Part shown: in pieces, positions 1 through 64,000 of the stretch | Position numbering within the stretch: the first letter of the stretch is position 1 | Layout of the letters: the number at the start of each line of letters is the position of its first letter | Source: a virus | Length of the DNA: 64,000 nt | IMG/VR virus record: IMGVR_UViG_3300020147_000065 | Span: 62,001-126,000 of that record | Direction: 5' to 3' (one strand) | The notes under the pieces: generated by a model | What the model saw: only the letters and a program-made list of their open reading frames with translations | What the model was told of the DNA's origin: nothing | Database searches by the model: none | Made by a program: the position numbers and the translations under genes

Positions 1-323
1 AGGAAGACTATGATATGCTTAGGAAAGAGCAGATCACTTTCGACGATTTAATTAAAATTTCTGTGGGCCGATGTGCCAGAGTTTCTTACTTGACACACGA
101 TGGCCGGAGAGATTTACAGGCAGACATTGATTTACACGACCGATTACTCGCTAACGGACATATGTCTCCATTCGAGCATCAAGGTCGTGCAATGAACTCT
201 AAAGTGAAGCGTTCTGGAAATCTTGTTGGCTTCGAACAGTACCGTAAGATGCTTCCTAACGAAAACAGAACGTATTTCAAATGTACTCTACCAAGTGGTC
301 GTGAATTAATTTTGGAGAGATAA
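1..323 (+). CDS. thyX: Flavin-dependent thymidylate synthase ThyX, C-terminal part (cut by window edge)
   Basis: The frame is open to the left edge, so this is the end of a longer gene; the ATG at 15 is probably internal. The visible part carries the ThyX signature RCARVSY (near residues 20-26 of the visible ORF) and GHMSPFEH, followed by GFEQYRKMLPNENR. In single-domain ThyX these motifs are N-terminal, so their position near the C-terminus suggests the long two-repeat ThyX type (inference). ThyX makes dTMP from dUMP using methylene-THF and FAD/NADPH. It fits the dUTPase, RNR, dNMP kinase and MazG genes downstream. The RHRxxS motif is not in the window. Confidence 0.8.
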   Translation, partial: EDYDMLRKEQITFDDLIKISVGRCARVSYLTHDGRRDLQADIDLHDRLLANGHMSPFEHQGRAMNSKVKRSGNLVGFEQYRKMLPNENRTYFKCTLPSGRELILER

Positions 324-324
324 A

Positions 325-1038
325 ATGCCCTATTATGAAAAGGCACCTCTGCGCTTAAAGGCAGAGCAATTTCGATTTATTGATGGACCAGACGGCGACG
401 AAACTCGCCGTCTGGCTCAATCACTTGGACTCATACAACGATATGAGGTTTATCGTGATGGAGACTTTATTGATAACTCTTCACCTTGGGAAGTCCAGAC
501 ACTTGAAGGTTGGGTTACGGTAAACGATGGTGACTATGTTATCATTGGTATAGAGGGTGAAAAGTATCCTCGTAGCGAAGAAGATTTTCAAAAGAATTAC
601 ACAAAGGTTGAGGGTGAAGAGAACTTATATGAACGTAAGCCCATATGTGTAAAAGCTTTCCAGTGGTGGAAGAATGGAGATCATCCAGAGGATGAGTCGG
701 AGCTAATTACTGGTTCTGATGGTGAAATGTTTCTTAGTGAAGGTAAGATAGTCAGACGATTTAATCATCCTAACATTTCATCGCAAGAAAAGTGTGAAGT
801 TTGTGATCACGTAATGGGTAATCATGGTTGGATTGATAGGGGTGAAAACGGTTTACGTGTTTGCCCAGGTGATATGATTATCCAAACTTACGGTGAAGAA
901 CCTTATCCATGCAAGCCGCGGATTTTCATAAAAACATATTACCTACTTACGTTTGAACAATTTCCGAAGCCTGTGGGAGAAGATGAAGATGAATTTGGAA
1001 CAGAAGGGCCGATTAGTAGTGAAGCATCTGAGGCATGA
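325..1038 (+). CDS. Tandem PGDYG-type phage protein (two repeats)
   Basis: 237 residues, starting one base after the thyX stop. Two copies of the small phage domain usually called PGDYG can be seen. The first has KAEQF, then GDYVIIGIEGEKYP and an NYTKV end. The second starts at KAFQWW and contains PGDMIIQTYGEEPYPCKP with a similar Phe/Tyr-rich end. A CEVCDH pair sits between them. The biochemical function of this family is unknown to me. A third, single-copy relative lies at 2357-2770. The 3' end overlaps the start of kptA by 50 bases. Confidence 0.6.
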   Translation: MPYYEKAPLRLKAEQFRFIDGPDGDETRRLAQSLGLIQRYEVYRDGDFIDNSSPWEVQTLEGWVTVNDGDYVIIGIEGEKYPRSEEDFQKNYTKVEGEENLYERKPICVKAFQWWKNGDHPEDESELITGSDGEMFLSEGKIVRRFNHPNISSQEKCEVCDHVMGNHGWIDRGENGLRVCPGDMIIQTYGEEPYPCKPRIFIKTYYLLTFEQFPKPVGEDEDEFGTEGPISSEASEA

Positions 1039-1564
1039 CCCTCATTCTCTTGGATTTAATTCTCTTTTAACCGGTGGCTATCTCCCCGTGGATAGCTTAT
1101 TAAATTCTATCTGGAAATACAAGGGTGTACGTATAACCAGAGATGAATTAAACGAGATCGTCGAAACCAATAACAAACAACGTCTTTCCTATGATACAAC
1201 TGGTACTCTAATCAGAGCAAACCAGGGGCACAGTATTCCTGTGGACTTGCAGTTGACTCCTGAGACTCCACCGGCTGTACTATATCATGGTACAGATGAA
1301 AAATATGTTGACTCAATTAATGAGACTGGTATATACAAGAGTTCTCGTCATGCCGTTCATTTATCCGAAGATGTACATACCGCAGGTAAAGTAGGCGCTC
1401 GTCACAGCGGAAACCCATATGTTCTTGGGGTAGATGCCGAGCAAATGTATAAAGACGGATACTTGTTCTACAAATCAGAAAATGGCGTGTGGCTTACTGA
1501 TTTTGTGCCACAGGGATATTTACTAAGAGAGGAACATGGATATGAACCGATTCGATTTTATTGA
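989..1564 (+). CDS. kptA: RNA 2'-phosphotransferase KptA/Tpt1
   Basis: 191 residues from the ATG at 989, chosen because GGGAG at 975-979 sits at proper spacing; an ATG at 983 is too close and the one at 953 lies deep in the upstream gene. Family motifs are complete: KHLRHDP (catalytic Arg-His), TLIRANQGHS (second Arg), YHGT, HLSEDVHTA and VGARHSG (third Arg). Tpt1/KptA removes an internal RNA 2'-phosphate by transferring it to NAD+, releasing nicotinamide and ADP-ribose 1'',2''-cyclic phosphate. A phage copy suggests repair of RNA broken by host nucleases, consistent with the Pnkp-like phosphatase at 8858 and macro domain at 25617 (inference). Confidence 0.9.
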   Translation: MNLEQKGRLVVKHLRHDPHSLGFNSLLTGGYLPVDSLLNSIWKYKGVRITRDELNEIVETNNKQRLSYDTTGTLIRANQGHSIPVDLQLTPETPPAVLYHGTDEKYVDSINETGIYKSSRHAVHLSEDVHTAGKVGARHSGNPYVLGVDAEQMYKDGYLFYKSENGVWLTDFVPQGYLLREEHGYEPIRFY

Positions 1565-1802
1565 GAGGATCGAACGTGAACAATTTAGGGCCGTATTATA
1601 CCTCAGAAACAATACTCGTCATAACTTCCATGTGATCGCCAAAAAGGATGAATCTGTGGTAGTTGGTGATGAAATTGAATATGAACCATACTGTTTTAAT
1701 TTTGGTTATTTTGTGAAAAAGGTGACAGAAGATGAAGAGGAAATAGCTCGACTCAAAGCTCTTGGGACGCGACGCTCACATTGCGGCTCTGAGAGCAGGT
1801 AA
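1542..1802 (+). CDS. Hypothetical protein, acidic C-terminus
   Basis: 86 residues. The ATG at 1542 is preferred over 1536 because GAGAGG at 1527-1532 has about 9 bases of spacing to it. It overlaps the end of kptA by 23 bases and the next gene by 41. A beta-rich sequence with a cluster EDEEE near the end. I do not recognise a family. Confidence 0.5.
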   Translation: MNRFDFIERIEREQFRAVLYLRNNTRHNFHVIAKKDESVVVGDEIEYEPYCFNFGYFVKKVTEDEEEIARLKALGTRRSHCGSESR

Positions 1803-2064
1803 AACAGTGAGTTTCCGTGAAGGCGGAAACTCTATGACACCACGGATTAAACATAGACAGAAGTGTACTTATACACCCGTGGTTGGCCCCAGCGACGTGA
1901 AGAAAGGTGATGCTGTCTTTTGTAAGGTAGGACACCGATACTTCACACACTTGATTACAGCAATCAAGGGAGATCAATATCAAATCAGCAACAACCACGG
2001 GTTTGTGAATGGTTGGGTGACAATTGATAATATCTTTGGAAAGGTGATAAAGGTGGAGAACTAA
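1762..2064 (+). CDS. S24/S26 peptidase-like phage protein
   Basis: 100 residues with a TTG start; the frame is closed just upstream by TAG at 1744. The N-terminus AHIAALRAGKTVSF followed by GNSM resembles the S24/S26 (LexA or signal-peptidase fold) serine motif, and a beta-rich body ends in NGWVTIDNIFGKVIKVE. Similar small stand-alone proteins are common in phages. No transmembrane or DNA-binding part is present, so it is neither a full signal peptidase nor a repressor. No clear Shine-Dalgarno precedes the TTG, so it may rely on coupling to the overlapping upstream gene. Confidence 0.6.
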   Translation: MGRDAHIAALRAGKTVSFREGGNSMTPRIKHRQKCTYTPVVGPSDVKKGDAVFCKVGHRYFTHLITAIKGDQYQISNNHGFVNGWVTIDNIFGKVIKVEN

Positions 2065-2349
2065 ATGAAACAATTCGGGTATGGCGAAATGAAACTCGCC
2101 CGTGCGTATGCTTACGATGGTGGACAGGCGTTATATGTAATGACTTTGACCGTAAACCATAAACTCTACCCACGGTATCCCGAAATAGGCCACCTTTTTG
2201 ACCAAGATAAGACGCGCCTAATTTTCATCGCCCGAAGATTAGGCGTTCGTCGTATTAAATTAAAGCGAGAGGGTTCAAAGAAACAATACATGACCCTCTG
2301 CGGTAAACCTTTGGAAAGAGCAAAGAAACTCTGTTCAAAGACAAAATGA
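2065..2349 (+). CDS. Small basic protein, possibly DUF4031-like
   Basis: 94 residues, starting immediately after the previous stop. The core (LFDQDK, FIARRLGVRR, LCGKPLERAKKL) resembles the layout of DUF4031-type phage proteins: a helix ending in LGV, a basic strand, a Cys-containing turn and a final helix. The match is by eye and weak. Function unknown. Confidence 0.5.
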   Translation: MKQFGYGEMKLARAYAYDGGQALYVMTLTVNHKLYPRYPEIGHLFDQDKTRLIFIARRLGVRRIKLKREGSKKQYMTLCGKPLERAKKLCSKTK

Positions 2350-2356
2350 GGTTCGG

Positions 2357-2770
2357 ATGAAAAAGTATTACAAGAAAGAGTATGTGGAGGCTGAACAATA
2401 TCTTCCACCAGAACAGATTCCAGAGGGAGTAACTTTTGCTGTTCATGGTCCTTATTCTCCCTATGCTGGGCAGAATGTCGCGTCATTCGGTCCATATATG
2501 ATATTACCTGGAGATTATGTCGTGATTGATTCTTATGGCGGTAAGCAGGTAATGACTCAAAAGGCATTTGAACATAATTATTCTGAGGCACCCGTGGAGA
2601 GTTTCGCACCCGGTGTCGTAATAAACGGTATTCACTACACTCCTACAGGTAAAGAATGGTTGGTTGCATTTGCTATGGCAGGTTGTCAATGGGCAATTGA
2701 GGCTTTAGTAAGAGAAAAACCTCTTGATGCTGAGGAAGAAAGAGAACAACACAACGCTAAACTCTTATGA
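2357..2770 (+). CDS. PGDYG-type phage protein
   Basis: 137 residues. Begins KKYYKKEYVEAEQY, has PGDYVVIDSYGGKQV and then FEHNY, the same order as each half of the tandem protein at 325-1038. The C-terminal 50 residues (helical, acidic end) are extra. Function unknown. It overlaps the next small gene by ATGA. Confidence 0.55.
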   Translation: MKKYYKKEYVEAEQYLPPEQIPEGVTFAVHGPYSPYAGQNVASFGPYMILPGDYVVIDSYGGKQVMTQKAFEHNYSEAPVESFAPGVVINGIHYTPTGKEWLVAFAMAGCQWAIEALVREKPLDAEEEREQHNAKLL

Positions 2771-2907
2771 AATACCGCAAGAAAATCCATCGCCGTTTCC
2801 CTCGCAGATATAAGCAATATGAGGTCAAGTGGGTAATACCTAATCCGAAATATCCAGAATATGGTTACTGGGTAGGTATCCAAGTTTGGCCCAAGAGAAA
2901 AAAATAA
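2767..2907 (+). CDS. Very small basic protein (46 aa)
   Basis: An ATGA overlap with the previous gene implies translational coupling. The 46-residue product begins MKYRKKIHRRFPRRYKQYEV, is rich in Arg, Lys, Tyr and Trp, and ends KRKK. It stops 12 bases before a consensus promoter. No family recognised; possibly nucleic-acid binding because of its charge (inference). Confidence 0.5.
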   Translation: MKYRKKIHRRFPRRYKQYEVKWVIPNPKYPEYGYWVGIQVWPKRKK

Positions 2908-2919
2908 ATTGAAATCCTC

Positions 2920-2947
2920 TTGACAACTACCAGAAACCTGGTATAAT
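2920..2947 (+). promoter_or_regulatory. Sigma70-type promoter for the lemA-like unit
   Basis: TTGACA (2920-2925), 16-base spacer, TATAAT (2942-2947). The leader carries GGTGATC at 2955-2961, seven bases before the ATG at 2969; this pairs with the extreme 3' end of bacterial 16S rRNA (GAUCACC). Confidence 0.8.
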
Positions 2948-2968
2948 TTTCCCTGGTGATCGAAACAT

Positions 2969-3571
2969 ATGAATAGAAACAGACCGAACTACGCGCTACT
3001 CGGATGCGGTGGAGTAGCAACCCTTGGCCTTGTGGCCATCCTGATCTTTGCTCTCTCCGCCATCGGGGTTAGCAATAGCGAAAAGCAGTTGCGAAATACA
3101 ATTGTCGCTAAACAAGAAGTTCTTCGTTCGAACTACGACAAGATGTGGAAAATTCTGGCTCAACAGGCCGGAGTATCTGCTGAATACAAGAACTCCTTCA
3201 AAGAGATTTACCCGGCCTTAATGGAAGGCCGATATGGAAATGCTCGTGGTGGTGCTCTAATGTCATGGGTTCACGAACATAACCCTGAGTTCTCTCCCCG
3301 ACTTTTCGAGCAACTTAACAACTCGATTCAGGATCAAAGAACCGAATACTTCAAGCAGGAAGAAGCTGCCCTCGACCTAAAACGTGAACACGACAACATG
3401 ATTGATACTTTTCCAAGTAGCTTGATTCTAAGTATTCTTGGTAGAGATAAGATTAAACTCCAACTTGTTCGTTCTGAGCGTACAGATAATGCTTTTGAAA
3501 CTGGACAAGATAATGAGGTAAATCTATTCCCGACTGCGCAGCCACAAAAGGCGCCCGTAAAGGTAAAATAA
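2969..3571 (+). CDS. LemA-family membrane protein
   Basis: 200 residues. Residues 8-32 form one transmembrane helix (GCGGVATLGLVAILIFALSA), followed by a long helical domain typical of LemA (SNYDKMWKILAQQAGV, YPALMEGRYG) and a Pro/Lys-rich tail. LemA proteins are anchored, mostly periplasmic or extracytoplasmic helical bundles of unclear role. It is first in a transcription unit with MazG, and a second membrane protein follows at 4292, so the two may act together (inference). Confidence 0.75.
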   Translation: MNRNRPNYALLGCGGVATLGLVAILIFALSAIGVSNSEKQLRNTIVAKQEVLRSNYDKMWKILAQQAGVSAEYKNSFKEIYPALMEGRYGNARGGALMSWVHEHNPEFSPRLFEQLNNSIQDQRTEYFKQEEAALDLKREHDNMIDTFPSSLILSILGRDKIKLQLVRSERTDNAFETGQDNEVNLFPTAQPQKAPVKVK

Positions 3572-3942
3572 TGTCCGTAGAAGTAATCGAAGATAAATTT
3601 TCTGGAGTCGCAAATGACTTCTTAATTGGTTTTACTGAGATGCAAGAGGCGGTTTACAAAACCGCCGTCGAGCATGGTTGGTGGGATGATGAGCGCAATA
3701 ACGGAGAATTAATCGCTCTTATGCACTCTGAACTGTCAGAGGGTCTTGACTCTTTGCGACATGGCGATCCTCCCAGCGATCATATTCCTGAGTTCAGTGG
3801 TCTTGAAGAAGAATTTGCTGATGTGATAATCCGAATTATGGATTATGCTCAGGCTCGTGGACTTCGTGTTGGTGAAGCTGTTCTTGCCAAAGCCAAGTTT
3901 AATGAAAGCAGACGATACAAACACGGAGGAAAGAAGTTCTAA
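3571..3942 (+). CDS. MazG-like nucleotide pyrophosphohydrolase
   Basis: 123 residues; start and upstream stop share one base (TAATG). The all-alpha NTP-PPase metal motif is visible as ELIALMHSELSEGL followed by LEEEFADVIIRIMD, then an ESRRYKHGGKKF ending typical of phage MazG-like proteins. It hydrolyses NTP or dNTP to NMP plus PPi. Possible roles are clearing non-canonical dNTPs or lowering alarmone levels; the sequence does not decide between these. Confidence 0.85.
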   Translation: MSVEVIEDKFSGVANDFLIGFTEMQEAVYKTAVEHGWWDDERNNGELIALMHSELSEGLDSLRHGDPPSDHIPEFSGLEEEFADVIIRIMDYAQARGLRVGEAVLAKAKFNESRRYKHGGKKF

Positions 3943-4238
3943 TGGGTGAATTTAACGAACTACTCTTTAACAATCCTGTGTTCAATAAAGGTCTAAATCT
4001 TACTGTACGCAGAGGCATCAAATGGTCTTTACAATCTGGTGCCCATATTGAGAATGTCGGCTCAGTTTTAATTAATACTCAGGTCATGAGATTCTCTGAT
4101 TTGACCGATAGAGATTTAAAATTTGAGCATGACCCAGCCTGTCGAACCGTTACAGGACTTTATCAGGTATTGCAGGATACTTATCCTGGTTTTGACCCAA
4201 GAGAAATTGTTACTCTTGTTAGTTTCGAAGTCAGATAA
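3942..4238 (+). CDS. Hypothetical protein, ASCH/PUA-like by appearance
   Basis: 98 residues, start overlapping the mazG-like stop by one base. The sequence (RRGIKW, INTQVMRFSDL, REIVTLVSFEV) has the strand layout of small ASCH-type beta-barrel proteins that are often next to nucleotide enzymes in phages. The assignment is tentative. A terminator follows immediately. Confidence 0.4.
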   Translation: MGEFNELLFNNPVFNKGLNLTVRRGIKWSLQSGAHIENVGSVLINTQVMRFSDLTDRDLKFEHDPACRTVTGLYQVLQDTYPGFDPREIVTLVSFEVR

Positions 4239-4239
4239 C

Positions 4240-4276
4240 AAAGAGGGCGGCTCTTCCGAGAGTTCGCCCTCTTTTT
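4240..4276 (+). terminator. Intrinsic terminator
   Basis: Ten-base stem AAAGAGGGCG / CGCCCTCTTT (4240-4249 and 4265-4274) with inner pairing GCTCT/AGAGT and a TTTTT end. It closes the lemA-mazG unit. Confidence 0.8.
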
Positions 4277-4291
4277 GGAAGGGTGATTTAA

Positions 4292-5461
4292 ATGTTGATT
4301 TGGGGAGCACTTATAATTCCGATTATCTTAACGATAATCTTCGTAATTAAATGGCATAATAAAATGGCCTGGTGGGAGTACGTTATTCCAACTTTAGCAG
4401 TTCTTATGATTATCGCCGTCTTTAAAAGCGGTACAGAAAGTATGCAAGTTCAGGACACAGAGTATCATGGCTCATGGGTAGCTACAGCAACCTACGAAGA
4501 GCCTTGGGATGAGTGGATTGAAGATACCTGCACCAAAACAGTGTCATGTGGTAAAGACTGTACGACCACTGAAACTTATGACTGTTCTTATAGAAAAGAC
4601 CATCCAGCTCAGTATTATATCGAGGAAGGTGCTGGTGGAAAAGTTCTTAACATAGACCCCGGTTATTTTAACTGGTTGTGCGAACATTTTGGTAACAAGA
4701 ACTTTATTGAAATGAATCGAGATTACTATCGAATTGATGGTAACGCTTATCAGACAATATGGGGTGGAGAGCGCAATAAACTGGTGCCTGTCTCTACAAT
4801 CCATAACTATGTGAATAGGATTCAGGCTTCAACAAGCGTATATCGCTTCCGCGAAATCCCTGAAAAAGAAGCGAAATCAAAAGGTCTTTATGAGTATCCT
4901 GGTGTAGATGCCCAATACCAGACCGAAAATATTCTTGGTCCGGCAGGTAATCAAAAGAATGATGCTGAGCGATACATTCAATTGTTAAATGCTACAATGG
5001 GCAGACCTAATCAGGTTCGGTTATACATTCTAATCTTTCAGGACAAACCACGGGATGTCGCTTTCGACCAACAGGCATATTGGGGTGGAGGCAACAAGAA
5101 CGAGTTCGTTGTTTGCATTGGAATTGATAAAGAGCGTAAAGTCAAATGGTGTGTACCATTCTCATGGATGGACAAACAGGGACTTACAACTAATATCCGT
5201 ACCGATGTTTTACAACAGACAGGAAAACCCCTTGACCTTTTGAAAGTAATACGACACCTTGAGGTAAGAGTACCAAAAGAGTGGGAGAGAAAGCAGTTCG
5301 CTGACTTTAACTATCTTACGGTTGAGCCTCCTCTGTGGGCAGTTATTATTACATACCTTGCCTCCATATTAGTTACCGGAGGAACTCTTTACTGGTGTCA
5401 TTGCAACGACTTTGAATGTGGTGGTCATAAAACTCCGTATCGGAGCCGTTATCGTTACTAA
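4292..5461 (+). CDS. Conserved-type membrane protein with Cys-rich ectodomain
   Basis: 389 residues, preceded by GGTGATT at 4282-4288. Two N-terminal helices (about residues 2-20 and 27-45), a large soluble domain and a last helix (about 352-372), then a basic tail. After the second helix there is a Cys-rich loop (CTKTVSCGKDCTTTETYDC). Similar phage proteins with the phrase KSGTESMQ are known to me only as hypothetical. Placement after a LemA-like protein suggests an envelope role during infection (inference). Confidence 0.6.
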   Translation: MLIWGALIIPIILTIIFVIKWHNKMAWWEYVIPTLAVLMIIAVFKSGTESMQVQDTEYHGSWVATATYEEPWDEWIEDTCTKTVSCGKDCTTTETYDCSYRKDHPAQYYIEEGAGGKVLNIDPGYFNWLCEHFGNKNFIEMNRDYYRIDGNAYQTIWGGERNKLVPVSTIHNYVNRIQASTSVYRFREIPEKEAKSKGLYEYPGVDAQYQTENILGPAGNQKNDAERYIQLLNATMGRPNQVRLYILIFQDKPRDVAFDQQAYWGGGNKNEFVVCIGIDKERKVKWCVPFSWMDKQGLTTNIRTDVLQQTGKPLDLLKVIRHLEVRVPKEWERKQFADFNYLTVEPPLWAVIITYLASILVTGGTLYWCHCNDFECGGHKTPYRSRYRY

Positions 5462-5475
5462 ACGTGTTTACTCAC

Positions 5476-5805
5476 ATGAGCGAAGAAAAGAGCCCAAGAC
5501 ATCAAGCGGCGGATTTAATTTCCGCCGCGATCATTAAACAGAAATTGAACAAGCCTTTTGGTGGTTCGGTGATTTTAACTGAATCCAACCCAAGACATTA
5601 TCGAGTAGGCTTTTCTCTATCGTCTGGAAATGATGGTGTGGTTCATGTTTATGATACAGATTACGTGGTAGTGAGATACTCCCATGGTAAGCGAAGTGGA
5701 GAATCTGTATTCGTTTCTCCCAAAGACGCTTTGAAATTCATTAAATTGGGTTTTATCGAAGGTAAATGGGATGAAGCAGACAAAATAAAGCAGAGGGATA
5801 CTTGA
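5476..5805 (+). CDS. Hypothetical protein
   Basis: 109 residues from ATG 5476; a GTG at 5464 would add four residues. Neither start has a clear Shine-Dalgarno. Alpha plus beta with no known motif. Its last codons form the left arm of the terminator at 5791-5823. Confidence 0.5.
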   Translation: MSEEKSPRHQAADLISAAIIKQKLNKPFGGSVILTESNPRHYRVGFSLSSGNDGVVHVYDTDYVVVRYSHGKRSGESVFVSPKDALKFIKLGFIEGKWDEADKIKQRDT

Positions 5806-5823
5806 CGTATCCCTCTGTTTTTT
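5791..5823 (+). terminator. Intrinsic terminator whose loop holds a -35 box
   Basis: Perfect 11-base stem (5791-5801 with 5807-5817), 5-base loop TTGAC, then TTTTTT at 5818-5823. The loop plus the next base is the TTGACG of the promoter listed next. Confidence 0.85.
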
Positions 5824-5830
5824 GTAGAAT
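5802..5830 (+). promoter_or_regulatory. Promoter nested in the terminator
   Basis: TTGACG (5802-5807), 17-base spacer containing the terminator's right arm and U-tract, TAGAAT (5825-5830). GGTGATC follows at 5838-5844 and ATG at 5849. Confidence 0.7.
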
Positions 5831-5848
5831 TCTATTGGGTGATCAAAA

Positions 5849-6850
5849 ATGAATTCTCAAAGAGAGTTGAATGAACAAGGTGTAGATTGGAATCGAGCTA
5901 CAAGAGAACATGCACTGGAGTATGTAAAGAAATTTGGATGGTATTTGGTACCGATTCACTCGCCACGGGGTTCTAAATGCTCATGTGGCCACGATGATTG
6001 TGATAAAATCGGAAAGCATCCTCGAATCAAGGAATGGCAAAAGAACTGTTCTAACGATCCAAAAGTAATAAATCAATGGTTTGACTGGTGGCCTGATATG
6101 AACATTGCTGTAGCTACTGGTCCTAACTCAAACCTCATAGCCATTGATGCCGACGGACTACGGGGCAAGAGAACGCTCATGATGGCTTTAACGCTACCAT
6201 ATACACTCTCTGCCCGTTCTGGTGATGGTGTCCATTATTACTTCAAGTATCCAAAAGGTTACACAGAGAAAGTAAAAACCAAGGCAGGTATGCTTCCCAA
6301 CGTGGATAGCCGAGCCGAAGGTGGTTACATTCTTCTGGCCCCCAGCCTTCACCGTAAAGGTTTCCGCTACGAATGGCTTGACTCTGCTGAGATAGCAACA
6401 GCACCTCAAATCATTCTTGATATGTTAACTGCCAATGAGCAGGAACACATTGAGGTAAAATTCAATGTCAAAATTGAAGACCCGAAGATTGACGCTTATG
6501 GAAAAGCGGCTTTACAAGACGAAATAGCGATTATCATGTCTTGTCCCATTGGACTTAAACTAAGGAATAAGACTTTTTATGCATCGTGTTGTAGGCTTTA
6601 TCGCCTCGTAGCAGGACAGTGTCTCGATGAAGCAACGGTTGATGAACTGGTAATGAATGCTTCTGAGCATATCAAAATGGAGCACGAAGAAGCCCTTAAA
6701 ACAAGAGATAGTGCAAAGAAATGGGCGGTAAACTTTCCACGAACACCAAAGGAAACTGAGGTTCATGTTCGCGCAGAAAATAAGAAATGGGAGCCTAAAT
6801 ATGCAGAACCGGCGCAGGTTCAATCTACCTTTGTTGACGACTTCATTTAA
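5849..6850 (+). CDS. Bifunctional DNA primase/polymerase (PrimPol), first copy
   Basis: 333 residues. The N-terminal PrimPol (AEP) signature is clear: WYLVPIH (31-37), Zn-binding CSCGHDDC followed by GKHPRIKEW, W..WPDMNIAVATG, and the metal motif AIDADG (Asp100/Asp102). APSLH near 170 supplies the later His. About 130 helical residues follow. It lacks a helicase domain. It probably primes phage DNA synthesis; a second, different PrimPol is at 34238. Confidence 0.8.
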   Translation: MNSQRELNEQGVDWNRATREHALEYVKKFGWYLVPIHSPRGSKCSCGHDDCDKIGKHPRIKEWQKNCSNDPKVINQWFDWWPDMNIAVATGPNSNLIAIDADGLRGKRTLMMALTLPYTLSARSGDGVHYYFKYPKGYTEKVKTKAGMLPNVDSRAEGGYILLAPSLHRKGFRYEWLDSAEIATAPQIILDMLTANEQEHIEVKFNVKIEDPKIDAYGKAALQDEIAIIMSCPIGLKLRNKTFYASCCRLYRLVAGQCLDEATVDELVMNASEHIKMEHEEALKTRDSAKKWAVNFPRTPKETEVHVRAENKKWEPKYAEPAQVQSTFVDDFI

Positions 6851-7085
6851 GTCTTTTGAAAGGGCGCGGTATAGATTTAATTTACAACTTTTATACCGCG
6901 TCTACATTTTAATTCCTGATGTTCGCTTCTTTGCGTTAGCGAAAGCCAACATTAAACATCTTTATCAATACACAGCAATGCGAGCAGCACAATGTGGACT
7001 TGAAATAAAACAGAAGATCAAAGAAAAAGAAAAGGAGAGGCCACGTTCGGAAGTTGTTGTTTCCGATTACGACCTACCTCATTGA
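6801..7085 (+). CDS. Small basic protein
   Basis: 94 residues from ATG 6801 (GGGAG seven bases upstream), overlapping the PrimPol end by 50 bases. Arg/Phe/Leu-rich, with a hydrophobic stretch LYRVYILIPDVRFFALA and a Lys/Glu-rich C-terminus. It fills the interval before the AAA gene and ends in a TGATG overlap with it. No family recognised. Confidence 0.45.
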   Translation: MQNRRRFNLPLLTTSFKSFERARYRFNLQLLYRVYILIPDVRFFALAKANIKHLYQYTAMRAAQCGLEIKQKIKEKEKERPRSEVVVSDYDLPH

Positions 7086-8494
7086 TGAACGAATTATTTA
7101 ACAATCTATTGGCCGAATTTCATAAGAATCAATTTCTTGCAGGTGGTTTTGTTCTCGCAATGTTGGCCTCATTAGCTGCTGCGGGAAGACAATTATTCAT
7201 GCAAGCCAGGGCGTGGGCGTGGAGAAATCTAACCTGCGAAATGGAGGTTTCAAATTTTGACGACTTCTTTGAATTGTTCTCAATCTGGATGGCGAACAAC
7301 CCTCATTTGTTAAAGGTGAGACACGTTGAGCCAAGGACAACTTACATGAGATCGTCCGGTCCCAGTGGACCCGACTACTTCTTGCGTCCTGCTCCGGGCA
7401 CTTATGTTGTTCCAATCAAAGGTATAAGGACAATTTTTCGTATTCACCGCGACTCTCCGACAAGTTCATTGAATAGCAATTCAAATAAGCCGATGATGCC
7501 GATTGAGCGCATTACAATTACTGCTTTTACACGAGACAGAAATTTCTTAATGGATTTCATGAAGGAAATTCAAGAGGAAGCTGAAAAATTTACTTCTGAT
7601 AAGACCTACACTTACGTGTTTGATGGAGGATGGGATCGCATGGGTGAGACGCGCCCACGTAGTCTTGAATCTGTTTGTTTACCTGATGCCGACATCAAAA
7701 CGGTTATTGATGCTATCGAGAAGTACAAATCAAGTGAGGCACTCTATCGCCGTAGAGGTATTCCTTATCGTCTTGGTATGCTCTTTCATGGTGATCCTGG
7801 GACAGGAAAAACATCTTTGATTGTAGCTCTGGCAAATCATTATAAAATGAATCTTTATACAATGAGTCTTGCCAGTTCGACAGTCAGCGATTCATCTTTA
7901 CCGACCGTTCTACGTAACGTGAAAGATAATAGCATCGTGTTGTTCGAAGACGTTGACTGCTTATTCCGTCAGCGTGAAGAAGATGAGCGAGTCGGAGTAA
8001 CATTCTCTGGTTATTTAAATGCGTTAGATGGGGTTGCTACAAGAGAAAACGTGATATTCGTTCAAACAACCAACCACAAAGAATTGCTCGATCCTGCTTT
8101 GTTTAGACCAGGAAGGGTTGACATAGAACTCGAATTCACGTATGCTACATCTGAGCAAGCAAAAAAGATGTTGGTTCACTTCTATCCAGAAGCGACCGAA
8201 GATGAACAAGAAACTTTTGCGATGGTTATGCCGGATAGCGTGACAACTGCGGAGATTCAAAAGCATCTACTTGCGACATCAAATATTGATGAAGCTATAC
8301 AAAATGATTTCTCAGGTAAAGAACCTGAGGTACCCAACCTAACTTCGGAACAGTTGAAACGTAGCCTGGAATTGGCAAAACATTTAACAGATAAGAAGTA
8401 TGGGACGGGTATCGCCAGAGGATTAACTGGTGGCTTCGGAAAACCAGCCGTGGCATACCCAACAGGAAAGGGAATAGGGAAGGTTTATGGTTAA
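7085..8494 (+). CDS. BCS1-like AAA+ ATPase with N-terminal membrane helix
   Basis: 469 residues from ATG 7085. One hydrophobic helix at about 19-36, then a BCS1-N-like beta region. The AAA domain has Walker A GDPGTGKT (about 236-243) in the BCS1 context IPYRLGMLFH, Walker B SIVLFEDVDC (about 280), SGYLNALDGV and the arginine finger segment LFRPGRVD. The C-terminus is Gly-rich. BCS1-type ATPases move folded proteins across or out of membranes in mitochondria; phage and bacterial members have no settled function. Confidence 0.85.
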   Translation: MNELFNNLLAEFHKNQFLAGGFVLAMLASLAAAGRQLFMQARAWAWRNLTCEMEVSNFDDFFELFSIWMANNPHLLKVRHVEPRTTYMRSSGPSGPDYFLRPAPGTYVVPIKGIRTIFRIHRDSPTSSLNSNSNKPMMPIERITITAFTRDRNFLMDFMKEIQEEAEKFTSDKTYTYVFDGGWDRMGETRPRSLESVCLPDADIKTVIDAIEKYKSSEALYRRRGIPYRLGMLFHGDPGTGKTSLIVALANHYKMNLYTMSLASSTVSDSSLPTVLRNVKDNSIVLFEDVDCLFRQREEDERVGVTFSGYLNALDGVATRENVIFVQTTNHKELLDPALFRPGRVDIELEFTYATSEQAKKMLVHFYPEATEDEQETFAMVMPDSVTTAEIQKHLLATSNIDEAIQNDFSGKEPEVPNLTSEQLKRSLELAKHLTDKKYGTGIARGLTGGFGKPAVAYPTGKGIGKVYG

Positions 8495-8858
8495 GTCAAT
8501 TACGATTAATGATGAAGGTAATCAAGTGACCGTCTACGAAGACGGTCACACTTTCGAAAAGCAGCCGCTTTCTTATTCTCAAAAAGAACGCGCTGTGAAA
8601 ATCCTTGACGGGTTTATCGCAAAGGATGATTACGAGAGACTAAGACAAGAAATGGAGAAAGACCCCAGTGGATGGCTTACCCCATATCATATGTGGGCAG
8701 GAATGGCTGTAAGAAATCATCTTCGTTCTGGTGGTTTTAGAGACGATGAACTTCCATTTGTTTATTACAATGGACAACCAGTACAAAACTGGGATGATTA
8801 CTACGGACAGATCATTGAGATTCTTGTCGGGTTTAAACCAATTGAAAAGGCGTTTTAA
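8487..8858 (+). CDS. Conserved phage hypothetical protein (DUF6794-like)
   Basis: 123 residues, overlapping the AAA gene by 8 bases. The pattern SGWLTPYHMWAGMAVRNHLR, DDELP and WDDYYGQIIEILVG matches the small phage proteins I know as DUF6794-like; function unknown. A perfect 9-base inverted repeat (8526-8549) lies at the start of the gene. Confidence 0.5.
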   Translation: MVKSITINDEGNQVTVYEDGHTFEKQPLSYSQKERAVKILDGFIAKDDYERLRQEMEKDPSGWLTPYHMWAGMAVRNHLRSGGFRDDELPFVYYNGQPVQNWDDYYGQIIEILVGFKPIEKAF

Positions 8859-9451
8859 TGGCACTCAAAGAAAGTCCTGTTAGAGAACAAAATTTATTAC
8901 CCAAATGTTTCCAGTTGGGAGCATTACATAACGACCATCACAATCCATTTCTGGAAGCAGGAGCATGTTTGTTTGGCGACGAGATTGTTATTTATGATGT
9001 TGATGGAACAATCATAAATATCGAACATCGCCTCAAATATCTCACTCAAAAACCCAAGACGGATTGGAAAAGGTTTCTTGCTGAAATCGGAAATGACACC
9101 TGCTATGAACACATCAAAGAAATGGTTGTAGAAGATTTTATTTCCGGTAAAACTGTTTGTTTGGTGACTGCTCGAAATGAAGGTCAAGCACCAGAAACAA
9201 TCGCACAGATGCAGCAGTTCGGTGTTCCTTATCATTACCTCTTCATGAGAAAGAAGGGGGACTACCGATGCGATACAATCGTCAAAGAAGAAATCCTACG
9301 TCTTCTTCCGAAGGAGAAAATTCTATACGTAGTGGAAGACCGGCCACGGGTGATAGACATGTGGAGGCAGAATGGCTTAAAAGTAATTGCCGTCAACACT
9401 GCACCAGATTATGACTACACCAACGCCGCTACTGCCGAGGACTGTGAATGA
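8858..9451 (+). CDS. HAD phosphatase similar to T4 Pnkp 3'-phosphatase domain
   Basis: 197 residues. HAD motif I is IYDVDGTI (about 45-52), followed by EHRLKYL and TDWKRF as in the PseT/Pnkp phosphatase domain; motif II is CLVTARNEG, and the C-terminal VVEDRPRVIDMWR carries motif IV. No kinase P-loop, so only the phosphatase half of T4 polynucleotide kinase is represented. Expected activity is removal of 3'-phosphate or 2',3'-cyclic phosphate from RNA ends, a partner step to KptA in RNA repair (inference). An RNA ligase is not in the window. Confidence 0.8.
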   Translation: MALKESPVREQNLLPKCFQLGALHNDHHNPFLEAGACLFGDEIVIYDVDGTIINIEHRLKYLTQKPKTDWKRFLAEIGNDTCYEHIKEMVVEDFISGKTVCLVTARNEGQAPETIAQMQQFGVPYHYLFMRKKGDYRCDTIVKEEILRLLPKEKILYVVEDRPRVIDMWRQNGLKVIAVNTAPDYDYTNAATAEDCE

Positions 9452-10098
9452 CAGCCAAGAAAGGTCGAAAAGTAAAGACTATAGCCTATCTCACATGCAT
9501 CATGCTGTGGATGGGCTTTCTTTCTACTCTTCTGATATGGCAAGCCCGTAACCAAACAATGGCTGAGCGTCTTCAGTTGAAGACGAGTGCATCCAGAGAA
9601 ATACGTGATCTTGCAATTAGTTATCGTAAAATGGAGAGTAGCGCCAGAGCATATTATTTTACACATAATGATGCCGTGCTGGATAGCTATAACGCTGAGA
9701 AAAAAGGTATTCAGAGCTTATTCGACAACACTAAAAAGGTTGTTCTTGCTGCGGACTCAGATGAAGTAGAAAGCTTCAATGAGATGAACAAACTTTATAG
9801 TGAGTGGTTCTCTTTCACAGAAAAAGGTATCAGTTATATTCGCACATCAACGTCCAATGCGGACGAGTTGGTAAAAAAAGATGTCTACGAGCGTAAAACC
9901 CGTATTGACAAAATTGACTACATCCTGCATACTCTAATGATGAAGCAGGATAGCGAGTATGATGCTCTTACTAAAACGTTTGAGGATTCACAACGTGTTT
10001 TCTGGCTTATCCTGATGTATTCGTCTCCGGTGTTTTCAATCAGTATTTATCTCCTTCTTTTATTGGTTGCTGAGGCTTCCAAAAAAGAACCGAGATAA
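9448..10098 (+). CDS. CHASE3-like membrane sensor protein without output domain
   Basis: 216 residues. Transmembrane helix 1 at about 11-31, an extracytoplasmic helical domain with the CHASE3 look (SARAYYFTHNDAVLDSYN, then paired long helices), transmembrane helix 2 at about 184-205, and only a dozen cytoplasmic residues. CHASE3 domains normally feed histidine kinases or GGDEF proteins; here there is no output domain. It might work in trans with the PAS-GGDEF protein at 37814 (speculative) or titrate a host receptor. Confidence 0.6.
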   Translation: MTAKKGRKVKTIAYLTCIMLWMGFLSTLLIWQARNQTMAERLQLKTSASREIRDLAISYRKMESSARAYYFTHNDAVLDSYNAEKKGIQSLFDNTKKVVLAADSDEVESFNEMNKLYSEWFSFTEKGISYIRTSTSNADELVKKDVYERKTRIDKIDYILHTLMMKQDSEYDALTKTFEDSQRVFWLILMYSSPVFSISIYLLLLLVAEASKKEPR

Positions 10099-10101
10099 CC
10101 C

Positions 10102-10130
10102 TTGACAAACCCCTGAGAGTTCAGTATAAT
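10102..10130 (+). promoter_or_regulatory. Consensus promoter
   Basis: TTGACA (10102-10107), 17-base spacer, TATAAT (10125-10130). It lies just after the CHASE3-like gene, and GGTGATC (10143-10149) abuts the ATG at 10150. Confidence 0.85.
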
Positions 10131-10149
10131 TTTAAGTGTTGAGGTGATC

Positions 10150-10425
10150 ATGAACGCAAAACAATGGTTTGCAATGGCTAATCGAGTAACGGAAGAAGTC
10201 TATACGCACCACCGCAAAGAATTACTTGAAGCGGAAGCATTAGGCGATACACCTTATATCGAAGTAGCAGAATTGCTTGAAGCCGACGTAGTAGACATGC
10301 CAGATGGCCAAAAAGCTCGAACTGTCGTAAATCTTCTGATGCTACAAGCATACAAACATGACAATGCAATTACTAACAGACTCGCAGAGTTCCAACGAGA
10401 AATCGAAGAACGACAATCTGCGTAA
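10150..10425 (+). CDS. Hypothetical helical protein
   Basis: 91 residues from ATG 10150 with GAGGTGATC directly upstream. All helical, acidic, no known motif. First gene of a unit that continues with the exonuclease. Confidence 0.6.
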   Translation: MNAKQWFAMANRVTEEVYTHHRKELLEAEALGDTPYIEVAELLEADVVDMPDGQKARTVVNLLMLQAYKHDNAITNRLAEFQREIEERQSA

Positions 10426-10429
10426 ATGG

Positions 10430-11005
10430 ATGGTGTTCGATGTAGAGGCCGTAGGACTATATGGAGAAAGCTGGGCTTTCGGTTACATTATCCTCGACCA
10501 CTACGGTGACAAATTAGATGAAGGATTGGTAGCAACCGACTGGAGAAAGTTGCCAGGAAGACCTTCTGACCATGAATGGCTCAGACAGAATATTCCACCA
10601 ATACCCTTCGATGCTGCTTCTCCCGAAGAAGTACGCTCCGCGTTTTGGAAGGTATATACGTCAGACCCCAGCCTTGTTTTGGTTGCTGATGTATCCTTTC
10701 CAGTAGAAACGAATTTTCTCCAGAAGGCAGTCGTAGAAAATAACGGTTACGAGAGAAGTCCCTACCCGCTAATTGATATTAGCTCTATCCTTCTTGCAAG
10801 GTTCAAGGACCCCGTAGGTTATTTTCCAAGGATTGAGGAAGAAATTCCTGCTCACAACCCCTTGCACGACGCCAGACAATCTGGTAGAATATTCATCGCT
10901 AACCACTTGAGCGTGGTGAATTCATTGATAGCTTCTCATGAGGAAGCAACCGAGGTTCTGAGGAAACAAAAGACTTCGTGGTTTGAAAGGATTTTAGGTA
11001 AATAA
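10430..11005 (+). CDS. DnaQ-like DEDD 3'-5' exonuclease
   Basis: About 191 residues if it starts at ATG 10430, five bases after the previous stop; the frame also offers ATG 10358, which overlaps the previous gene and has no better ribosome site. ExoI motif FDVEAVG (Asp, Glu) is at the very start, a central ADVSFPVET gives ExoII, and HNPLHDARQSGRI gives the ExoIII His and Asp. Likely a proofreading-type or RNase-T-like nuclease. It is separate from the polymerase's own exonuclease domain at 35709. Confidence 0.7.
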   Translation: MVFDVEAVGLYGESWAFGYIILDHYGDKLDEGLVATDWRKLPGRPSDHEWLRQNIPPIPFDAASPEEVRSAFWKVYTSDPSLVLVADVSFPVETNFLQKAVVENNGYERSPYPLIDISSILLARFKDPVGYFPRIEEEIPAHNPLHDARQSGRIFIANHLSVVNSLIASHEEATEVLRKQKTSWFERILGK

Positions 11006-11006
11006 C

Positions 11007-11285
11007 ATGGCTGAGAACGAAACTTTGGACAATGCAACTGAACAGGGCGCACAAAAGGCCCCGTGGACCCAACTGGCTGGACTCTGGAAGAATGAGTCCA
11101 AGGGAGGAGTAAAGTACCTCTCTGGAAACCTTGGTGGAGGTAAGCTCATTGTTTATCCCAACACCAAGAAGGCTCAGGGTTCAAAAGAGCCGGACTTCCG
11201 TCTCTACATCGTAGACAACCCTCGTAAGCCGAAGGAAGAGGAAGCGTCTGAAAAGACTGAAGCTTCTGACGACTTCGCAGAATAA
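11007..11285 (+). CDS. Small protein with acidic tail
   Basis: 92 residues. Beta-rich core (GLWKNESKGG, YLSGNLGGGKLIVYPNTKK, DFRLYIVD) and a Glu-rich C-terminus ending DDFAE. Its position next to an exonuclease and upstream of recA, and the acidic tail, would suit an ssDNA-binding accessory protein, but no OB-fold signature can be shown. A terminator follows. Confidence 0.5.
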   Translation: MAENETLDNATEQGAQKAPWTQLAGLWKNESKGGVKYLSGNLGGGKLIVYPNTKKAQGSKEPDFRLYIVDNPRKPKEEEASEKTEASDDFAE

Positions 11286-11315
11286 GATAACAACAGATCA
11301 CCCACACCCTCCAGT

Positions 11316-11347
11316 AAAAAGGCCCCGTTCTCCAGCGGGGCCTTTTT
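11316..11347. terminator. Strong intrinsic terminator
   Basis: Perfect 12-base stem AAAAAGGCCCCG / CGGGGCCTTTTT with an 8-base loop, followed by CTTTTT. The A-tract on the left makes it potentially bidirectional. Confidence 0.9.
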
Positions 11348-11381
11348 CTTTTTGCAACCCCAATTTACATTCCCTGTCTGA

Positions 11382-11603
11382 ATGAGCATTCAACTAAGGA
11401 GTTTTACCACCGTGGTTTGTAACTGGTGCCAAGGCGAAGGCCACACACATCGCCCTTCTTGTCCGATCAATCTTGAGGATGCTAATGAATGCACATGTGA
11501 TGCACCGAAGTGTCGTAATTGTAAAGGCGAAGGAGTCGTAAAAAATCACGAAAAGAAAAAGAGTGGTCTGATTAAGGCCATTGATAAAGCAAGGGGTTTT
11601 TAA
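11382..11603 (+). CDS. Cys-rich protein with DnaJ-type zinc motifs
   Basis: 73 residues. CNWCQGEG and CRNCKGEG are the paired CxxCxGxG-like motifs of DnaJ zinc centres, with CPI, CTCD between. No J domain. Small zinc proteins of this type are common in phages; function unknown. No clear promoter is visible after the terminator upstream. Confidence 0.6.
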   Translation: MSIQLRSFTTVVCNWCQGEGHTHRPSCPINLEDANECTCDAPKCRNCKGEGVVKNHEKKKSGLIKAIDKARGF

Positions 11604-12041
11604 ATGGGTTGTGGATGCAGAAAAGCAGCAACTACACAGGCACCGAAGAAGTTCGATATTCGCCATGCTGTGCGCGATGCTGCTGTAGAAAAAGCGAATG
11701 TTGCACGAAAGGCTGTCACAGGTAAGGAATATAAAACCAAGTTTGTTGATGACGACGTAAAACTCTTACGTCGTCTCACCTGTGGTGACCCTGACCCTAA
11801 TATTCTAGAAGGTGACCCCCGTAGGAATTGCCCGACTCATGATAGAATCGAGAGTCTGGATATTTGTGGTGTGTGTAAATGCTTCATAAATCAAAAGATT
11901 AAATTCAAGGATTCTTTCTGTCCACGGGGGCATTGGGGACCAGTGGGTGAAGACGGTAAAGAAGAAGTAACCGAGGCAGCAATTCCTGCCGGTGTTGCTT
12001 TACCAGGAGAAGAAATAGATGATCGAGAACTTACCGATTAG
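11604..12041 (+). CDS. Cys-rich hypothetical protein
   Basis: 145 residues starting MGCGCRKA, then a helix and a cysteine group C..D..RNC..C..CKC...FC, most likely one structural zinc site. The C-terminal 30 residues are acidic. The end overlaps the next gene by 23 bases. Not recognised. Confidence 0.55.
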   Translation: MGCGCRKAATTQAPKKFDIRHAVRDAAVEKANVARKAVTGKEYKTKFVDDDVKLLRRLTCGDPDPNILEGDPRRNCPTHDRIESLDICGVCKCFINQKIKFKDSFCPRGHWGPVGEDGKEEVTEAAIPAGVALPGEEIDDRELTD

Positions 12042-12339
12042 GGTTGAATGCACACGCGCTGCACAAGCGGGTGCCTTTGGAGGCACCCTTCGTATTATTG
12101 GACTTCATGACCTCGTAGAAGGTGAAGATATTACCCTTCATATTCAAGATACAGAAGAAGAAGTTGTACAGAAAACCGCTGTCGTTGAAGAGGGTGAAGA
12201 AGGTGTAGTCGCATATGTAATTGCTGAGGGAGACTTTCCGAAGCCCGGAACATATTACCTACAATTAGAGCAAATCACCGACACCGAGCGAATCCTTTCT
12301 CCTGTTATTCCGTGGGTAATTTTTAAATCTTTGGTGTAA
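12019..12339 (+). CDS. Ig-like beta-sandwich protein
   Basis: 106 residues; AGGAG lies upstream of ATG 12019. The pattern (GGTLRIIGLHDLVEGEDITLHIQD, then GTYYLQLEQ and a final strand) looks like a single Ig-like or BppU-N-like beta sandwich. It could be a minor virion or host-interaction protein, but the setting among replication genes gives no support for that. Confidence 0.5.
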   Translation: MIENLPIRVECTRAAQAGAFGGTLRIIGLHDLVEGEDITLHIQDTEEEVVQKTAVVEEGEEGVVAYVIAEGDFPKPGTYYLQLEQITDTERILSPVIPWVIFKSLV

Positions 12340-12346
12340 CCTAACC

Positions 12347-12375
12347 TTGCAAAAATACTCGATTTTTGGTATAAT
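12347..12375 (+). promoter_or_regulatory. Promoter of recA, apparently giving a leaderless mRNA
   Basis: TTGCAA (12347-12352), 17-base spacer, TATAAT (12370-12375). Only six bases separate the -10 box from the ATG at 12382, so transcription should start at or next to the A of the start codon. No Shine-Dalgarno is possible. Confidence 0.7.
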
Positions 12376-12381
12376 TAATAT

Positions 12382-13398
12382 ATGAATCAAAAATTTGTAG
12401 AGAACCTTTTGAAAGATAAAAGGTTCGCTGAAGTTAAGACTGGTTTATCCAACTACGAGATTGAATATCTACCGACAGGCAGCCTTGAAATTGATGTAGT
12501 TACGGGGCTTGGTGGATGGCCAAGCGGACGTATTTGCACAATGGCAGGTAAAGAAAGTTGTGGTAAATCTACAACAGCTTTATGGGCTATAGCCAATGCA
12601 CAGAAGCTTGGTCACGTTTGCGCCTACATTGATGCAGAGTTCACATTTGACCCCGAACGTGCCCAACAGTTAGGAATTGACCTCAATAAACTTCTCCTTA
12701 TCCGTGTACCGGATTTCCAAACAGGTGCAGACCTTACTTATGAGTTAGCGCGTTCTGGTGAAGTTCGCTTAATTGTATTTGACTCTATTGCCGGATCACC
12801 CATTAAAGAACAGAACGAAGGTAATGTAGGACAGGCAGATATTGGACGTAAAGCCAAGATTCTCGGTAACCTTATGACTAAGGTAACACCACCTGTCGCA
12901 TTAAATAAAGTATGGTTACTCATGGTGAACCAGCTTCGTGATGGTCTTGATCCATATGGACCGAAGTTCGTTATGCCTGGTGGTCATGCTCTTGTTTATC
13001 ATTCATCTGTTATTCTCTACATGAGTGGTAAAAAAGCGGAAGATGGTGCCGGACTCGATGTGACTGTTAAAGTCAACAAAAATAAATTAGCTTCTCCTTT
13101 CAAAGACACCAAGTTCTATCTTCCTTTCAGTGGACAACCTGATGTGTTTCGCTCTATCGCCAACATCGTAACTGATGCTCAATATTCAGATATGCTGGGA
13201 ATCGAAAGAGCCGGTGCTTACTACAGCTTCCCCAAGGAAATCTTTGGTGAAGAAAATAAATTTCAGGGAATGGCAAAAACCCTTGACTTTTTGCGCGAAA
13301 ACCCTGATACTTGTATGAAGTTACAGAATCACGTCCTGAAGACGCTAACGAGAAAGGGAGACTTTAATGAAAGTAGGAGTGACGGCGAGCAGTCATAA
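12382..13398 (+). CDS. recA: RecA/UvsX-type recombinase
   Basis: 338 residues. Walker A GKESCGKST (56-64), Walker B LIVFDSIAG (about 128), and the RecA-like NQLRD and PGG-HALVYHSSVIL segments. It lacks a typical acidic RecA C-terminus and is shorter than bacterial RecA (about 350), as in phage recombinases. Needed for strand exchange and recombination-dependent replication. It overlaps the next gene by 32 bases. A 9-base inverted repeat (12402-12426) sits just inside the coding start. Confidence 0.88.
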   Translation: MNQKFVENLLKDKRFAEVKTGLSNYEIEYLPTGSLEIDVVTGLGGWPSGRICTMAGKESCGKSTTALWAIANAQKLGHVCAYIDAEFTFDPERAQQLGIDLNKLLLIRVPDFQTGADLTYELARSGEVRLIVFDSIAGSPIKEQNEGNVGQADIGRKAKILGNLMTKVTPPVALNKVWLLMVNQLRDGLDPYGPKFVMPGGHALVYHSSVILYMSGKKAEDGAGLDVTVKVNKNKLASPFKDTKFYLPFSGQPDVFRSIANIVTDAQYSDMLGIERAGAYYSFPKEIFGEENKFQGMAKTLDFLRENPDTCMKLQNHVLKTLTRKGDFNESRSDGEQS

Positions 13399-13819
13399 AA
13401 TCACAGTAGAGCAGGAAGATGCTCTACGTAAACTGCTTGGGGAGATAAACGAGAAGAACCCGATTATGGAAGCACACCACGGGGATTGTATTGTAGGCGA
13501 TGCCCTTTTCGACCGCGTGGTTCGTGAATTATTCCCCAAAGTGCCAATGCACATTCACCCTTGTGATATTGATGATAAAAGGGCGTATTGCAAAGTACGC
13601 CCTGGCCTCGATGTCCTTTATCCGGTCAAGAAACCCCTGGTTCGCAATATTGACATTATTAAAGGGGTTGACAAGATGATCGGAATGCCGTATAATAATG
13701 GTCCGTGGTCGCAACGTGGCGGCACATGGTACACGATACGACACGCTAAAGGAGCGCGTGATTTATTTGTCATATTTCCTGCGGGGAATATTGACCCTTA
13801 CGAATGCATAGATTTCTAA
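13367..13819 (+). CDS. SLOG/Rossmann-like nucleotide-binding protein
   Basis: 150 residues. Starts MKVGVTASSH, then HHGDCIVGDALFD, a strand MHIHPCD, NIDIIKGVDKMIGMP and a GGTWYTIRHAKG loop. This is the order of SLOG-type (YpsA/DprA/LOG relative) Rossmann proteins, which bind nucleotides or ADP-ribose-like ligands. It carries a consensus promoter in its 3' third (13668-13696). The link to the ADP-ribose genes elsewhere in the window is only a suggestion. Confidence 0.55.
   Translation: MKVGVTASSHKITVEQEDALRKLLGEINEKNPIMEAHHGDCIVGDALFDRVVRELFPKVPMHIHPCDIDDKRAYCKVRPGLDVLYPVKKPLVRNIDIIKGVDKMIGMPYNNGPWSQRGGTWYTIRHAKGARDLFVIFPAGNIDPYECIDF
13668..13696 (+). promoter_or_regulatory. Consensus promoter inside the SLOG-like gene
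   Basis: TTGACA (13668-13673), exactly 17 bases, TATAAT (13691-13696). About 108 bases upstream of the RlpA-like start, so it would express rlpA and the genes after it separately from recA. Confidence 0.7.
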
Positions 13820-14178
13820 GATTGTTTTTGCTTTTGGTGGTTTTGGCTACAGCAGCCGAGGCAGCACCCCGACGACGAGGACACGTTCTCGCCTTTAGAG
13901 GCAACGCCTCTTTCCATCCTTACGGAAACAACAGGATGATTACCGCATCGAGAGATTATCCATGTGGAACGAAAATCAGAGTAACGAACCTAAAAACGAA
14001 GAAGAGCGTGATAGTGACGGTAGCCGATTGGGGTCCAGCACCCGGGACAGGCAGACCGTTAGACTTAAACAAATCCGCTTACAAGAAGATCGCACCGCTT
14101 TCCTCAGGAACTTGTCGAATCTCAGCGCAAGTCGTTTCGATTCCCAAGAAGAACAAGAGGGAGCAGCACAGACACTAA
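13804..14178 (+). CDS. Exported RlpA-like double-psi beta-barrel protein
   Basis: 124 residues. Signal peptide MHRFLRLFLLLVVLATAAEA with a likely cleavage after AEA. The mature part has ASRDYPCGTKIRVTNL and VTVADWGPAPGTGRPLDL, the RlpA DPBB core. The catalytic Asp of RlpA transglycosylases has a counterpart in VADWGP, but here it is followed by WGP rather than RGP. A role in cell-wall attack at lysis or entry is plausible. It overlaps the previous gene by 16 bases. Confidence 0.75.
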   Translation: MHRFLRLFLLLVVLATAAEAAPRRRGHVLAFRGNASFHPYGNNRMITASRDYPCGTKIRVTNLKTKKSVIVTVADWGPAPGTGRPLDLNKSAYKKIAPLSSGTCRISAQVVSIPKKNKREQHRH

Positions 14179-14402
14179 GCTGTCCATCTTGCGACCACGA
14201 ACAAAAGCTCCCCGATCCCTGGGGAGCTTTTTTGCTCAAAATAGTTGAAGAATGCCCTTGCTGCGGCTCCGAGTATATGGTAGAATGGAATGGTGATGAG
14301 ACATATTCCCTTAAAAAGGCGGACCAGCAATGGCAGAACGAGGCGGATACCGAAGTCGTCAAGATGATTCAGAATTCAGTCCACGACGAGGAGAACGAAT
14401 GA
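13962..14402 (+). CDS. Zinc-ribbon protein, start uncertain, overlapping the RlpA-like gene out of frame
   Basis: The last 80 residues look real: CPSCDHEQKLPDPWGAFLLK and CPCCGSEYMVEW form a four-Cys zinc ribbon, and the stop overlaps the next ATG (ATGA). The true start is unclear. ATG 13962 would mean 217 bases shared with the RlpA-like gene; TTG 14112 is an alternative; a frameshift from the RlpA-like frame is also possible. The coding sequence includes the hairpin at 14203-14233. The N-terminal part from 13962 is low-complexity and charged, so it is probably not translated. Confidence 0.5.
   Translation: MWNENQSNEPKNEEERDSDGSRLGSSTRDRQTVRLKQIRLQEDRTAFLRNLSNLSASRFDSQEEQEGAAQTLSCPSCDHEQKLPDPWGAFLLKIVEECPCCGSEYMVEWNGDETYSLKKADQQWQNEADTEVVKMIQNSVHDEENE
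14203..14233 (+). terminator. Terminator-like hairpin inside the zinc-ribbon ORF
   Basis: AAAAGCTCCCC / GGGGAGCTTTT stem with a 7-base loop and TTTTTT, 25 bases after the rlpA stop. It has all features of an intrinsic terminator, yet it is also read as protein (KLPDPWGAFL) in the zinc-ribbon frame. Confidence 0.6.
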
Positions 14403-14812
14403 GCAAAGTAACCCCTTTTGACCTGTACGGCCTGTGCGTTATGAATACCGAAGGCCCGGTGGGTTGTCAGATAAGCGGCGATGAGGCTGCACTTTATGCA
14501 CTTCGTGATTTAATTGATGCGGCCTTAGAGTCACCTACGGGGATGGCTATAGCTCACGCGTCAATCAACGAAGATGTAGACGAAGCAACAGGTGAACCTT
14601 ATTCCGAAATTAGTTCGGTTATCGTTCGCAACGACGACAAACTCAGACAAGTAGCCAAGTTCGAGAATGAAGTTGGACGTGCTACCCGCGGTTGGTATGA
14701 CGACGAGAAACAATCAGAACCAAAAGTAAAGAAAGCTGAAAAGAGCGAACCAAAGCGCAAGAAGAACGCGCGTCGTGATTTTCAGGAGAAAGCGAGAAAT
14801 TCTTCGAGGTAA
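14399..14812 (+). CDS. Hypothetical protein with Lys/Arg-rich tail
   Basis: 137 residues from ATG 14399, supported by AGGAG a few bases upstream and ATGA coupling. The N-terminal 100 residues look like a compact alpha/beta domain (FDLYGLCVMNTEG, EAALYALRDLIDAALES, SSVIVRNDD); the last 35 are highly basic and probably disordered. Not recognised. Confidence 0.6.
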   Translation: MSKVTPFDLYGLCVMNTEGPVGCQISGDEAALYALRDLIDAALESPTGMAIAHASINEDVDEATGEPYSEISSVIVRNDDKLRQVAKFENEVGRATRGWYDDEKQSEPKVKKAEKSEPKRKKNARRDFQEKARNSSR

Positions 14813-14814
14813 AC

Positions 14815-15144
14815 ATGGATAGTTTTAATGATGTTTTGAAGAAAAGAGAAAATTATTTCGAGGGACGCAAAAAAGAAAGGTTGGCACAAACCAATGCGAC
14901 TGTTCTGAAAACAGAACTTCAAGCTTCCTGTCCCCATTTAATTATTCATGAGTTTGGTTATAAGAGTCGTGTCTGTCATATGTGTGGCCTTAGAGATGTT
15001 AATTCTGGTGGAGGGTATCCAAAACTACATAGTGGCCACATGGAAAGAACGGCAGCGATTCTTGTGAATCATTTCAATGATGATGAAGAATCAAATTACG
15101 TGAATCTGACTGTACCCTTACCGAATTTTGCTGGAGAAAAATAA
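14815..15144 (+). CDS. Zinc-binding hypothetical protein
   Basis: 109 residues. A basic N-terminal helix, then CPHLIIHEFGYKSRVCHMCGLRD, a likely C-H..CxxC zinc site. Start two bases after the previous stop, end overlapping the dut ATG by one base. Function unknown. Confidence 0.55.
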   Translation: MDSFNDVLKKRENYFEGRKKERLAQTNATVLKTELQASCPHLIIHEFGYKSRVCHMCGLRDVNSGGGYPKLHSGHMERTAAILVNHFNDDEESNYVNLTVPLPNFAGEK

Positions 15145-15845
15145 TGAGTGAATTACAAAAAGCAGACGAAGTTATTTCTGAGGCTCAATATAAGTTTGCT
15201 TCTGAGCTACTTATGATGGCCTACCAAAAAGCCACGATGGTGGAAAGAGATCAAGAACTGGACGACTACATCCAACAGGTTATACGTGAGAGCCGTGATT
15301 TCGTGTTGAATGCGCTAACGGAATCTACAATTAGCCCCGAAGCGATTGTAGATATTTTGGCTGATAAAATCAAAGAGAAACTTGACAACACAGACATCAT
15401 CAAACCAAAGATCAAGATTAAGTTGATTGATCCCAGCCGTACAGACTTGCTTCCTTCTTATGCACATCCTGGTGATTCTGGAATGGATGTAAGGTATTCT
15501 GGAAAAGGTGGTTTTCATTTATTTCCTGGCAGTCCACGGGCTGTACCGACTGGTTTAAAATTTGAATTACCTAAAGGATACGAAATCCAAGTTCGTTCCA
15601 AATCAGGTTTAGCCACCAAAGGTGTATTCGTGACCAATTCTCCTGGTACCTTAGATAATCAATATCGTGGTGAGCTATTCGCCATTCTTACTTATCTTGG
15701 CCCAGGTAAACAATTTTATATTGAGCCTGGAATGAAGGTGGCGCAGATTGTTCTCGCCCCTTATGTTCAAGGACGTATTCAAGTAGTTGATGAACTTTCT
15801 GAGACAGTGCGTGGTGAAGGAAGATTTGGTTCTACGGGAACCTAA
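15144..15845 (+). CDS. dut: dUTPase with helical N-terminal extension
   Basis: 233 residues. The trimeric dUTPase motifs are all present from about residue 108: HPGDSGMDV (I), RSKSGLATK (II), GTLDNQYRGEL (III), MKVAQIVLAP (IV) and RGEGRFGSTG (V). Motif III carries the catalytic Asp and Tyr. The first 85 residues are an extra helical region not found in standard dUTPases (about 150 aa). It makes dUMP for ThyX and keeps uracil out of phage DNA. Confidence 0.9.
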   Translation: MSELQKADEVISEAQYKFASELLMMAYQKATMVERDQELDDYIQQVIRESRDFVLNALTESTISPEAIVDILADKIKEKLDNTDIIKPKIKIKLIDPSRTDLLPSYAHPGDSGMDVRYSGKGGFHLFPGSPRAVPTGLKFELPKGYEIQVRSKSGLATKGVFVTNSPGTLDNQYRGELFAILTYLGPGKQFYIEPGMKVAQIVLAPYVQGRIQVVDELSETVRGEGRFGSTGT

Positions 15846-16017
15846 AATAAAACGCCAAAATTAATTTGGTGTATCGTCAAAGGGCAACCCCATACTTTTC
15901 GAGGCGTTGAAGTAAGCAACGACAAACGCCCATAGAGTTATTGACAAGCGGAGAAAATTTCTTTTAATTTTCTCCGCCAGGGTTTTTGCGCCCATTTTAG
16001 TGTGGAGAAGATAGGAA
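15846..16017. other. Non-coding gap before RNR with two inverted repeats
   Basis: 172 bases. Near 15852-15870, CGCCAAA pairs with TTTGGTG; on the minus strand it is followed by TTTTATTTT, so it looks like a minus-strand terminator. At 15948-15977 there is a perfect 12-base stem (GCGGAGAAAATT) with a 6-base loop. A TTGACA at 15941-15946 sits right before this stem; the best -10 at 17 bases is only TTAATT, inside the stem. Possible regulated promoter or attenuator for RNR. Confidence 0.5.
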
Positions 16018-18300
16018 ATGTCATCTACAAGTATGAGTAACGGCGGCTCAGTGCCCCTTACTGCGGTTACGAAAAGAAACGGTGAGCTACAACAATTCGA
16101 TAGCTCCAAAATTACCAACAGTGTTTTAAAATGTTTTATGAGAGGTCTTGGGTATGCTTATGCTGATGCTAAGCCGATTGCCGAAGACATCACCCTGAGA
16201 GTGCAGAATCTCGTTTTTGCCAAGCAAGATGTTCCGTCTGTTGAAGATATTCAAGACATGGTTGAAAACCAACTCATGGCAGCAGGACACTTCGAAGCAG
16301 CAAGAGCCTATATTGTTTATCGTGAAGATCGCAACCGTAATCGTTTGCTTTCTCGTGTAAAGCCTGAAGAAGCTGAACAAATTCGCCGTAACTCGATGTA
16401 TTTCGAGCATCCAATTCAGCTTTTCCAGTTCATGTCCAAGTATGCCCGTTTTAATGAGGACAAAGGTCGCCGTGAAACCTGGGAGGAATGTGTAAGTAGA
16501 GTCATGACATTCTTCCAGGAACAAATGAAAGAAAACAAAGACCTTCTTTCTCCTCTGGAGTGGGATGATCTTGGGAAAGCTATCCTTAGTTTTCAGGCTT
16601 TTCCTGCCATGCGAGTCATGCAGATGGCCGGTCCAGCCCTTGAGCGTTGTCACGTTGGTGTTTACAACTGCTCATATCTTGCAGTAGACAATCTTAACGC
16701 TTTTTCTGAGGCTCTTTATATCCTCATGCAGGGTACTGGTGTTGGCTTCTCAGTAGAAACTGAGTATGTTGACAAGCTACCACGTATTCGTAAACAGCGA
16801 AAGAATCAGACACCAGAAGTATTCGTTATTCCTGACACAACAGAAGGTTGGTGTGACGCTCTTAAATTAGGTATCCAAACCTGGTTCAATGGATTCGATG
16901 TAAAGTTTGATTACAGTGCAATTCGCCCATCTGGTGCTCTTTTAAAAACAAAGGGTGGACAAGCTTCCGGCCCCGAACCACTCAAAGGTTTGTTAGAGTT
17001 TACACGAAATAAAATTCTCGGTCGTCAGGGTAAATGGTTGCGTCCAATCGAAGCACACGACATCATGTGCAAGTTGGCCGAAATTGTACAGGTTGGTGGA
17101 GTTCGTCGTAGCTCTTTAATTTCTCTTTCTGATCTTGAAGACGACGATCTACGCTTAGCCAAACATGGTCAGTTCTGGAATACACACAAAGAACGCATGA
17201 TGGCAAATAACTCGGCTGTGTATAACGAGAAGCCCACACAGATTGAGTTTATGCGTGAATGGCTTTCTTTAGTAGAGTCCGGTTCTGGCGAACGTGGTAT
17301 CTTTAACCGCGGCGGTGTGATGAACCAGATTCCCAAGCGTCGTAAGAAGGCTGACTTCGGTGTAAACCCATGTGGTGAAATTGTTCTTCGTAACAAGCAG
17401 TTCTGCAACCTTTCTATTGCAGTTGCTCGTGCGGGTGATACTAAAGAAACTCTTGAACACAAAGTACGAATTGCAGCAATCTTTGGTGTATTACAGTCTA
17501 CCTTAACCAACTTCCGATATATTTCAGAAGATTGGGCCAAAAATTGCGAAGAAGAGCGTTTACTCGGTGTTGACATTACCGGACAGGCTGACTGCCCATT
17601 ACTCCGTTATGGTGTAGAAGGTCGAGTAGAACTTCTTGAGCATTTGAAGAATGTTGCCGTTACCACAGCAAAAGAATTTGCCTTACGTTTCGGAATCAAT
17701 ATTCCAATGGCTGTAACCTGCGTGAAGCCATCAGGTAATAGCGCACAGTTCTTGAATTGCTCAAGCGGATTACATGATCGTTGGTCTGAATACTTTATTC
17801 GTCATGTTCGTATGAGCCGACATAACCCGTTAACCCAGCTTCTAATGGATGAAGGTGTTCCTTACCATCCTGAAACTGGTTACTCGTTAGAAAACACACC
17901 GCAGATTGTCTTTGCTTTCCCCGTGGCAAGCCCCGAAGGTGCAACTACACGAAAAAGTAAGACAGCAGTGCAACAGTTGGATAACTGGCGAGAATTGAAA
18001 GTTCATTATACTGAACATAACCCATCAGCTACAATCTACGTCAAGCAGGACGAGTGGCTCGATGTTGGTAAATGGGTGTGGGATAACTGGGAGATCGTTG
18101 GTGGACTTAGCTTCCTCCAGAGCGACGATCATGTTTATCCTCTGGCACCATATGTGGAAATTACCAAAGAGGAATATATTAAACTCTTCGAAGCTTTCCC
18201 GAACATAGACTATGGTAAAATCATGGCCTATGAGCAATACGACCAGACTGAACTTTCCGGGGATTTTGCATGTGTTTCGGGATCATGCGATTTACAGTAA
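16018..18300 (+). CDS. nrdJ: Class II (B12-dependent) ribonucleotide reductase
   Basis: 760 residues. An ATP-cone-like N-terminus (TKRNGELQQFDSSKI) is followed by the monomeric class II core: NCSYLAVDNLNAFSEALY, QGTGVGFSVE, VNPCGEIVLR (active-site Cys, about residue 451) and VKPSGNSAQFLNCSSGLH. The C-terminal CVSGSC supplies the redox cysteine pair. The layout is that of the single-chain adenosylcobalamin ribonucleoside-triphosphate reductase. No small subunit gene is present, as expected. Works with or without oxygen but depends on host B12. Confidence 0.85.
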   Translation: MSSTSMSNGGSVPLTAVTKRNGELQQFDSSKITNSVLKCFMRGLGYAYADAKPIAEDITLRVQNLVFAKQDVPSVEDIQDMVENQLMAAGHFEAARAYIVYREDRNRNRLLSRVKPEEAEQIRRNSMYFEHPIQLFQFMSKYARFNEDKGRRETWEECVSRVMTFFQEQMKENKDLLSPLEWDDLGKAILSFQAFPAMRVMQMAGPALERCHVGVYNCSYLAVDNLNAFSEALYILMQGTGVGFSVETEYVDKLPRIRKQRKNQTPEVFVIPDTTEGWCDALKLGIQTWFNGFDVKFDYSAIRPSGALLKTKGGQASGPEPLKGLLEFTRNKILGRQGKWLRPIEAHDIMCKLAEIVQVGGVRRSSLISLSDLEDDDLRLAKHGQFWNTHKERMMANNSAVYNEKPTQIEFMREWLSLVESGSGERGIFNRGGVMNQIPKRRKKADFGVNPCGEIVLRNKQFCNLSIAVARAGDTKETLEHKVRIAAIFGVLQSTLTNFRYISEDWAKNCEEERLLGVDITGQADCPLLRYGVEGRVELLEHLKNVAVTTAKEFALRFGINIPMAVTCVKPSGNSAQFLNCSSGLHDRWSEYFIRHVRMSRHNPLTQLLMDEGVPYHPETGYSLENTPQIVFAFPVASPEGATTRKSKTAVQQLDNWRELKVHYTEHNPSATIYVKQDEWLDVGKWVWDNWEIVGGLSFLQSDDHVYPLAPYVEITKEEYIKLFEAFPNIDYGKIMAYEQYDQTELSGDFACVSGSCDLQ

Positions 18301-18320
18301 ACGGGAACTTGGTTAATGGG

Positions 18321-18357
18321 AAAACCTCTGTTACTTGCGTAACAGAGGTTTTCTTTT
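18321..18357 (+). terminator. Intrinsic terminator after RNR
   Basis: Perfect 14-base stem AAAACCTCTGTTAC / GTAACAGAGGTTTT with loop TTGC, then CTTTTA. The ATG of the homing endonuclease begins at the next base; its only ribosome-binding candidate, AGAGG, lies inside the stem. Confidence 0.85.
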
Positions 18358-18936
18358 ATGAATAAACGAATAGTGGATATGACAGGTAAGAAATATAATC
18401 GTCTTACTGCCATTGAGATAGACAAAGATAAAGGCAGTTCTCACGGCTTATGGTGGAAATTTCGCTGTGACTGTGGAAATGAAACAACCCTTCTTGGCTC
18501 TGATGTCAGAAGGAATGTGTATAAAAGTTGTGGATGTTACAATCGTGAACTAACTAAAGCACGTAACACCATTCTTTTTAAAGGTAAACCTAAATTATTA
18601 CACAGTCTGGCTGGAGTTCGTGCTGTAATGCGAGGTTATATACGCCATGCAAAAAGAAGAAATTTAATCTGGAATCTTTCCGAAGAAGATGCAATCGCTC
18701 TTTTCGAGAGCGATTGCTTTTATTGTGGTGTTAAACCTTCTAATAGCTGGAAAGGTCATCTTGTTGAACCTTTTGTTTATAATGGAATTGATCGAAAAGA
18801 TAATTCAAAAGGATATACATTAGAAAATGTTGTTCCTTGTTGTGATGTTTGCAATCATGCAAAAGCTAAGATGAACGATATAGAATTTCTTAGTTGGGCT
18901 GAAAGAATCCATGCTTTTCAGCAATCGAAAGGATGA
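18358..18936 (+). CDS. HNH homing-type endonuclease
   Basis: 192 residues. The N-terminal half has CDCGNETTLLGSDVR and SCGC, the DNA-binding zinc motif common in phage HNH homing enzymes. The HNH centre is CFYCGVKP, NGIDRKDNSKGYTLENV, CCDVCNHAKAKM. Intron-free, placed directly after an RNR terminator, a usual landing site for such genes. Lacking a promoter, it would be expressed by readthrough. A second terminator-like hairpin (18691-18717) lies inside it. Confidence 0.85.
   Translation: MNKRIVDMTGKKYNRLTAIEIDKDKGSSHGLWWKFRCDCGNETTLLGSDVRRNVYKSCGCYNRELTKARNTILFKGKPKLLHSLAGVRAVMRGYIRHAKRRNLIWNLSEEDAIALFESDCFYCGVKPSNSWKGHLVEPFVYNGIDRKDNSKGYTLENVVPCCDVCNHAKAKMNDIEFLSWAERIHAFQQSKG
18691..18722 (+). 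terminator. Terminator-like hairpin inside the HNH gene
   Basis: GCAATCGCTCT / AGAGCGATTGC, 11 pairs with a 5-base loop, followed by TTTTATT. Located mid-gene, it could limit full-length endonuclease mRNA. Confidence 0.5.
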
Positions 18937-18938
18937 TA

Positions 18939-20054
18939 ATGTTTAACAGTTTTATAATGGGTGGATTTGAATGTTCATCACATATACAAGATGGTGTGAG
19001 ACTTGATTTAATTGAATCAACCGGCCACGGGAGATTTGTTCGTAAAGATTATCGCGCCCTACAAAAGATGGGTATTCATACCGTCCGTGAAGGATTGCGC
19101 TGGAATTTGATTGACTGGAAAGACGGTTACGATTTCCGAAGTGTTGGTCCTTTCATTCGTGCTGCAAACGAATATAATACACAAGTCATGTGGGACTTGT
19201 GTCATTACGGTTTCCCCGATGACGTTTGTGTAGAAGACGAAGATTTCACCAAACGATTTGTGTTGTACTCACGTTATGTGCTTGAGTATATCAGCAAATA
19301 TCTCGACGATAAAGAACTCCTGGTTTGCCCGTTCAACGAACCATCATTCCTTTCTAAAGCTATTGCAGATTTTGGTTATTTTAATTCGTCAGTATTAGCA
19401 GAAACAAAACACCATGAAGGATTAGAGGTCAAAAAGAAGCTTGTAAAAGCTATGATCGCGGTTATTAAAGATAGTCGTGATCGAGACATCAATGTGAAAT
19501 GGGTTCATGTTGACCCTCTTATCCACATTGCATACAATCAATCCGACGAAAAAGTTTCAGTGTTAGATATGCGCGAATGGCAGTATCAGTCACTTGATAT
19601 GATGCTCGGTCGTATCTTTCCTGAACTTGGTGGTGATGAGTCGCTCATTGATATAATCGGTGTCAATCATTATCCTTATTCGACCTGGATGCATGGTGGT
19701 TCTACTTTGGATATGAACCATCCTTACCGCCACTCGTTATCTAAATTACTCGATTCTTTTGCCCTAAGATACCCCGGTAAGCCGTTATTTATTAGTGAGA
19801 CGGGTATGGAGGGCGAAGGAAGAGAAGAATGGTTTAATTACGTACTCGAAGAGTGTGACAAGAGCAAAGCTGATATAAGAGGTGTCTGCCTTTATCCTGT
19901 CACAGATTACCCAGGTTGGGGAGATAATCGTCATTGCCCCTGTGGTTTGCTCGGTTATCCTACACCCCGTGGTAGGAGAGACATACACGAACCTCTTAGA
20001 AAATGTATTTTAGCTTATAATAGAAAGCTAAAAAGGAGAAGGAACAATACTTAG
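18939..20054 (+). CDS. Clan GH-A glycoside hydrolase-like protein
   Basis: 371 residues from ATG 18939, preferred to 18933 because AGGA is at good spacing. TIM-barrel signs: GGFECSSH (about 6-13), TVREGLRWNLIDW, WDLCHYG, CPFNEPSF (acid/base Glu about 132), GVNHYPYS, and FISETGMEGEG (nucleophile Glu about 285). This matches GH1/GH5-type clan A retaining glycosidases. No signal peptide, so it is either released at lysis, acts inside the cell, or is carried by virions. The next gene is a possible peptidase. Confidence 0.65.
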   Translation: MFNSFIMGGFECSSHIQDGVRLDLIESTGHGRFVRKDYRALQKMGIHTVREGLRWNLIDWKDGYDFRSVGPFIRAANEYNTQVMWDLCHYGFPDDVCVEDEDFTKRFVLYSRYVLEYISKYLDDKELLVCPFNEPSFLSKAIADFGYFNSSVLAETKHHEGLEVKKKLVKAMIAVIKDSRDRDINVKWVHVDPLIHIAYNQSDEKVSVLDMREWQYQSLDMMLGRIFPELGGDESLIDIIGVNHYPYSTWMHGGSTLDMNHPYRHSLSKLLDSFALRYPGKPLFISETGMEGEGREEWFNYVLEECDKSKADIRGVCLYPVTDYPGWGDNRHCPCGLLGYPTPRGRRDIHEPLRKCILAYNRKLKRRRNNT

Positions 20055-20064
20055 GCCACTTCAC

Positions 20065-20667
20065 ATGCATCCTCGATGCTTTCCCGCTTACACTCTTGCG
20101 TGTTTTAAAGCTGGAATCAACCCTGAAAAAGGCACCCGACCCAACGGAAAACCAGGCTCTCGTATCATGCAGATTCTCGGTGATGCCGAAGCATCTGCTG
20201 GAACACACGCCTCTGACGGTACTTACAGAAATAGTAAGGGACAAGAAATTCAATACTGTGCTGCTATTGATGTACGCAGCACCGACTTGAGTATTCCTGA
20301 GTGTGACCGATTACAACTTGCTTTCATTGAGTGTGGTTTCGCTGCCTATCGTCGTTACTATGGTAAATTCGCTAATAACCAACACTTCCATATCATCTAT
20401 CAAGATGTACCAATGAAGCGTTCTTTACGTAATCAGAGCCATAGTTTCTACAGGCGTCGTAATGGTCTGGTTGGTGATGCACCAGAACCATTCTTACAGA
20501 AGCTTCCTGATTCTGCTTTCAATCGTTGCAGAACTTACTTCCTGAACAACAATCCGGCTGTCGGACTTGGACAGTGGGAAATTGAGGAGCCAGAAGAAGG
20601 CGATTTGATTTGCTGCGCTCACTTTGATCCTGATACAGAGGGTGTGGAATTTACCGAAGAGGATTGA
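20065..20667 (+). CDS. Possible M15/LAS-type metallopeptidase (candidate endolysin)
   Basis: 200 residues. GTHASDG (His48), AAIDV (Asp69) and HFHII (His107/His109) could be the three metal ligands of an LAS-fold peptidase (HxH plus upstream His and Asp). The His48-Asp69 distance is longer than in classic M15 enzymes, so the assignment is tentative. No signal peptide or transmembrane helix. The neighbouring glycosidase makes a cell-envelope role reasonable. Confidence 0.45.
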   Translation: MHPRCFPAYTLACFKAGINPEKGTRPNGKPGSRIMQILGDAEASAGTHASDGTYRNSKGQEIQYCAAIDVRSTDLSIPECDRLQLAFIECGFAAYRRYYGKFANNQHFHIIYQDVPMKRSLRNQSHSFYRRRNGLVGDAPEPFLQKLPDSAFNRCRTYFLNNNPAVGLGQWEIEEPEEGDLICCAHFDPDTEGVEFTEED

Positions 20668-20692
20668 CAAACCCCGGGGAATTTCGTATACT
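20664..20692 (+). promoter_or_regulatory. Promoter overlapping the end of the peptidase gene
   Basis: TTGACA (20664-20669, sharing the TGA stop), 17-base spacer, TATACT (20687-20692). The next gene has GGTGATT at 20714-20720 before ATG 20724. Confidence 0.8.
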
Positions 20693-20723
20693 CTTTAGTA
20701 GACTTAACTGAAAGGTGATTTTT

Positions 20724-21128
20724 ATGACTGAACAACTGAATTTAAGGGACACAGCATCCTTGCTTACAGCAATTTCAAACAGAGACATAGAACGTTTAAC
20801 TACCGAAAAAGACATAGAAGAGATTCATAGAGTTTTGGAAACTCAGAATGAACTTATCGTCGAAAATTTGGAGAAAAACGGAGTCTCTGTAGAAAAGAAA
20901 GAAACTACATCTCACAGAAACGAAATTGCTCTTGGTACCGGTTTCCTAAATATGTCTATTGAAAAAGCTAAACTTCTTCTAAGGTGTTCTTTAATTCAAG
21001 ACATTAAAATGATTAAGGAAGCTGTAAAGGGTAATGATAAAATTGTTCTCGATCCCCGTGGCTTGTTTATTGATTACGGTAAAGATGGGGACTGCAAGTT
21101 AACCCGTTATTATCACGTAGATAACTAA
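20724..21128 (+). CDS. Hypothetical helical protein
   Basis: 134 residues from ATG 20724. Largely helical with a long charged stretch (DIERLTTEKDIEEIHRVLE) and a short beta C-terminus. First gene of a promoter-defined unit. No family recognised. Confidence 0.6.
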   Translation: MTEQLNLRDTASLLTAISNRDIERLTTEKDIEEIHRVLETQNELIVENLEKNGVSVEKKETTSHRNEIALGTGFLNMSIEKAKLLLRCSLIQDIKMIKEAVKGNDKIVLDPRGLFIDYGKDGDCKLTRYYHVDN

Positions 21129-21129
21129 T

Positions 21130-21897
21130 ATGTTCGTTCCAGTTTACGAATTGCATGGTGAAAGAATTGTATTCCTTGACTCTGCAATCATAGCCGAAAC
21201 CCACGGACAAGCTAATACACAAGCATTGCTCGAAGCCATTATGCGAAGCCACACCGGTGCCGTATATAAAGGTGAGATAGTGAATGCAGATGTAACAGAA
21301 GTTTACCCCGTCAGGCACAACATGCCTGACGGGACTTTTGTAGATATAGGCTTGATTGGTGGGCCAATATTTGATAAAATAAAACGAGGTGAGTCACCAG
21401 ACAGTTTACTTGTGGTTGACCCATCCGTTTTGGAAGGTAGTATCTCCTATTTTATGGAGACAAAAAAGGTGATTCATCCCGTGTCAGAACAATTTGATTC
21501 CAACCTGACAGTTGGTACAGGTATTACTAAAGCTACACACGAGCCAATTGTTACAATTACAATTGATGGAGTTACTTATTCCTTTCCACCTCCGGTGGCG
21601 CGTGTAATTGCTAATGAATTAATTCATTGCGCTGAGGGAGCAGAACAAGACTCTTTCTTCTTTGCCGCTTTGGGTAATCTTAGTGATGAAGAAAAAGAAC
21701 TTATTATTTCGAGGCGTCAGGCTGCCAGAGAAGTTTACATGGCAAATTTATGGGGTGAAGATGCTGGGGAAACGACAACCGATCAAGAGCAATCCGAAGC
21801 CCTTGAAGAAGACGACGCAATTGAAGACAACGTCGCAGTTGACGAGCAAACGATTGCCGCTGAGCCAACTAATCACACCGATCAAGAAAGTCAGTGA
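21130..21897 (+). CDS. Hypothetical protein with acidic C-terminus
   Basis: 255 residues. An N-terminal alpha/beta part, a central ITIDGVTYSFPPPVARVIANELI segment split by a loop, and a Glu/Asp-rich last 50 residues. A perfect 11-base inverted repeat (21307-21333) is within the coding region. The 3' end is read in a second frame by the next gene. Confidence 0.55.
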   Translation: MFVPVYELHGERIVFLDSAIIAETHGQANTQALLEAIMRSHTGAVYKGEIVNADVTEVYPVRHNMPDGTFVDIGLIGGPIFDKIKRGESPDSLLVVDPSVLEGSISYFMETKKVIHPVSEQFDSNLTVGTGITKATHEPIVTITIDGVTYSFPPPVARVIANELIHCAEGAEQDSFFFAALGNLSDEEKELIISRRQAAREVYMANLWGEDAGETTTDQEQSEALEEDDAIEDNVAVDEQTIAAEPTNHTDQESQ

Positions 21898-22132
21898 TGA
21901 ACAACTTAGAAGGCATGAAGAATACATGGAGAAAGCTGTAGAGTTCGTCTCGCAGCATCCAACCTGTGCTGTTTGTAAATGTAACCCTACACAACACATT
22001 CATCACATGGCGGGTAAGATTGGTAAAAACCTTTTTCTGCATTGGTTGCCTGTGTGCTTCATATGCCATGCCTGGATTCATGGTAATGTAAAAGAGGCTA
22101 CGGAAAAAGGTTATCTTATTGTGGGAGATTAA
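21761..22132 (+). CDS. Small HNH/recombination-type endonuclease
   Basis: 123 residues from ATG 21761 (GGGGTGA just upstream), overlapping the previous gene by 137 bases. The basic N-terminus with repeated KPLKKT and SQLTSKR elements, then CAVCKC, HIHHMAGK and CFICHAWIH, fits the small phage HNH nucleases that start with TPLKRT-type repeats. May process recombination or packaging intermediates. Confidence 0.6.
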   Translation: MLGKRQPIKSNPKPLKKTTQLKTTSQLTSKRLPLSQLITPIKKVSDEQLRRHEEYMEKAVEFVSQHPTCAVCKCNPTQHIHHMAGKIGKNLFLHWLPVCFICHAWIHGNVKEATEKGYLIVGD

Positions 22133-22660
22133 ATGCAGATCGCTGTTCATTCGAAGCAACGAGGCGGTAAGGATACCGTCTCTGGTATTATTACAGAACT
22201 TTGCCCGTGGTTTGAAAGAGATGCCCTGGCTGATCCGATGAAGGAAGCATATAGTCGAATTACTGGCTGGCCACGGGAGTTTCTCGAACATCAAAAGAAC
22301 ACTGTTCCAGAGATTCGTAAACAAATTATCTTCTTGGGACAGGCACGAAAGAGCCTGGTTCGAGACACATACTGGGTTGATAAAGTAGCTGAGAAGGATA
22401 ACATAGTTATTCCTGACCTTCGCTTTAAAATTGAAGTAGACGGACTAAGGAATAGTCCGCATAAATGCGTACTTATACACATCGAAAGACCAAGACACCT
22501 GAGAGCATTGGGTGGCACACTCTCCAATGAAGATCATGCATCTGAAACTGACTTGGATGACTTCGAGGATTGGGATTATATGATAGACAACAGTGGTAGT
22601 AAATCGCAACTACGAGAAAAAGTAGTTGCTATACTCAAAGAACTTGAATTGATTAAATAG
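22133..22660 (+). CDS. Deoxynucleoside monophosphate kinase (T4 gp1-like)
   Basis: 175 residues. The P-loop is RGGKDTVSG near the N-terminus, followed by an early acidic segment DALADPMKEAY, the IPDLRF strand, and HIERP, as in phage dNMP kinases. It converts dNMPs, including dTMP and dUMP products of the pathway, to dNDPs. Start at the ATG directly after the previous stop. Confidence 0.75.
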   Translation: MQIAVHSKQRGGKDTVSGIITELCPWFERDALADPMKEAYSRITGWPREFLEHQKNTVPEIRKQIIFLGQARKSLVRDTYWVDKVAEKDNIVIPDLRFKIEVDGLRNSPHKCVLIHIERPRHLRALGGTLSNEDHASETDLDDFEDWDYMIDNSGSKSQLREKVVAILKELELIK

Positions 22661-22661
22661 C

Positions 22662-22691
22662 GGGGAGGCTTCGTGCCTCCCCTGCGGGAGG
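22662..22691 (+). promoter_or_regulatory. Two mutually exclusive hairpins at a ribosome-binding site
   Basis: Hairpin A: GGGGAGGC (22662-22669) with GCCTCCCC (22675-22682). Hairpin B: CCTCCC (22676-22681) with GGGAGG (22686-22691), which is the Shine-Dalgarno of the next gene. The shared CCTCCC arm means forming A frees the ribosome site and forming B hides it. Confidence 0.55.
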
Positions 22692-22696
22692 ACACC

Positions 22697-22885
22697 ATGA
22701 AGCCAGAAAGCGTTATTTCTTTGGCCCTGCAACTTCGCATGGCTCGCAAGGACTTGAATATCATCATCAAGGCAATCAATGAGATGCCTAATTCAGCAGA
22801 CAAGATTGCTCTGGTAAGGAAGATTGAAGATGGCCGCAAGAAAGCAAACATCGAGTACAAGAAGCAAGGCGAAGCCGACACCTAA
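22697..22885 (+). CDS. Small helical protein
   Basis: 62 residues from ATG 22697, five bases after GGGAGG. Two amphipathic helices with many Lys and Glu. Overlaps the nuclease gene that follows. Unknown; could be a cofactor of that nuclease. Confidence 0.55.
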   Translation: MKPESVISLALQLRMARKDLNIIIKAINEMPNSADKIALVRKIEDGRKKANIEYKKQGEADT

Positions 22886-23435
22886 AGATGTTGTGAAGAA
22901 GGCTGTTGGTGCGTCTAAAGAACACGGCTGGGGTGCCATCAAAAGTACTGATGACCTGGGTAATTATTTCGACTCTGAGTTAGAACGCGGAGTTTTTTAT
23001 GAGTTCTTAGGGTATCAAGAGCGAGGTCTTTTAAAAGACCTCGCTCGTCCTAAGAAATTCTATTTCGAGAAACCATGTGAGCATTGTGGTGGATTGAAAC
23101 TGGCTCGTAGCTGGTACACACCCGACCTTGGATTTGATTGTCTCCAAACCTTCACCGTGGATAGCTTAACCGGCCCAATTACATTTGAGGCCGGTCGCCA
23201 TTATATCTGTGACGTTAAATCTCCCAAGACATATAATGATGCTTCATGGAGAATGAAGAAAAAACTTATGTTCACCTTCCACGGTATCAATGTTGTGGAA
23301 ATAAGAAGGCGTCACGTTAAACCTAAACTGACACCTGAACAGAAGGCGGCGAAAAAAATAATCGCCGCTGCCACAAGGCAGACGGCGACTCGTCCTACTT
23401 CGAAACCGAAGAGAAGGCGATCTTCAAAGCGGTAG
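22830..23435 (+). CDS. PD-(D/E)XK nuclease, DUF1064-like
   Basis: 201 residues. After a basic N-terminus the order is FDSELERGVFYEFL (Glu50/Glu52), YTPDLGF (Asp99) and CDVKSPKTY (Asp128, Lys130), followed by MKKKLMFTFHGINVVEI. This is the DUF1064-type restriction-like fold found in many phages near replication genes. CEHC (83-86) is an added metal site. The C-terminus is Arg/Lys-rich. The tail converges with and overlaps the minus-strand gene by 41 bases. Confidence 0.75.
   Translation: MAARKQTSSTRSKAKPTPKDVVKKAVGASKEHGWGAIKSTDDLGNYFDSELERGVFYEFLGYQERGLLKDLARPKKFYFEKPCEHCGGLKLARSWYTPDLGFDCLQTFTVDSLTGPITFEAGRHYICDVKSPKTYNDASWRMKKKLMFTFHGINVVEIRRRHVKPKLTPEQKAAKKIIAAATRQTATRPTSKPKRRRSSKR
23019..23046. 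repeat. 28-base perfect palindrome inside the nuclease gene
   Basis: GAGCGAGGTCTTTT followed immediately by its reverse complement, with no loop. It lies in the DUF1064-like coding sequence. Confidence 0.9.
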
Positions 23436-23721
23436 CTTCTCGATCTTCCTGGGTCATACGCGGATGCGTGTGGCCCAGTTGTGTTAGTTTCTGGTTGTAC
23501 TGCTTCCATTTATCCAGAAGAGGTTTATCAACGTAACCATAGAGATCATCTTTTAATTGATCTTCCATTGCACTGTTTACAAAACCAATCTTGTGGAGCC
23601 ATGCAACAAGAGCTTCATCACTTTTAACTGATTCGGATACTTCTTTACGCTTGGCTTCAAGTACATCTTTGGAATCAGTTAGTCTTACGCGCTGAATGGG
23701 CGCTACAATATTAGGTGCCAT
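23395..23721 (-). CDS. Hypothetical protein, leaderless
   Basis: 108 residues, mostly helical and charged (KDVLEAKRKEVSESVKSDEALVAWLHKIGF). Its ATG is seven bases from a TATAAT -10 box, so the mRNA should begin at the start codon. Last gene of the minus block. No family recognised. Confidence 0.65.
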   Translation of the reverse strand: MAPNIVAPIQRVRLTDSKDVLEAKRKEVSESVKSDEALVAWLHKIGFVNSAMEDQLKDDLYGYVDKPLLDKWKQYNQKLTQLGHTHPRMTQEDREATALKIAFSSVSK

Positions 23722-23728
23722 GTAATGA

Positions 23729-23757
23729 ATTATACTGTAAATTCATTCTCTTGTCAA
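23729..23757 (-). promoter_or_regulatory. Consensus promoter, minus strand, leaderless output
   Basis: On the minus strand TTGACA (23757-23752), 17-base spacer, TATAAT (23734-23729), then seven bases to the ATG at 23721. The -35 lies in the 3' end of the next upstream gene. Confidence 0.8.
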
Positions 23758-24204
23758 GGATGAATAATAATTTCTTCTGACTTTGCTGAAAAACTTTTTA
23801 ATCACTTTCAATTTATTCACAGCATTTGGAATCTGCACCAATACAGGATCGAACTCTCCAAAATTAATGTATCTTTGTACCGCGAAAATCAACTCTTCTT
23901 CCGCCCAATCAGAATCATAATGACTCTTTGATGCAACAGCCTCAAGTGTAGGCGATGAATATTGACCACAAAACTTGGCCACAACCATGTGGAGAAATTC
24001 GTGTTCAAAGGACATATAGGCTACTTCATTTCCATAACCGAGCGATTGAGCAAAAGAAATTTCTCGTTCATCATCTGGATGAGCAAGAGCAGGAATGGTA
24101 TTACGTGAAGGAAGGTTAATGTGTGTAAAAAAGTAATTGGGGTTTGTATGAACTGTATAAGTTCTTAGCTCCCAGGTTAAAGTTCCATCAGGACTCGTTT
24201 TCAT
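23743..24204 (-). CDS. HExxH metallopeptidase-like protein
   Basis: 154 residues from ATG 24204 (GGAGG five bases upstream). The motif FEHEFLHMVVAKF contains HEFLH, a HExxH zinc site, near residue 75. A long C-terminal basic region ends in KKFFSKVRR. Otherwise unknown. One of three small HExxH proteins in the window. Confidence 0.5.
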   Translation of the reverse strand: MKTSPDGTLTWELRTYTVHTNPNYFFTHINLPSRNTIPALAHPDDEREISFAQSLGYGNEVAYMSFEHEFLHMVVAKFCGQYSSPTLEAVASKSHYDSDWAEEELIFAVQRYINFGEFDPVLVQIPNAVNKLKVIKKFFSKVRRNYYSSLTRE

Positions 24205-24598
24205 ATAATCCTCCATAAATTCTTTCAATCATTGTGCGTGATGCTCGACCTCGAAGATCACTTAAAGCTTTATCAATCTTACTTTGGCGATCCACGGTGG
24301 AAGGCAGTGCGCGAAGCCTATCTTCGATTTCTTGTGATGTAGCTTTCTCAGGAACATATCCTTTCAAAAACCAACATTGATACTGAAGTTCTTTTTTAAT
24401 TACTTCGTTCGTTTCAGATAAGATTTGGTCTTCCAGTGATTTAATTACATTACATACAGCATCTCTAACAACTTCCCGGTCGTCAGGCAACTCACTTATC
24501 TGTGTAATACCCAACACGGAGAAAACTCTTTCAATAGCTTCCCTTTTTGAAGTATTCTGATTCTGTTGATAATCTTCTTTTATGAACGTGAGTATCAT
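24188..24598 (-). CDS. Hypothetical helical protein
   Basis: 136 residues from ATG 24598, preceded by GGAG. Helical throughout, acidic, with no known motif. Overlaps neighbours at both ends (17 and 68 bases). Confidence 0.55.
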   Translation of the reverse strand: MILTFIKEDYQQNQNTSKREAIERVFSVLGITQISELPDDREVVRDAVCNVIKSLEDQILSETNEVIKKELQYQCWFLKGYVPEKATSQEIEDRLRALPSTVDRQSKIDKALSDLRGRASRTMIERIYGGLYENES

Positions 24599-24785
24599 CT
24601 TTTTTCTCCAGTCTCGCGTAACGATTGTATTTCTTGTCGCCACCTTCCTCACAAAATTCACAGCTTTGGTCGGGTGTAACCCTATGTTCTGATACAGTAA
24701 ACGAACGACCCTGCGTGGTCAAAGTCCTCATACAGGTGCCACACAGGGTCATTAGTCTACCTTCTTCATTCCGGTAGATATTCAT
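24531..24785 (-). CDS. Small zinc-finger protein
   Basis: 84 residues. CGTCMRTL and CEFCEEGG make a CxxC...CxxC zinc site, followed by a charged helix. No ribosome site is seen before the ATG, and the frame is closed by TGA 18 bases upstream, so the start is certain only if the gene is real. Confidence 0.5.
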   Translation of the reverse strand: MNIYRNEEGRLMTLCGTCMRTLTTQGRSFTVSEHRVTPDQSCEFCEEGGDKKYNRYARLEKKDDTHVHKRRLSTESEYFKKGSY

Positions 24786-24848
24786 AAATAAATTGACGAT
24801 ACATCAATCTACTGGTTACTATCTTTTCCAGTTTGTACAACCGCGACA

Positions 24849-25016
24849 TCATGAGAATAAAATCCCTTTTCTGATGGAAAATTTTTCCTTCGCGTATTTG
24901 ATACCAAAACCATATGCTTCTTCTTCACTTATGGCATAACATAACCCGATACCAAATTGAATAGAAGTATTGGAATTTCTTGCAACATATGCCACAGCGT
25001 ATTCTTTCTTCTCCAT
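24849..25016 (-). CDS. Small protein (55 aa)
   Basis: Begins MEKKEYAVAYVARNSNTSIQ and continues with ISEEEAYGFGIKYAKEKF. ATG shares a base with the stop of the upstream gene (TAATG) and is preceded by GAGGAG, both signs of translation. The alternating strand/helix pattern is compact. No family recognised. The remaining 63 bases to the next gene hold no clear signal. Confidence 0.6.
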   Translation of the reverse strand: MEKKEYAVAYVARNSNTSIQFGIGLCYAISEEEAYGFGIKYAKEKFSIRKGILFS

Positions 25017-25423
25017 TAGACAAGAGTCTCCTCTTCTTCATCATCCTTGTCAACGAATGCTCCGAAACCGTCGGGATCACCACGAAAACCGATAGCTTTA
25101 GTCATTCTCTCTTGTTTTTGTAAATCAAGAGTTTGTGCAATTCGTCGCATTCTCTCCATTTCTTGTTCCACCGTGGTTATCTCCATTGCATTCATTAAAC
25201 CCTGCATCCAACCTAACCACCTATGTAACTTATGTTCAGGCCACTGATGGGCGTTGCCGGCAACCTGGCCGGCAACCCATTTAATATATTCTTTACTCTT
25301 GATATTAGCTTTATCGGAGCTTGGTTCTATATCAGGTAATTCTCTTATGATTTCTTTTGCTGCGATAAAAGCAATACGACGAGGAATAGATGCATTCGGC
25401 ATCACTTCAAAAAGGTTTGTCAT
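25016..25423 (-). CDS. Hypothetical helical protein with acidic C-terminus
   Basis: 135 residues, ending DKDDEEEETLV. Helical, Met- and Arg-rich centre (MERMRRIAQTLDLQKQERM). A perfect 9-base inverted repeat (25253-25276) lies within. Overlaps its upstream neighbour by ATGA. Unknown. Confidence 0.55.
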   Translation of the reverse strand: MTNLFEVMPNASIPRRIAFIAAKEIIRELPDIEPSSDKANIKSKEYIKWVAGQVAGNAHQWPEHKLHRWLGWMQGLMNAMEITTVEQEMERMRRIAQTLDLQKQERMTKAIGFRGDPDGFGAFVDKDDEEEETLV

Positions 25424-25620
25424 AGTGTTTCCTCTCTATTGATTACAACTTTTAGAAGACGTTTTGCACGACGTAAGCTGCCAAGATCGGGAGTCTCTTG
25501 ATGTTGTTGAAGTAGTTTGATTATTTCGTCTACTTCACGTTCAATAATCACTTTCTTCATTATATATTTAATTCTCCACTCAGGTAAATTACTTTTAACA
25601 ACGGGTTTTTCGATTCTCAT
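25420..25620 (-). CDS. Small basic helical protein
   Basis: 66 residues with a heptad-like helix (REVDEIIKLLQQHQ) and a basic end (RRAKRLLKVVINR). ATGA overlaps on both sides place it in the same operon as the macro-domain gene. Unknown. Confidence 0.55.
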   Translation of the reverse strand: MRIEKPVVKSNLPEWRIKYIMKKVIIEREVDEIIKLLQQHQETPDLGSLRRAKRLLKVVINREETL

Positions 25621-26078
25621 TTCTTCTCCAAATCATAAATTGTAACACAGTGATTACGAAGAGTGTCTTTGATAATTAATTCAATCACATTCCAGTCTCC
25701 GCCACCCAGTCCAGCCCCAATTCGGGGCATATGAATACTCGCATTTAAAACAGTTGCTCTCTTGTGTAACTGCCATAAACAACGAGTAAGTTGTGTATAT
25801 GACACCAGAGGCTTAGCACCTCTAATAAAACCACCCAGCCCGTTTTGGGCGCACATATTAGCTACCCACAGGTCATTCTCTACCTGAATGGTTTGAACTG
25901 TTCCCAATTGATAAGGACGGCCCCAGCTTCGATAGGCAATTTCAGGTTGCTTCCATCTCTTGGAAATGGCTACGACGAATCCTGCGCCCCATCCACCCTC
26001 ATTGTTGGTTACGTGAGCAATGATTTTATTACCATCCCCCGTGGGTTGCGTTGCATCACCTTTAACATAGTTAATCAT
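25617..26078 (-). CDS. Macro domain, Poa1-like ADP-ribose phosphatase
   Basis: 153 residues, a single macro domain. GDATQP near the start, AHVTNNEGGWGAGFV (ligand loop), WVANMCAQNG, and PRIGAGLGGGDWNVIE. The layout is closest to the Poa1p/ALC1-like subfamily that removes the phosphate from ADP-ribose 1''-phosphate or binds ADP-ribose. That metabolite derives from the product of KptA. An alternative role is removal of ADP-ribose from proteins or nucleic acids to counter host defence. Confidence 0.85.
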   Translation of the reverse strand: MINYVKGDATQPTGDGNKIIAHVTNNEGGWGAGFVVAISKRWKQPEIAYRSWGRPYQLGTVQTIQVENDLWVANMCAQNGLGGFIRGAKPLVSYTQLTRCLWQLHKRATVLNASIHMPRIGAGLGGGDWNVIELIIKDTLRNHCVTIYDLEKK

Positions 26079-26638
26079 TAGTTACACTCACACTCCCATA
26101 CAGGAGAACCACAATCGCCACAGCGACGTATTTTCCGTTCATTGTTCCAGTGATGATAACACTCAATATGACAAGGCTTCATTGAATCACCATTTAATGC
26201 AGTTCCAGTTTCCATTATTGGTTTTTTACAGACAACACATTTTATTGGTTCGTTGTTAATGACGTTATTTTTAAATTCCTCAGAAGAATTAGCGAATCTA
26301 CGAAGTCTTGCCACCGCATCAGGTTTTAGACCGATTAAGACATTTTCTGGAATACCTTCATCTAATGCTGCCATGTGTTCTTTAAACAAGGGGTCTTTAT
26401 ACATGACATAATGTAAAGCAATACTTTTCCAGCGGTTATACCAACCGGCCCAATCTCGACTCATCATTTGATAATTACAGTGTGGACAGTGACTTTGCTT
26501 ATCGTAATCAATACTTCGATTCCAAATAACAATATAACCACACCCGGAACATTTGAGGTGTCCCTCTGGTGGTATATCTGCATAAAGCTGAGCTTCTACG
26601 ACTGTCTTTATCTCTGACTCTTTTATAAGCTTATACAT
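26078..26638 (-). CDS. Protein with multiple zinc ribbons
   Basis: 187 residues from ATG 26638 (AAAGGAAAG upstream); longer starts overlap the next gene entirely. Three Cys sites: CSGCGYIV...CPHC, CVVCKKPIM...CHIEC, and CGDCG...CEC. The ends are zinc ribbons and the centre is helical. May bind RNA or DNA. Function unknown. Confidence 0.6.
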   Translation of the reverse strand: MYKLIKESEIKTVVEAQLYADIPPEGHLKCSGCGYIVIWNRSIDYDKQSHCPHCNYQMMSRDWAGWYNRWKSIALHYVMYKDPLFKEHMAALDEGIPENVLIGLKPDAVARLRRFANSSEEFKNNVINNEPIKCVVCKKPIMETGTALNGDSMKPCHIECYHHWNNERKIRRCGDCGSPVWECECN

Positions 26639-26891
26639 ACTTCTTTCCTTTACAGTTACCACATTTTCCACCATTACATTCACCTTCAGCTTCGCATATA
26701 GGACAGGGAATTTTTCCCTCAAGTATTGCTTCAATCTTCTCAGAATGGGCGATCTGTACTCTAAGATCGTCCACATTGACTTTACCCCACGTTCTTTTAC
26801 TTTGTGCAATTCGACCTTTACAGGAGTTTCTATGACTATGTAAAAGTCCACCCAGGAAATTAACTTCGGCTTCTGTTAATTCGATTAACAT
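26631..26891 (-). CDS. Small protein with C-terminal zinc motif
   Basis: 86 residues: a helical N-terminus, then CPICEAEGECNGGKCGNCKG, a DnaJ-like zinc motif. Overlaps both neighbours by a few bases. Unknown. Confidence 0.6.
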   Translation of the reverse strand: MLIELTEAEVNFLGGLLHSHRNSCKGRIAQSKRTWGKVNVDDLRVQIAHSEKIEAILEGKIPCPICEAEGECNGGKCGNCKGKKYV

Positions 26892-27235
26892 GGTTGTGCA
26901 TCACTTATCCTTACAATCACCGGTTCCTGCCACGGAGACTTTGCAACAAGTAGAACAACTTCTTTATTACCCCATGTTTCACCCTCACGTTCATCTACTT
27001 CTTGGGTTGTAGAGTTCCATGTGTTGCCAGGTGGATCATAATGAAAGTTCGACATGATAACATTTCTAAGTCCTACTACATGACCTTCGATTGGGCTAAC
27101 CACGGGTTGGGCATCGCTGTGATAACCGTCCTGCATAACCTTAGCAAATCGGCCTTTGCAACGACGAAAAAACCATCGGTCAGACTTAACTCTATCACCA
27201 ATCTGGATTCCCGCGAACTTTGATTTCTTAGACAT
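26885..27235 (-). CDS. Hypothetical beta-rich protein
   Basis: 116 residues. GDRVKSDRWFFRRCKGRFAKV at the N-terminus suggests an SH3-like barrel; the rest is beta-rich. It overlaps the upstream stop by one base (TAATG). Unknown. Confidence 0.5.
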   Translation of the reverse strand: MSKKSKFAGIQIGDRVKSDRWFFRRCKGRFAKVMQDGYHSDAQPVVSPIEGHVVGLRNVIMSNFHYDPPGNTWNSTTQEVDEREGETWGNKEVVLLVAKSPWQEPVIVRISDAQPC

Positions 27236-27627
27236 CAGATGTATCCTTTCCGATAAACCACATTGCCTTCCATATCAACATATTTCTCTACGCGTTCTGG
27301 ATAGCAAACCTTTTCTATGCTACCAGTTTCTTGAGAAACGTATTGTTCATGCAGCATTACTAGACCCGATTTTCCAATTAGTGTCATAGGTCTAATACTG
27401 TTAGGTTGTTCTGCTCTATGAGCCACATCCCTCGCCATATCTATTATCGACTGGAGACTATCTGACACAATGCTAACACGGTATTCTCTTTTGGGCAGCT
27501 TCGGCATTTGTCTTTCTACCTGCCCCTCAGTGAGGTGGTTTGTGAAAACCCACTGAACGAATTTCTCTGCTTCAGGAGATTCGCCAGCTTCCTCTTTGTA
27601 TTTTTTGAGCAACAATTCAAGGTCCAT
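27235..27627 (-). CDS. Hypothetical protein
   Basis: 130 residues; a helical N-terminus (LLLKKYKEEAGES) and a beta C-terminus. One-base overlap with the upstream gene. No family recognised. Confidence 0.5.
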   Translation of the reverse strand: MDLELLLKKYKEEAGESPEAEKFVQWVFTNHLTEGQVERQMPKLPKREYRVSIVSDSLQSIIDMARDVAHRAEQPNSIRPMTLIGKSGLVMLHEQYVSQETGSIEKVCYPERVEKYVDMEGNVVYRKGYI

Positions 27628-27836
27628 TACTCGCTCCTAACATAAAAGAAAATTACAGGGTTCTCACCAAGAGTATCGAAGTCCCAACTATAAAACAAAA
27701 GTTCTGCAACATCAGCATCTTTCACTCGACCTTTGATTTTGTAAACAATTGCGCCTCTATTTAATGAGTAAGAGAACTCACCTTCATATTCAGAAAGGAT
27801 TTTTAATCCGTCAGCTATCTTTTCACTGTCTTTCAT
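27627..27836 (-). CDS. Small hypothetical protein
   Basis: 69 residues from ATG 27836 (AGGAG upstream). Beta-rich (FSYSLNRGAIVYKIKGRV, VIFFYVRS). It lies directly beyond a terminator, so it depends on readthrough or an unseen promoter. Confidence 0.5.
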   Translation of the reverse strand: MKDSEKIADGLKILSEYEGEFSYSLNRGAIVYKIKGRVKDADVAELLFYSWDFDTLGENPVIFFYVRSE

Positions 27837-27853
27837 CACACACTCCTAAAAAG

Positions 27854-27881
27854 AAAGGGGAGGCCGCGAAGCCTCCCCTTT
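27854..27881 (-). terminator. Intrinsic terminator after the vWA gene
   Basis: AAAGGGGAGGC / GCCTCCCCTTT, 11 pairs, 6-base loop. On the minus strand it is followed by TCTTTTT; on the plus strand by TCC. Most likely works on the minus strand. Confidence 0.8.
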
Positions 27882-27884
27882 TCC

Positions 27885-28664
27885 TTATCCACCGAATCCA
27901 CCGGCGAACTGCGAGGCCACGTTTGCAGCCGACGATTGCGATACCTTCTGGCTAACTCTCGATACCATCTGGAAGACCTTCATGATTTCCTTTGGATCAT
28001 CATCTACAGTCTTAATCCACTGGTCTTGTAAACCCCAATTCTTAAACTCCTGATGGAAGTCTGTATACCCATCGTGGATACCAATACCGATGATAATGTG
28101 AGTTTCCTCAAGAATCATTGGCTCAACGATTCGCTTGATAGCATCCGTGCTTACCGAATCAGTGTTTCCGCCATCTGTAACAAAAGCAGTAATTGTACGA
28201 ACGTTGGCAGCAGCATCATCGAATTCTTTATACTTCTCACGAACGTTGAAACCAAGAACGCTTACGGCAGTTGAACGTAAAGGTGTGTGTCCACCCATCG
28301 AATGGCTACGAGCATCAAGTTCGGTTGCATTATCAATCTGCACCCACTGACTTACTACTCCACGATTCAAAAGCGAACTATGAAACAGGATACCGTCGCG
28401 CTGGGCCATACGTTTTAGGTCTTTGATGATGCTATTATGACCTTCGATGGCCAATTCCCAGTTACTTAAACCTTTGGGATTCTTTGTGCGGTCACCATTG
28501 ACTCTACTCATCGAACCTGAATCATCAATTACCAGAGCTACGAGACAAACCTCAGTAGCATTAACATCATCAGCCGAAATACCGTTTCCGGCGTTAATCA
28601 GGTTGCCGATACCTACAATTTGTAAAGCCTCATCCGAAGGAGGCGTCATGATTTGCGAACTCAT
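27885..28664 (-). CDS. vWA-domain protein, TerY/YegL-like
   Basis: 259 residues. MIDAS motif VIDDSGSM (about 46-53), a conserved Thr in MGGHTPLRST and the later Asp in AFVTDGG. No transmembrane helix or signal, so it is cytoplasmic like TerY. Gly/Ser-rich C-terminus. The vWA + kinase + PP2C combination is the TerY-P triad of bacterial stress systems (E. coli yegL/yegI/yegK). Here the kinase and PP2C are two to three genes upstream in the same operon. Confidence 0.8.
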   Translation of the reverse strand: MSSQIMTPPSDEALQIVGIGNLINAGNGISADDVNATEVCLVALVIDDSGSMSRVNGDRTKNPKGLSNWELAIEGHNSIIKDLKRMAQRDGILFHSSLLNRGVVSQWVQIDNATELDARSHSMGGHTPLRSTAVSVLGFNVREKYKEFDDAAANVRTITAFVTDGGNTDSVSTDAIKRIVEPMILEETHIIIGIGIHDGYTDFHQEFKNWGLQDQWIKTVDDDPKEIMKVFQMVSRVSQKVSQSSAANVASQFAGGFGG

Positions 28665-28676
28665 TATTAATCACCC

Positions 28677-29714
28677 TTAATTATACAACCAGTTTAAGTC
28701 GGTTGTCGTTACCAAACTCATTCCAGCCTTTTCAAAGCTGTCCAATGCTTTGTTAGCATCATCGGTATAATCAATTACACCAGGAATTACTACAGGACTC
28801 ATGCAGTCACGTAAGATAGCAACTTTACGGGCTAATGTTGGATCAATCTGAACCAATTCACCCAGGAAGTCTGCGATACTCCATGCTACACAATGCGAAG
28901 CAGCTTCTCCAACGAACACAATCAAGTCGTAATTGATTACTTTCTGAATGAACGCAGCATTCCGCTGTCCAATCACTTCACCCTTTGGACCTTTGAGGAC
29001 TTCGGGTTTGAATACCGAGTAGTTCTCAGTAATTAGTGTACCACCTTTAGTCTCAATGGTAGGATTGGTTCCACGAGCAAATCCGTGAAAATACATTGCT
29101 TCGTAGAGAGGCTCAATTAGGGCGTGATTGACCGAACCGAGCATTGCGTGGTAAGGCCAGATTGTGAGGTTATATTTACCCTGCTCTTCAAGCGAGCGGC
29201 AGTAGTATTGGGCGTAGTTGCTAAGTGCTACATAGTTACCTGTACCATTAGCAGTTGGAGCAACTTGTCTTGCGATTGCTGGATTAACACGATACTTACC
29301 CTCTTTGAGGTCTTTCTCGGTAATCATAGTGAAGGGATCAACAGGTGTCCCATCTTCCTTGAGGAAGAACATTGGATGGAAAATCTGACTTGCCACATGG
29401 GTATCCATCGTAGCCGCAATGTCAGTAATTGCATTCATGTTTTGGTAGATAAACTCAGTAATCTTACGAGCATCATCTACCGCTCCAGTGCCGCTACGTC
29501 CACCCACGTAGAGTTCGGCACCTGGTGTACAGAAAGTCTTCTGCATGTCAATCATAACGAGACAGACTTTCTTCGCATCTTTGGCTGCGTTTGTAATGCC
29601 ATTTTTCTTGGCGTATTCGAGAGCAGCAGGTTGTACTGCGTTGAGGTCCACGTTGTATGGTGGGCGCTGGAAATCAGCAGGATTATATGTTGCGGGTAAT
29701 GGTGTTGCGTTCAT
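28677..29714 (-). CDS. Nicotinamidase / isochorismatase-fold hydrolase
   Basis: 346 residues from ATG 29714 (AAAGGA eight bases upstream). MIDMQKTFC gives the catalytic Asp, MDTHVASQIFH gives Asp-His-His metal ligands of nicotinamidases, and GEAASHCVAWS gives the nucleophile Cys. About 100 residues longer than common nicotinamidases, with an N-terminal extension and inserts. Metal ligands point to nicotinamide deamidation for NAD salvage rather than isochorismatase. Nicotinamide is a by-product of KptA. Confidence 0.75.
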   Translation of the reverse strand: MNATPLPATYNPADFQRPPYNVDLNAVQPAALEYAKKNGITNAAKDAKKVCLVMIDMQKTFCTPGAELYVGGRSGTGAVDDARKITEFIYQNMNAITDIAATMDTHVASQIFHPMFFLKEDGTPVDPFTMITEKDLKEGKYRVNPAIARQVAPTANGTGNYVALSNYAQYYCRSLEEQGKYNLTIWPYHAMLGSVNHALIEPLYEAMYFHGFARGTNPTIETKGGTLITENYSVFKPEVLKGPKGEVIGQRNAAFIQKVINYDLIVFVGEAASHCVAWSIADFLGELVQIDPTLARKVAILRDCMSPVVIPGVIDYTDDANKALDSFEKAGMSLVTTTDLNWLYN

Positions 29715-29727
29715 TATCATTTCCTTT

Positions 29728-30009
29728 TTACGTCAAGTACTCCGCGTGTTTAAATCCAGGGAGACTTCCGTATTCGTTTATGTACACATTTGCCTCAGCA
29801 ATTGTGACCGTAAGCAAGTTCTTTACAGCTTGTTCATAAAAACAGTTAGTCGGGTTGTTGAAAGGTCTTACATCAGACCAGGATTTATAGCTCTTAACCA
29901 GAGAGTCATATAATTCTTGAACAAACTCCTGGTCATAGCCTTCGGATGTTTCCTGGATTATCATGTGCAACAACTCACATGTAGCCAGAATTCCTTTAGG
30001 TTTCTCCAT
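29728..30009 (-). CDS. Hypothetical helical protein
   Basis: 93 residues, helical (TCELLHMIIQETSEGYDQEFVQ). It has its own promoter ten bases upstream of the ATG, leaving a leader of about three bases, so it is nearly leaderless. Unknown. Confidence 0.6.
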   Translation of the reverse strand: MEKPKGILATCELLHMIIQETSEGYDQEFVQELYDSLVKSYKSWSDVRPFNNPTNCFYEQAVKNLLTVTIAEANVYINEYGSLPGFKHAEYLT

Positions 30010-30019
30010 AGTAATTTAC

Positions 30020-30048
30020 ATTCTACCGCATCCCACGGGGTTTGTCAA
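30020..30048 (-). promoter_or_regulatory. Promoter, minus strand
   Basis: Minus-strand TTGACA (30048-30043), 17-base spacer, TAGAAT (30025-30020); ATG at 30009. The spacer contains one CCCGTGG motif (30033-30039). Confidence 0.75.
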
Positions 30049-30629
30049 GGGGCTACATCCATCAACATATCGGCCAGAACGAAGGCATGGCCCATTGGTC
30101 GTTTGTCGTAGCGCAGAACATCTTCGAGGGTCATGCCCATCTTCTCATAGTCGTAACCATCGAAGTCCCAAAGGGTCAATTCCCCTTCTTTTTCATAGAG
30201 TTCATATAACGTCTTCCATGCCTGAGATTTTACTACAGCCTGAGAGTAAAGTGTTACATAAATTTTGATTCGAGCATCAATGTAACCAAGTTGCTCTGCT
30301 TCATCAAAATCACCATACGGGCCGAGATAAGAGTATAAGGGTTTAGCTCCTTTACCCATTGGGTAACGGTCAGCCCATTCTTTTTGAAATCCCGCTTTAG
30401 ACCATGCAAACCATTTTTCGCTGGGTGTTCCATCAGGATTTGTATAACCTTGATATACTTTACTGTATTGCCAACCGTTTTCGACATTCTTCGCATGAAT
30501 GTTGCGATAATGAACCGGCCCAAGAAAGAACGGGCTAAGTCCTTTGCTCCAATTTGTAGATTTAGATGTGGTGTTTACCAGAGGACAAGAAAATCTATTC
30601 TCGTCTCGTGGTCCAATTACGTGAATCAT
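30045..30629 (-). CDS. Conserved phage protein (DUF6939-like)
   Basis: 194 residues. The phrase NTTSKSTNWSKGLSPFFLGPV and NVENGWQYSKVYQGY match a family of phage hypothetical proteins that I recall as DUF6939. Function unknown. Ribosome site GGAGG follows the hairpin at 30640-30665. Confidence 0.6.
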   Translation of the reverse strand: MIHVIGPRDENRFSCPLVNTTSKSTNWSKGLSPFFLGPVHYRNIHAKNVENGWQYSKVYQGYTNPDGTPSEKWFAWSKAGFQKEWADRYPMGKGAKPLYSYLGPYGDFDEAEQLGYIDARIKIYVTLYSQAVVKSQAWKTLYELYEKEGELTLWDFDGYDYEKMGMTLEDVLRYDKRPMGHAFVLADMLMDVAP

Positions 30630-30639
30630 TATTACCTCC

Positions 30640-30665
30640 CCATCGGCCCAATTAAGGGCCGATGG
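30640..30665. repeat. Inverted repeat between kinase gene and next gene
   Basis: CCATCGGCCC / GGGCCGATGG, 10 pairs with 6-base loop AATTAA. On the minus strand it spans the kinase stop and is followed directly by GGGGAGG, the ribosome site of the downstream gene; there is no U-tract. Confidence 0.7.
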
Positions 30666-32547
30666 TTAATTTAAGAATATCCTGACGGTTGACTGCATAC
30701 AAACCATCAGGCCCAGCAAGTAGAACGGTCTTCGAGTTTACGAATTGTTCGGTGCCATGAAACACCTTGTCTGGAACAAGCGAATTGTTTACAATGCTTA
30801 CTCGCACGATACCGTTATCAGTTGCAGCCAAAAAGAACTTTCCAATCGCACAGTTACCTCGCACACGTTGCCAAGCGGTTTCATCATCTTCCTTAGCCTC
30901 GTGGAAAGCCAGAATTTTACCATCTTTCCCTATAGCATAAGTACGGATAAGACGTTGCGAACCATCATTCATTAAGGCAGTGAACCAGGCTATGTCTTTT
31001 CCAAAGATACATGATGAATCAATAAGCTGTCCGCGGAAGTTCGGTAATCTGACTGAATCATCAATACCAATTTTTTCGGCGTCGAATACGAAACCAACGG
31101 TTACTGCTCCGGCTCGGTAAAAACCAAAACCCATTGTTTCTCCAACCCAAAATAAAGTATTGTTTTCGAGTACCTCACCGATCTTTACTTCACCAAAAAC
31201 ATCATCGCGTTTCAAGACTCCACCAACAACCCAAAAGCGATTACGACTGTTAGCATCGAACATCGGAATATTTTGGTAATCATCAATAACTACGTTGTTA
31301 TTTACATTACCAAATTTATCACGTACATTACCCAGGCAAGTATTAATCATATTGTTCTGTCCAATATGAAGTAAGTCTTTGCTTACTCGAAAGCGGGTGA
31401 ACGGTGTGATGTTTACTTTGCTAACCACGGCATAATTCGATCTTAGTCCTGCCCCATCTTCATAAACCATACGAAGTTCATCCTGATAGACGGCGTATAA
31501 AATACGTCCGTCGGTATGAAAAACATTCTCCATGTAAACATTGTTTACATGGGCCACCACAGGAATAACAGCTTGTTGTGGTGCGGTTGTGCAATTTGGA
31601 CAGGTGCTTCGGGCATGAAGTAATCCACAGTTGGTACACTTTGTCCAGCGAAGACCGGCGAGTAGTTTCTCAGGAAATTCTCCACGCTTTTTATGCGAAA
31701 ATACTTCTTCAAAATGATCGAGTAATTCATCTGGTAGTGTCTTTAGCGGGGTAGCGGCTTTCGGATATTTGACTCTGCTATCAAAAACTGATATACCAAG
31801 CAGAGGTCTATTACCAAACGCAATAGTCTTATCATCCAGTTTTCCACCATAAGGTCGAACAAACATAAGGCTATTGAAAAGCATAGTGTTAAACGCAAAC
31901 CAGTCGGTATCTGGACTATGTGGTTTGATAGGGTAGAAATAAGGTTCTGTATCATTAGTTCGTTTCTTGTTCAACTCGCAAATTGTGGGGTCAACAAAAT
32001 TTTCGTTGAAGACCACACAGAGGTACGGATGAAACTGCCAGCTGTCTGCATCAATGAAGTAAGCAGAATCATTTTTATTACCAACCAAAACATTTAAATC
32101 GTTGAAGTCTCCGATTACAATACTTGCCCCGTGGATGGCCCTAACTGTCCCATGAACATCTTGAAAGATACGAATAACTCTTTCATTAGGAACACCCGCA
32201 TCACGGAAACTTCGTTGGTTAAGTTGACCCAGCAAGAAAGTATCCTGCAAAAAGTCCATCGTATAACCAACCATTTTTCCTTTACCGTCTACAGCTAAAC
32301 TCTGAGGTACGACTACTTTGTTTGTGCTGATTTTAGGGAAATTAGCTAACTTCTTTTCATAGAGGTTAAGTTTTTGTTCTGCCGCTGCTTGGCGAGCAGG
32401 ATTACCTGCGTAATCAGGATGTTTTGGTCCCTTGAAAAGTTTTAGAGCAGTGTGTGGATTGACTTCATAAATATCAGCTTCACCACCACTTCCACGTAAT
32501 CTCTTCGGTGTTGGATTAAATTCTTTACCATTTATAAAAACTGGCAT
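30652..32547 (-). CDS. Protein kinase (YegI/TerY-P-associated type) with zinc ribbon and propeller-like C-terminus
   Basis: 631 residues. Kinase domain 1-290: Gly loop GSGGEADIY (19-27), Lys36 in ALKLFK, catalytic loop IGDFNDLN (145-152) in place of HRD, and FIDADSW (DFG equivalent, 164-170). A CxxC...CxxC zinc ribbon at about 316-333 (CTNCGL, CPNC). The remaining 290 residues are repeated beta strands that may form a propeller. This kinase type accompanies a PP2C and a TerY-like vWA protein in bacteria; all three are here. Confidence 0.8.
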   Translation of the reverse strand: MPVFINGKEFNPTPKRLRGSGGEADIYEVNPHTALKLFKGPKHPDYAGNPARQAAAEQKLNLYEKKLANFPKISTNKVVVPQSLAVDGKGKMVGYTMDFLQDTFLLGQLNQRSFRDAGVPNERVIRIFQDVHGTVRAIHGASIVIGDFNDLNVLVGNKNDSAYFIDADSWQFHPYLCVVFNENFVDPTICELNKKRTNDTEPYFYPIKPHSPDTDWFAFNTMLFNSLMFVRPYGGKLDDKTIAFGNRPLLGISVFDSRVKYPKAATPLKTLPDELLDHFEEVFSHKKRGEFPEKLLAGLRWTKCTNCGLLHARSTCPNCTTAPQQAVIPVVAHVNNVYMENVFHTDGRILYAVYQDELRMVYEDGAGLRSNYAVVSKVNITPFTRFRVSKDLLHIGQNNMINTCLGNVRDKFGNVNNNVVIDDYQNIPMFDANSRNRFWVVGGVLKRDDVFGEVKIGEVLENNTLFWVGETMGFGFYRAGAVTVGFVFDAEKIGIDDSVRLPNFRGQLIDSSCIFGKDIAWFTALMNDGSQRLIRTYAIGKDGKILAFHEAKEDDETAWQRVRGNCAIGKFFLAATDNGIVRVSIVNNSLVPDKVFHGTEQFVNSKTVLLAGPDGLYAVNRQDILKLTIGP

Positions 32548-32550
32548 AGA

Positions 32551-33375
32551 TTACACCTTCTTTCCTGCAATAATAGTAGTATCATCCACTAAAACTGTGT
32601 TATTTTGTACCAATTGAGTGGTAACACCGTTTACTTTCTCTTCATCATCTACGACTTTCACCTTTGGTACTCCCCCAGCAAGGCGACGAAGAGGTAATTC
32701 AAGACCATTCGCAGCGAAAGGATTCGCTGAAAATGGAATATCTTTCAAAAATTCTTCAATCTTCATTGGTAGATGATGAATACCATCGGTTGCTATCTCG
32801 AAATTCTGAACATCTTCTACTTTATATACAGCGATATTTTCCAAATCTGCGTTCACATCGTAGTCTTTTGGAAAGGCTCTGTACGCAAGATAATTTGGTG
32901 CATTTCCTTCGAAGTCAGGATCATATATTACTTCTCCATTAACTCGAATTACTCCATCACCACAAGCCACAAAAATCAGATTATTACGAAATTTAACAAA
33001 ACCAATAATTGTGAATAAAGTATATTGCCACAGCGTCCCAATCTTTTCCTCTTCGAGTTGAAAACTCATATTCAAAGCGCGGAGTGATGCAAGCATTCTT
33101 CTTCCTACCATCAACGGAATAGCATCAATAATAGCTTTTTCTTCCCAATCGTTTTGAATTGCTTCATTGATGAATCTCAGCGTTTGTGCAGAAAACGACC
33201 TCGCACCGAGGATAGCTCCAACTTCCGATTTCTCACATGATCCACAACCATCTGTTACAACACCAACCATCAAGTCTTCTGTTCCGTGCTCTGCTAAATA
33301 GAACGAATCTTGATTATTCAGAAAGTGTTGCAGGTGGTGTTTACCTCGTACACTTCCGTATGCGTATTCAAACAT
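32551..33375 (-). CDS. PP2C-type protein phosphatase
   Basis: 274 residues. PP2C metal motifs NQDSFY (21-26), VTDGCGSCEKSEVGA (about 39-53), CGDGVIRVNG, EIATDGIHH and DDTTII at the end. It should reverse phosphorylation by the adjacent kinase. Start four bases upstream of the kinase, same operon. The closest bacterial arrangement is yegK (pphC). Confidence 0.85.
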   Translation of the reverse strand: MFEYAYGSVRGKHHLQHFLNNQDSFYLAEHGTEDLMVGVVTDGCGSCEKSEVGAILGARSFSAQTLRFINEAIQNDWEEKAIIDAIPLMVGRRMLASLRALNMSFQLEEEKIGTLWQYTLFTIIGFVKFRNNLIFVACGDGVIRVNGEVIYDPDFEGNAPNYLAYRAFPKDYDVNADLENIAVYKVEDVQNFEIATDGIHHLPMKIEEFLKDIPFSANPFAANGLELPLRRLAGGVPKVKVVDDEEKVNGVTTQLVQNNTVLVDDTTIIAGKKV

Positions 33376-33784
33376 TATTATCCTCTATGATAAATCTGGC
33401 TTCACATCGCCAATAACGATTACCCCTGTAATCGTGTGCTGGTTTCCCAAAGGGAGTCTGTTGGTATTTAGACGGTACTCCGAACGTGTGATGATAACTC
33501 CATTGAAATCTGGTAATCTCGTATAATGATTCACCGACTCTAACCAGTTCACCGACCTTGGGTGGCTTTACTGGCTCTTTACCGAACATCTTGAATCGGT
33601 TACGACAACCATACATATTACCCTTACGAGTTCTATTTGGTCTTGCAATCAATACGTCGGACATTCTTCCTATCCAGACAGAATTTCCCAAGTCTCTCAC
33701 TTTCTCTTTACCTACCTTACCTTTATTACTCCCTTCTGAAAGTAAACGTCGGGTCATAGGTTTCGTTAAAACCGGGTTTGTCAT
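33368..33784 (-). CDS. Hypothetical basic protein
   Basis: 138 residues from ATG 33784 (AAGGT upstream). Rich in Arg/Lys/Asn (RRLLSEGSNKGKVGKEK, IARPNRTRKGNMYGCRNRF), with an SH3-like PPKVGELVRVGESLYEI. Overlaps the PP2C gene by 8 bases. Unknown. Confidence 0.5.
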   Translation of the reverse strand: MTNPVLTKPMTRRLLSEGSNKGKVGKEKVRDLGNSVWIGRMSDVLIARPNRTRKGNMYGCRNRFKMFGKEPVKPPKVGELVRVGESLYEITRFQWSYHHTFGVPSKYQQTPFGKPAHDYRGNRYWRCEARFIIEDNNV

Positions 33785-34133
33785 ATATTACCTTCCATCC
33801 TTCTTTTCTATAGGTGTCTTCAACATTCAGATAATTCTTGTCATAAACGGCACCAAGTCTTATACGAAGTTTCTTCGCTATTAAACTGGCTACATCTTTA
33901 GCTTTGAATTTAGAGTAACCTCCTACAGCATTGGAGACTATCATTTCGTTGAAGGCTTGGAAAACTTCTTTTGGGAAGACCGACTTCTTTGCAATGGCAA
34001 CCTCATCGGGTCTGATTGGGCGATCATCAGGAATCATTTGTTCTTTTCTTAATGCTCGTCGAGCGGTATCAGCTTCCGCCTGAGCTTGTGCTAAAGCGGC
34101 CTTTTCTTCCGCTGATGGAATTATTTCTTTCAT
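33726..34133 (-). CDS. Hypothetical protein, first gene of the minus block
   Basis: 135 residues from ATG 34133 (GAGAGG six bases upstream, downstream of the promoter). Ala/Glu-rich helical N-terminus and a globular C-terminus. Overlaps the next gene by 59 bases. Unknown. Confidence 0.55.
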   Translation of the reverse strand: MKEIIPSAEEKAALAQAQAEADTARRALRKEQMIPDDRPIRPDEVAIAKKSVFPKEVFQAFNEMIVSNAVGGYSKFKAKDVASLIAKKLRIRLGAVYDKNYLNVEDTYRKEGWKVIYDKPGFNETYDPTFTFRRE

Positions 34134-34152
34134 TTTTGTCCTCTCGCTAATC

Positions 34153-34181
34153 ATTATAGCACAGAAAAAGATGCCCGTCAA
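34153..34181 (-). promoter_or_regulatory. Promoter of the minus-strand TerY-P block
   Basis: Minus-strand TTGACG (34181-34176), 17-base spacer, TATAAT (34158-34153). Its -35 is three bases from the -35 of the divergent plus promoter. Confidence 0.8.
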
Positions 34182-34184
34182 CCC

Positions 34185-34213
34185 TTGACACTAATCGCCA
34201 TAAGTTGTATGAT
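34185..34213 (+). promoter_or_regulatory. Divergent promoter of the PrimPol-polymerase block
   Basis: TTGACA (34185-34190), 17-base spacer, TATGAT (34208-34213), then AAGGAG before ATG 34238. Confidence 0.8.
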
Positions 34214-34237
34214 TTAAGGCACAAGGAGAACGGTTAA

Positions 34238-35722
34238 ATGTTAAACGCACTGAGAGCTTTGGAGCTACATGGACGAGGTTGGAACGTTGTGCCATTATTA
34301 GAAGCATCTAAAAAGCCGGTTGGTGGACTCCCGTGGGGGAAATTCAACACGATTAGACAGTCGCATGATGAAGTCAAGCAGCTTTTTGCTGACCACGGGG
34401 GTAATGTAGGTGTAGTATGTGGAGAAGTATCTGACAATCTGTTTGTGTTGGATTGCGAAACGGACGATGTATTCAACGAACTATGGAAAGCAACAAAGCA
34501 TCTTCCTGTTCTCGTAGTTAGAACACCCCGCGGTGGGCATATTTACGGACGATGTGAGTTCCCCGTTAAACCACGCACCATTGATACCAAGTGGGGTAAA
34601 GTCGAAATTCGTTCTAATGGTCAATACGTGGTCAGCTATGGTTCAGTTCACCCCAACGGCATGGAATACATGCTCATGACCAATCCTGAAACCATTCATA
34701 AGTTTCCTCTTGGTAAATTAGCCGGAGTTGAGTGGCTCGTTCTTGAATATGATCCAAAGAACACCGAACTGAAGAAGATTCTCCGTGATTCAGGTATTGC
34801 TGAGAATCTTGCGAAGGGTTACACAAGCCGCTCAGAAGCAGAGATGGCGTTAATTACACTGATGGTGCGAAAGGGATACGATAAAAACGCAATCAGTAGT
34901 TTCTTGTCTTCGTCTGGCTATGGGGATAAGTTTGTGGAAATGCAGGATAAGTCCCCATCAAGGGCCTTTGCGTGGCTCGATTTGTCCATCAAGAAGGCGC
35001 AGAATCTCGGTCACACTCAGGAATTTACCGAAGTTCAGCGTAATATGTCAGACCTGAAGACTCTTTTAGTTTCGGCCTCCTTACGAGGCCGAAAGGGGGC
35101 AACACTCTATAAAGCCCTCCTCGTTCACATTAACACCTGTGATGCGTCGGGCAAGAAAGTTTATCATCTTTCCATTCGTGAAGGATGTGAAAAGGCAGGA
35201 ATGTCTCACCCGACATTCATGAAAATGAACGCCGAATTAGTTCAAATGGGACTTGTTGAGATTGTCAAGGCAACCAAAGGTATCGAGGGAAACAGCTACT
35301 CACTAAACCAGAAAGCTGTAAGAGAGTTTTTGGAAAGTCTTAATCTCCAAGACTTTAACACTCATATAAACACCCATGTGACTAATTGTGAAAGTTTTGG
35401 CGTTTTAGGTTTGTTTGAGGTTGGAAGCTTTGGTCACTCGGCTAACCAGATTTACAACATCTTGAGAACGAATCCTGGGCTAACCATCGCCCAAATCTCT
35501 AAGTCAACAGGTCGTGCTGATAACACGGTGCGTCGAGTCTTGACAAAGATGGCCGAAAATGGTATAGTTAAGAGAGAAGAAAATGGGACATGGAAGACGC
35601 TCGACATTGACCTCAAAGAGTACGCAGTGACCTCTGGTTCTGTGGGTAAGTTCTTGAAGAGGCGGTATAGACACATCAAAGAGCGTCAAAATTACAGGGG
35701 AGGTAAGGGTGGAGAAATCTAA
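34238..35722 (+). CDS. PrimPol with C-terminal winged-helix region, second copy
   Basis: 494 residues. PrimPol core at 1-190: GWNVVPL, KPVGGLPWGKF, FVLDCET (Asp72, Glu74), RTPRGGHIYGRC and VSYGSVHPNG (His). The C-terminal half has two winged-helix-like segments, the last being LTIAQISKSTGRADNTVRRVLTKM. This HTH tail is absent from the PrimPol at 5849, and the zinc motif of that copy is missing here. It is followed by the DNA polymerase, so this may be the main replicative primase. Confidence 0.82.
   Translation: MLNALRALELHGRGWNVVPLLEASKKPVGGLPWGKFNTIRQSHDEVKQLFADHGGNVGVVCGEVSDNLFVLDCETDDVFNELWKATKHLPVLVVRTPRGGHIYGRCEFPVKPRTIDTKWGKVEIRSNGQYVVSYGSVHPNGMEYMLMTNPETIHKFPLGKLAGVEWLVLEYDPKNTELKKILRDSGIAENLAKGYTSRSEAEMALITLMVRKGYDKNAISSFLSSSGYGDKFVEMQDKSPSRAFAWLDLSIKKAQNLGHTQEFTEVQRNMSDLKTLLVSASLRGRKGATLYKALLVHINTCDASGKKVYHLSIREGCEKAGMSHPTFMKMNAELVQMGLVEIVKATKGIEGNSYSLNQKAVREFLESLNLQDFNTHINTHVTNCESFGVLGLFEVGSFGHSANQIYNILRTNPGLTIAQISKSTGRADNTVRRVLTKMAENGIVKREENGTWKTLDIDLKEYAVTSGSVGKFLKRRYRHIKERQNYRGGKGGEI
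35540..35568 (+). promoter_or_regulatory. Consensus-like promoter inside PrimPol
   Basis: TTGACA (35540-35545), 17-base spacer, TATAGT (35563-35568), 141 bases upstream of the polymerase start. Confidence 0.55.
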
Positions 35723-37814
35723 TTTTGTATTCGACATTGAAACAATTATTAACTTCTTTTCTTACACAGCAATCAGTACGAAGACCGACGAAGTCAAGGT
35801 CTTCGTAATCTGGAAAAACCGAAATGATTTGGAAGCGATGTTGGATCACCTGGATAACGAAGCAAAAGGGTTAATAGGTTTTAACTCACTCAGCTTCGAC
35901 TATCCTGTAATTCATGAAATCATGAAGAAGAGGAAACACTTCCTCAAAATTGATGGTGACCAAGCCGCCCGTGAAATCTACAGAATTGCGCAGGAAACAA
36001 TTAACAAAGAATGGTCGCAGGTTTACAAACCATATCTACCACAGTTAGACCTTTTCAAAGTACATCACTTCGACAACCATGCAAAGATGACCTCGCTTAA
36101 AAAGCTTGAAATTGCCTTGCAAATGGATAACGTCGAGGATATGCCTCACCCTCACTGTGATGAGGTTGAGACTCAGGAAGTGGCCGACCAAATTCTTTCG
36201 TATAACTTGAACGACGTTATTGCAACAAAGCGATTCTGGCAAGTTAGCATTGACAAGATTAAACTTCGAGCCGGTATTCGTGAGCGTTACGGTATCGAGT
36301 GCATGAACTACTCTGATTCTAAAATCGGAGAAGAACTCATGCTAAAAATGTACTGTGAGCATACCGGAAAAGAGCCAAAAGAGGTCAAACCTCTTCGAAC
36401 GAAACGAAGTGTTCTCCGCTTTGCGGATTGCATTCCTGACTACATCAAGTTTGAGACAGATGAATTTAATGAGCTACTTGACTTCTTAAAAGGTAAAGAA
36501 GTGTCGGTAATGAAAGATTCTTTCAAGTACTCTTTCACTTATCGCAATTTCATTTTCGATTTAGGAACTGGTGGTATTCACGGTTGCGCCGCACCAAAGG
36601 TTTATGTTTCAGATGATGAAAAGATGATTATTGATGCTGACGTGGCATCTCTGTATCCATCTCTGGCTATCGTAAACAATCTTTATCCTGAACATTTGGG
36701 TGCTGACTTCCCAGCTATTTATGAAAACGAGATTGTCAAACCACGTATCGCTGCGAAACGTCGCGGTGACAAAGTTATGGCTGATGGTTTCAAACTGTCC
36801 GCCAACTCTGTTTATGGTAAGTCTAACAGTGAATGGTCTTTTTTGTACGATCCTTTGTACACTTTGAAGACCACCCTGGCTGGCCAACTTTCTTTATGTC
36901 AGCTATCTGAGATGTTGATGATAGCAATTCCTGAATTGGAAATGTTACAGATTAACACCGATGGTTTAACTGTCATTATTCCAAGAGGAGCAGAAGAAAA
37001 GTACCGAGAAGTCTGTAAGAAGTGGGAAGAAATCACCCGTCTTGAACTGGAATATGTCACCTACAGCAAAATGGTTGTTCGTGACGTAAATAACTATCTG
37101 GCTATCTCATCCGAGGGTAAAGTAAAGTACAAGGGTGCTTTTAAAATCCATACGGAAATGATTAAAGATGGTGAATACCACAAGGCATTCAACCAGGCAA
37201 TCGTTCCTCTTGCTCTTTCCAAGTATTATGTTGAGGGTATTGCTCTCGAAGATACTATTAGAGAGCATAAGAACATTTATGACTTCTGTAAGACCTTTAA
37301 CAGCCAAGGTGGTTGGGTCTGCGAAAGTTTACTTGTTGATGAAAATGGTAATGAATCTGATCATAGAACTGAACAGAAAAATAATCGTTACTATATTTCA
37401 GTCAAGGGTCGAAAATTCCGTAAGGTTTCTGGCGACCGTAAGATTGATATTGAGGCAAGTAATCCTGTCACGATATTTAATCATTTCGTTGAGAAACCTT
37501 TTGATGAATACGATGTAGACTACGAATACTATATCAACGAATGCTATAAGATTGTAGATACGATTTCCGGCGAAAAAGAACGACTCCAGAAAGAGCGAGA
37601 AATCGCTACGATGCTGGACAAGAGATCGAGGCAGGAAAGAAACTACGTTAAATTCTGTGTCGAAAAACTACCGACAAGAAAACAATATGAGGCATATCGC
37701 CTTGATTGGTTGGTAGAAAAATATGGTGAGGTAACAAGGTTCAAACCCTCACCGGCTGACAGAAAAAAGGCTTCGGAAGATCAAGTGGTAATGAGTTTCG
37801 ACGAGGATGAATAA
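35709..37814 (+). CDS. Family B DNA polymerase with 3'-5' exonuclease
   Basis: 701 residues with a GTG start (GGGGAGG upstream). ExoI FDIET (8-12), ExoII GFNSLSFDYP, ExoIII YNLNDVIATK (about 185). Motif A DADVASLYPSLA (about 310), motif B KLSANSVYGKS (about 360), motif C reads INTDGLTV (about 415) where most family members have DTD. It lacks the large inserts of T4-type polymerases. Overlaps PrimPol by 14 bases. Confidence 0.88.
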   Translation: MEKSNFVFDIETIINFFSYTAISTKTDEVKVFVIWKNRNDLEAMLDHLDNEAKGLIGFNSLSFDYPVIHEIMKKRKHFLKIDGDQAAREIYRIAQETINKEWSQVYKPYLPQLDLFKVHHFDNHAKMTSLKKLEIALQMDNVEDMPHPHCDEVETQEVADQILSYNLNDVIATKRFWQVSIDKIKLRAGIRERYGIECMNYSDSKIGEELMLKMYCEHTGKEPKEVKPLRTKRSVLRFADCIPDYIKFETDEFNELLDFLKGKEVSVMKDSFKYSFTYRNFIFDLGTGGIHGCAAPKVYVSDDEKMIIDADVASLYPSLAIVNNLYPEHLGADFPAIYENEIVKPRIAAKRRGDKVMADGFKLSANSVYGKSNSEWSFLYDPLYTLKTTLAGQLSLCQLSEMLMIAIPELEMLQINTDGLTVIIPRGAEEKYREVCKKWEEITRLELEYVTYSKMVVRDVNNYLAISSEGKVKYKGAFKIHTEMIKDGEYHKAFNQAIVPLALSKYYVEGIALEDTIREHKNIYDFCKTFNSQGGWVCESLLVDENGNESDHRTEQKNNRYYISVKGRKFRKVSGDRKIDIEASNPVTIFNHFVEKPFDEYDVDYEYYINECYKIVDTISGEKERLQKEREIATMLDKRSRQERNYVKFCVEKLPTRKQYEAYRLDWLVEKYGEVTRFKPSPADRKKASEDQVVMSFDEDE

Positions 37815-38596
37815 TGGATATTCATACAGAAGACCTTATTTGTATAACCAATGAAAAAGGTCAAATCACGGAATCCAACATGTCTTATTTTGCAACGATG
37901 GGTGTAGATAAGGATAAGATTCTTGATTATCTTGATGTCGAAGACCGAGAAAAAGTAGAAGGGGCGCTCAACAAGAGCGGCCCTTCTTATTCGGTTTTCA
38001 TAGTGAATTTATATACACGAGCCGGGGTTTTCCGAGCATCCGTCAGCATCACAAGAGGTAAAACTGACAAAGAGTTTTGCTTTATATTTCGTGCAGCCAT
38101 CCTTGAGAAGGAAACTGCACCCGTGGATAGCCTTACCAAACTTCCAACAAGAGATTATCTATCAATGGTATTGAATAAGTCGTTAGGTAGAGTAGAACGT
38201 AATCCTTCCTATAATTTTGGTTTACTGTTCATTGATCTTGATGGGTTCAAACAGGTAAATGATACCTCTGGTCATTTGGTTGGTGACAAACTGTTGCAAT
38301 TAGTCGCTCGTAAATTATTACGTGCAGTACGTCCGGTTGATACAGTCATCAGATATGGTGGAGATGAATTTATTATCGTGCTTGACGACGTAAAGAGCAG
38401 CCACGATATTGTGACCGTCTCTAATCGTATTGAAGAGGACATTAAGATCATTAGCTATATTGATGATGTTCCGGTTAAGATCGGAGCAAGTATCGGCTTT
38501 ACAGCTTACACTCCAGGTGAAACAATTGAGCAGATGATTGATACCGCTGATAAGGCTATGTATGACGCGAAGAAGACCAAGAAGGTAAGCCGATGA
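37814..38596 (+). CDS. PAS-GGDEF diguanylate cyclase
   Basis: 260 residues, cytoplasmic. N-terminal PAS-like region about 1-95 (DLICITNEKGQITESN, ILDYLDVEDREKV). GGDEF domain about 105-258: DSLTKLPTRDYL, FIDLDGFKQVND (metal Asp141), RYGGDEF (182-186 for GGDEF), ASIGFT and ADKAMYDAKK. RPVD at 173-176, five residues before GGDEF, is a canonical inhibitory I-site. All residues needed to make c-di-GMP from two GTP are present. Start overlaps the polymerase stop (TAATG). Confidence 0.9.
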   Translation: MDIHTEDLICITNEKGQITESNMSYFATMGVDKDKILDYLDVEDREKVEGALNKSGPSYSVFIVNLYTRAGVFRASVSITRGKTDKEFCFIFRAAILEKETAPVDSLTKLPTRDYLSMVLNKSLGRVERNPSYNFGLLFIDLDGFKQVNDTSGHLVGDKLLQLVARKLLRAVRPVDTVIRYGGDEFIIVLDDVKSSHDIVTVSNRIEEDIKIISYIDDVPVKIGASIGFTAYTPGETIEQMIDTADKAMYDAKKTKKVSR

Positions 38597-39084
38597 TAGA
38601 AACTATTAATCGTCCAAACGATTGGATACTTGGAGTGCTGTCCACGGGGGTTTATGCAAAGGAAATTCCTCTGAGGGAATACGAGAATTGGGAAGTTGAA
38701 CCTGAATTAACCTTATATGTCGTATTTTATGATAATTTACTTAATTTACGTAGGGCCAGTTCAATTTTTAATCCAGAAGCAGAGAAAGATACCAATTCTG
38801 TTGGTATCTTTCAACCTTTTCAATTAATTAATTTCAACGTTAATCCTGATGGAGAAATGCATCCAGCGATTGGCTTTTTGCGCACCAGCATTACACGCGA
38901 TAGAGCCTGTATTTTAAGTCATGAGGCTTATCATGCTGCCAATGAGTGGGCGAGAAGGAAGGGAATTAATTTCGACTTTGCTGAGGAAATAACAGACAAT
39001 GAAGAACACATCGGCTACATGATGACTTACATCACAGATGAAGTTTATAAATGTAGAGATAAAGCAAAAGCCATGATCGTTTGA
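38593..39084 (+). CDS. HExxH metallopeptidase-like protein
   Basis: 163 residues. CILSHEAYHAANEW gives HEAYH, and EEHIGYMM further on offers a third ligand Glu. No signal or membrane helix. Overlaps the GGDEF gene by ATGA. Its last codons form the left arm of the terminator. Confidence 0.55.
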   Translation: MIETINRPNDWILGVLSTGVYAKEIPLREYENWEVEPELTLYVVFYDNLLNLRRASSIFNPEAEKDTNSVGIFQPFQLINFNVNPDGEMHPAIGFLRTSITRDRACILSHEAYHAANEWARRKGINFDFAEEITDNEEHIGYMMTYITDEVYKCRDKAKAMIV

Positions 39085-39095
39085 TCATGGCTTTT
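39066..39095. terminator. Bidirectional terminator between convergent blocks
   Basis: AAAAGCCATGATC / GATCATGGCTTTT, 13 pairs and a 4-base loop, A-tract and T-tract on the two sides. The plus gene's stop is in the stem; the minus gene ends at 39107. Confidence 0.85.
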
Positions 39096-39106
39096 ATCAC
39101 ATTTAA

Positions 39107-39970
39107 TTATGTGTCTGGAGTTAGTCCTACGTTGTAATTAAGTCCGTCTACTCTGAACTTTAAAGTTCCACCATCCAAATAAAAGAAGCCTTTTTGATCT
39201 GATGTGCTTACCAGTTCAGGACTGTCTACTTCTGGAATTATCACCGGTAATTCTGAGTAAAGGGCGGCATTTCTATTTCCACCATCATCGTTCCAAAGAC
39301 TCCACTCTTCCGTTTTGTCAATTCTTAATTCGATGTATTTACCCGCAAGAGCATTGTTGAAGGTCAGATACACATTAAAATCGGTAATCGTTGGTTCGCT
39401 GCCCGAAACTGTCACATTACCTGCTCCTATAGCCGGAATAGCCTCAAGTTTTGTTTCTATGGATGCTATACTATCAGATGTAGATAGAGTTACATCACCA
39501 CCTACACCCAGTGTAGTGTCACCTACATGAATGGTTAGAGGACTTGGTGAAGGAATTACATTTTCAATCAAGGCGACATGATTTCTTGCTCTACCGCCAG
39601 TGGGAACTAAAGCATCAGTTAAAGAGCTATTGAATACAACCCATTGATAGTCTCCGTCAGCCTCTCTTAGTATTAAACTAACAAAATCGGATCGTCGCGC
39701 TCTAATAGTTATTGGTTGAGCACTAAATATTGTTCCATTTAAATCTACGTAACCAATACCAGTACCAATTGAGCGACTTTCTACACCTAAGTTACAAGAG
39801 GCATCAAAATATAAATGAACTACACTTCCAGCGTTTCTACCACTTTTAAGTATTTTATTGATAGTGGTAGTCCCCAATATTTTAATAAGTTCTCCATCTT
39901 GAGGTAAGATGAGTGTTGAAGCACTTTGAACAGGGGTGCCTTCTTTTGCGACAGTAAATAAATTAGCCAT
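39107..39970 (-). CDS. Virion-associated beta-rich protein (tail or fibre region)
   Basis: 287 residues, Ser/Thr/Gly-rich beta structure (TLILPQDGELIKILGTTTINK, VGGDVTLSTSDSIASIETKL) with a C-terminus FYLDGGTLKFRVDGLNY of the type seen in phage fibre or decoration proteins. Last gene of the structural operon; no enzymatic motif. Confidence 0.5.
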   Translation of the reverse strand: MANLFTVAKEGTPVQSASTLILPQDGELIKILGTTTINKILKSGRNAGSVVHLYFDASCNLGVESRSIGTGIGYVDLNGTIFSAQPITIRARRSDFVSLILREADGDYQWVVFNSSLTDALVPTGGRARNHVALIENVIPSPSPLTIHVGDTTLGVGGDVTLSTSDSIASIETKLEAIPAIGAGNVTVSGSEPTITDFNVYLTFNNALAGKYIELRIDKTEEWSLWNDDGGNRNAALYSELPVIIPEVDSPELVSTSDQKGFFYLDGGTLKFRVDGLNYNVGLTPDT

Positions 39971-41928
39971 TAAAATTCTCCCGTGGATGGCGTTTCCACA
40001 ACATCATTAACAGCAAATAATGTTTCACCATTCGCAGTTATGACTTCACTCTGAAGATCAACACCAGAAGCATCGTCTTCATTGTCTTGACCTATAATCC
40101 TATCTTCGATACGCAATACTTCAAGAGGAAACGCAGTACTCTTTGACACCTTACTTACCGTTAAGGCTCCGTCTTCTTCGCTAAGAGGTGCTTTCTGGAA
40201 TACCACAAGTAGTGCGTCACCGGTACCGTCGGGTGCATCAGTTAAAATAATTAGGCGACTGTCATAAGTCGCCGGTGTTATTACTTCACCGTTCTCTATT
40301 ACAGCATGAGTCAATTCCTTTTCAAGTTGATACATGAAGGTAGGAGATACGATGTTCCCACTGCTGATTTCAGGTACCTCGATGGGCCGATTATCGTTCC
40401 AGCTAAGGTCCATGTTCATTTCAAGTAGCCCGGTGTCAACACCAACAAATGGCCTTTTCTCTTGCTCTCCAATTCGAGCTAAAGCAAAGGAAACCGGCGA
40501 ATATGTACCCGGCACCGTGGCTTGCAATTCAAATGTATCAGTAGTAGCAGTACGTATGAATATCTCACCACTATCCAGGAGAACCGCATTTTCAGATACG
40601 AATACAATGTCTCCAGGGAAGTTATCCGCTGTTTCGCTGAAAGGAACAACAGTGGGGTAGCTCCATGTGCGCTCTGTGCCCTGAGAAATGTATAATTTAT
40701 TCGCTTTGGTTAGAATGATACTTCCAGGCTCTACGAATATTTTATCCGGCACAAAAGGAATATCCCACAACTTCCTCATATCAAAGGTGGCATACATCGC
40801 AAGAGAGTCTGCTCCCTCGTAGAATACGAGTCCCTGTTCTGCGGATTTTTCAATATGAGTTACATTACGAGACTCACCACGAGGTAGGATAGTTAATGAA
40901 CTATCCCCAAGGGTAGTATCAATGACTACAAGTTGATTATCCTGTGCCAGATAGATTTTATCATCTATGATCGCGGCATCTGTCACTCCGGTAAAACCAA
41001 GAGTTGAAATATCTTTAACCAACGTAATTCCGGTGGCAATAGAATAACGATAAATCTTGAGAGGATTCTTCGTGTATATTGTTAGAATACCATCCTCATG
41101 CTGGCGAACTTTCAAGATTTGATCTGCGGCAAGACGTATTCCAGTAAACATATCCTGTGGTGTAATCAATACACCAAAGAATAATTCCTTCTGTGCTGTC
41201 CCAAGTTCGGCAGTTGCTCCAAATTGGGCGATATTAGCCTCACGGTAATTTTTAGTTGCTACTAATTTACCTGACACGGCTTTCCACATGGGACCTTCTT
41301 CCCAGGGAATTTGTTTAAATTGTTCCCACCATTCAAGAGCTTGTTCATCAGTGAAGCCCTCTGGAAGGGCTTCACCTTCTGTTCTAAATCCAATCTGCAT
41401 CCATTTCTTTCTAAGTGAATTGGTGCTCAAAGAACCAGCCTGAATACCGAACAGAGCTTTAGTAATCTTGTAATTACTTCTGTTGATACTCAAAGGAAAT
41501 TCTTTTGCTTGAATATTATTGTTTAAGTCGTTTTCGATGTTTACATTAACAGCGTCTCTCGCCCACAAGCCATCACTACCGAGTGCGAATGCTTCAATGA
41601 GTGCTGGGCCATTCAGGTGATTTCGAGTGTCCCATTCCATAGAAAAGGTATCTGCGTCAATTACCTCAAGACCATTTCTAACAATCTTTGGTGTTGTTCG
41701 GCAGATTTGATAGGCTGCCTGTTTACTTCCAGCAACCGACCTCCAACGAATGAAATAGGCGAGTGAAGACACCGGAGTAAAGATTTCATATACACCCTCA
41801 CTCGTAGGGCTTTCCTCAACTCCGGTGCCTGACCATGCGGTTAACGGGACTCCATAGTAGTCGTATATTCTATACTCTACGTCCCATAGCCCCGTTATTC
41901 CTAAATTAGCAAATAGTAACTGTTCCAT
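39970..41928 (-). CDS. Large beta-propeller-like virion protein
   Basis: 652 residues. Repeated strand motifs (AAIIDDKIYLAQDNQLVVIDTT and similar, each about 40-50 residues) suggest a propeller in the centre. N-terminal Ig-like module (GLWDVEYRIYDYYGVPL). Start and upstream stop share one base. Probably a tail-fibre or host-binding protein because of position; not recognised. A perfect 10-base inverted repeat lies at 41351-41375. Confidence 0.5.
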   Translation of the reverse strand: MEQLLFANLGITGLWDVEYRIYDYYGVPLTAWSGTGVEESPTSEGVYEIFTPVSSLAYFIRWRSVAGSKQAAYQICRTTPKIVRNGLEVIDADTFSMEWDTRNHLNGPALIEAFALGSDGLWARDAVNVNIENDLNNNIQAKEFPLSINRSNYKITKALFGIQAGSLSTNSLRKKWMQIGFRTEGEALPEGFTDEQALEWWEQFKQIPWEEGPMWKAVSGKLVATKNYREANIAQFGATAELGTAQKELFFGVLITPQDMFTGIRLAADQILKVRQHEDGILTIYTKNPLKIYRYSIATGITLVKDISTLGFTGVTDAAIIDDKIYLAQDNQLVVIDTTLGDSSLTILPRGESRNVTHIEKSAEQGLVFYEGADSLAMYATFDMRKLWDIPFVPDKIFVEPGSIILTKANKLYISQGTERTWSYPTVVPFSETADNFPGDIVFVSENAVLLDSGEIFIRTATTDTFELQATVPGTYSPVSFALARIGEQEKRPFVGVDTGLLEMNMDLSWNDNRPIEVPEISSGNIVSPTFMYQLEKELTHAVIENGEVITPATYDSRLIILTDAPDGTGDALLVVFQKAPLSEEDGALTVSKVSKSTAFPLEVLRIEDRIIGQDNEDDASGVDLQSEVITANGETLFAVNDVVETPSTGEF

Positions 41929-44900
41929 TAGTCCACTCTGCTTCCTACCGGAAGCCCTCTAACAGAGATTTCCTCATGGGAGTGACCGTCCTCATCGGTC
42001 ACAACCATCGTTATACGACGAATAAAGTACACGTACTCATTTTCGTCAGGGGTTGTTATATTAATGGTAGCCGACTGGGAAATCAAATCTACCTCAAGAA
42101 CTTCACTGTAATCCCCATACTGCTTAACAGTCTCGTCCTCCTCGTTCACTATCAGGTTATAAGCTCTAACCTTGTAAAGGTATTTTCTACCTCGTCCCAA
42201 GAAATCAATATAACTTCCAACGGGAAGGTTTTCTGCTGTTAGAGGGTCTGGTAGTTCCAAAACATCATCTGGTTTATCGGCTGGAGCCAACCATTCATGG
42301 ATTGGGGTAGTGCCATAATCGGGAGTAGATGTCTTTTCTGCTCTCCATAGCTCTACACCATCAATCGGGTGACTACTTGATTCTTTCCAGGGGGCCGACT
42401 GAATGAAGACCTGGTGGTGGCTAAACGAACCAGAAACACCGAATACGTTTGTTATATCTCCAATATGCAACGGTGCATCCTGTTTTAGAGGAGTTAACGC
42501 CGTTTCAGTTAGATTCATAACTTGACCCGCTAAGGGACCAAGTACTTCACCTGAGTTGTTTGAGGCAACCCATCGAAGATCGTATTGATCTCCTGGTGTA
42601 AGATTTTTTAAGTTAATGACAACAACTGTACCGTTAGCCCAAGGTGCAACAGCAGCTTTCATTACCGTTCTACCGCTGTTTGTATAACGGTAAAGAGTAA
42701 GGTCATCACATCTTATTGGATAATTCCAATCAATTACGATGTCCATACGAGAAGCTTCTACGTTATCGTAAATGACTTCTCCGGGTAATCCGGCGGCCAA
42801 CTTTAATGTTGTTGCACTCGATTCAGGGCCTTCTACTTCATCCGTTGTGTTCCAAGAAACTGCACGGAAGAAGTATTCAGTGTCAGGTGTCAATCCTTCA
42901 AGAGTATATTCATCTCCTCCATCGAAGCTTACTTCTCCGCTGGAGTCTTCTATTCTATTCCAGGTGTCTCCATCCAGACTGTATTCAAGATATAGTCCAG
43001 TTGCCCTTGCAGGTAAAGCCGGAAGTATTAGATCAATTGTATAACGACCAATAAGCCCAGCAGTTACCAATCCTGGTACAGCAGGTGCAGCAATGTTTGT
43101 TGTTACAGCTAATGATAATCCTCTTCTTGCTTGAGGAGGATCACTATTTAACCACGCCACTGCCGCGAAGTAATATAAGGTTGATGGTGACAGACCTGTA
43201 ATATTTACAGTTGCTCCACCAGCGTAATCGGTACTATCGGTTTCCGTCCACGGGCCGTTAAAGTGAGGTGCTTTCCAGACACGTAAAGACGAAGCGTTTT
43301 CCGGTAACGCTGGAAGTGTTACCGTTACTGTAGTATCTGTTTTTGATACTAAAATAAGATTACCGGGTTTATCGGGGGATTCGCAGTCTCCTCCACCAGA
43401 ATTACTATCGCTGCTTTCAGAAGATACCAAACTCTGTTCTGATTCAGATGACATTGAATCACTTGAAGAAGAACTGTCTGGTTCGTCACTTGACACAGGA
43501 TTGCTCGATACAGGTTCACTACTTGTATCTGGGTCGCTTGATGCAGGGTCGCTTGATGCAGGGTCGCTTGATGCAGGGTCGCTTTCGAGATTACTACTTG
43601 ATTCCAGCGAGTCCGACGAAACGGACGAGCTGATTAATTCCTCAGAAGAAATACTTGTTTCATCCGAAGAATCAGAATTAGACGATAAAGATGCTCCGTT
43701 TATACGTAGGCATCCTGAGAAGCAAGCTCCTCCTGCAACTCTACCTCTTAGCTCATATATACCATCGGGCGCATCGAAAGGTGTGGTTAATCCCCAACTA
43801 CGAGCAGCGTCATTTAGTATTGTCGCTGTAAATCCATTGTCTTCAACACCAGGCGCTTCTGTCCAGAAATATCCAGAGTCAATGTGTCTGAGTGTCCAAC
43901 CCGTGGCAAGCACACTACCATTAACAGTAGGACATAGACCATCATATAGAGAAAAGTCAATGTAGCTACCGGCCTCTACCTCAGGAGGAGTAGCTTCACA
44001 CGCAATTACTGGTTCTGAGCATGGATTACTTTCTACCACATCGAATGTGGCCATTGCACAACGACCATCAAGAGTTTTTACGTAAACCTTGTAGTCATTG
44101 GCCTCAACCGCAGCAACGGGTACAAACAAACTAATTTGACCACTGCCTTTTATTCCAGCTTTGAATCCCGGAGTACCGTTGACACCTATTCTACCGGCAG
44201 AAACAGTAGCATTAGAACTATCTCTGACCTCCCAGTGGTCGGCAGATAACCATGCGATAGGAGCAGTACTTTCAGGCACCATAGCTCCACCACCAGGATG
44301 TAGGTATCGGTAATTACCACTACTACATTCGGTTACCTCTTCATCTTGTACCTCAATACAGAAAAGATTGGAATGTACTGACTCCTCATCTTCATACAAG
44401 AATCTGAGCTGATAAATTCCAGGATATAATAATCCAGGAGGAAGTTTAGCTGTGTATTCGTAGGTAGATGTAACATCTTTTGTTACATCGAAGTAACTAC
44501 CTAACGCACCTTGTAGAACCAAACCTTGACCATTGTACAAGGCCCAGTTGTTCTCAGTTGGGTATGCTAACCAATCGTCTTCATCGGTTACTGTTGCGGG
44601 TACATAGGGTGAAATAACCTGCTCGGTATCATCGCTGATAACCGTTGTTCCGGCAAAGCTTGGATCATTACCACAGAAAGTGTCCTTAACTTCTGCGAAA
44701 GTGAATGTTGCAGGATCACCAACAACTTCTTCATTGGTGTAACTGTTGTTGGCTCGTAATCTTACTTTATATGTTGCTCCCTGAACCACTTCAATAAATG
44801 GTGGATATAGAGTAACCTCAGATGGTCGAACGGAACCATAGACACCATATGGTGCCCAGGTAACGCCATTATCAGGACTGTATTCTAATGTCTCTAAAGT

Positions 44901-47366
44901 AAGTCCACAAGAACCGATAGCGTTAGCCAACGCAGGTAAAGCTATTGTTACAGCAGTTTCATATGCTTTAACAACCGTAACTGTTCCCGGCTTGATAATC
45001 TCACAATCTGGATCGTCTGTTGATAGACTTCCTTCTGCTACAACATCTAATACGAAACACCCTTCGAGCGTCGTAGTATCCCATTCGCGTGTGAATGTAT
45101 TATAGTTGTGTCTAACCAGAGCCAATACTTCATATTCAGCTCCATCAACTCCGTTTGTGGAGTCTTGGGCACTTATGAGTAATTGACCACCAAGAGATGA
45201 AACAGACCATCCGTTATTGACGGTGTTGCTTGCAATAACGGTGTCTAAGGCTTTCCTACGAATTATCCACTGGTCTACCCACTGGATTTCCTGTAATAGA
45301 GGATAAGCATCAACAGCATGATGACCGTTTGTTGTAATAGTCTGACAGACAGAAGTTGAAGTTAGATCACTAAACTGTTCCGAACTTAATACTTCTGTTA
45401 CGGTTGTAAAACAATTACTTCCGCCCGGACACCAACGCCAAGGTTGTTCCTTATCTTTTAACTGCCAATCAATTGTGTAATTGTGGCCCGGTGTAAGTCC
45501 TTTACCTACGCCTACATTAATTACGTAACCTACTCCAGCAGACCAGTAACTACCCACAACATTCCAATCATTTGGATTTGGAACTTCTCCTGGCCAAACC
45601 AAAGAAATTACTTCATTGGTATCCGAATCTCGAACTCTCCAATATGCAATCCTACAATTAACACCAGGAATTGGATTTTGATTGCGTATTTGAAAGAAAT
45701 TAGTATCGGCACTAATGTTTACACAATTTTCATCAGGCCAACTAAAACTATCAACTGGTTCAGATGATTGAACGGGTACCGGACAGTTTGTATCTCTTAT
45801 AGCTACAGCTTCGGCCTCAGTTTCGTAAGGTCCATGTGCAGTCCAATTTTCGATAAAGAAGGGGGTTTCATAATAACCAACGAAACCTCCACCAACATTA
45901 TAATTATCTGAGTCAGGACAGAATGCATACCAACCTATTCCAGGCCATTCTGATGACATGGAAGAGGATGAACCTTGCGGAAGAGCAATACCTTCAGCAA
46001 AGTAGAAAGGATTCACGTCTCCGTTGGAGTTTACACCCGCAATGTAAATATTTAAACCATAAGTTTGTGCTGGCCACTCGGTTAAACCAAAGGTAGCAGG
46101 TGTGATCACCCAATCTTCATCATTAGGTAGGTCTTCAATTGTCTCTGCCCAACTATTATGTGTTCCAGCAATCCAAGCGTAAACTTTAGCTGTATCCCAT
46201 TCTGGAATGTCTTCGTTGCAATATTCAAGTAATGGGGTTATTACTACTTGAGTATCACTGGCCTCTTTTACAGAAATTTTTGGTTGATCCGCATAAGACC
46301 ATTTGGTGGTCATGGCGCTTGGAGTCGAGTTATATACTTCCCCACCACAATCAACCTTAGAGAGGATACGAAACTGATATTCAGTATTTGGGCAGATAAG
46401 ATCGGGTCCAATTCTTACCGCAAAAGATGGTCCATATGTACCACTACCCGTAACACTCTGTGCCGTTATCCAGTCGGTATCTCCAACCTTTCTGAATTGG
46501 AAATCATAGATGTCTGCATTGAATTCTGTATCTACAGGGAAGAATACATCAAAACCAATGTAACCATCTGGCTCTTGATACACTTGCTGATAACCGCGCG
46601 ATTGCCACACGATTGGGGCATCCATTGCAGCAGGAACAGGACAAGTTAAAGTAATACTGTCGTAGCACCCACGAGCGGTTGTTACTGTGGCAACTCGTTC
46701 TGATTCAGTGAAATTATCACCCTGAAATGTTACGAATTCCTCTCTGTTACCAGAACCAGAAGTTGTGTGAGTGTTTTCTGTGGTAGAACCATAATCATAT
46801 AGTAATTCTCCAGCATTAGATGAATATCTAACAGGATAATAAACAATATACTCAACAACTCTTGGTGAACCACTTGTATCAAAGACATCTGCCAGAGTCA
46901 TACGAAGAGGTTGATCCCAGGGAATCCAACCTTCACTAATATGCTCATTAAAGGAAACATCTACCCACTTAGCTCTGATTCTGCAATTGTAGCCACCTTC
47001 AACCCAGTTTGGTACTATGACTGTATCTACACCACTATCTCGAGGTAAATCAACGTCTACCCAGTCATTACCTTCTTCAAGAATTGTAGGGCCATACGCT
47101 AAACCACTTGTAATATACGAATAAGTACCACTATCAACTTCAACATCGCTTTCGTCATAAGCGGTCCAGTTAACTTCATATTCACTGTCTGGTGTTAAAC
47201 CTTGTAGTGAGCGAAAGTGTGATAATAATACACCAGTGAAGCTACCCACGGGAGTAGGATTGCCGACGGGGTTAACCGTGAAATCATAATGATGAACGGA
47301 AACATCAGATTCGCAGCGGAATACTGTAATATGAGATGCGTTGGCTACTACTGAAACATTAATCAT
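41928..47366 (-). CDS. Giant fibronectin-III and Ser-rich virion protein
   Basis: 1812 residues. Several FN3-like modules: an N-terminal one ending LQGLTPDSEYEVNW and two clear ones after the linker with LTPDTEYFFRAVSWN and LSPSTLYYFAAVAW. The middle has Cys-containing repeats (each with CP or WCP patterns). A Ser/Asp/Pro/Glu linker at about residues 1245-1330 is partly made of SSDPA repeats. No signal peptide or enzymatic motif. Likely a tail-fibre or surface adhesin. Confidence 0.6.
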   Translation of the reverse strand: MINVSVVANASHITVFRCESDVSVHHYDFTVNPVGNPTPVGSFTGVLLSHFRSLQGLTPDSEYEVNWTAYDESDVEVDSGTYSYITSGLAYGPTILEEGNDWVDVDLPRDSGVDTVIVPNWVEGGYNCRIRAKWVDVSFNEHISEGWIPWDQPLRMTLADVFDTSGSPRVVEYIVYYPVRYSSNAGELLYDYGSTTENTHTTSGSGNREEFVTFQGDNFTESERVATVTTARGCYDSITLTCPVPAAMDAPIVWQSRGYQQVYQEPDGYIGFDVFFPVDTEFNADIYDFQFRKVGDTDWITAQSVTGSGTYGPSFAVRIGPDLICPNTEYQFRILSKVDCGGEVYNSTPSAMTTKWSYADQPKISVKEASDTQVVITPLLEYCNEDIPEWDTAKVYAWIAGTHNSWAETIEDLPNDEDWVITPATFGLTEWPAQTYGLNIYIAGVNSNGDVNPFYFAEGIALPQGSSSSMSSEWPGIGWYAFCPDSDNYNVGGGFVGYYETPFFIENWTAHGPYETEAEAVAIRDTNCPVPVQSSEPVDSFSWPDENCVNISADTNFFQIRNQNPIPGVNCRIAYWRVRDSDTNEVISLVWPGEVPNPNDWNVVGSYWSAGVGYVINVGVGKGLTPGHNYTIDWQLKDKEQPWRWCPGGSNCFTTVTEVLSSEQFSDLTSTSVCQTITTNGHHAVDAYPLLQEIQWVDQWIIRRKALDTVIASNTVNNGWSVSSLGGQLLISAQDSTNGVDGAEYEVLALVRHNYNTFTREWDTTTLEGCFVLDVVAEGSLSTDDPDCEIIKPGTVTVVKAYETAVTIALPALANAIGSCGLTLETLEYSPDNGVTWAPYGVYGSVRPSEVTLYPPFIEVVQGATYKVRLRANNSYTNEEVVGDPATFTFAEVKDTFCGNDPSFAGTTVISDDTEQVISPYVPATVTDEDDWLAYPTENNWALYNGQGLVLQGALGSYFDVTKDVTSTYEYTAKLPPGLLYPGIYQLRFLYEDEESVHSNLFCIEVQDEEVTECSSGNYRYLHPGGGAMVPESTAPIAWLSADHWEVRDSSNATVSAGRIGVNGTPGFKAGIKGSGQISLFVPVAAVEANDYKVYVKTLDGRCAMATFDVVESNPCSEPVIACEATPPEVEAGSYIDFSLYDGLCPTVNGSVLATGWTLRHIDSGYFWTEAPGVEDNGFTATILNDAARSWGLTTPFDAPDGIYELRGRVAGGACFSGCLRINGASLSSNSDSSDETSISSEELISSSVSSDSLESSSNLESDPASSDPASSDPASSDPDTSSEPVSSNPVSSDEPDSSSSSDSMSSESEQSLVSSESSDSNSGGGDCESPDKPGNLILVSKTDTTVTVTLPALPENASSLRVWKAPHFNGPWTETDSTDYAGGATVNITGLSPSTLYYFAAVAWLNSDPPQARRGLSLAVTTNIAAPAVPGLVTAGLIGRYTIDLILPALPARATGLYLEYSLDGDTWNRIEDSSGEVSFDGGDEYTLEGLTPDTEYFFRAVSWNTTDEVEGPESSATTLKLAAGLPGEVIYDNVEASRMDIVIDWNYPIRCDDLTLYRYTNSGRTVMKAAVAPWANGTVVVINLKNLTPGDQYDLRWVASNNSGEVLGPLAGQVMNLTETALTPLKQDAPLHIGDITNVFGVSGSFSHHQVFIQSAPWKESSSHPIDGVELWRAEKTSTPDYGTTPIHEWLAPADKPDDVLELPDPLTAENLPVGSYIDFLGRGRKYLYKVRAYNLIVNEEDETVKQYGDYSEVLEVDLISQSATINITTPDENEYVYFIRRITMVVTDEDGHSHEEISVRGLPVGSRVD
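43531..43584. repeat. 15-base tandem repeat in the Ser-rich linker
   Basis: GGGTCGCTTGATGCA three times (43531-43575) plus a partial copy. It encodes the five-residue unit SSDPA on the minus strand; unit length is a multiple of three, so copy changes keep frame. Confidence 0.95.
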
Positions 47367-48314
47367 TTATACTCTCACTGCTCCTGATGGTGTAGTCCAG
47401 TTAGCATCAAAAGGAGATTCACCGTTGTTTAAGACCATTCTATAAGTAATAGTCCAACGACCATCTGGTAGTCTGTATTTTCTGAAAATTTCTATATTCC
47501 CATCTGCATAAGGAGATTGTACAAAAGCAGTAGGCCCATACCAGTATGCACAACTACCATCCTGATATTCCCAACGGAATTCATACCATCTACCATTGGC
47601 AATATAGTGAACAACTTCGGTAGGTGTTCCTTCGATAACTTCAATAATTCTATAGCGATCAAGAATGTAACCCGTTGTGGTTCCAGCACCAACTTCTATA
47701 TCCATTGTGCTTAGTTCAGAGAAGTTAACGAAACCCCAGTTAGCTTGGCTTCCGGTGGCACCGGGAGGGGTGCCACCTGTGGGACCATTAACCCATCTCA
47801 TACCTAATCTTACAGCAGATGCTCCAGTCCCAGCAATAAAATCGGATTGAGGTGCAGCAATGGTAAGGTAGCAGTGTTCGCCACAAGTGTTTACCAAACT
47901 CAGATCAGGCAAACCAGGTGTAGGAGCAACCATACCATCCATCGTCGCAACTTCATCTGGATCGGGGACGTAATCTATATCAGTGACTACTGAACCCTGT
48001 GAACTTTGGTTAGAACTTGAGTCTTCATACCATATACGATATGTTGCGTTTATAACAACGTTTTGAATTGTAAACGATGTCACAGAGCCATTTATGGAAC
48101 CCAAAACCGCAGAGCTTGGTTCGATATTAGAACCACCACACTCTCCCGAAGGACCACCACAGGTACCATCTATGCTATATCGAGGATAAACGGTTTGACC
48201 TGTAGTAGAGGGGTCAGGAGGATAACCAGCACCACCATCATACGCTAAAACGTCGAATGTGATTGTTTTGGAATCATTATGAAAAACTATGTTTGAGGGA
48301 GCTGGGTATGGCAT
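47367..48314 (-). CDS. Virion-associated beta-rich protein
   Basis: 315 residues, Gly/Ser/Thr/Tyr-rich, with Ig-like patterns and Cys pairs (CGGPSGECGG, CGEHCYL). Starts MPYPAPSNIVFHNDSKTITF. Its start is nine bases after the GT gene's end. Position suggests part of the same fibre or adhesin set. Confidence 0.5.
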   Translation of the reverse strand: MPYPAPSNIVFHNDSKTITFDVLAYDGGAGYPPDPSTTGQTVYPRYSIDGTCGGPSGECGGSNIEPSSAVLGSINGSVTSFTIQNVVINATYRIWYEDSSSNQSSQGSVVTDIDYVPDPDEVATMDGMVAPTPGLPDLSLVNTCGEHCYLTIAAPQSDFIAGTGASAVRLGMRWVNGPTGGTPPGATGSQANWGFVNFSELSTMDIEVGAGTTTGYILDRYRIIEVIEGTPTEVVHYIANGRWYEFRWEYQDGSCAYWYGPTAFVQSPYADGNIEIFRKYRLPDGRWTITYRMVLNNGESPFDANWTTPSGAVRV

Positions 48315-48323
48315 TTAATTACC

Positions 48324-48914
48324 TTATCGGGTGTGATGTACTGCGAAAGTGTCCAGATATTCATCTGGATTATAAATCTCTCCAGGAGCACCTTTTATGA
48401 AAGCTGGTTCATGAACTCTAACAATTGTTTTGAGCGGAAGCATATATCTGCTAAACCATGCTGAGCCGGTTTGTGCGTATAATGGTAAATGCTTACAATT
48501 TTCGATATTACCTGCAACATCTTCTACCATTTGCCCCACCGTGGGATGCCCTTGAACGAAACCAAATATAGAATTGGTAAATGGACGAATGGCATCAGGT
48601 TGAATAGAAGCGATGAAACCTTCATACTTCAATAGATATTGAATAGGATGCAGACATTGATAATCCATGTCTGCATAGATTCCACCATACTTGCTTATTA
48701 ACTCAAGACGAAGAACATCCGAACGTATTAAAACGTTCGGATGAGTCTCTATTAATTCTTGATTGACGAAGCTTTCGTTCTTAATGCTATCATTCGTCCA
48801 AAGAATTACTTCTAAGTCAGGATTTATGTCTATCCAAGTCTGCATATAAAAACGCGAGATCATTGGAACTGGTTTATTTCCCAACCAGACGAGGTGTAGT
48901 TTTGGTGTTATCAT
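48324..48914 (-). CDS. GT32-type glycosyltransferase
   Basis: 196 residues. IPKLHLVWLG-like start (ITPKLHLVWLGNKPVP), then SDVLRLELISKYGGIYADMDY containing the DxD nucleotide-sugar motif (ADMD). Same fold class as TcdA/Och1-like enzymes. Paired with a paralogue directly upstream (41-base overlap). Confidence 0.8.
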   Translation of the reverse strand: MITPKLHLVWLGNKPVPMISRFYMQTWIDINPDLEVILWTNDSIKNESFVNQELIETHPNVLIRSDVLRLELISKYGGIYADMDYQCLHPIQYLLKYEGFIASIQPDAIRPFTNSIFGFVQGHPTVGQMVEDVAGNIENCKHLPLYAQTGSAWFSRYMLPLKTIVRVHEPAFIKGAPGEIYNPDEYLDTFAVHHTR

Positions 48915-49491
48915 AAGTTCGGGTGCCCTCGAATTGGTGTACTCCGATGGTATCTTTCGTCACACTACCTTTTCCATCATAGTTCAACGGAATGAAATAC
49001 TTATTAGGTAACTTGATTACATGAGGTTCAATCATATCAAGTAAGTAGAATGAACCAACTGAGTATGTTATGTCTTCGTTTTTTCTTTCCTCATATCTTG
49101 CTGGAAGACCGGCGATAACTTTCGCTAACCACGGGTCTTTAGGTTCTGCGCCCATCTCACAGTTACATGGGTGTTCAGGAGTACGCATTGAGATATGCGG
49201 AGTTTTAGAGCGTATGCTATCAGGGATCGGTTTAACTGGTTCTGTATCCAGATCAATCCAAAGTCCGCCCGTTCTGTAGAGAAGTTCGTACCTTAATATG
49301 TCTGACTTTCCTCTTAGATCGTTTATTTGATCATATAAACGATAATTATTTAGAAAAGGAATTGTCTCATCTACCAAAAGATGGACTTGCCAGGTTGGGT
49401 TTAGTTCCTGCCAACGCTTATGCCATTCTAAAAGATGTTCGGGTATCGGTGATGGACCAATCCATGCTTGATAAATGATTTTAGGTATCAT
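48874..49491 (-). CDS. GT32-type glycosyltransferase, paralogue
   Basis: 205 residues from ATG 49491 (GAGGAG upstream). IPKIIYQAWIGPSPIP, then KSDILRYELLYRTGGLWIDLD with the DxD motif. Same architecture as the neighbour but only moderately similar, so the duplication is not recent. Confidence 0.8.
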   Translation of the reverse strand: MIPKIIYQAWIGPSPIPEHLLEWHKRWQELNPTWQVHLLVDETIPFLNNYRLYDQINDLRGKSDILRYELLYRTGGLWIDLDTEPVKPIPDSIRSKTPHISMRTPEHPCNCEMGAEPKDPWLAKVIAGLPARYEERKNEDITYSVGSFYLLDMIEPHVIKLPNKYFIPLNYDGKGSVTKDTIGVHQFEGTRTYDNTKTTPRLVGK

Positions 49492-50539
49492 TTTGTAAAA
49501 TCTCCTCATAGAGAAGATAGTCTTCTCCAATCAGTCCTTTTAATAACGTGCCCTCAGGGTCTGCGATCCCCTGCTTGAGCCTGTGCCCCATACCAATCCC
49601 CGATTCTCCTGGTAGACCTTTTACACTTACATGTAATCCTTCATTTTGTAGAATTGTTTTATTTCCACTAAATGATCGCCACAGCGCAAGGTCAATCATT
49701 GGTCTTCCTTGCTCGGCAATTGATATTACGAATGGTTTTAATTTACCTTTAAATCCGGTTTGAGCGAGACTACTATGCTCAAAGTTCTTGATGTTTCGAT
49801 AAAGCTTTCTACTTAAATGATAATATATGGCGGGACTGTTACCTACCAAATCGTACTCTTTAAGTTTTTTCAGCATTATTTCAATGTAATTAGAAGAATA
49901 CCAGTCATCATCTTCTACGACGAGGATATAATCGGCATCTGTATGTTTTAAACCGACTTTTAGATTTTCACAGAGGCTATGACCCTCTCCGTCTTTTGGA
50001 GTTCTTTTGATAATCTTTTGTCTGTAATCTGAGTAATCATACTCCTCGTTTCCATCATTGACGACAACCCATTCAAAATTACGATGAGTTTGTCTACCCA
50101 TCCATTTTTGAGTAAGATCGAACGCCTTAGCACGATTCCTTGTGGGTGTAATCAGAGCAACTTTTTCATCAGTTTGCTCGACAGTTTCTAAGATCATCCC
50201 CGTGGTTAGCGAAACAAGAGCTACCGATCTCCATATGGATTTCTCGAACGTATATTCACCATTAACAGACATGTCTGAATTAGGATTGGTTGCTAAAAAA
50301 GACATTGCCTGTTGAACATCTTCTTTCGTCATCCATGCTTCACCACGGCCAAAGGTCACGAAATCATATCCTTCTTCTCTACAGAGGGAAAAGAGTTCTG
50401 GAAAGTTTTCAACATCAATTTTTGGTACACTCTTGATTCTATATGTTTCAAAATAAGGCAGGTAATTTCCTTGAATAATTGAAACAATTTCAGAAGTTAT
50501 TTTACCTTCGACAACAATCAATATTCCCTGGTGGTTCAT
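49481..50539 (-). CDS. GT2-family glycosyltransferase with N-terminal domain
   Basis: 352 residues. An N-terminal domain of about 125 residues is unrecognised. The GT-A core begins KVALITPTRNRAKAFDLTQKW, WVVVNDGNEEYDY, and has the metal motif VVEDDDWY. Fits glycosyltransferase family 2. Overlaps the upstream gene by ATGA. Confidence 0.78.
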   Translation of the reverse strand: MNHQGILIVVEGKITSEIVSIIQGNYLPYFETYRIKSVPKIDVENFPELFSLCREEGYDFVTFGRGEAWMTKEDVQQAMSFLATNPNSDMSVNGEYTFEKSIWRSVALVSLTTGMILETVEQTDEKVALITPTRNRAKAFDLTQKWMGRQTHRNFEWVVVNDGNEEYDYSDYRQKIIKRTPKDGEGHSLCENLKVGLKHTDADYILVVEDDDWYSSNYIEIMLKKLKEYDLVGNSPAIYYHLSRKLYRNIKNFEHSSLAQTGFKGKLKPFVISIAEQGRPMIDLALWRSFSGNKTILQNEGLHVSVKGLPGESGIGMGHRLKQGIADPEGTLLKGLIGEDYLLYEEILQNDT

Positions 50540-51888
50540 TTCTTCTCCAAAACAGTGAGTCCGTGGTTGTTAGTTAGGTACATCTGTAGTCGCCAGTCGG
50601 AATTTGCTTTTAGGAACTCAGCGATGGCTCTCCATACTCCCTCTTCTTTACCTTCACCATTATCACCATATGTTGTGGTGTCATGCAAAACAATGTACTT
50701 CTTTGCTTTCGAGGCATGTTTGTTCAAATCAGCTTTCATGCGTGAATATGTATGTGGTGTATCAATGAAAAGAAGATCGGTTTCAGGAATATCTGTTTCC
50801 TGACTATCATTCACGAAATGTCTGACGTTTACACCTATTTCTTTAGCTGCTTCTTGCACTTCTTTGAATACAGGAGAAGGTGTTTTGTCATAAGTATTTA
50901 CTACTTTTGGCCGTCCAAAGGCAAAAGCAGCAGTTGAACTTCCAAGATGTGTTCCCATTTCGGTGACACTATCACAAAGTGACGCAAGTCTGGACAGCAA
51001 TTCGATGTGCTGATTAATATCTGTTTTATCAGTAAATGCTCTGGTATAGAGCAACTTAATCTTCATTGGTTTAACCTCATACATGTTTTCGGTGACAATT
51101 GGTTTGCTACATTTCCCAGTAGCCCTCATTACCGCTTCTTCAAAGGGTAGATAATCAAACGATTTTAGAGCTGAATCCTCATAGCAATTATATACGCGAC
51201 AACCAGAAGCTTCCATTGCCGGTCTAATTGCTGAGAGTCGGTCGTTTAAAATCTTGTAAGTTCGGTTGTTGTTTCTAATTGAACCAGAAGAACGATATTG
51301 TGGAAAAGCGTAATTGTTTGTTTGGTCGACACTCATTTTGAAATCGGCACCAAGCAGATAAATCTCCCCTGCCCCAAGCCACCAGAGCAACTTTAAAGCT
51401 ACAAGGAAAACGCTTCTGCTACCCGCGTGACCAAATTCATCAACTTCCTTCTCAGAATTTCCCCAGTTAAATGTTTCCTCTTTAAGAAAAGAAGAACTGG
51501 AATATTTAGCATTTCTCCGATAATACAAAACCGATGGAGAATCTAAAACTGTTTGAGATGATGGTATGATGGCCCCATCTTCATTTCTACATGAAAGCCT
51601 GGCACCCTTGTGCCCCTCAGGAGCGAATTTAATTATTTGAGGGTCTTGCCATATATGTTCAAGGAAGTTTGTTGGACTATCTACAAAAGTCCAGAAGTTG
51701 GGTCTGAACACCGCAGGTGAATTGTTCAGACCCATTGTAACGATTCCTCTTTGATTAAGTAAATCTAAGTTGAGGTCGTTTAAAGATGGTCCACTGGCAA
51801 TAAGAAATGCCGGTGAACCATTCAATAAACCCTCAAGAGGAACACGTTGTGCCGTATTATTCAAAACCCAACATTTAGGTCTATCCAT
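50536..51888 (-). CDS. Fusion: DUF115-like domain and class I methyltransferase
   Basis: 450 residues. N-terminal half: FLIASGPSLNDLNLDLL and GLNNSPAVFRPNFW, as in DUF115/MAF-type glycan-associated domains. C-terminal half: VTEMGTHLGSSTAAFAFG (SAM motif I), LLFIDTPHTYSRM and IVLHDTTTYGD, as in the Methyltransf_24-like class. A capping or modifying step for the glycan made by the three glycosyltransferases is likely (inference). Confidence 0.7.
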   Translation of the reverse strand: MDRPKCWVLNNTAQRVPLEGLLNGSPAFLIASGPSLNDLNLDLLNQRGIVTMGLNNSPAVFRPNFWTFVDSPTNFLEHIWQDPQIIKFAPEGHKGARLSCRNEDGAIIPSSQTVLDSPSVLYYRRNAKYSSSSFLKEETFNWGNSEKEVDEFGHAGSRSVFLVALKLLWWLGAGEIYLLGADFKMSVDQTNNYAFPQYRSSGSIRNNNRTYKILNDRLSAIRPAMEASGCRVYNCYEDSALKSFDYLPFEEAVMRATGKCSKPIVTENMYEVKPMKIKLLYTRAFTDKTDINQHIELLSRLASLCDSVTEMGTHLGSSTAAFAFGRPKVVNTYDKTPSPVFKEVQEAAKEIGVNVRHFVNDSQETDIPETDLLFIDTPHTYSRMKADLNKHASKAKKYIVLHDTTTYGDNGEGKEEGVWRAIAEFLKANSDWRLQMYLTNNHGLTVLEKK

Positions 51889-51889
51889 C

Positions 51890-54800
51890 TTAAATAATCC
51901 GAGCGATTGCCGGGACCTTCATCCTTTCTAATTGTGGTGCTGCCAGAACTATGACTTCGATACCCCTACTATATGGTTGAGGTGTCTTAGTTAATCTTTC
52001 AAAGCGCACACGTTTATTAAAAGTCTTCAATAGAGCTGACTGTTCGGTTGGATCAAAGTTGCCTGATTCATCCTTAGTAATAGGAATATAGTCTTCTTCC
52101 CTTGCTTCACGATACCAGGCAATTCGATAACGCCGATCCAATTCGGTCAAGCGATGATCGAGTGTCGTATCAACCAACTCAAACATATTCACCGGTGCTC
52201 CATGAGGAGGTAAGTAAATAATCTTCCAGAGTGTTCCTGGCGGCATTCCTTTTTCTGCGTCGTCGGCATCATCAGGATCACAAGGTACAAACACACCAGC
52301 GATAATTTTACCAACCACAGGTTTGTCTCCAATCAATCTGATGACTGGACAAGTAACCGGATTGTAAGGAAAACCAATTATGACTGGACAATATCGAGAA
52401 TTCCATCCGAGTAAAATTCCTCGTCCATATGCTGGATCATTTGGATCGTATGGAAGTGAGCCGGTTGTCAGACAGTAAGATAATCTACTACCTGAAACAA
52501 ACTTTTCAAGATATACACCTGATGCTGTGTCACTTGGAATCCAGCATTCCCCATCCCATACAATGTAAGGAGGTAAACAGCTCAAGTCGGTGATTCCATA
52601 TACTGTTTGCAACAAACTCCTTTCAATCCAGAAGCAGACTCCGTCATCCCATTGAAGTGTTGCAGGTTGAATATAACGTGGGCACCAGGGATCGGTTGCT
52701 CCACTACCAATTGCAATACCAGGATAGGAAATCAAATCATAGGTACTGGGTAATGAACCATTTTGGATATAACACATCGTGTCTACACTCAATTGCTGTT
52801 CAAGATAAACTTGATTATCAGCAACTTCCGTAGCTGGCACCCAACATAAAGTATTATTGTTGAGCACAAGATATTGTGGTAAATCAGAAGGCTCAAGACC
52901 AAAAGAATCAAGGTAATCAATTAGGATACAAAAGTCTTCGGAACATCCACGAGGAACGATTGGTGGTCCAACCTCTGTCGAGCACCACTTGTTTCCGCAG
53001 ATAGCCAGAGCACGGTTATCCCAGTCTGTTACATCATAAGGCCATTCAGGACTTAGATTTCCAACTTCCTTGAGTTCATAACAAAATCTTTCTGTCCCAA
53101 CAGTCTTTTCGAGATATAACCCCGTGGTTGGCTCACTTGTTTCTGGTACCCAGCACTGTGAACCACTAAGCCATGATAGAAAATCAGGTAATAGTTCGAC
53201 TCGTATACCATAATGGTAACGAAGCTCGGCAATTTTACCACAGAAAGAATTAGTACTTGGTCGCCATACTATGATAGGCACTTCTGTCTTCTTAGTACAC
53301 CACGGACCATCAATGGTGACGAAGGAAATACCACCATACCCATCCACGGGACAGTTAGGTTCAGGTGTAGAGCCTTGTACTAAAGAATAACATACAAGAT
53401 CACCATTAACAGATAACTCAAGATAGCTCACCGAAGTATCCGTCGGCTCCGTGGCCGACGGAAGCCAACAACCCGTTACGGAATCCCATACAAGGAAGGG
53501 AGGAAGCATATTGGGAGTAATACCGAAATCTCTTTCTAAAAGTTCTTTATCAATACAGTAGCAGGTACATCTGTCACAACTACAATACCACGTTGGTGAA
53601 TCATAGTCTACAGGACACCACTCATGGTCGTTTCTGAGTAATCCTCGATTACACCAGTCACTTGCGTCATAAGGTAATGAACCTGTGCCCTGATAAATTA
53701 CTTCGGTTGCTGTTACACTCTTCGTCAAAGAGTAATCAGTTGTAGCTACATCATTGTCCCAGCAATAACCCTGGAAATTGATTACAGCATCTAATAAAGA
53801 ATCAGTTGGCTCAAGACCATAACGATACTTTAAATTCTCTATGCTAACAACAAACTGATCATCAGCATCACGATAGATGAGTAATGTTTGTGGGCGAGGT
53901 CTTACTCCCCACGGTGATAAACCACCATATTGAATAGCATCATTGGTGTCTGCGGTTATTGCATATGGTAAGGCTCCACCAGGTACGTATACAATACGGT
54001 CTGGTGTAGCAAGAATCTGTTTTTCAAGGAATGTAGTACCGGCGATGTCCGAAGGTACCCACTCATCTACTTCCCAGTTAAGGTAATCCGGTAAGCTATC
54101 GGACGAGTTGATATAAAGCCGTGACTTCACATCGAAGTCAAGCATTACGAATCCGGCGTCATCAGCATCGTAAACAAATGCGAAATTGTCTTCCGGCATT
54201 CTCTCAGGGCAGGGCGCACAATAAGATACTTTTCCGTTTGTTATTGTGCGCGTGAGATAAAACGTGTTGTCTTCCGGTGGATTGTTTTTCAACACCCATT
54301 CTCCATCGAGCCACCACCAATAAGGAGCGAAGTCCTCTATGTTCCCGGTGTTCTTTGGGAAACGTAAACCGCCGCAGTTGGCCAAAATCTCCTGAAAAGC
54401 GGCACCTGCACCGGCACCACTTCTTTCTGTTTCGAGATATTGGCCACCAGTTGTTGCGGCGTAATCTTGCATGATCTCAACAATTCTCTGGTTATAGTAA
54501 GTGGGAACATAAACCGCGGAAACAAGGATGCCTTTTTCCATAGCTTTTACAGCCATTTCATGAGCGAAGACATCGTCTCGACCATCTTCATAACCTGATA
54601 TGCCAATATCATGGGGATGAGCGTCAGTTACCAGAATAGCAATCTTTAAGACATTTTTCCTAAATGGGGTAAAGTCTCCATTCTGACCTGGGCGTTCTGC
54701 TAACTCATCTACAACCGTTTGTAATGCGGCGGACGAGGCTTCAGGCTCGTCGCCACCGCCGCCAGCCGTTAGCGCGGAAATAGCAGCAATTACATCGTTG

Positions 54801-57511
54801 TCGTTTTGAGCACCGAAAGGAACATGAACCGTTACATCATCTTTGAAGCTGACCACGGACATTCGGTAGTCTCCACCTGAAATTTCGTGGATCAAGTTCA
54901 TTGTGTCAAGTAATTCATTCTTAACACTTTCTAATGTTCCGCCCATGCTACCCGTGTCGTCAATAATAAACGCTACGTCGGTAGGACCACATAATGAACC
55001 TGGTTCATTTCCTGTGGAAGCTTCGGCCACAAGGTCAGAAACAAAACAGTTCAAGAATCTGTCCCATGTGAACATTACTGGACGACCATCATAATCTACT
55101 TCAGCGATGTACTGGTTCTCGTAATCAACGACCTTGTTTCCACCTGTTCCACTGATTACCTTATAGCCGATGACCAAAAGCTTCCATACGTCAGGATTGT
55201 CTGTTGGATAAGGTGTGGCTTTAGTAACACGAAACTCAAAATCAAGTTCTCGCCATTTTTCTCCGTCCGTAAGAGCAAATATTGGTTCTTCTGAACGATA
55301 GGCGTCAGTTACAACCCCTTTATCGTTAGGCACACCTCTTCCTCTCTTACCGAATAACAACATATTGTTGTTAACATTTATTAAGTGTTGCCATTGATAC
55401 TCACGGGCATCAAATTCACGACTTGTGTCGAGAACGGTTGTGGTAATATCACCCGTTTCTTTTGTTTTCCTTTGCCAACCAGACGAGCCGAGGCTAACCA
55501 ACCCCTGGATTGCATTTTCATATCCAGTTGGTTTTTCCTCTACTACTCCCCATAGGTTGTTCATCCATTTTTCAATGGACATGGGTCCATGAAAAGGTGT
55601 GCCTTCTGACGCGTTTTTCTGATTACCATTTACTTGATAAACGGCATTAAAGAATGGCGATACAGAAGAAAATGAACCAAGCTTTTCTCCGGCATAGTAA
55701 AGAGTATTCCCGATAGATTTTAATGCTTGTCCACCAGGAGAACCAGATGTGTTTAAAGGATAAGACAACAACCTGGTAGTAACAGTTGGACGATTGACGA
55801 ACAACTTGTAAAGAGTGGTTTTGCTTAATAAGAATACATCACCGTTATCAGAAATCTCAATAGATGTTGCAGAGTGATCCTGTAATGAACCCTCGACAGT
55901 TAAAGAGAAAGGATTAGGTGTTGTGGCAATGACTACCGCTTCAAGACCTGAATCAGTAGAGACATTTTCTTTGATGTTCCAAAGAGTTATGTAGTTACCC
56001 TCTGGAGTAGATCGTTCTCCAGCAGCTAATATACTTCCAGCTTCAGCCAGTACAGTACCGTCATTTTGCACGAGATCGTTTTGAAGATATATCACTTTGT
56101 TGATATATCGCATCATGGGATCAAGACTGTAATAAATTCGGTTTTCTCCAGCATTTGTGATAGATTCCTCAAACATTTGCCATTCATTAATAATGATTTC
56201 TGTTCGAGGCCCAACCACGGTGTCTTCATCAAAGTAAACTGTTTTACTTTGACTGGCTGTAAACTTAATTCGATAGGATTTATATGCGACATCATTCTCA
56301 AAAGCAAAGAATGAAACCTGACCGTGCTTAATAGTGGAGTTTGTGATTACTTGGAGAATATCAAATGTGGCGAAATCATCATTAGATGCTTCAAGTTGCC
56401 ATGATTTAGGGAGCCATGTGATGGGTCCACCGATTCCACATAAGAGCGCATAACTCTTGATTATCTTTTCGTTTCCTGTGCCGTAATCAAATGTGAGGTA
56501 TGCTGGGAGTTCTCCACCATCATCATTTTGATTTTTAGTCGTCCAGAAATCATTTCCAGTACCATTAAATGCATTTTCAGCGAGATCATCATTGTAAGAA
56601 GCTGATGAAGTACCGCCACCCTGTGCTTGATCCACAAATACTGGGCGCTCAATGCGATATAAGGTTGGTCCTGCTGTGTTTATTGTAGACTCGTTATAAG
56701 TCCATGTTGCAGGTAAAGAAGAGGAGTCCTGACATAGAATTTTTAAAGTTGTCCATTCTCCATCTGATTCACCAGCACCAGTTAGATAACCAATCCACTT
56801 GGGGTTGTCTTTCTGTACACCTGAAGCAAGGATTGCAGCTCTTTGTAGAAGCAAAGGGTGATTGCGGTCAGAAGGTACTTTTCCAATGTTATAAAAAGGA
56901 TCATATACCCATGATTTACCATCTTCAATATATGTTACAGCAGCGGTTGGTTTGTATCCAGGAGGAAGCAAATAAGGTTGTTCCGCTCTAACTTTTATAC
57001 GAAGTAACAGAGAACCTGGTGAAAGCGTAAACACACCACTGGTGATTTTACCATCGGTGGCAGCACTCTGTTTAAATGAACCGGCGGCCATTATGTACCC
57101 GGTTTCACTCTCTTGAATTTCGTAAAGGTAAGTTGGATTTACTGAAGCGGCTGCATTATCGAGGGAGAAGGAAAATCTGTATTCGCCCTCTTCTACAATT
57201 TGTACTCTATCTCCCCCGTGGGTTGCTTGTGTAGAAGTCCCTAACAGCTTTAAATCACGAATACGAGTCTTAATAACAGGAGAATAAGCACCACGGACTA
57301 AAGCACCTTTACCACCGGCTCTACCTTCTGTAAGAAAGTCCCAGGTTTCAAAGTCGCTTTCCCACGAATCTGTTTGAGCACAAACCCAGTATGCATCAGC
57401 AAGACGGAAGGTTTCTTTTGCAATAAAAGTATATACCTTTCCATTAACTACGTGTCCCTGTATGGGCTTGATGATGTCAACAATGTTAACCTTTGGATTT
57501 CTTAGTGCCAT
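51890..57511 (-). CDS. Giant adhesin-like virion protein with F5/8C-like and vWA domains
   Basis: 1873 residues. About 305-455: F5/8 type C/discoidin-like domain (AENAFNGTGNDFWTTK, LPKSWQLEASNDDF). About 845-1060: vWA domain with complete MIDAS FIIDDTGSMGG and VTDAHPHD. About 1090-1710: at least six repeats of about 90-100 residues with Cys-Trp pairs (CWVPATE, CWIPSDT, CWLPSATE). Short C-terminal domain. Sugar or protein binding by the F5/8C-like and vWA parts suggests host attachment. Start overlaps the upstream gene by 26 bases. Confidence 0.7.
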   Translation of the reverse strand: MALRNPKVNIVDIIKPIQGHVVNGKVYTFIAKETFRLADAYWVCAQTDSWESDFETWDFLTEGRAGGKGALVRGAYSPVIKTRIRDLKLLGTSTQATHGGDRVQIVEEGEYRFSFSLDNAAASVNPTYLYEIQESETGYIMAAGSFKQSAATDGKITSGVFTLSPGSLLLRIKVRAEQPYLLPPGYKPTAAVTYIEDGKSWVYDPFYNIGKVPSDRNHPLLLQRAAILASGVQKDNPKWIGYLTGAGESDGEWTTLKILCQDSSSLPATWTYNESTINTAGPTLYRIERPVFVDQAQGGGTSSASYNDDLAENAFNGTGNDFWTTKNQNDDGGELPAYLTFDYGTGNEKIIKSYALLCGIGGPITWLPKSWQLEASNDDFATFDILQVITNSTIKHGQVSFFAFENDVAYKSYRIKFTASQSKTVYFDEDTVVGPRTEIIINEWQMFEESITNAGENRIYYSLDPMMRYINKVIYLQNDLVQNDGTVLAEAGSILAAGERSTPEGNYITLWNIKENVSTDSGLEAVVIATTPNPFSLTVEGSLQDHSATSIEISDNGDVFLLSKTTLYKLFVNRPTVTTRLLSYPLNTSGSPGGQALKSIGNTLYYAGEKLGSFSSVSPFFNAVYQVNGNQKNASEGTPFHGPMSIEKWMNNLWGVVEEKPTGYENAIQGLVSLGSSGWQRKTKETGDITTTVLDTSREFDAREYQWQHLINVNNNMLLFGKRGRGVPNDKGVVTDAYRSEEPIFALTDGEKWRELDFEFRVTKATPYPTDNPDVWKLLVIGYKVISGTGGNKVVDYENQYIAEVDYDGRPVMFTWDRFLNCFVSDLVAEASTGNEPGSLCGPTDVAFIIDDTGSMGGTLESVKNELLDTMNLIHEISGGDYRMSVVSFKDDVTVHVPFGAQNDNDVIAAISALTAGGGGDEPEASSAALQTVVDELAERPGQNGDFTPFRKNVLKIAILVTDAHPHDIGISGYEDGRDDVFAHEMAVKAMEKGILVSAVYVPTYYNQRIVEIMQDYAATTGGQYLETERSGAGAGAAFQEILANCGGLRFPKNTGNIEDFAPYWWWLDGEWVLKNNPPEDNTFYLTRTITNGKVSYCAPCPERMPEDNFAFVYDADDAGFVMLDFDVKSRLYINSSDSLPDYLNWEVDEWVPSDIAGTTFLEKQILATPDRIVYVPGGALPYAITADTNDAIQYGGLSPWGVRPRPQTLLIYRDADDQFVVSIENLKYRYGLEPTDSLLDAVINFQGYCWDNDVATTDYSLTKSVTATEVIYQGTGSLPYDASDWCNRGLLRNDHEWCPVDYDSPTWYCSCDRCTCYCIDKELLERDFGITPNMLPPFLVWDSVTGCWLPSATEPTDTSVSYLELSVNGDLVCYSLVQGSTPEPNCPVDGYGGISFVTIDGPWCTKKTEVPIIVWRPSTNSFCGKIAELRYHYGIRVELLPDFLSWLSGSQCWVPETSEPTTGLYLEKTVGTERFCYELKEVGNLSPEWPYDVTDWDNRALAICGNKWCSTEVGPPIVPRGCSEDFCILIDYLDSFGLEPSDLPQYLVLNNNTLCWVPATEVADNQVYLEQQLSVDTMCYIQNGSLPSTYDLISYPGIAIGSGATDPWCPRYIQPATLQWDDGVCFWIERSLLQTVYGITDLSCLPPYIVWDGECWIPSDTASGVYLEKFVSGSRLSYCLTTGSLPYDPNDPAYGRGILLGWNSRYCPVIIGFPYNPVTCPVIRLIGDKPVVGKIIAGVFVPCDPDDADDAEKGMPPGTLWKIIYLPPHGAPVNMFELVDTTLDHRLTELDRRYRIAWYREAREEDYIPITKDESGNFDPTEQSALLKTFNKRVRFERLTKTPQPYSRGIEVIVLAAPQLERMKVPAIARII

Positions 57512-57971
57512 GTTCTATTTCCCTGTAGATGACTTCGGTAAGATGATTTACCAGTTTCTCTCTGTTTTTCTTAAAAGTGGAGTCTGCATAATTCCTTTTA
57601 CCTTTTGTGCTGAGTTGAGGAATTACTTTACATTGTATATGTGCATCTAAAGGATGCATTAAGTAGTGGAGAAGTTCGTGGATAATAACTTTCTTTCCAA
57701 AGGCATTCTTTTTAAGTTCGGTACTTAATTCAATACTACAATTACCTTTTGGACAATCTGAAAGAAACACACCCCACCATGACGAACGACCTCCCGGTTT
57801 CTCTTGAAAAGAAACCGGGAGGTCTGATATATCAATATCCAGGTGATTAGCTACCTTATGCAAATATGTCGTTATCCACGCGGGTATCTTCGAGTCCAAC
57901 GCGGTGCTTTTCGTACCAGAGATATTTTGCTGCTTCGAATCCTGAGGTCCAGTCATCATAACCGTAGTCAT
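57486..57971 (-). CDS. Small HExxH metallopeptidase-like protein
   Basis: About 161 residues from ATG 57971, start uncertain (AAGGT three bases upstream); it overlaps the exonuclease gene by 116 bases, and a later TTG start is possible. VIIHELLHYLMHP holds HELLH, followed downstream by HLTEVIYREIEH. A 14-base perfect stem (57789-57823) lies in the coding region. Possibly a virion-maturation or peptidoglycan protease; unknown. Confidence 0.5.
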   Translation of the reverse strand: MTTVMMTGPQDSKQQNISGTKSTALDSKIPAWITTYLHKVANHLDIDISDLPVSFQEKPGGRSSWWGVFLSDCPKGNCSIELSTELKKNAFGKKVIIHELLHYLMHPLDAHIQCKVIPQLSTKGKRNYADSTFKKNREKLVNHLTEVIYREIEHGTKKSKG

Positions 57972-58602
57972 AAACCTTAATCTTTGGATTTCTATCCCAA
58001 CCAAATGGACTCGCCAAAATAAAGTTGCAGATACGCATCTTACCAAAGATAGGTTGAAAATGATTGCGATATGCGCTAAGCTGATATTTATTTTTTACGG
58101 TTGCCTTCATTGGAAATTTGAAGGAGTTCTTTTTGAACTTTAAGTCAGCAAGCAGCAGTTCGCCATTCTTTAAACGAAGCAGTTGGTCGGCTGTTCCTCC
58201 ATACCCAAGAGTAGCATCAGCAAAAAATTCTTCGCAAAAGATGGCTGAATCAACATTTTCGTCCACCCATTCAAAATAGGGTTGAACCATTTTTAAATGC
58301 TTATCAGTGTATTCACAAGTAAATGGTAAGTTTTGTACATAAGCTTCCGCTAAATTGTGACAGATACTACCAAAATCAGCACTTGTGGTATCTTTATAAG
58401 CGAGAGCTTCCGCTTTATCGCCATTTTTAATGTAATGTTCTACGCAATTTTTAATGTACCATTTCATCAGGTACTCGCCTTCGTTGATGATGTCAAGAAT
58501 TTCAGTCACCGAAGGAACAAAACCTTTTTCGAGAGCAGCCCAGACTTCCCAATCTTCTCTGACTTCTAATCTCTCACAGGTTTCAGGACAATATAATCTC
58601 AT
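57856..58602 (-). CDS. PD-(D/E)XK exonuclease, RecB/Cas4-like
   Basis: 248 residues. SADFGSICHNLAE (His motif), YGGTADQLLRL (motif II Asp), LLLADLKFKK (motif III Asp-x-Lys) and YQLSAYRNHF (QxxxY) are in the standard order of the RecB-like nuclease fold. Likely a 5'-3' or recombination exonuclease working with RecA. The start overlaps the end of the broken homing endonuclease by ATGA. Confidence 0.8.
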   Translation of the reverse strand: MRLYCPETCERLEVREDWEVWAALEKGFVPSVTEILDIINEGEYLMKWYIKNCVEHYIKNGDKAEALAYKDTTSADFGSICHNLAEAYVQNLPFTCEYTDKHLKMVQPYFEWVDENVDSAIFCEEFFADATLGYGGTADQLLRLKNGELLLADLKFKKNSFKFPMKATVKNKYQLSAYRNHFQPIFGKMRICNFILASPFGWDRNPKIKVYDYGYDDWTSGFEAAKYLWYEKHRVGLEDTRVDNDIFA

Positions 58603-58930
58603 TTAAATCTCCAAACAAATCCGCGATGGGTTTTAGTGATACCTCTACAACATTGACTAACTCTTTTTCTACTAAAATTACCAATTTCTTCGGTATCTTT
58701 GATAGAACCCCATTCTTTAACCAAAACGTTTTCCTTTGTGTATTGACACACTGATTTGTGGTTGGCCCTGTTTGTTTTGTCTACACTTTGTTTACTTCTT
58801 TTGACCCCTAATTTTGCGTTTCGGAGTTTTTCTCGTACTTCTTCTGAAATTTTATATCCAAGATAGCCTTCTCCACCATCCTAACTTCGCTCGTTTTGGG
58901 GTCAACCAAGGCATATATATGTGTGTCCAT
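58599..58930 (-). pseudogene. Broken GIY-YIG homing endonuclease with NUMOD3/NUMOD1-like tail
   Basis: From ATG 58930 (AGGTGA upstream) the frame gives THIYALVDPKTSEVR, the start of a GIY-YIG domain, and ends after 40 residues at 58808. In the -1 frame, from the TAG just before it, DGGEGYLGYKISEE, VREKLRNAKLGVKRS and later LVKEWGSIKDTEEIG and RVSQCCRGITK follow to the stop at 58599. These are the DGGEG/NUMOD3 and NUMOD1 (IENR1) parts of the same family. The catalytic middle is gone and the ends are out of frame. Confidence 0.75.
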
Positions 58931-58948
58931 TAAGTCACCTCATTACTA

Positions 58949-58977
58949 ATTATACCGGATCAGGAGTGGTTTGTCAA
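58949..58977 (-). promoter_or_regulatory. Consensus promoter, minus strand
   Basis: Minus-strand TTGACA (58977-58972), 17-base spacer, TATAAT (58954-58949), two bases after the previous gene's stop. It serves the homing-endonuclease remnant and the exonuclease, metallopeptidase and giant adhesin behind it. Confidence 0.85.
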
Positions 58978-58979
58978 GC

Positions 58980-60326
58980 TTAAAACTTCCATTCTCCGGT
59001 TGTATCATCGTAAAGCCAGTTAGATTCTCTTTCAAGAACTGGTGACTCAACAGTTGCACCATCAACTTCAAGGTTGATGGGGCCACCAGCATCTTCTGGA
59101 TTCTGCCCAAACTTCCCACCGATGACATATGCACCATCACTACGGAGTAATGCAGCAGGATTAACTTCTCCCACACCCAAATAGGTTGTGCGAACGATGT
59201 CTGACACCAAACGCTCAAGGGAAACACGGTCACCCTGCTGAATAGAAGCGATTTTTTCATCTAATTTAGATAAAATATCCTTTTCTATTCTCAAAACAGC
59301 CTTGTAAGTGGATTCCCAAGACACAGAAACGTCTGCGGGATTGAATTTAAGTTGGTCAGCGTTTCCAAGAACGACACCAGTTCCTCCTCCGCCACCGCCG
59401 TTTCCTCCGCCACCGCCACCTGAACCAATCAGAGTTGTGAGGTAGTTAAGGTCAGCCTGTAACGAAGCAAGTGTTGGAATTTTATCAGCTACCGATAAGT
59501 CAATAGCCGTAACAAGACCCGATTTAATTTCCACTGAACCTATGATCCATCGGCCATCAGGTCTTGGTGTGATTATAGTGGTATCCCAAATAATATCATA
59601 GATGACACCACCATCGTCATCAGACCTTGCGGCCATATAACCATAGTACTTTCCGTCTGTTAAGAAATCAGGTGAGTTTTCGCTGTCTATTTCAAACTCA
59701 TTTAAATCACTTGCAAGTGAGAAGAAACGCGCACCTGGAAACCAGTTTGCGTCATCTGTCCCCACACCTGGTCCAGATTGAAAATATCCAGGTGAAAGAA
59801 ATAGAAGATTGTTATCGGGAGTATTTGTTGTAAGATCACACCCAACAATTTTTCCAACACCTTCTTTTAGATAACGAGCAAGAGAGTCTTCCTCGTCTTT
59901 GGTGTTGATATAATCGTTTGCGGCGTCGAGTTCAGCTTGAAGTGCTGCCGTGAAATCTTCACCATACAAAGGTGTAGTCAGTGAAGGACGAAGAGGATAA
60001 CGCTCTCGAAACGAAGTACGGAAAAAATAAACGGTTGAAGTAGTATCATCTGCCACTACCTCGGTTCCGGTTGTGTCAAGCTTACCATGCAAAAGCCACT
60101 GGGCTTCGTACACCGTGGATGGCGTTAAATCTTCCACATAGAAAACTCTAACACTCTTACTTAAAACATATTCAATCCAGTCTGTTTCTCCACTTTTACG
60201 TATACGAAGGGTATATGTTTGTGCAATAGCTGTTTTGTCGGCGTTGCTATACCTTTCGGTCGCAAAGGCTACCTTAACAGAGTGGATACGAATTGGAATT
60301 GGTTGATCTGGTATTTCAAAAGACAT
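58980..60326 (-). CDS. Virion protein with poly-Gly linker
   Basis: 448 residues. N-terminal FN3-like module (HSVKVAFATERY, LTPSTVYEAQWL), a middle beta domain, a Gly-rich linker GSGGGGGGNGGGGGGTG near residue 305, then a short C-terminal domain ending NWLYDDTTGEWKF. Likely a tail-fibre or adaptor protein; not recognised further. Confidence 0.55.
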   Translation of the reverse strand: MSFEIPDQPIPIRIHSVKVAFATERYSNADKTAIAQTYTLRIRKSGETDWIEYVLSKSVRVFYVEDLTPSTVYEAQWLLHGKLDTTGTEVVADDTTSTVYFFRTSFRERYPLRPSLTTPLYGEDFTAALQAELDAANDYINTKDEEDSLARYLKEGVGKIVGCDLTTNTPDNNLLFLSPGYFQSGPGVGTDDANWFPGARFFSLASDLNEFEIDSENSPDFLTDGKYYGYMAARSDDDGGVIYDIIWDTTIITPRPDGRWIIGSVEIKSGLVTAIDLSVADKIPTLASLQADLNYLTTLIGSGGGGGGNGGGGGGTGVVLGNADQLKFNPADVSVSWESTYKAVLRIEKDILSKLDEKIASIQQGDRVSLERLVSDIVRTTYLGVGEVNPAALLRSDGAYVIGGKFGQNPEDAGGPINLEVDGATVESPVLERESNWLYDDTTGEWKF

Positions 60327-60327
60327 T

Positions 60328-60612
60328 TTACCTGTCCCTAACTACTAAAAAGTAGCGATTGGCTTTTCTCTTAGATAAATTTGCGGGTACGACAACATCT
60401 TCGCTATCAGGTCCGTAATCACTAAAACCTAACACGAATACCCTTCGGGTAGCTCCATCGTATTCGACAAATGGAGACGGTTCAGAGAAGTCTGATGCTC
60501 CAACAGAACCCGATGGGTTACGTGTTGATTGAGTGGGTAGCGCAGAATGGCCACCCACTCGATCTCTCAACGCTTGAAGGAGAGCAGATAATTCATCACG
60601 TATTACAATCAT
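60328..60612 (-). CDS. Small virion-associated protein
   Basis: 94 residues. N-terminal helix, a low-complexity SPxS stretch and a short beta end. Overlaps its upstream neighbour by ATGA. Unknown. Confidence 0.5.
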   Translation of the reverse strand: MIVIRDELSALLQALRDRVGGHSALPTQSTRNPSGSVGASDFSEPSPFVEYDGATRRVFVLGFSDYGPDSEDVVVPANLSKRKANRYFLVVRDR

Positions 60613-63600
60613 TCTGTTCCTCCAGCAGCTATCAGATTAGATAAAGCTTTTTGTTCAGCTTTATTTAAAGGCGTAATAACTAAACCCATACGATGACTTT
60701 CTGGTTCCGGTTGAACATCGAGAACTTTCCATGACATACCAACTGCTGCTGCAATATCACCAGTAGTTTCACTTGCACCGCCAATGGCAAAAAAGCCATT
60801 GGCGTCACCAAACATTGGTTCAGCTAATTCATACACACCGGTACCAAACTTCTGTTTCATTGGGTCTGGTTCAACGAATATAACATCTCCTGGCATCAGG
60901 AAGACATTAAGTGGAATTTTGGTTGTATACTCTTCACGTATAGGAAATACTTTGTTGTAAAGGTAGAACAATTTCTGTATCAACTCATTACGAGTCTTAG
61001 CCTCAGGCATGTCTACTGTTGGCATTTCCTTATGGTGACCAAGGTAGTGAGACTGTTGGTTCATAGAAATAACAGTATCGTTTTCCAGGTCTTCGCCAGG
61101 ATCAGCGTGAGCAATAACTTCCTTCTTTTTAAATCCAATGGTCATAGGCTTTTTGGTCTTTGGATCAGGAGCACCAGTCACCTTAACCACAGAGAAAAAG
61201 TCAGCCATAGTTCTCTTTCGAGTAATAGGTTCAAAATATATGTATTGTCTCACACGTTCAGGATCAACCTGAGACGGTTCAGGAATCGGGTTGGTACCAC
61301 TCGGTGGTTGTGACAATTGCTCTTCGACTAATTCAGCCGAGCGCCGGCTGCGATAGATGAAGTAGTTTCCCCAACGGGGGTCTTTACGTAGATTAAATGG
61401 ACCATCCAGGCGGACCTTACCTGCTTGGCTTACCCACAAATTATCTTCACCAAGAGCACTAAATCCATAGGTACCTAACAAAGTCATTACTCCTTCGAGT
61501 CTGTTCCTCTGATTATCCCATGTAAAGCTGCTATGCTGTCCAGGAATAGAGATAGGAAGAATCTTCTGGTTGTTCTGACTGTTGTTTGAAGTTGTTCCAG
61601 TAAAAATCGTTGTGGGGCTGATTTGTGTCATTTGTGATGGCATGTATCCACCATTACGCAGCATGACACGAACAGCTTCTTTATAAGGGTAACCTTCCAC
61701 GATGAGATTTTCTGACATTAACTTGTCTTCAAGAAAGCGTAAGTTATCAGTTGCGTTGAATGTAGTCCTTGTACCCTTAGTTTGATAAATACCACCAGGA
61801 ATACCAGAACCGGCGTCACGAGGCTGTGTTACCGTCAACAAATCACTTGTTTGTGAATCTGTGATATAACCATCCGTCATAATATAATATGGCGTTTCTT
61901 TCCACCAATAGATGATGTCAACCAGCTTTCCTGATAAGAAATCAGGAATTTTCTTAGTGTCATCATCCGGTATTTCGTTTTTATATGTGAGGGTGACCTG
62001 ATAAATTAATCGTCTTTTACCTGAGTCAAATGTTGGCTCTACAGTAATATTGTAAGTATCCTGATCGAGCACATGAGGGGTAACAACTACAGGCGCATCA
62101 GTTTCCTTGTCATAAGTAGGTGCGTCCCAGTTATCGGCTTCTGCTAAAATGTTAATGAAGCCGCGGAAAAGAATTGGTACCGCAGAAACAATTTTTGTTT
62201 CCGGGTCTTTCCAGATGGGTGTAAGCATTATTCGGATGTGGTACATCGAATAACCTACTGTCATTTCTTTGATTTTGAATGGATCAGTTAGATTACCACT
62301 GTTGAATTCATACCATGTGGTATAGTCGTCAATATCCTTCGGGTCCACCGCACCCGACAAAGCCGCAGGAACAATATCAGCGTAAATTGTTCCCCCCTTA
62401 GATTGGATTTGTCCGTAATTCTTTACATGAGCTGTCAAATTAGGATAGCCAGGCAAGTTCGTAATTAAAGAAACGTGAGTTTCCTGTCCGATTACTGAAC
62501 CCTCATCCACTTGCTCAAATTTTTCACAACTAAGAATTGACGGGTCTGGTTTGTTGGCTTTTTCTGGATCAACGGTTCCGGTTCCAGTAGCCGGAACCGT
62601 TGGTAGGGTAGGTGGTAGAGAAGTACCTCCACCACCTATCTTAAATTTATTCTCAGTTAATACAGGAATATAAATTGTAGCACAGTTTGCACGACATTCA
62701 TCGTAAGCAAACGTAAAGCTTCCTCCGGTACCATTTATCTTCACTTGATATGGTGCAGTAGGCGACTTTCCACCACGCAAGATGAATCCATAAGAATCCT
62801 TGCTAAGAAGACGAACATTGGTATCCGTATTCATGTATTTGTTTACTTTAGTATTCTTCGAAAGAAACTCTGCGTCTTTGAATACATGAATATCCTTGGT
62901 TGATCCTCCATCATTCGAAAACTCAAAGAGAACTACACCAATACCATAGTCAACTATTTTTATGTAGAGCGGCTTATCTACAGCCTGTGTGTTCATTAAA
63001 TAAACACTATCGGTCTGGCTATATATAACTCTCTCAAGTGCGGAAATTCTACGCTTTAAAATCTCATCAAGTCCACGACTAACCTTAATGCGGTGAATTT
63101 CCTTGTTTATCGCATCCAGTTCAGTCTTCATTGCGGCTTTTTCCGCCGGAGTATTCACAGGAGGCTTGCGACCCTTACGTAAATCACGATAGTGCTTACG
63201 TCGAGCATGTTTCTTATCCTGTTGAGTCTTCAATTTATCAATTTCTTCCTGAGCAGCCGCAGTAACTTCATTGATGGAATCCTGCGTGGTTAGCGGAGGG
63301 TTATTCAATGTAAGTTTAATCTTCATGGCTTCTAACGCCATTTCTGCATCCGTTACGTTAGCAAAGTTGTTATATTCTGCTTGCAGGGCCGCGTATATCT
63401 CAGGAGAAAGATACTTCTGTGCATATGTAGTCAGGTATTGCTGAACTTCCTGCGCAGACCTTTTTCTCTTGATTTCAATTTGTTGACCTTTATCCAGAGT
63501 TACGCGTAAAAATTCACCTACGTCGAAGTGAATACGTGAACGCTCCATGTTCTCTACACCGCTTTCCATGAATAACTTCAGGTAGATTGGTTGACCAGCA

Positions 63601-64000
63601 TCAAACTTCTTCAAGCAATCAATTTTAAAAGGTGTAAAGGGCTGTGACTCTGTGCGCTCAATAGCGGAAAGGCCAGGAAGTCCAAAAACTTCCTGGTCGC
63701 CTTCTTCAATATCAAGATTATTCTTTAATGAAGCCTTTTGATCACCAAGAGCACCATATGCGGTTAAGTCCGGTGAACCGTTATTCATACTTGCTTTAAC
63801 GGTTGGGTCGCTCATAACTGCCGCTAACTTGGTTTCAAGATCAAGCAACACGGTGTTACCTGGAGAAGTAGGCGGTGTAGTACGAGGAAAGATCGTCTGT
63901 AGTTGAATACCGTTCTTGAAACTTGTGTCTTCCTGAGTACGATGATCATTAATTAAAGTAAGCGCGTTAGATAAGTCCTGGGGACCACCGGCTTCAATAA
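60609..64000 (-). CDS. Large virion protein, probably tail or baseplate, cut by window edge
   Basis: The frame stays open to base 64000, so at least 1130 residues are visible and the N-terminus is missing; a GTG at 63851 is probably internal. A basic coiled region near 63.2 kb (KHARRKHYRDLRKGRKPP), several beta domains and a C-terminal part with GDVIFVEPDPMKQKFGTGVYEL. Size and position suggest a tail hub, baseplate or fibre protein. No enzymatic motif recognised. Confidence 0.5.
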   Translation of the reverse strand, partial: IEAGGPQDLSNALTLINDHRTQEDTSFKNGIQLQTIFPRTTPPTSPGNTVLLDLETKLAAVMSDPTVKASMNNGSPDLTAYGALGDQKASLKNNLDIEEGDQEVFGLPGLSAIERTESQPFTPFKIDCLKKFDAGQPIYLKLFMESGVENMERSRIHFDVGEFLRVTLDKGQQIEIKRKRSAQEVQQYLTTYAQKYLSPEIYAALQAEYNNFANVTDAEMALEAMKIKLTLNNPPLTTQDSINEVTAAAQEEIDKLKTQQDKKHARRKHYRDLRKGRKPPVNTPAEKAAMKTELDAINKEIHRIKVSRGLDEILKRRISALERVIYSQTDSVYLMNTQAVDKPLYIKIVDYGIGVVLFEFSNDGGSTKDIHVFKDAEFLSKNTKVNKYMNTDTNVRLLSKDSYGFILRGGKSPTAPYQVKINGTGGSFTFAYDECRANCATIYIPVLTENKFKIGGGGTSLPPTLPTVPATGTGTVDPEKANKPDPSILSCEKFEQVDEGSVIGQETHVSLITNLPGYPNLTAHVKNYGQIQSKGGTIYADIVPAALSGAVDPKDIDDYTTWYEFNSGNLTDPFKIKEMTVGYSMYHIRIMLTPIWKDPETKIVSAVPILFRGFINILAEADNWDAPTYDKETDAPVVVTPHVLDQDTYNITVEPTFDSGKRRLIYQVTLTYKNEIPDDDTKKIPDFLSGKLVDIIYWWKETPYYIMTDGYITDSQTSDLLTVTQPRDAGSGIPGGIYQTKGTRTTFNATDNLRFLEDKLMSENLIVEGYPYKEAVRVMLRNGGYMPSQMTQISPTTIFTGTTSNNSQNNQKILPISIPGQHSSFTWDNQRNRLEGVMTLLGTYGFSALGEDNLWVSQAGKVRLDGPFNLRKDPRWGNYFIYRSRRSAELVEEQLSQPPSGTNPIPEPSQVDPERVRQYIYFEPITRKRTMADFFSVVKVTGAPDPKTKKPMTIGFKKKEVIAHADPGEDLENDTVISMNQQSHYLGHHKEMPTVDMPEAKTRNELIQKLFYLYNKVFPIREEYTTKIPLNVFLMPGDVIFVEPDPMKQKFGTGVYELAEPMFGDANGFFAIGGASETTGDIAAAVGMSWKVLDVQPEPESHRMGLVITPLNKAEQKALSNLIAAGGTE

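Follow-up and report, generated by a model that had tools for sequence, protein, structure and literature searches.

What a short sequence, CCCGTGG-N3-G(C/T), repeated on both strands of a viral DNA might be doing there is the question raised by the 64-kb window (the whole stretch of DNA that was analysed), which is part of the 221,108-bp jumbo-phage record of a large, previously undescribed bacterial virus. The first-pass annotation had reported at least 33 exact copies of CCCGTGG/CCACGGG in the window, 16 in one orientation and 17 in the other, with G at the fourth position past the core in 31 and C or T next in 27, against a rough chance expectation of 3-8. Our recount gave 34 copies, 17 on the plus strand and 17 on the minus strand, with the G in 31 of the 34 and C or T as the next base in 27 of the 34, and the positions given earlier were off by no more than one motif length. 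In Markov-simulated windows (orders 1-4), CCCGTGG occurred 3-9 times on average with a maximum of 15, compared with 34 observed, and CCCGTGGN3G occurred 0.6-1.9 times on average with a maximum of 6, compared with 31 observed. The copies, together with the one motif-bearing promoter of the window, are located as follows (window positions).

1085-1096, plus strand, site CCCGTGGATAGC, intergenic
1876-1887, plus strand, site CCCGTGGTTGGC
1990-2001, minus strand, core only, fourth base past the core not G, CCCGTGGTTGTT
2591-2602, plus strand, site CCCGTGGAGAGT
5043-5054, minus strand, site CCCGTGGTTTGT
5958-5969, minus strand, site CCCGTGGCGAGT
9339-9350, minus strand, site CCCGTGGCCGGT
11060-11071, plus strand, core only, CCCGTGGACCCA
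11917-11928, minus strand, site CCCGTGGACAGA
13472-13483, minus strand, site CCCGTGGTGTGC
15529-15540, minus strand, site CCCGTGGACTGC
17920-17931, plus strand, site CCCGTGGCAAGC, within the B12-dependent ribonucleotide reductase gene
19020-19031, minus strand, site CCCGTGGCCGGT
19966-19977, plus strand, site CCCGTGGTAGGA
21055-21066, plus strand, site CCCGTGGCTTGT
22204-22215, plus strand, site CCCGTGGTTTGA
22266-22277, minus strand, site CCCGTGGCCAGC
26038-26049, plus strand, site CCCGTGGGTTGC
27095-27106, minus strand, site CCCGTGGTTAGC
30020-30048, minus strand, sigma-70-like promoter TTGACA-N17-TAGAAT with the motif in its spacer, upstream of the gene at 29731-30009 (minus strand)
30028-30039, minus strand, site CCCGTGGGATGC, operator-type, within the promoter at 30020-30048
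32128-32139, plus strand, site CCCGTGGATGGC
34330-34341, plus strand, core only, CCCGTGGGGGAA
34388-34399, minus strand, site CCCGTGGTCAGC, within a Prim-Pol gene
38120-38131, plus strand, site CCCGTGGATAGC
38637-38648, minus strand, site CCCGTGGACAGC
39980-39991, plus strand, site CCCGTGGATGGC
43243-43254, minus strand, site CCCGTGGACGGA
43900-43911, plus strand, site CCCGTGGCAAGC
47241-47252, minus strand, site CCCGTGGGTAGC
49124-49135, minus strand, site CCCGTGGTTAGC
50199-50210, plus strand, site CCCGTGGTTAGC
53121-53132, plus strand, site CCCGTGGTTGGC
53339-53350, minus strand, site CCCGTGGATGGG
57215-57226, plus strand, site CCCGTGGGTTGC

The repeat is genuine, and more pronounced than first described. 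CCCGTGG was found 138 times in the whole record, followed by N3G in 128 copies, by N3GY in 109 and by N3GC in 78, the N3-G(C/T) preference thus being kept in the rest of the genome. The 128 copies of CCCGTGG-N3-G were divided into 57 on the plus strand and 71 on the minus strand, whereas the backward-pattern control gave 7. When the gap between CCCGTGG and the G was varied from N0 to N7, the counts were 19, 12, 42, 128, 11, 20, 20 and 16, indicating that a gap of 3 alone is favoured. The consensus over the record was (c)CCCGTGG-t-t-r-G-c, which is non-palindromic, and near-consensus variants, such as A/TCCGTGGN3G, were also in excess. Such an excess, combined with a sharp consensus that has one fixed gap, is the pattern expected of a binding site. 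Written as a probe, the motif sequence is CCCCGTGGTTAGC.

Within genes, where 89 of the 128 copies lie, codon-preserving and dinucleotide- and protein-preserving shuffles gave 5-6 N3G sites compared with 90 observed, so that the extension does not come from codon use, as had been argued earlier. These coding sites occupied all six gene phases, on both strands, and had 88 different peptide contexts among the 89, which rules out an explanation by a protein motif and indicates that the constraint acts at the DNA level. The t-t-r-G-C preference of the coding sites alone was the same as that of the whole set, and the sequences flanking the copies were unrelated to one another. An artefact of composition or codon use, or a mobile repeat, has nothing beyond the G+C richness of the motif in its favour and is refuted by the nulls, the backward control, the unrelated flanks and the peptide contexts; its probability is negligible. 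The earlier interpretation as a protein-binding or recognition site is, thus, well supported by the consensus, the single favoured gap, the shuffles and the peptide contexts.

The best clue to the function of the motif is its connection with promoters, which was not noticed in the first-pass annotation and is a new finding. At least 16 copies occupy the spacer (16-18 bp) of sigma-70 promoters that are close to consensus (score 11 or more), compared with 1.7 expected (about 10-fold), with 16 spacer sites in promoter orientation and 1 opposite. Among C-run promoters, it was in the spacer of 8 of 76, all promoter-oriented, where chance would have put about 1.3 sites into these spacers; the two sets overlap, several of the 8 being also among the 16. 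The reading that we prefer, giving it about an even chance, is that a single protein recognises CCCGTGG-N3-G(C/T) as its asymmetric site, which serves as an operator in promoters and forms dispersed sites elsewhere. The recognition site of 11-13 bp would be read by one sequence-specific DNA-binding protein, probably encoded by the phage, which would bind with one polarity only, either as a monomer or in some set arrangement. In at least 16 promoters, the promoter-oriented site takes up the spacer from -35 to -10, and the bound protein would exclude RNA polymerase, so that the spacer site could act as an operator. The other sites, mostly intragenic and occurring on either strand at about 1 per 2 kb, may be dispersed contacts at which elongation is hindered and/or the genome is organised, and a single protein could thereby silence phage transcription genome-wide at a given stage. 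No repressor gene was recognised among the Pfam/PHROGs matches listed for the phage proteins; a role in lysogeny is not indicated, because no integrase is among the annotation matches listed and the ParB_N/ParB family is absent from the phage proteins.

Against this model, most sites (about 110 of the 128) lie outside promoters, in genes and other non-coding DNA, without an orientation rule, and the intragenic copies, of which 38 point along transcription and 51 against it (P=0.20), have neither an orientation bias nor a strong bias in position within genes, features not called for by a model based on transcription alone. By division of the counts, genes and the non-coding DNA outside promoters have a uniform density of about 0.5/kb, the copies were spaced Poisson-like along the record, and orientation was balanced in each 10-kb bin. 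These features, together with the lack of an orientation rule in genes, would fit a specific 12-bp address at which some phage nucleoid or condensation protein binds, at random intervals on both strands, to bridge, compact or mark the DNA, with promoter use being secondary. This is unlikely, as it does not by itself predict the spacer excess and its 16:1 orientation, and neither a ParB-type gene nor a candidate protein was found.

The spacing on each strand (mean 3.1-3.7 kb, median 2.6 kb), with sites on both strands, is also plausible for Okazaki fragments, which a phage Prim-Pol could start at the GTG-containing motif. The phage has two Prim-Pol proteins, one at 34238-35719 of the window with a C-terminal winged helix and the other encoded by another gene of the window side, and the pRN1 primase reportedly has GTG as its template motif. 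Priming is, however, improbable: the motif, with 8-12 bases, is beyond the recognition of known primases, which to our knowledge covers about three bases, and its placement and orientation in promoter spacers would not be explained.

A Chi-like signal for recombination or nuclease protection, common to host and phage, had been proposed in the first-pass annotation. Like the Chi sites of RecBCD/AddAB, the motif is short, asymmetric, G+C-rich and frequent on both strands, and the phage genes include RecA/UvsX and a Holliday-junction nuclease. The nearest full-length relatives of the ribonucleotide reductase (RNR) were from Chloroflexota among others, and the motif was at phage-like density in none of 400 genomes of the Herpetosiphon phylum (Chloroflexota) and 116 of a second phylum (516 in total), nor was it enriched in other RNR-bearing genomes, a sample that may not include the host's. 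Herpetosiphon (6.8 Mb) had 97 copies compared with 7 of the control, which is not the same phenomenon because the density is only about 1/25 of the phage's. The proposal, which also does not predict the fixed-orientation excess in promoter spacers, thus found no support and is quite improbable.

Very improbable is the site of a nicking enzyme, as in T5, phiKMV-like phages and tf, or of a modification enzyme, such as an orphan methyltransferase. The consensus is asymmetric, as in the localised nick sites repeated in those phage genomes, and the phage has several HNH genes. Restriction sites are usually depleted, whereas this motif is enriched, and promoter placement would be unexplained. The nick sites of tf (14) and phiKMV-like phages are in one strand only (PMC3517423), unlike the 128 copies here on both strands.

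The HIP1 element of cyanobacteria, reported as the palindrome GCGATCGC linked to methyltransferases (PMC4390886), is likewise short and very frequent in one genome. The phage motif differs from it in being asymmetric and enriched in promoters, and it differs from the palindromic parS in its asymmetry. A DnaA box is also asymmetric, a 9-mer to which a monomer binds; the reverse complement of the motif, GCTAACCACGGGG, partly shares CTA-CCAC with TTATCCACA, but the box ends in CACA and the phage motif in CACG, and the DnaA C-terminal domain is absent from the phage proteins, though the DnaA of the host might serve instead. Readings as Chi-like, nick or DnaA/ParB sites are thus weakened or fail.

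The known system closest in working is that of the L5 stoperators, but their defining orientation and intergenic rules fail here. Cluster A mycobacteriophages (L5, Bxb1, TipsytheTRex) have asymmetric operator/stoperator sites of about 13 bp, some in promoters and most not, and the repressor that reads them is a monomer having two DNA-binding domains (PMC9283540, PMC6550527). The phage resembles them in having many copies (128) of a non-palindromic site, some of them inside promoters, the resemblance lying in this placement (16 against 1.7 expected). Stoperators number 20-30, lie mainly in short intergenic gaps and follow the direction of transcription, whereas 89 of the 128 copies here are inside genes and the 16:1 orientation of promoters is not kept there; moreover, the consensus differs, and neither lysogeny nor repressor genes are among the matches listed.

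Relatives with a comparable motif were also sought. A megablast search with the middle of the window gave no match, and the contigs matched in a polymerase search had no more than about 60% identity; in the polymerase-related phage records searched, the motif was absent or at background (0-3 copies), and gapped-word scans of eight of them found no comparable dispersed motif. Queries with the capsid, helicase and 2537-aa tail-region proteins found no kin among viral contigs. The terminase query matched one, contig L071, whose enriched words form a tandem array rather than a dispersed motif. The promoter pattern TGCCCCCCCCCTTGC was not present in many copies in any contig searched, and a literature search for CCCGTGG gave unrelated matches only.

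The findings suggest that one protein lands genome-wide and controls the phage DNA in a manner similar, but not identical, to stoperator control. It is possible, if doubtful, that a lytic jumbo phage encodes a protein which recognises, mostly within genes and on either strand, an asymmetric 12-bp address recurring about every 1.7 kb, and which couples promoter shut-off with genome-wide organisation or silencing. Such a phage nucleoid-associated regulator would differ both from orientation-bound stoperators and from known phage condensing proteins. Few cases of genome-wide address sequences are known in phages, and this motif is unusually dense, sharply defined, kept inside coding sequence and tied to identifiable promoters. 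Because it is so defined and so tied, the protein should be retrievable by its site and its role testable, and the outcome would reveal either that a large phage has a relative of stoperator control without the orientation rule or that phage DNA can be organised in a new way.

Across the 221,108-bp record, of which the window forms bases 62,001-126,000 and which was read as a whole and not in the window alone, the core of the motif CCCGTGG-N3-G(C/T) occurred 138 times, and the fourth base past the core was G in 128 of these copies (N3G sites), compared with 7 occurrences of the backward pattern, which is the motif reversed and was used as a control. The N3-G extension described for the window in the first-pass annotation was therefore retained over the whole record, where the profile read (c)CCCGTGG-t-t-r-G-c, with almost no information content in the flanks and with three as the sole favoured length of the gap between the core and the G. 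Core variants with A or T as the first base were also enriched in the N3G form (40 of 65), as they should be if a binding site tolerates some variation. In genes, 90 N3G sites were observed versus 5-6 in shuffles that preserved the protein together with either its codon use or its dinucleotides. When the sites were placed on a simple ORF-based set of gene calls, by which coding and non-coding counts are approximate, 89 lay wholly within genes, 38 on the gene strand and 51 on the opposite strand, occupying all six phases and 88 peptide contexts. This spread over strands, phases and contexts indicates that the constraint acts on the DNA rather than on the protein.

Every site was scanned in both orientations for a surrounding sigma-70 promoter, using a simple consensus count as the promoter score and a threshold of at least 11. 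Such promoters surrounded 16 sites in the orientation of the motif and 1 in the opposite orientation, versus 1.7 expected at random places. The typical form was TTGACA-AAC-CCCGTGGTTTGC-AG-TAAAAT, in which the motif takes up the 17-bp spacer, and one of these promoters was within the window, as follows:

30020-30048, minus strand, motif promoter 5' of a gene for a 93-aa protein

Operators are classically found in this position, with the site occupying the spacer of a near-consensus promoter and keeping one orientation. This position and orientation make a repressor the most likely reader of the sites, and it would bind the motif in the promoter spacer in the manner of an operator. No recognised repressor was present among the families listed from Pfam and PHROGs, which included sigma-70 region 4 (two hits) and one AsnC-type HTH. 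The same searches returned a Prim-Pol protein carrying a winged helix, and it is conceivable that the motif is the priming site of this enzyme, for which the per-strand density of the sites would be suitable; however, the placement in promoters does not fit priming, and we consider this explanation unlikely.

A set of 76 promoters, mostly in the early region, had a peculiar form, often comprising a hairpin followed by TGCCCCCCCCC, a -35 element of TTG(C/T), 17 bp and TATAAT. CCCGTGG was present in the spacer of 8 of the 76, in the orientation of the promoter in all 8, versus 1.3 sites expected there; several of the 8 belong to the 16 described above as well. An ATG was often located about 8 nt past the -10 element, and many of the transcripts may for this reason be leaderless. 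The sequence TGCCCCCC was found in 96 copies, mainly at record bases 154,000-193,000 (sequences L014, L015 and L016, outside the window) and in none of the 96 cases in the window; 76 C-runs of this kind were directly 5' of a TTG serving as the sigma-70 -35 element, usually 3' of a hairpin and 5' of a small early gene.

The record is that of a tailed phage, with genes for a terminase, a major head protein, a DNA polymerase, DnaB, rIIA and rIIB and with 36 tRNA genes. Its two ends repeat each other save for one base in a C-run, which makes it probable that the assembly is circular and complete. Among the tRNA genes, ARAGORN called tRNA-Pyl (CTA) and tRNA-SeC (TCA), at 3926-3998 and 11482-11555 of the sequence L017, which are possibly stop-codon suppressors. 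Phages of Klebsiella, Xanthomonas and Stenotrophomonas have proteins annotated as poly(ADP-ribose) polymerase to which the protein encoded at L017:8682-9992 on the plus strand was 32-38% identical. At 7082-8494 of the window the phage encodes a BCS1-like AAA ATPase that has the N-terminal domain of BCS1; most known members of this family are mitochondrial. Palindromes such as AGATCT (2 versus 142 expected), CCATGG and CAGCTG were strongly depleted over the whole record, as was AGATCC (1 versus 101 expected), which suggests restriction pressure.

No close relatives of the phage were found in the collections searched, and the motif was nearly absent from phages related by polymerase, whose identity in this enzyme reached about 60% at the highest and which were mostly lower in G+C. 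One phage contig whose terminase is related contained, at L071:3868-4270, a tandem array of 8-bp units (GGCTTAAA/GGATTAAA variants). A 143-kb record of a polymerase relative (G003) contained 67 copies of AACTGTTT/AAACAGTT, versus 15 expected, possibly a dispersed motif of differing sequence. A Chi-like signal, one of the ideas in the first-pass annotation, seems unlikely: among the genomes sampled, a phage-like density of the motif was found in none of 400 of the Herpetosiphon phylum and none of 116 of a second phylum.

Along the whole genome, the orientation of the sites was even and their spacing fitted random placement, with the late structural region slightly site-poor (19 versus 29 expected, P=0.03). 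A reading as nick sites of the kind found in T5, phiKMV-like phages and tf does not fit, since those are confined to one strand (PMC3517423). The closest working model is provided by the stoperators of L5-like mycobacteriophages (PMC9283540, PMC6550527), where likewise an asymmetric site is repeated and part of its copies lie within promoters, whereas the orientation with transcription and the short intergenic location that characterise stoperators are absent here. Given these two differences and the lack of a recognised repressor, the motif was not classed as a member of that system. About 110 sites lay outside promoters, at 0.50/kb in genes and 0.5/kb in other non-coding DNA, and followed no orientation rule; the similar densities and the free orientation suggest that they may act as two-way roadblocks or have an organising role across the genome.
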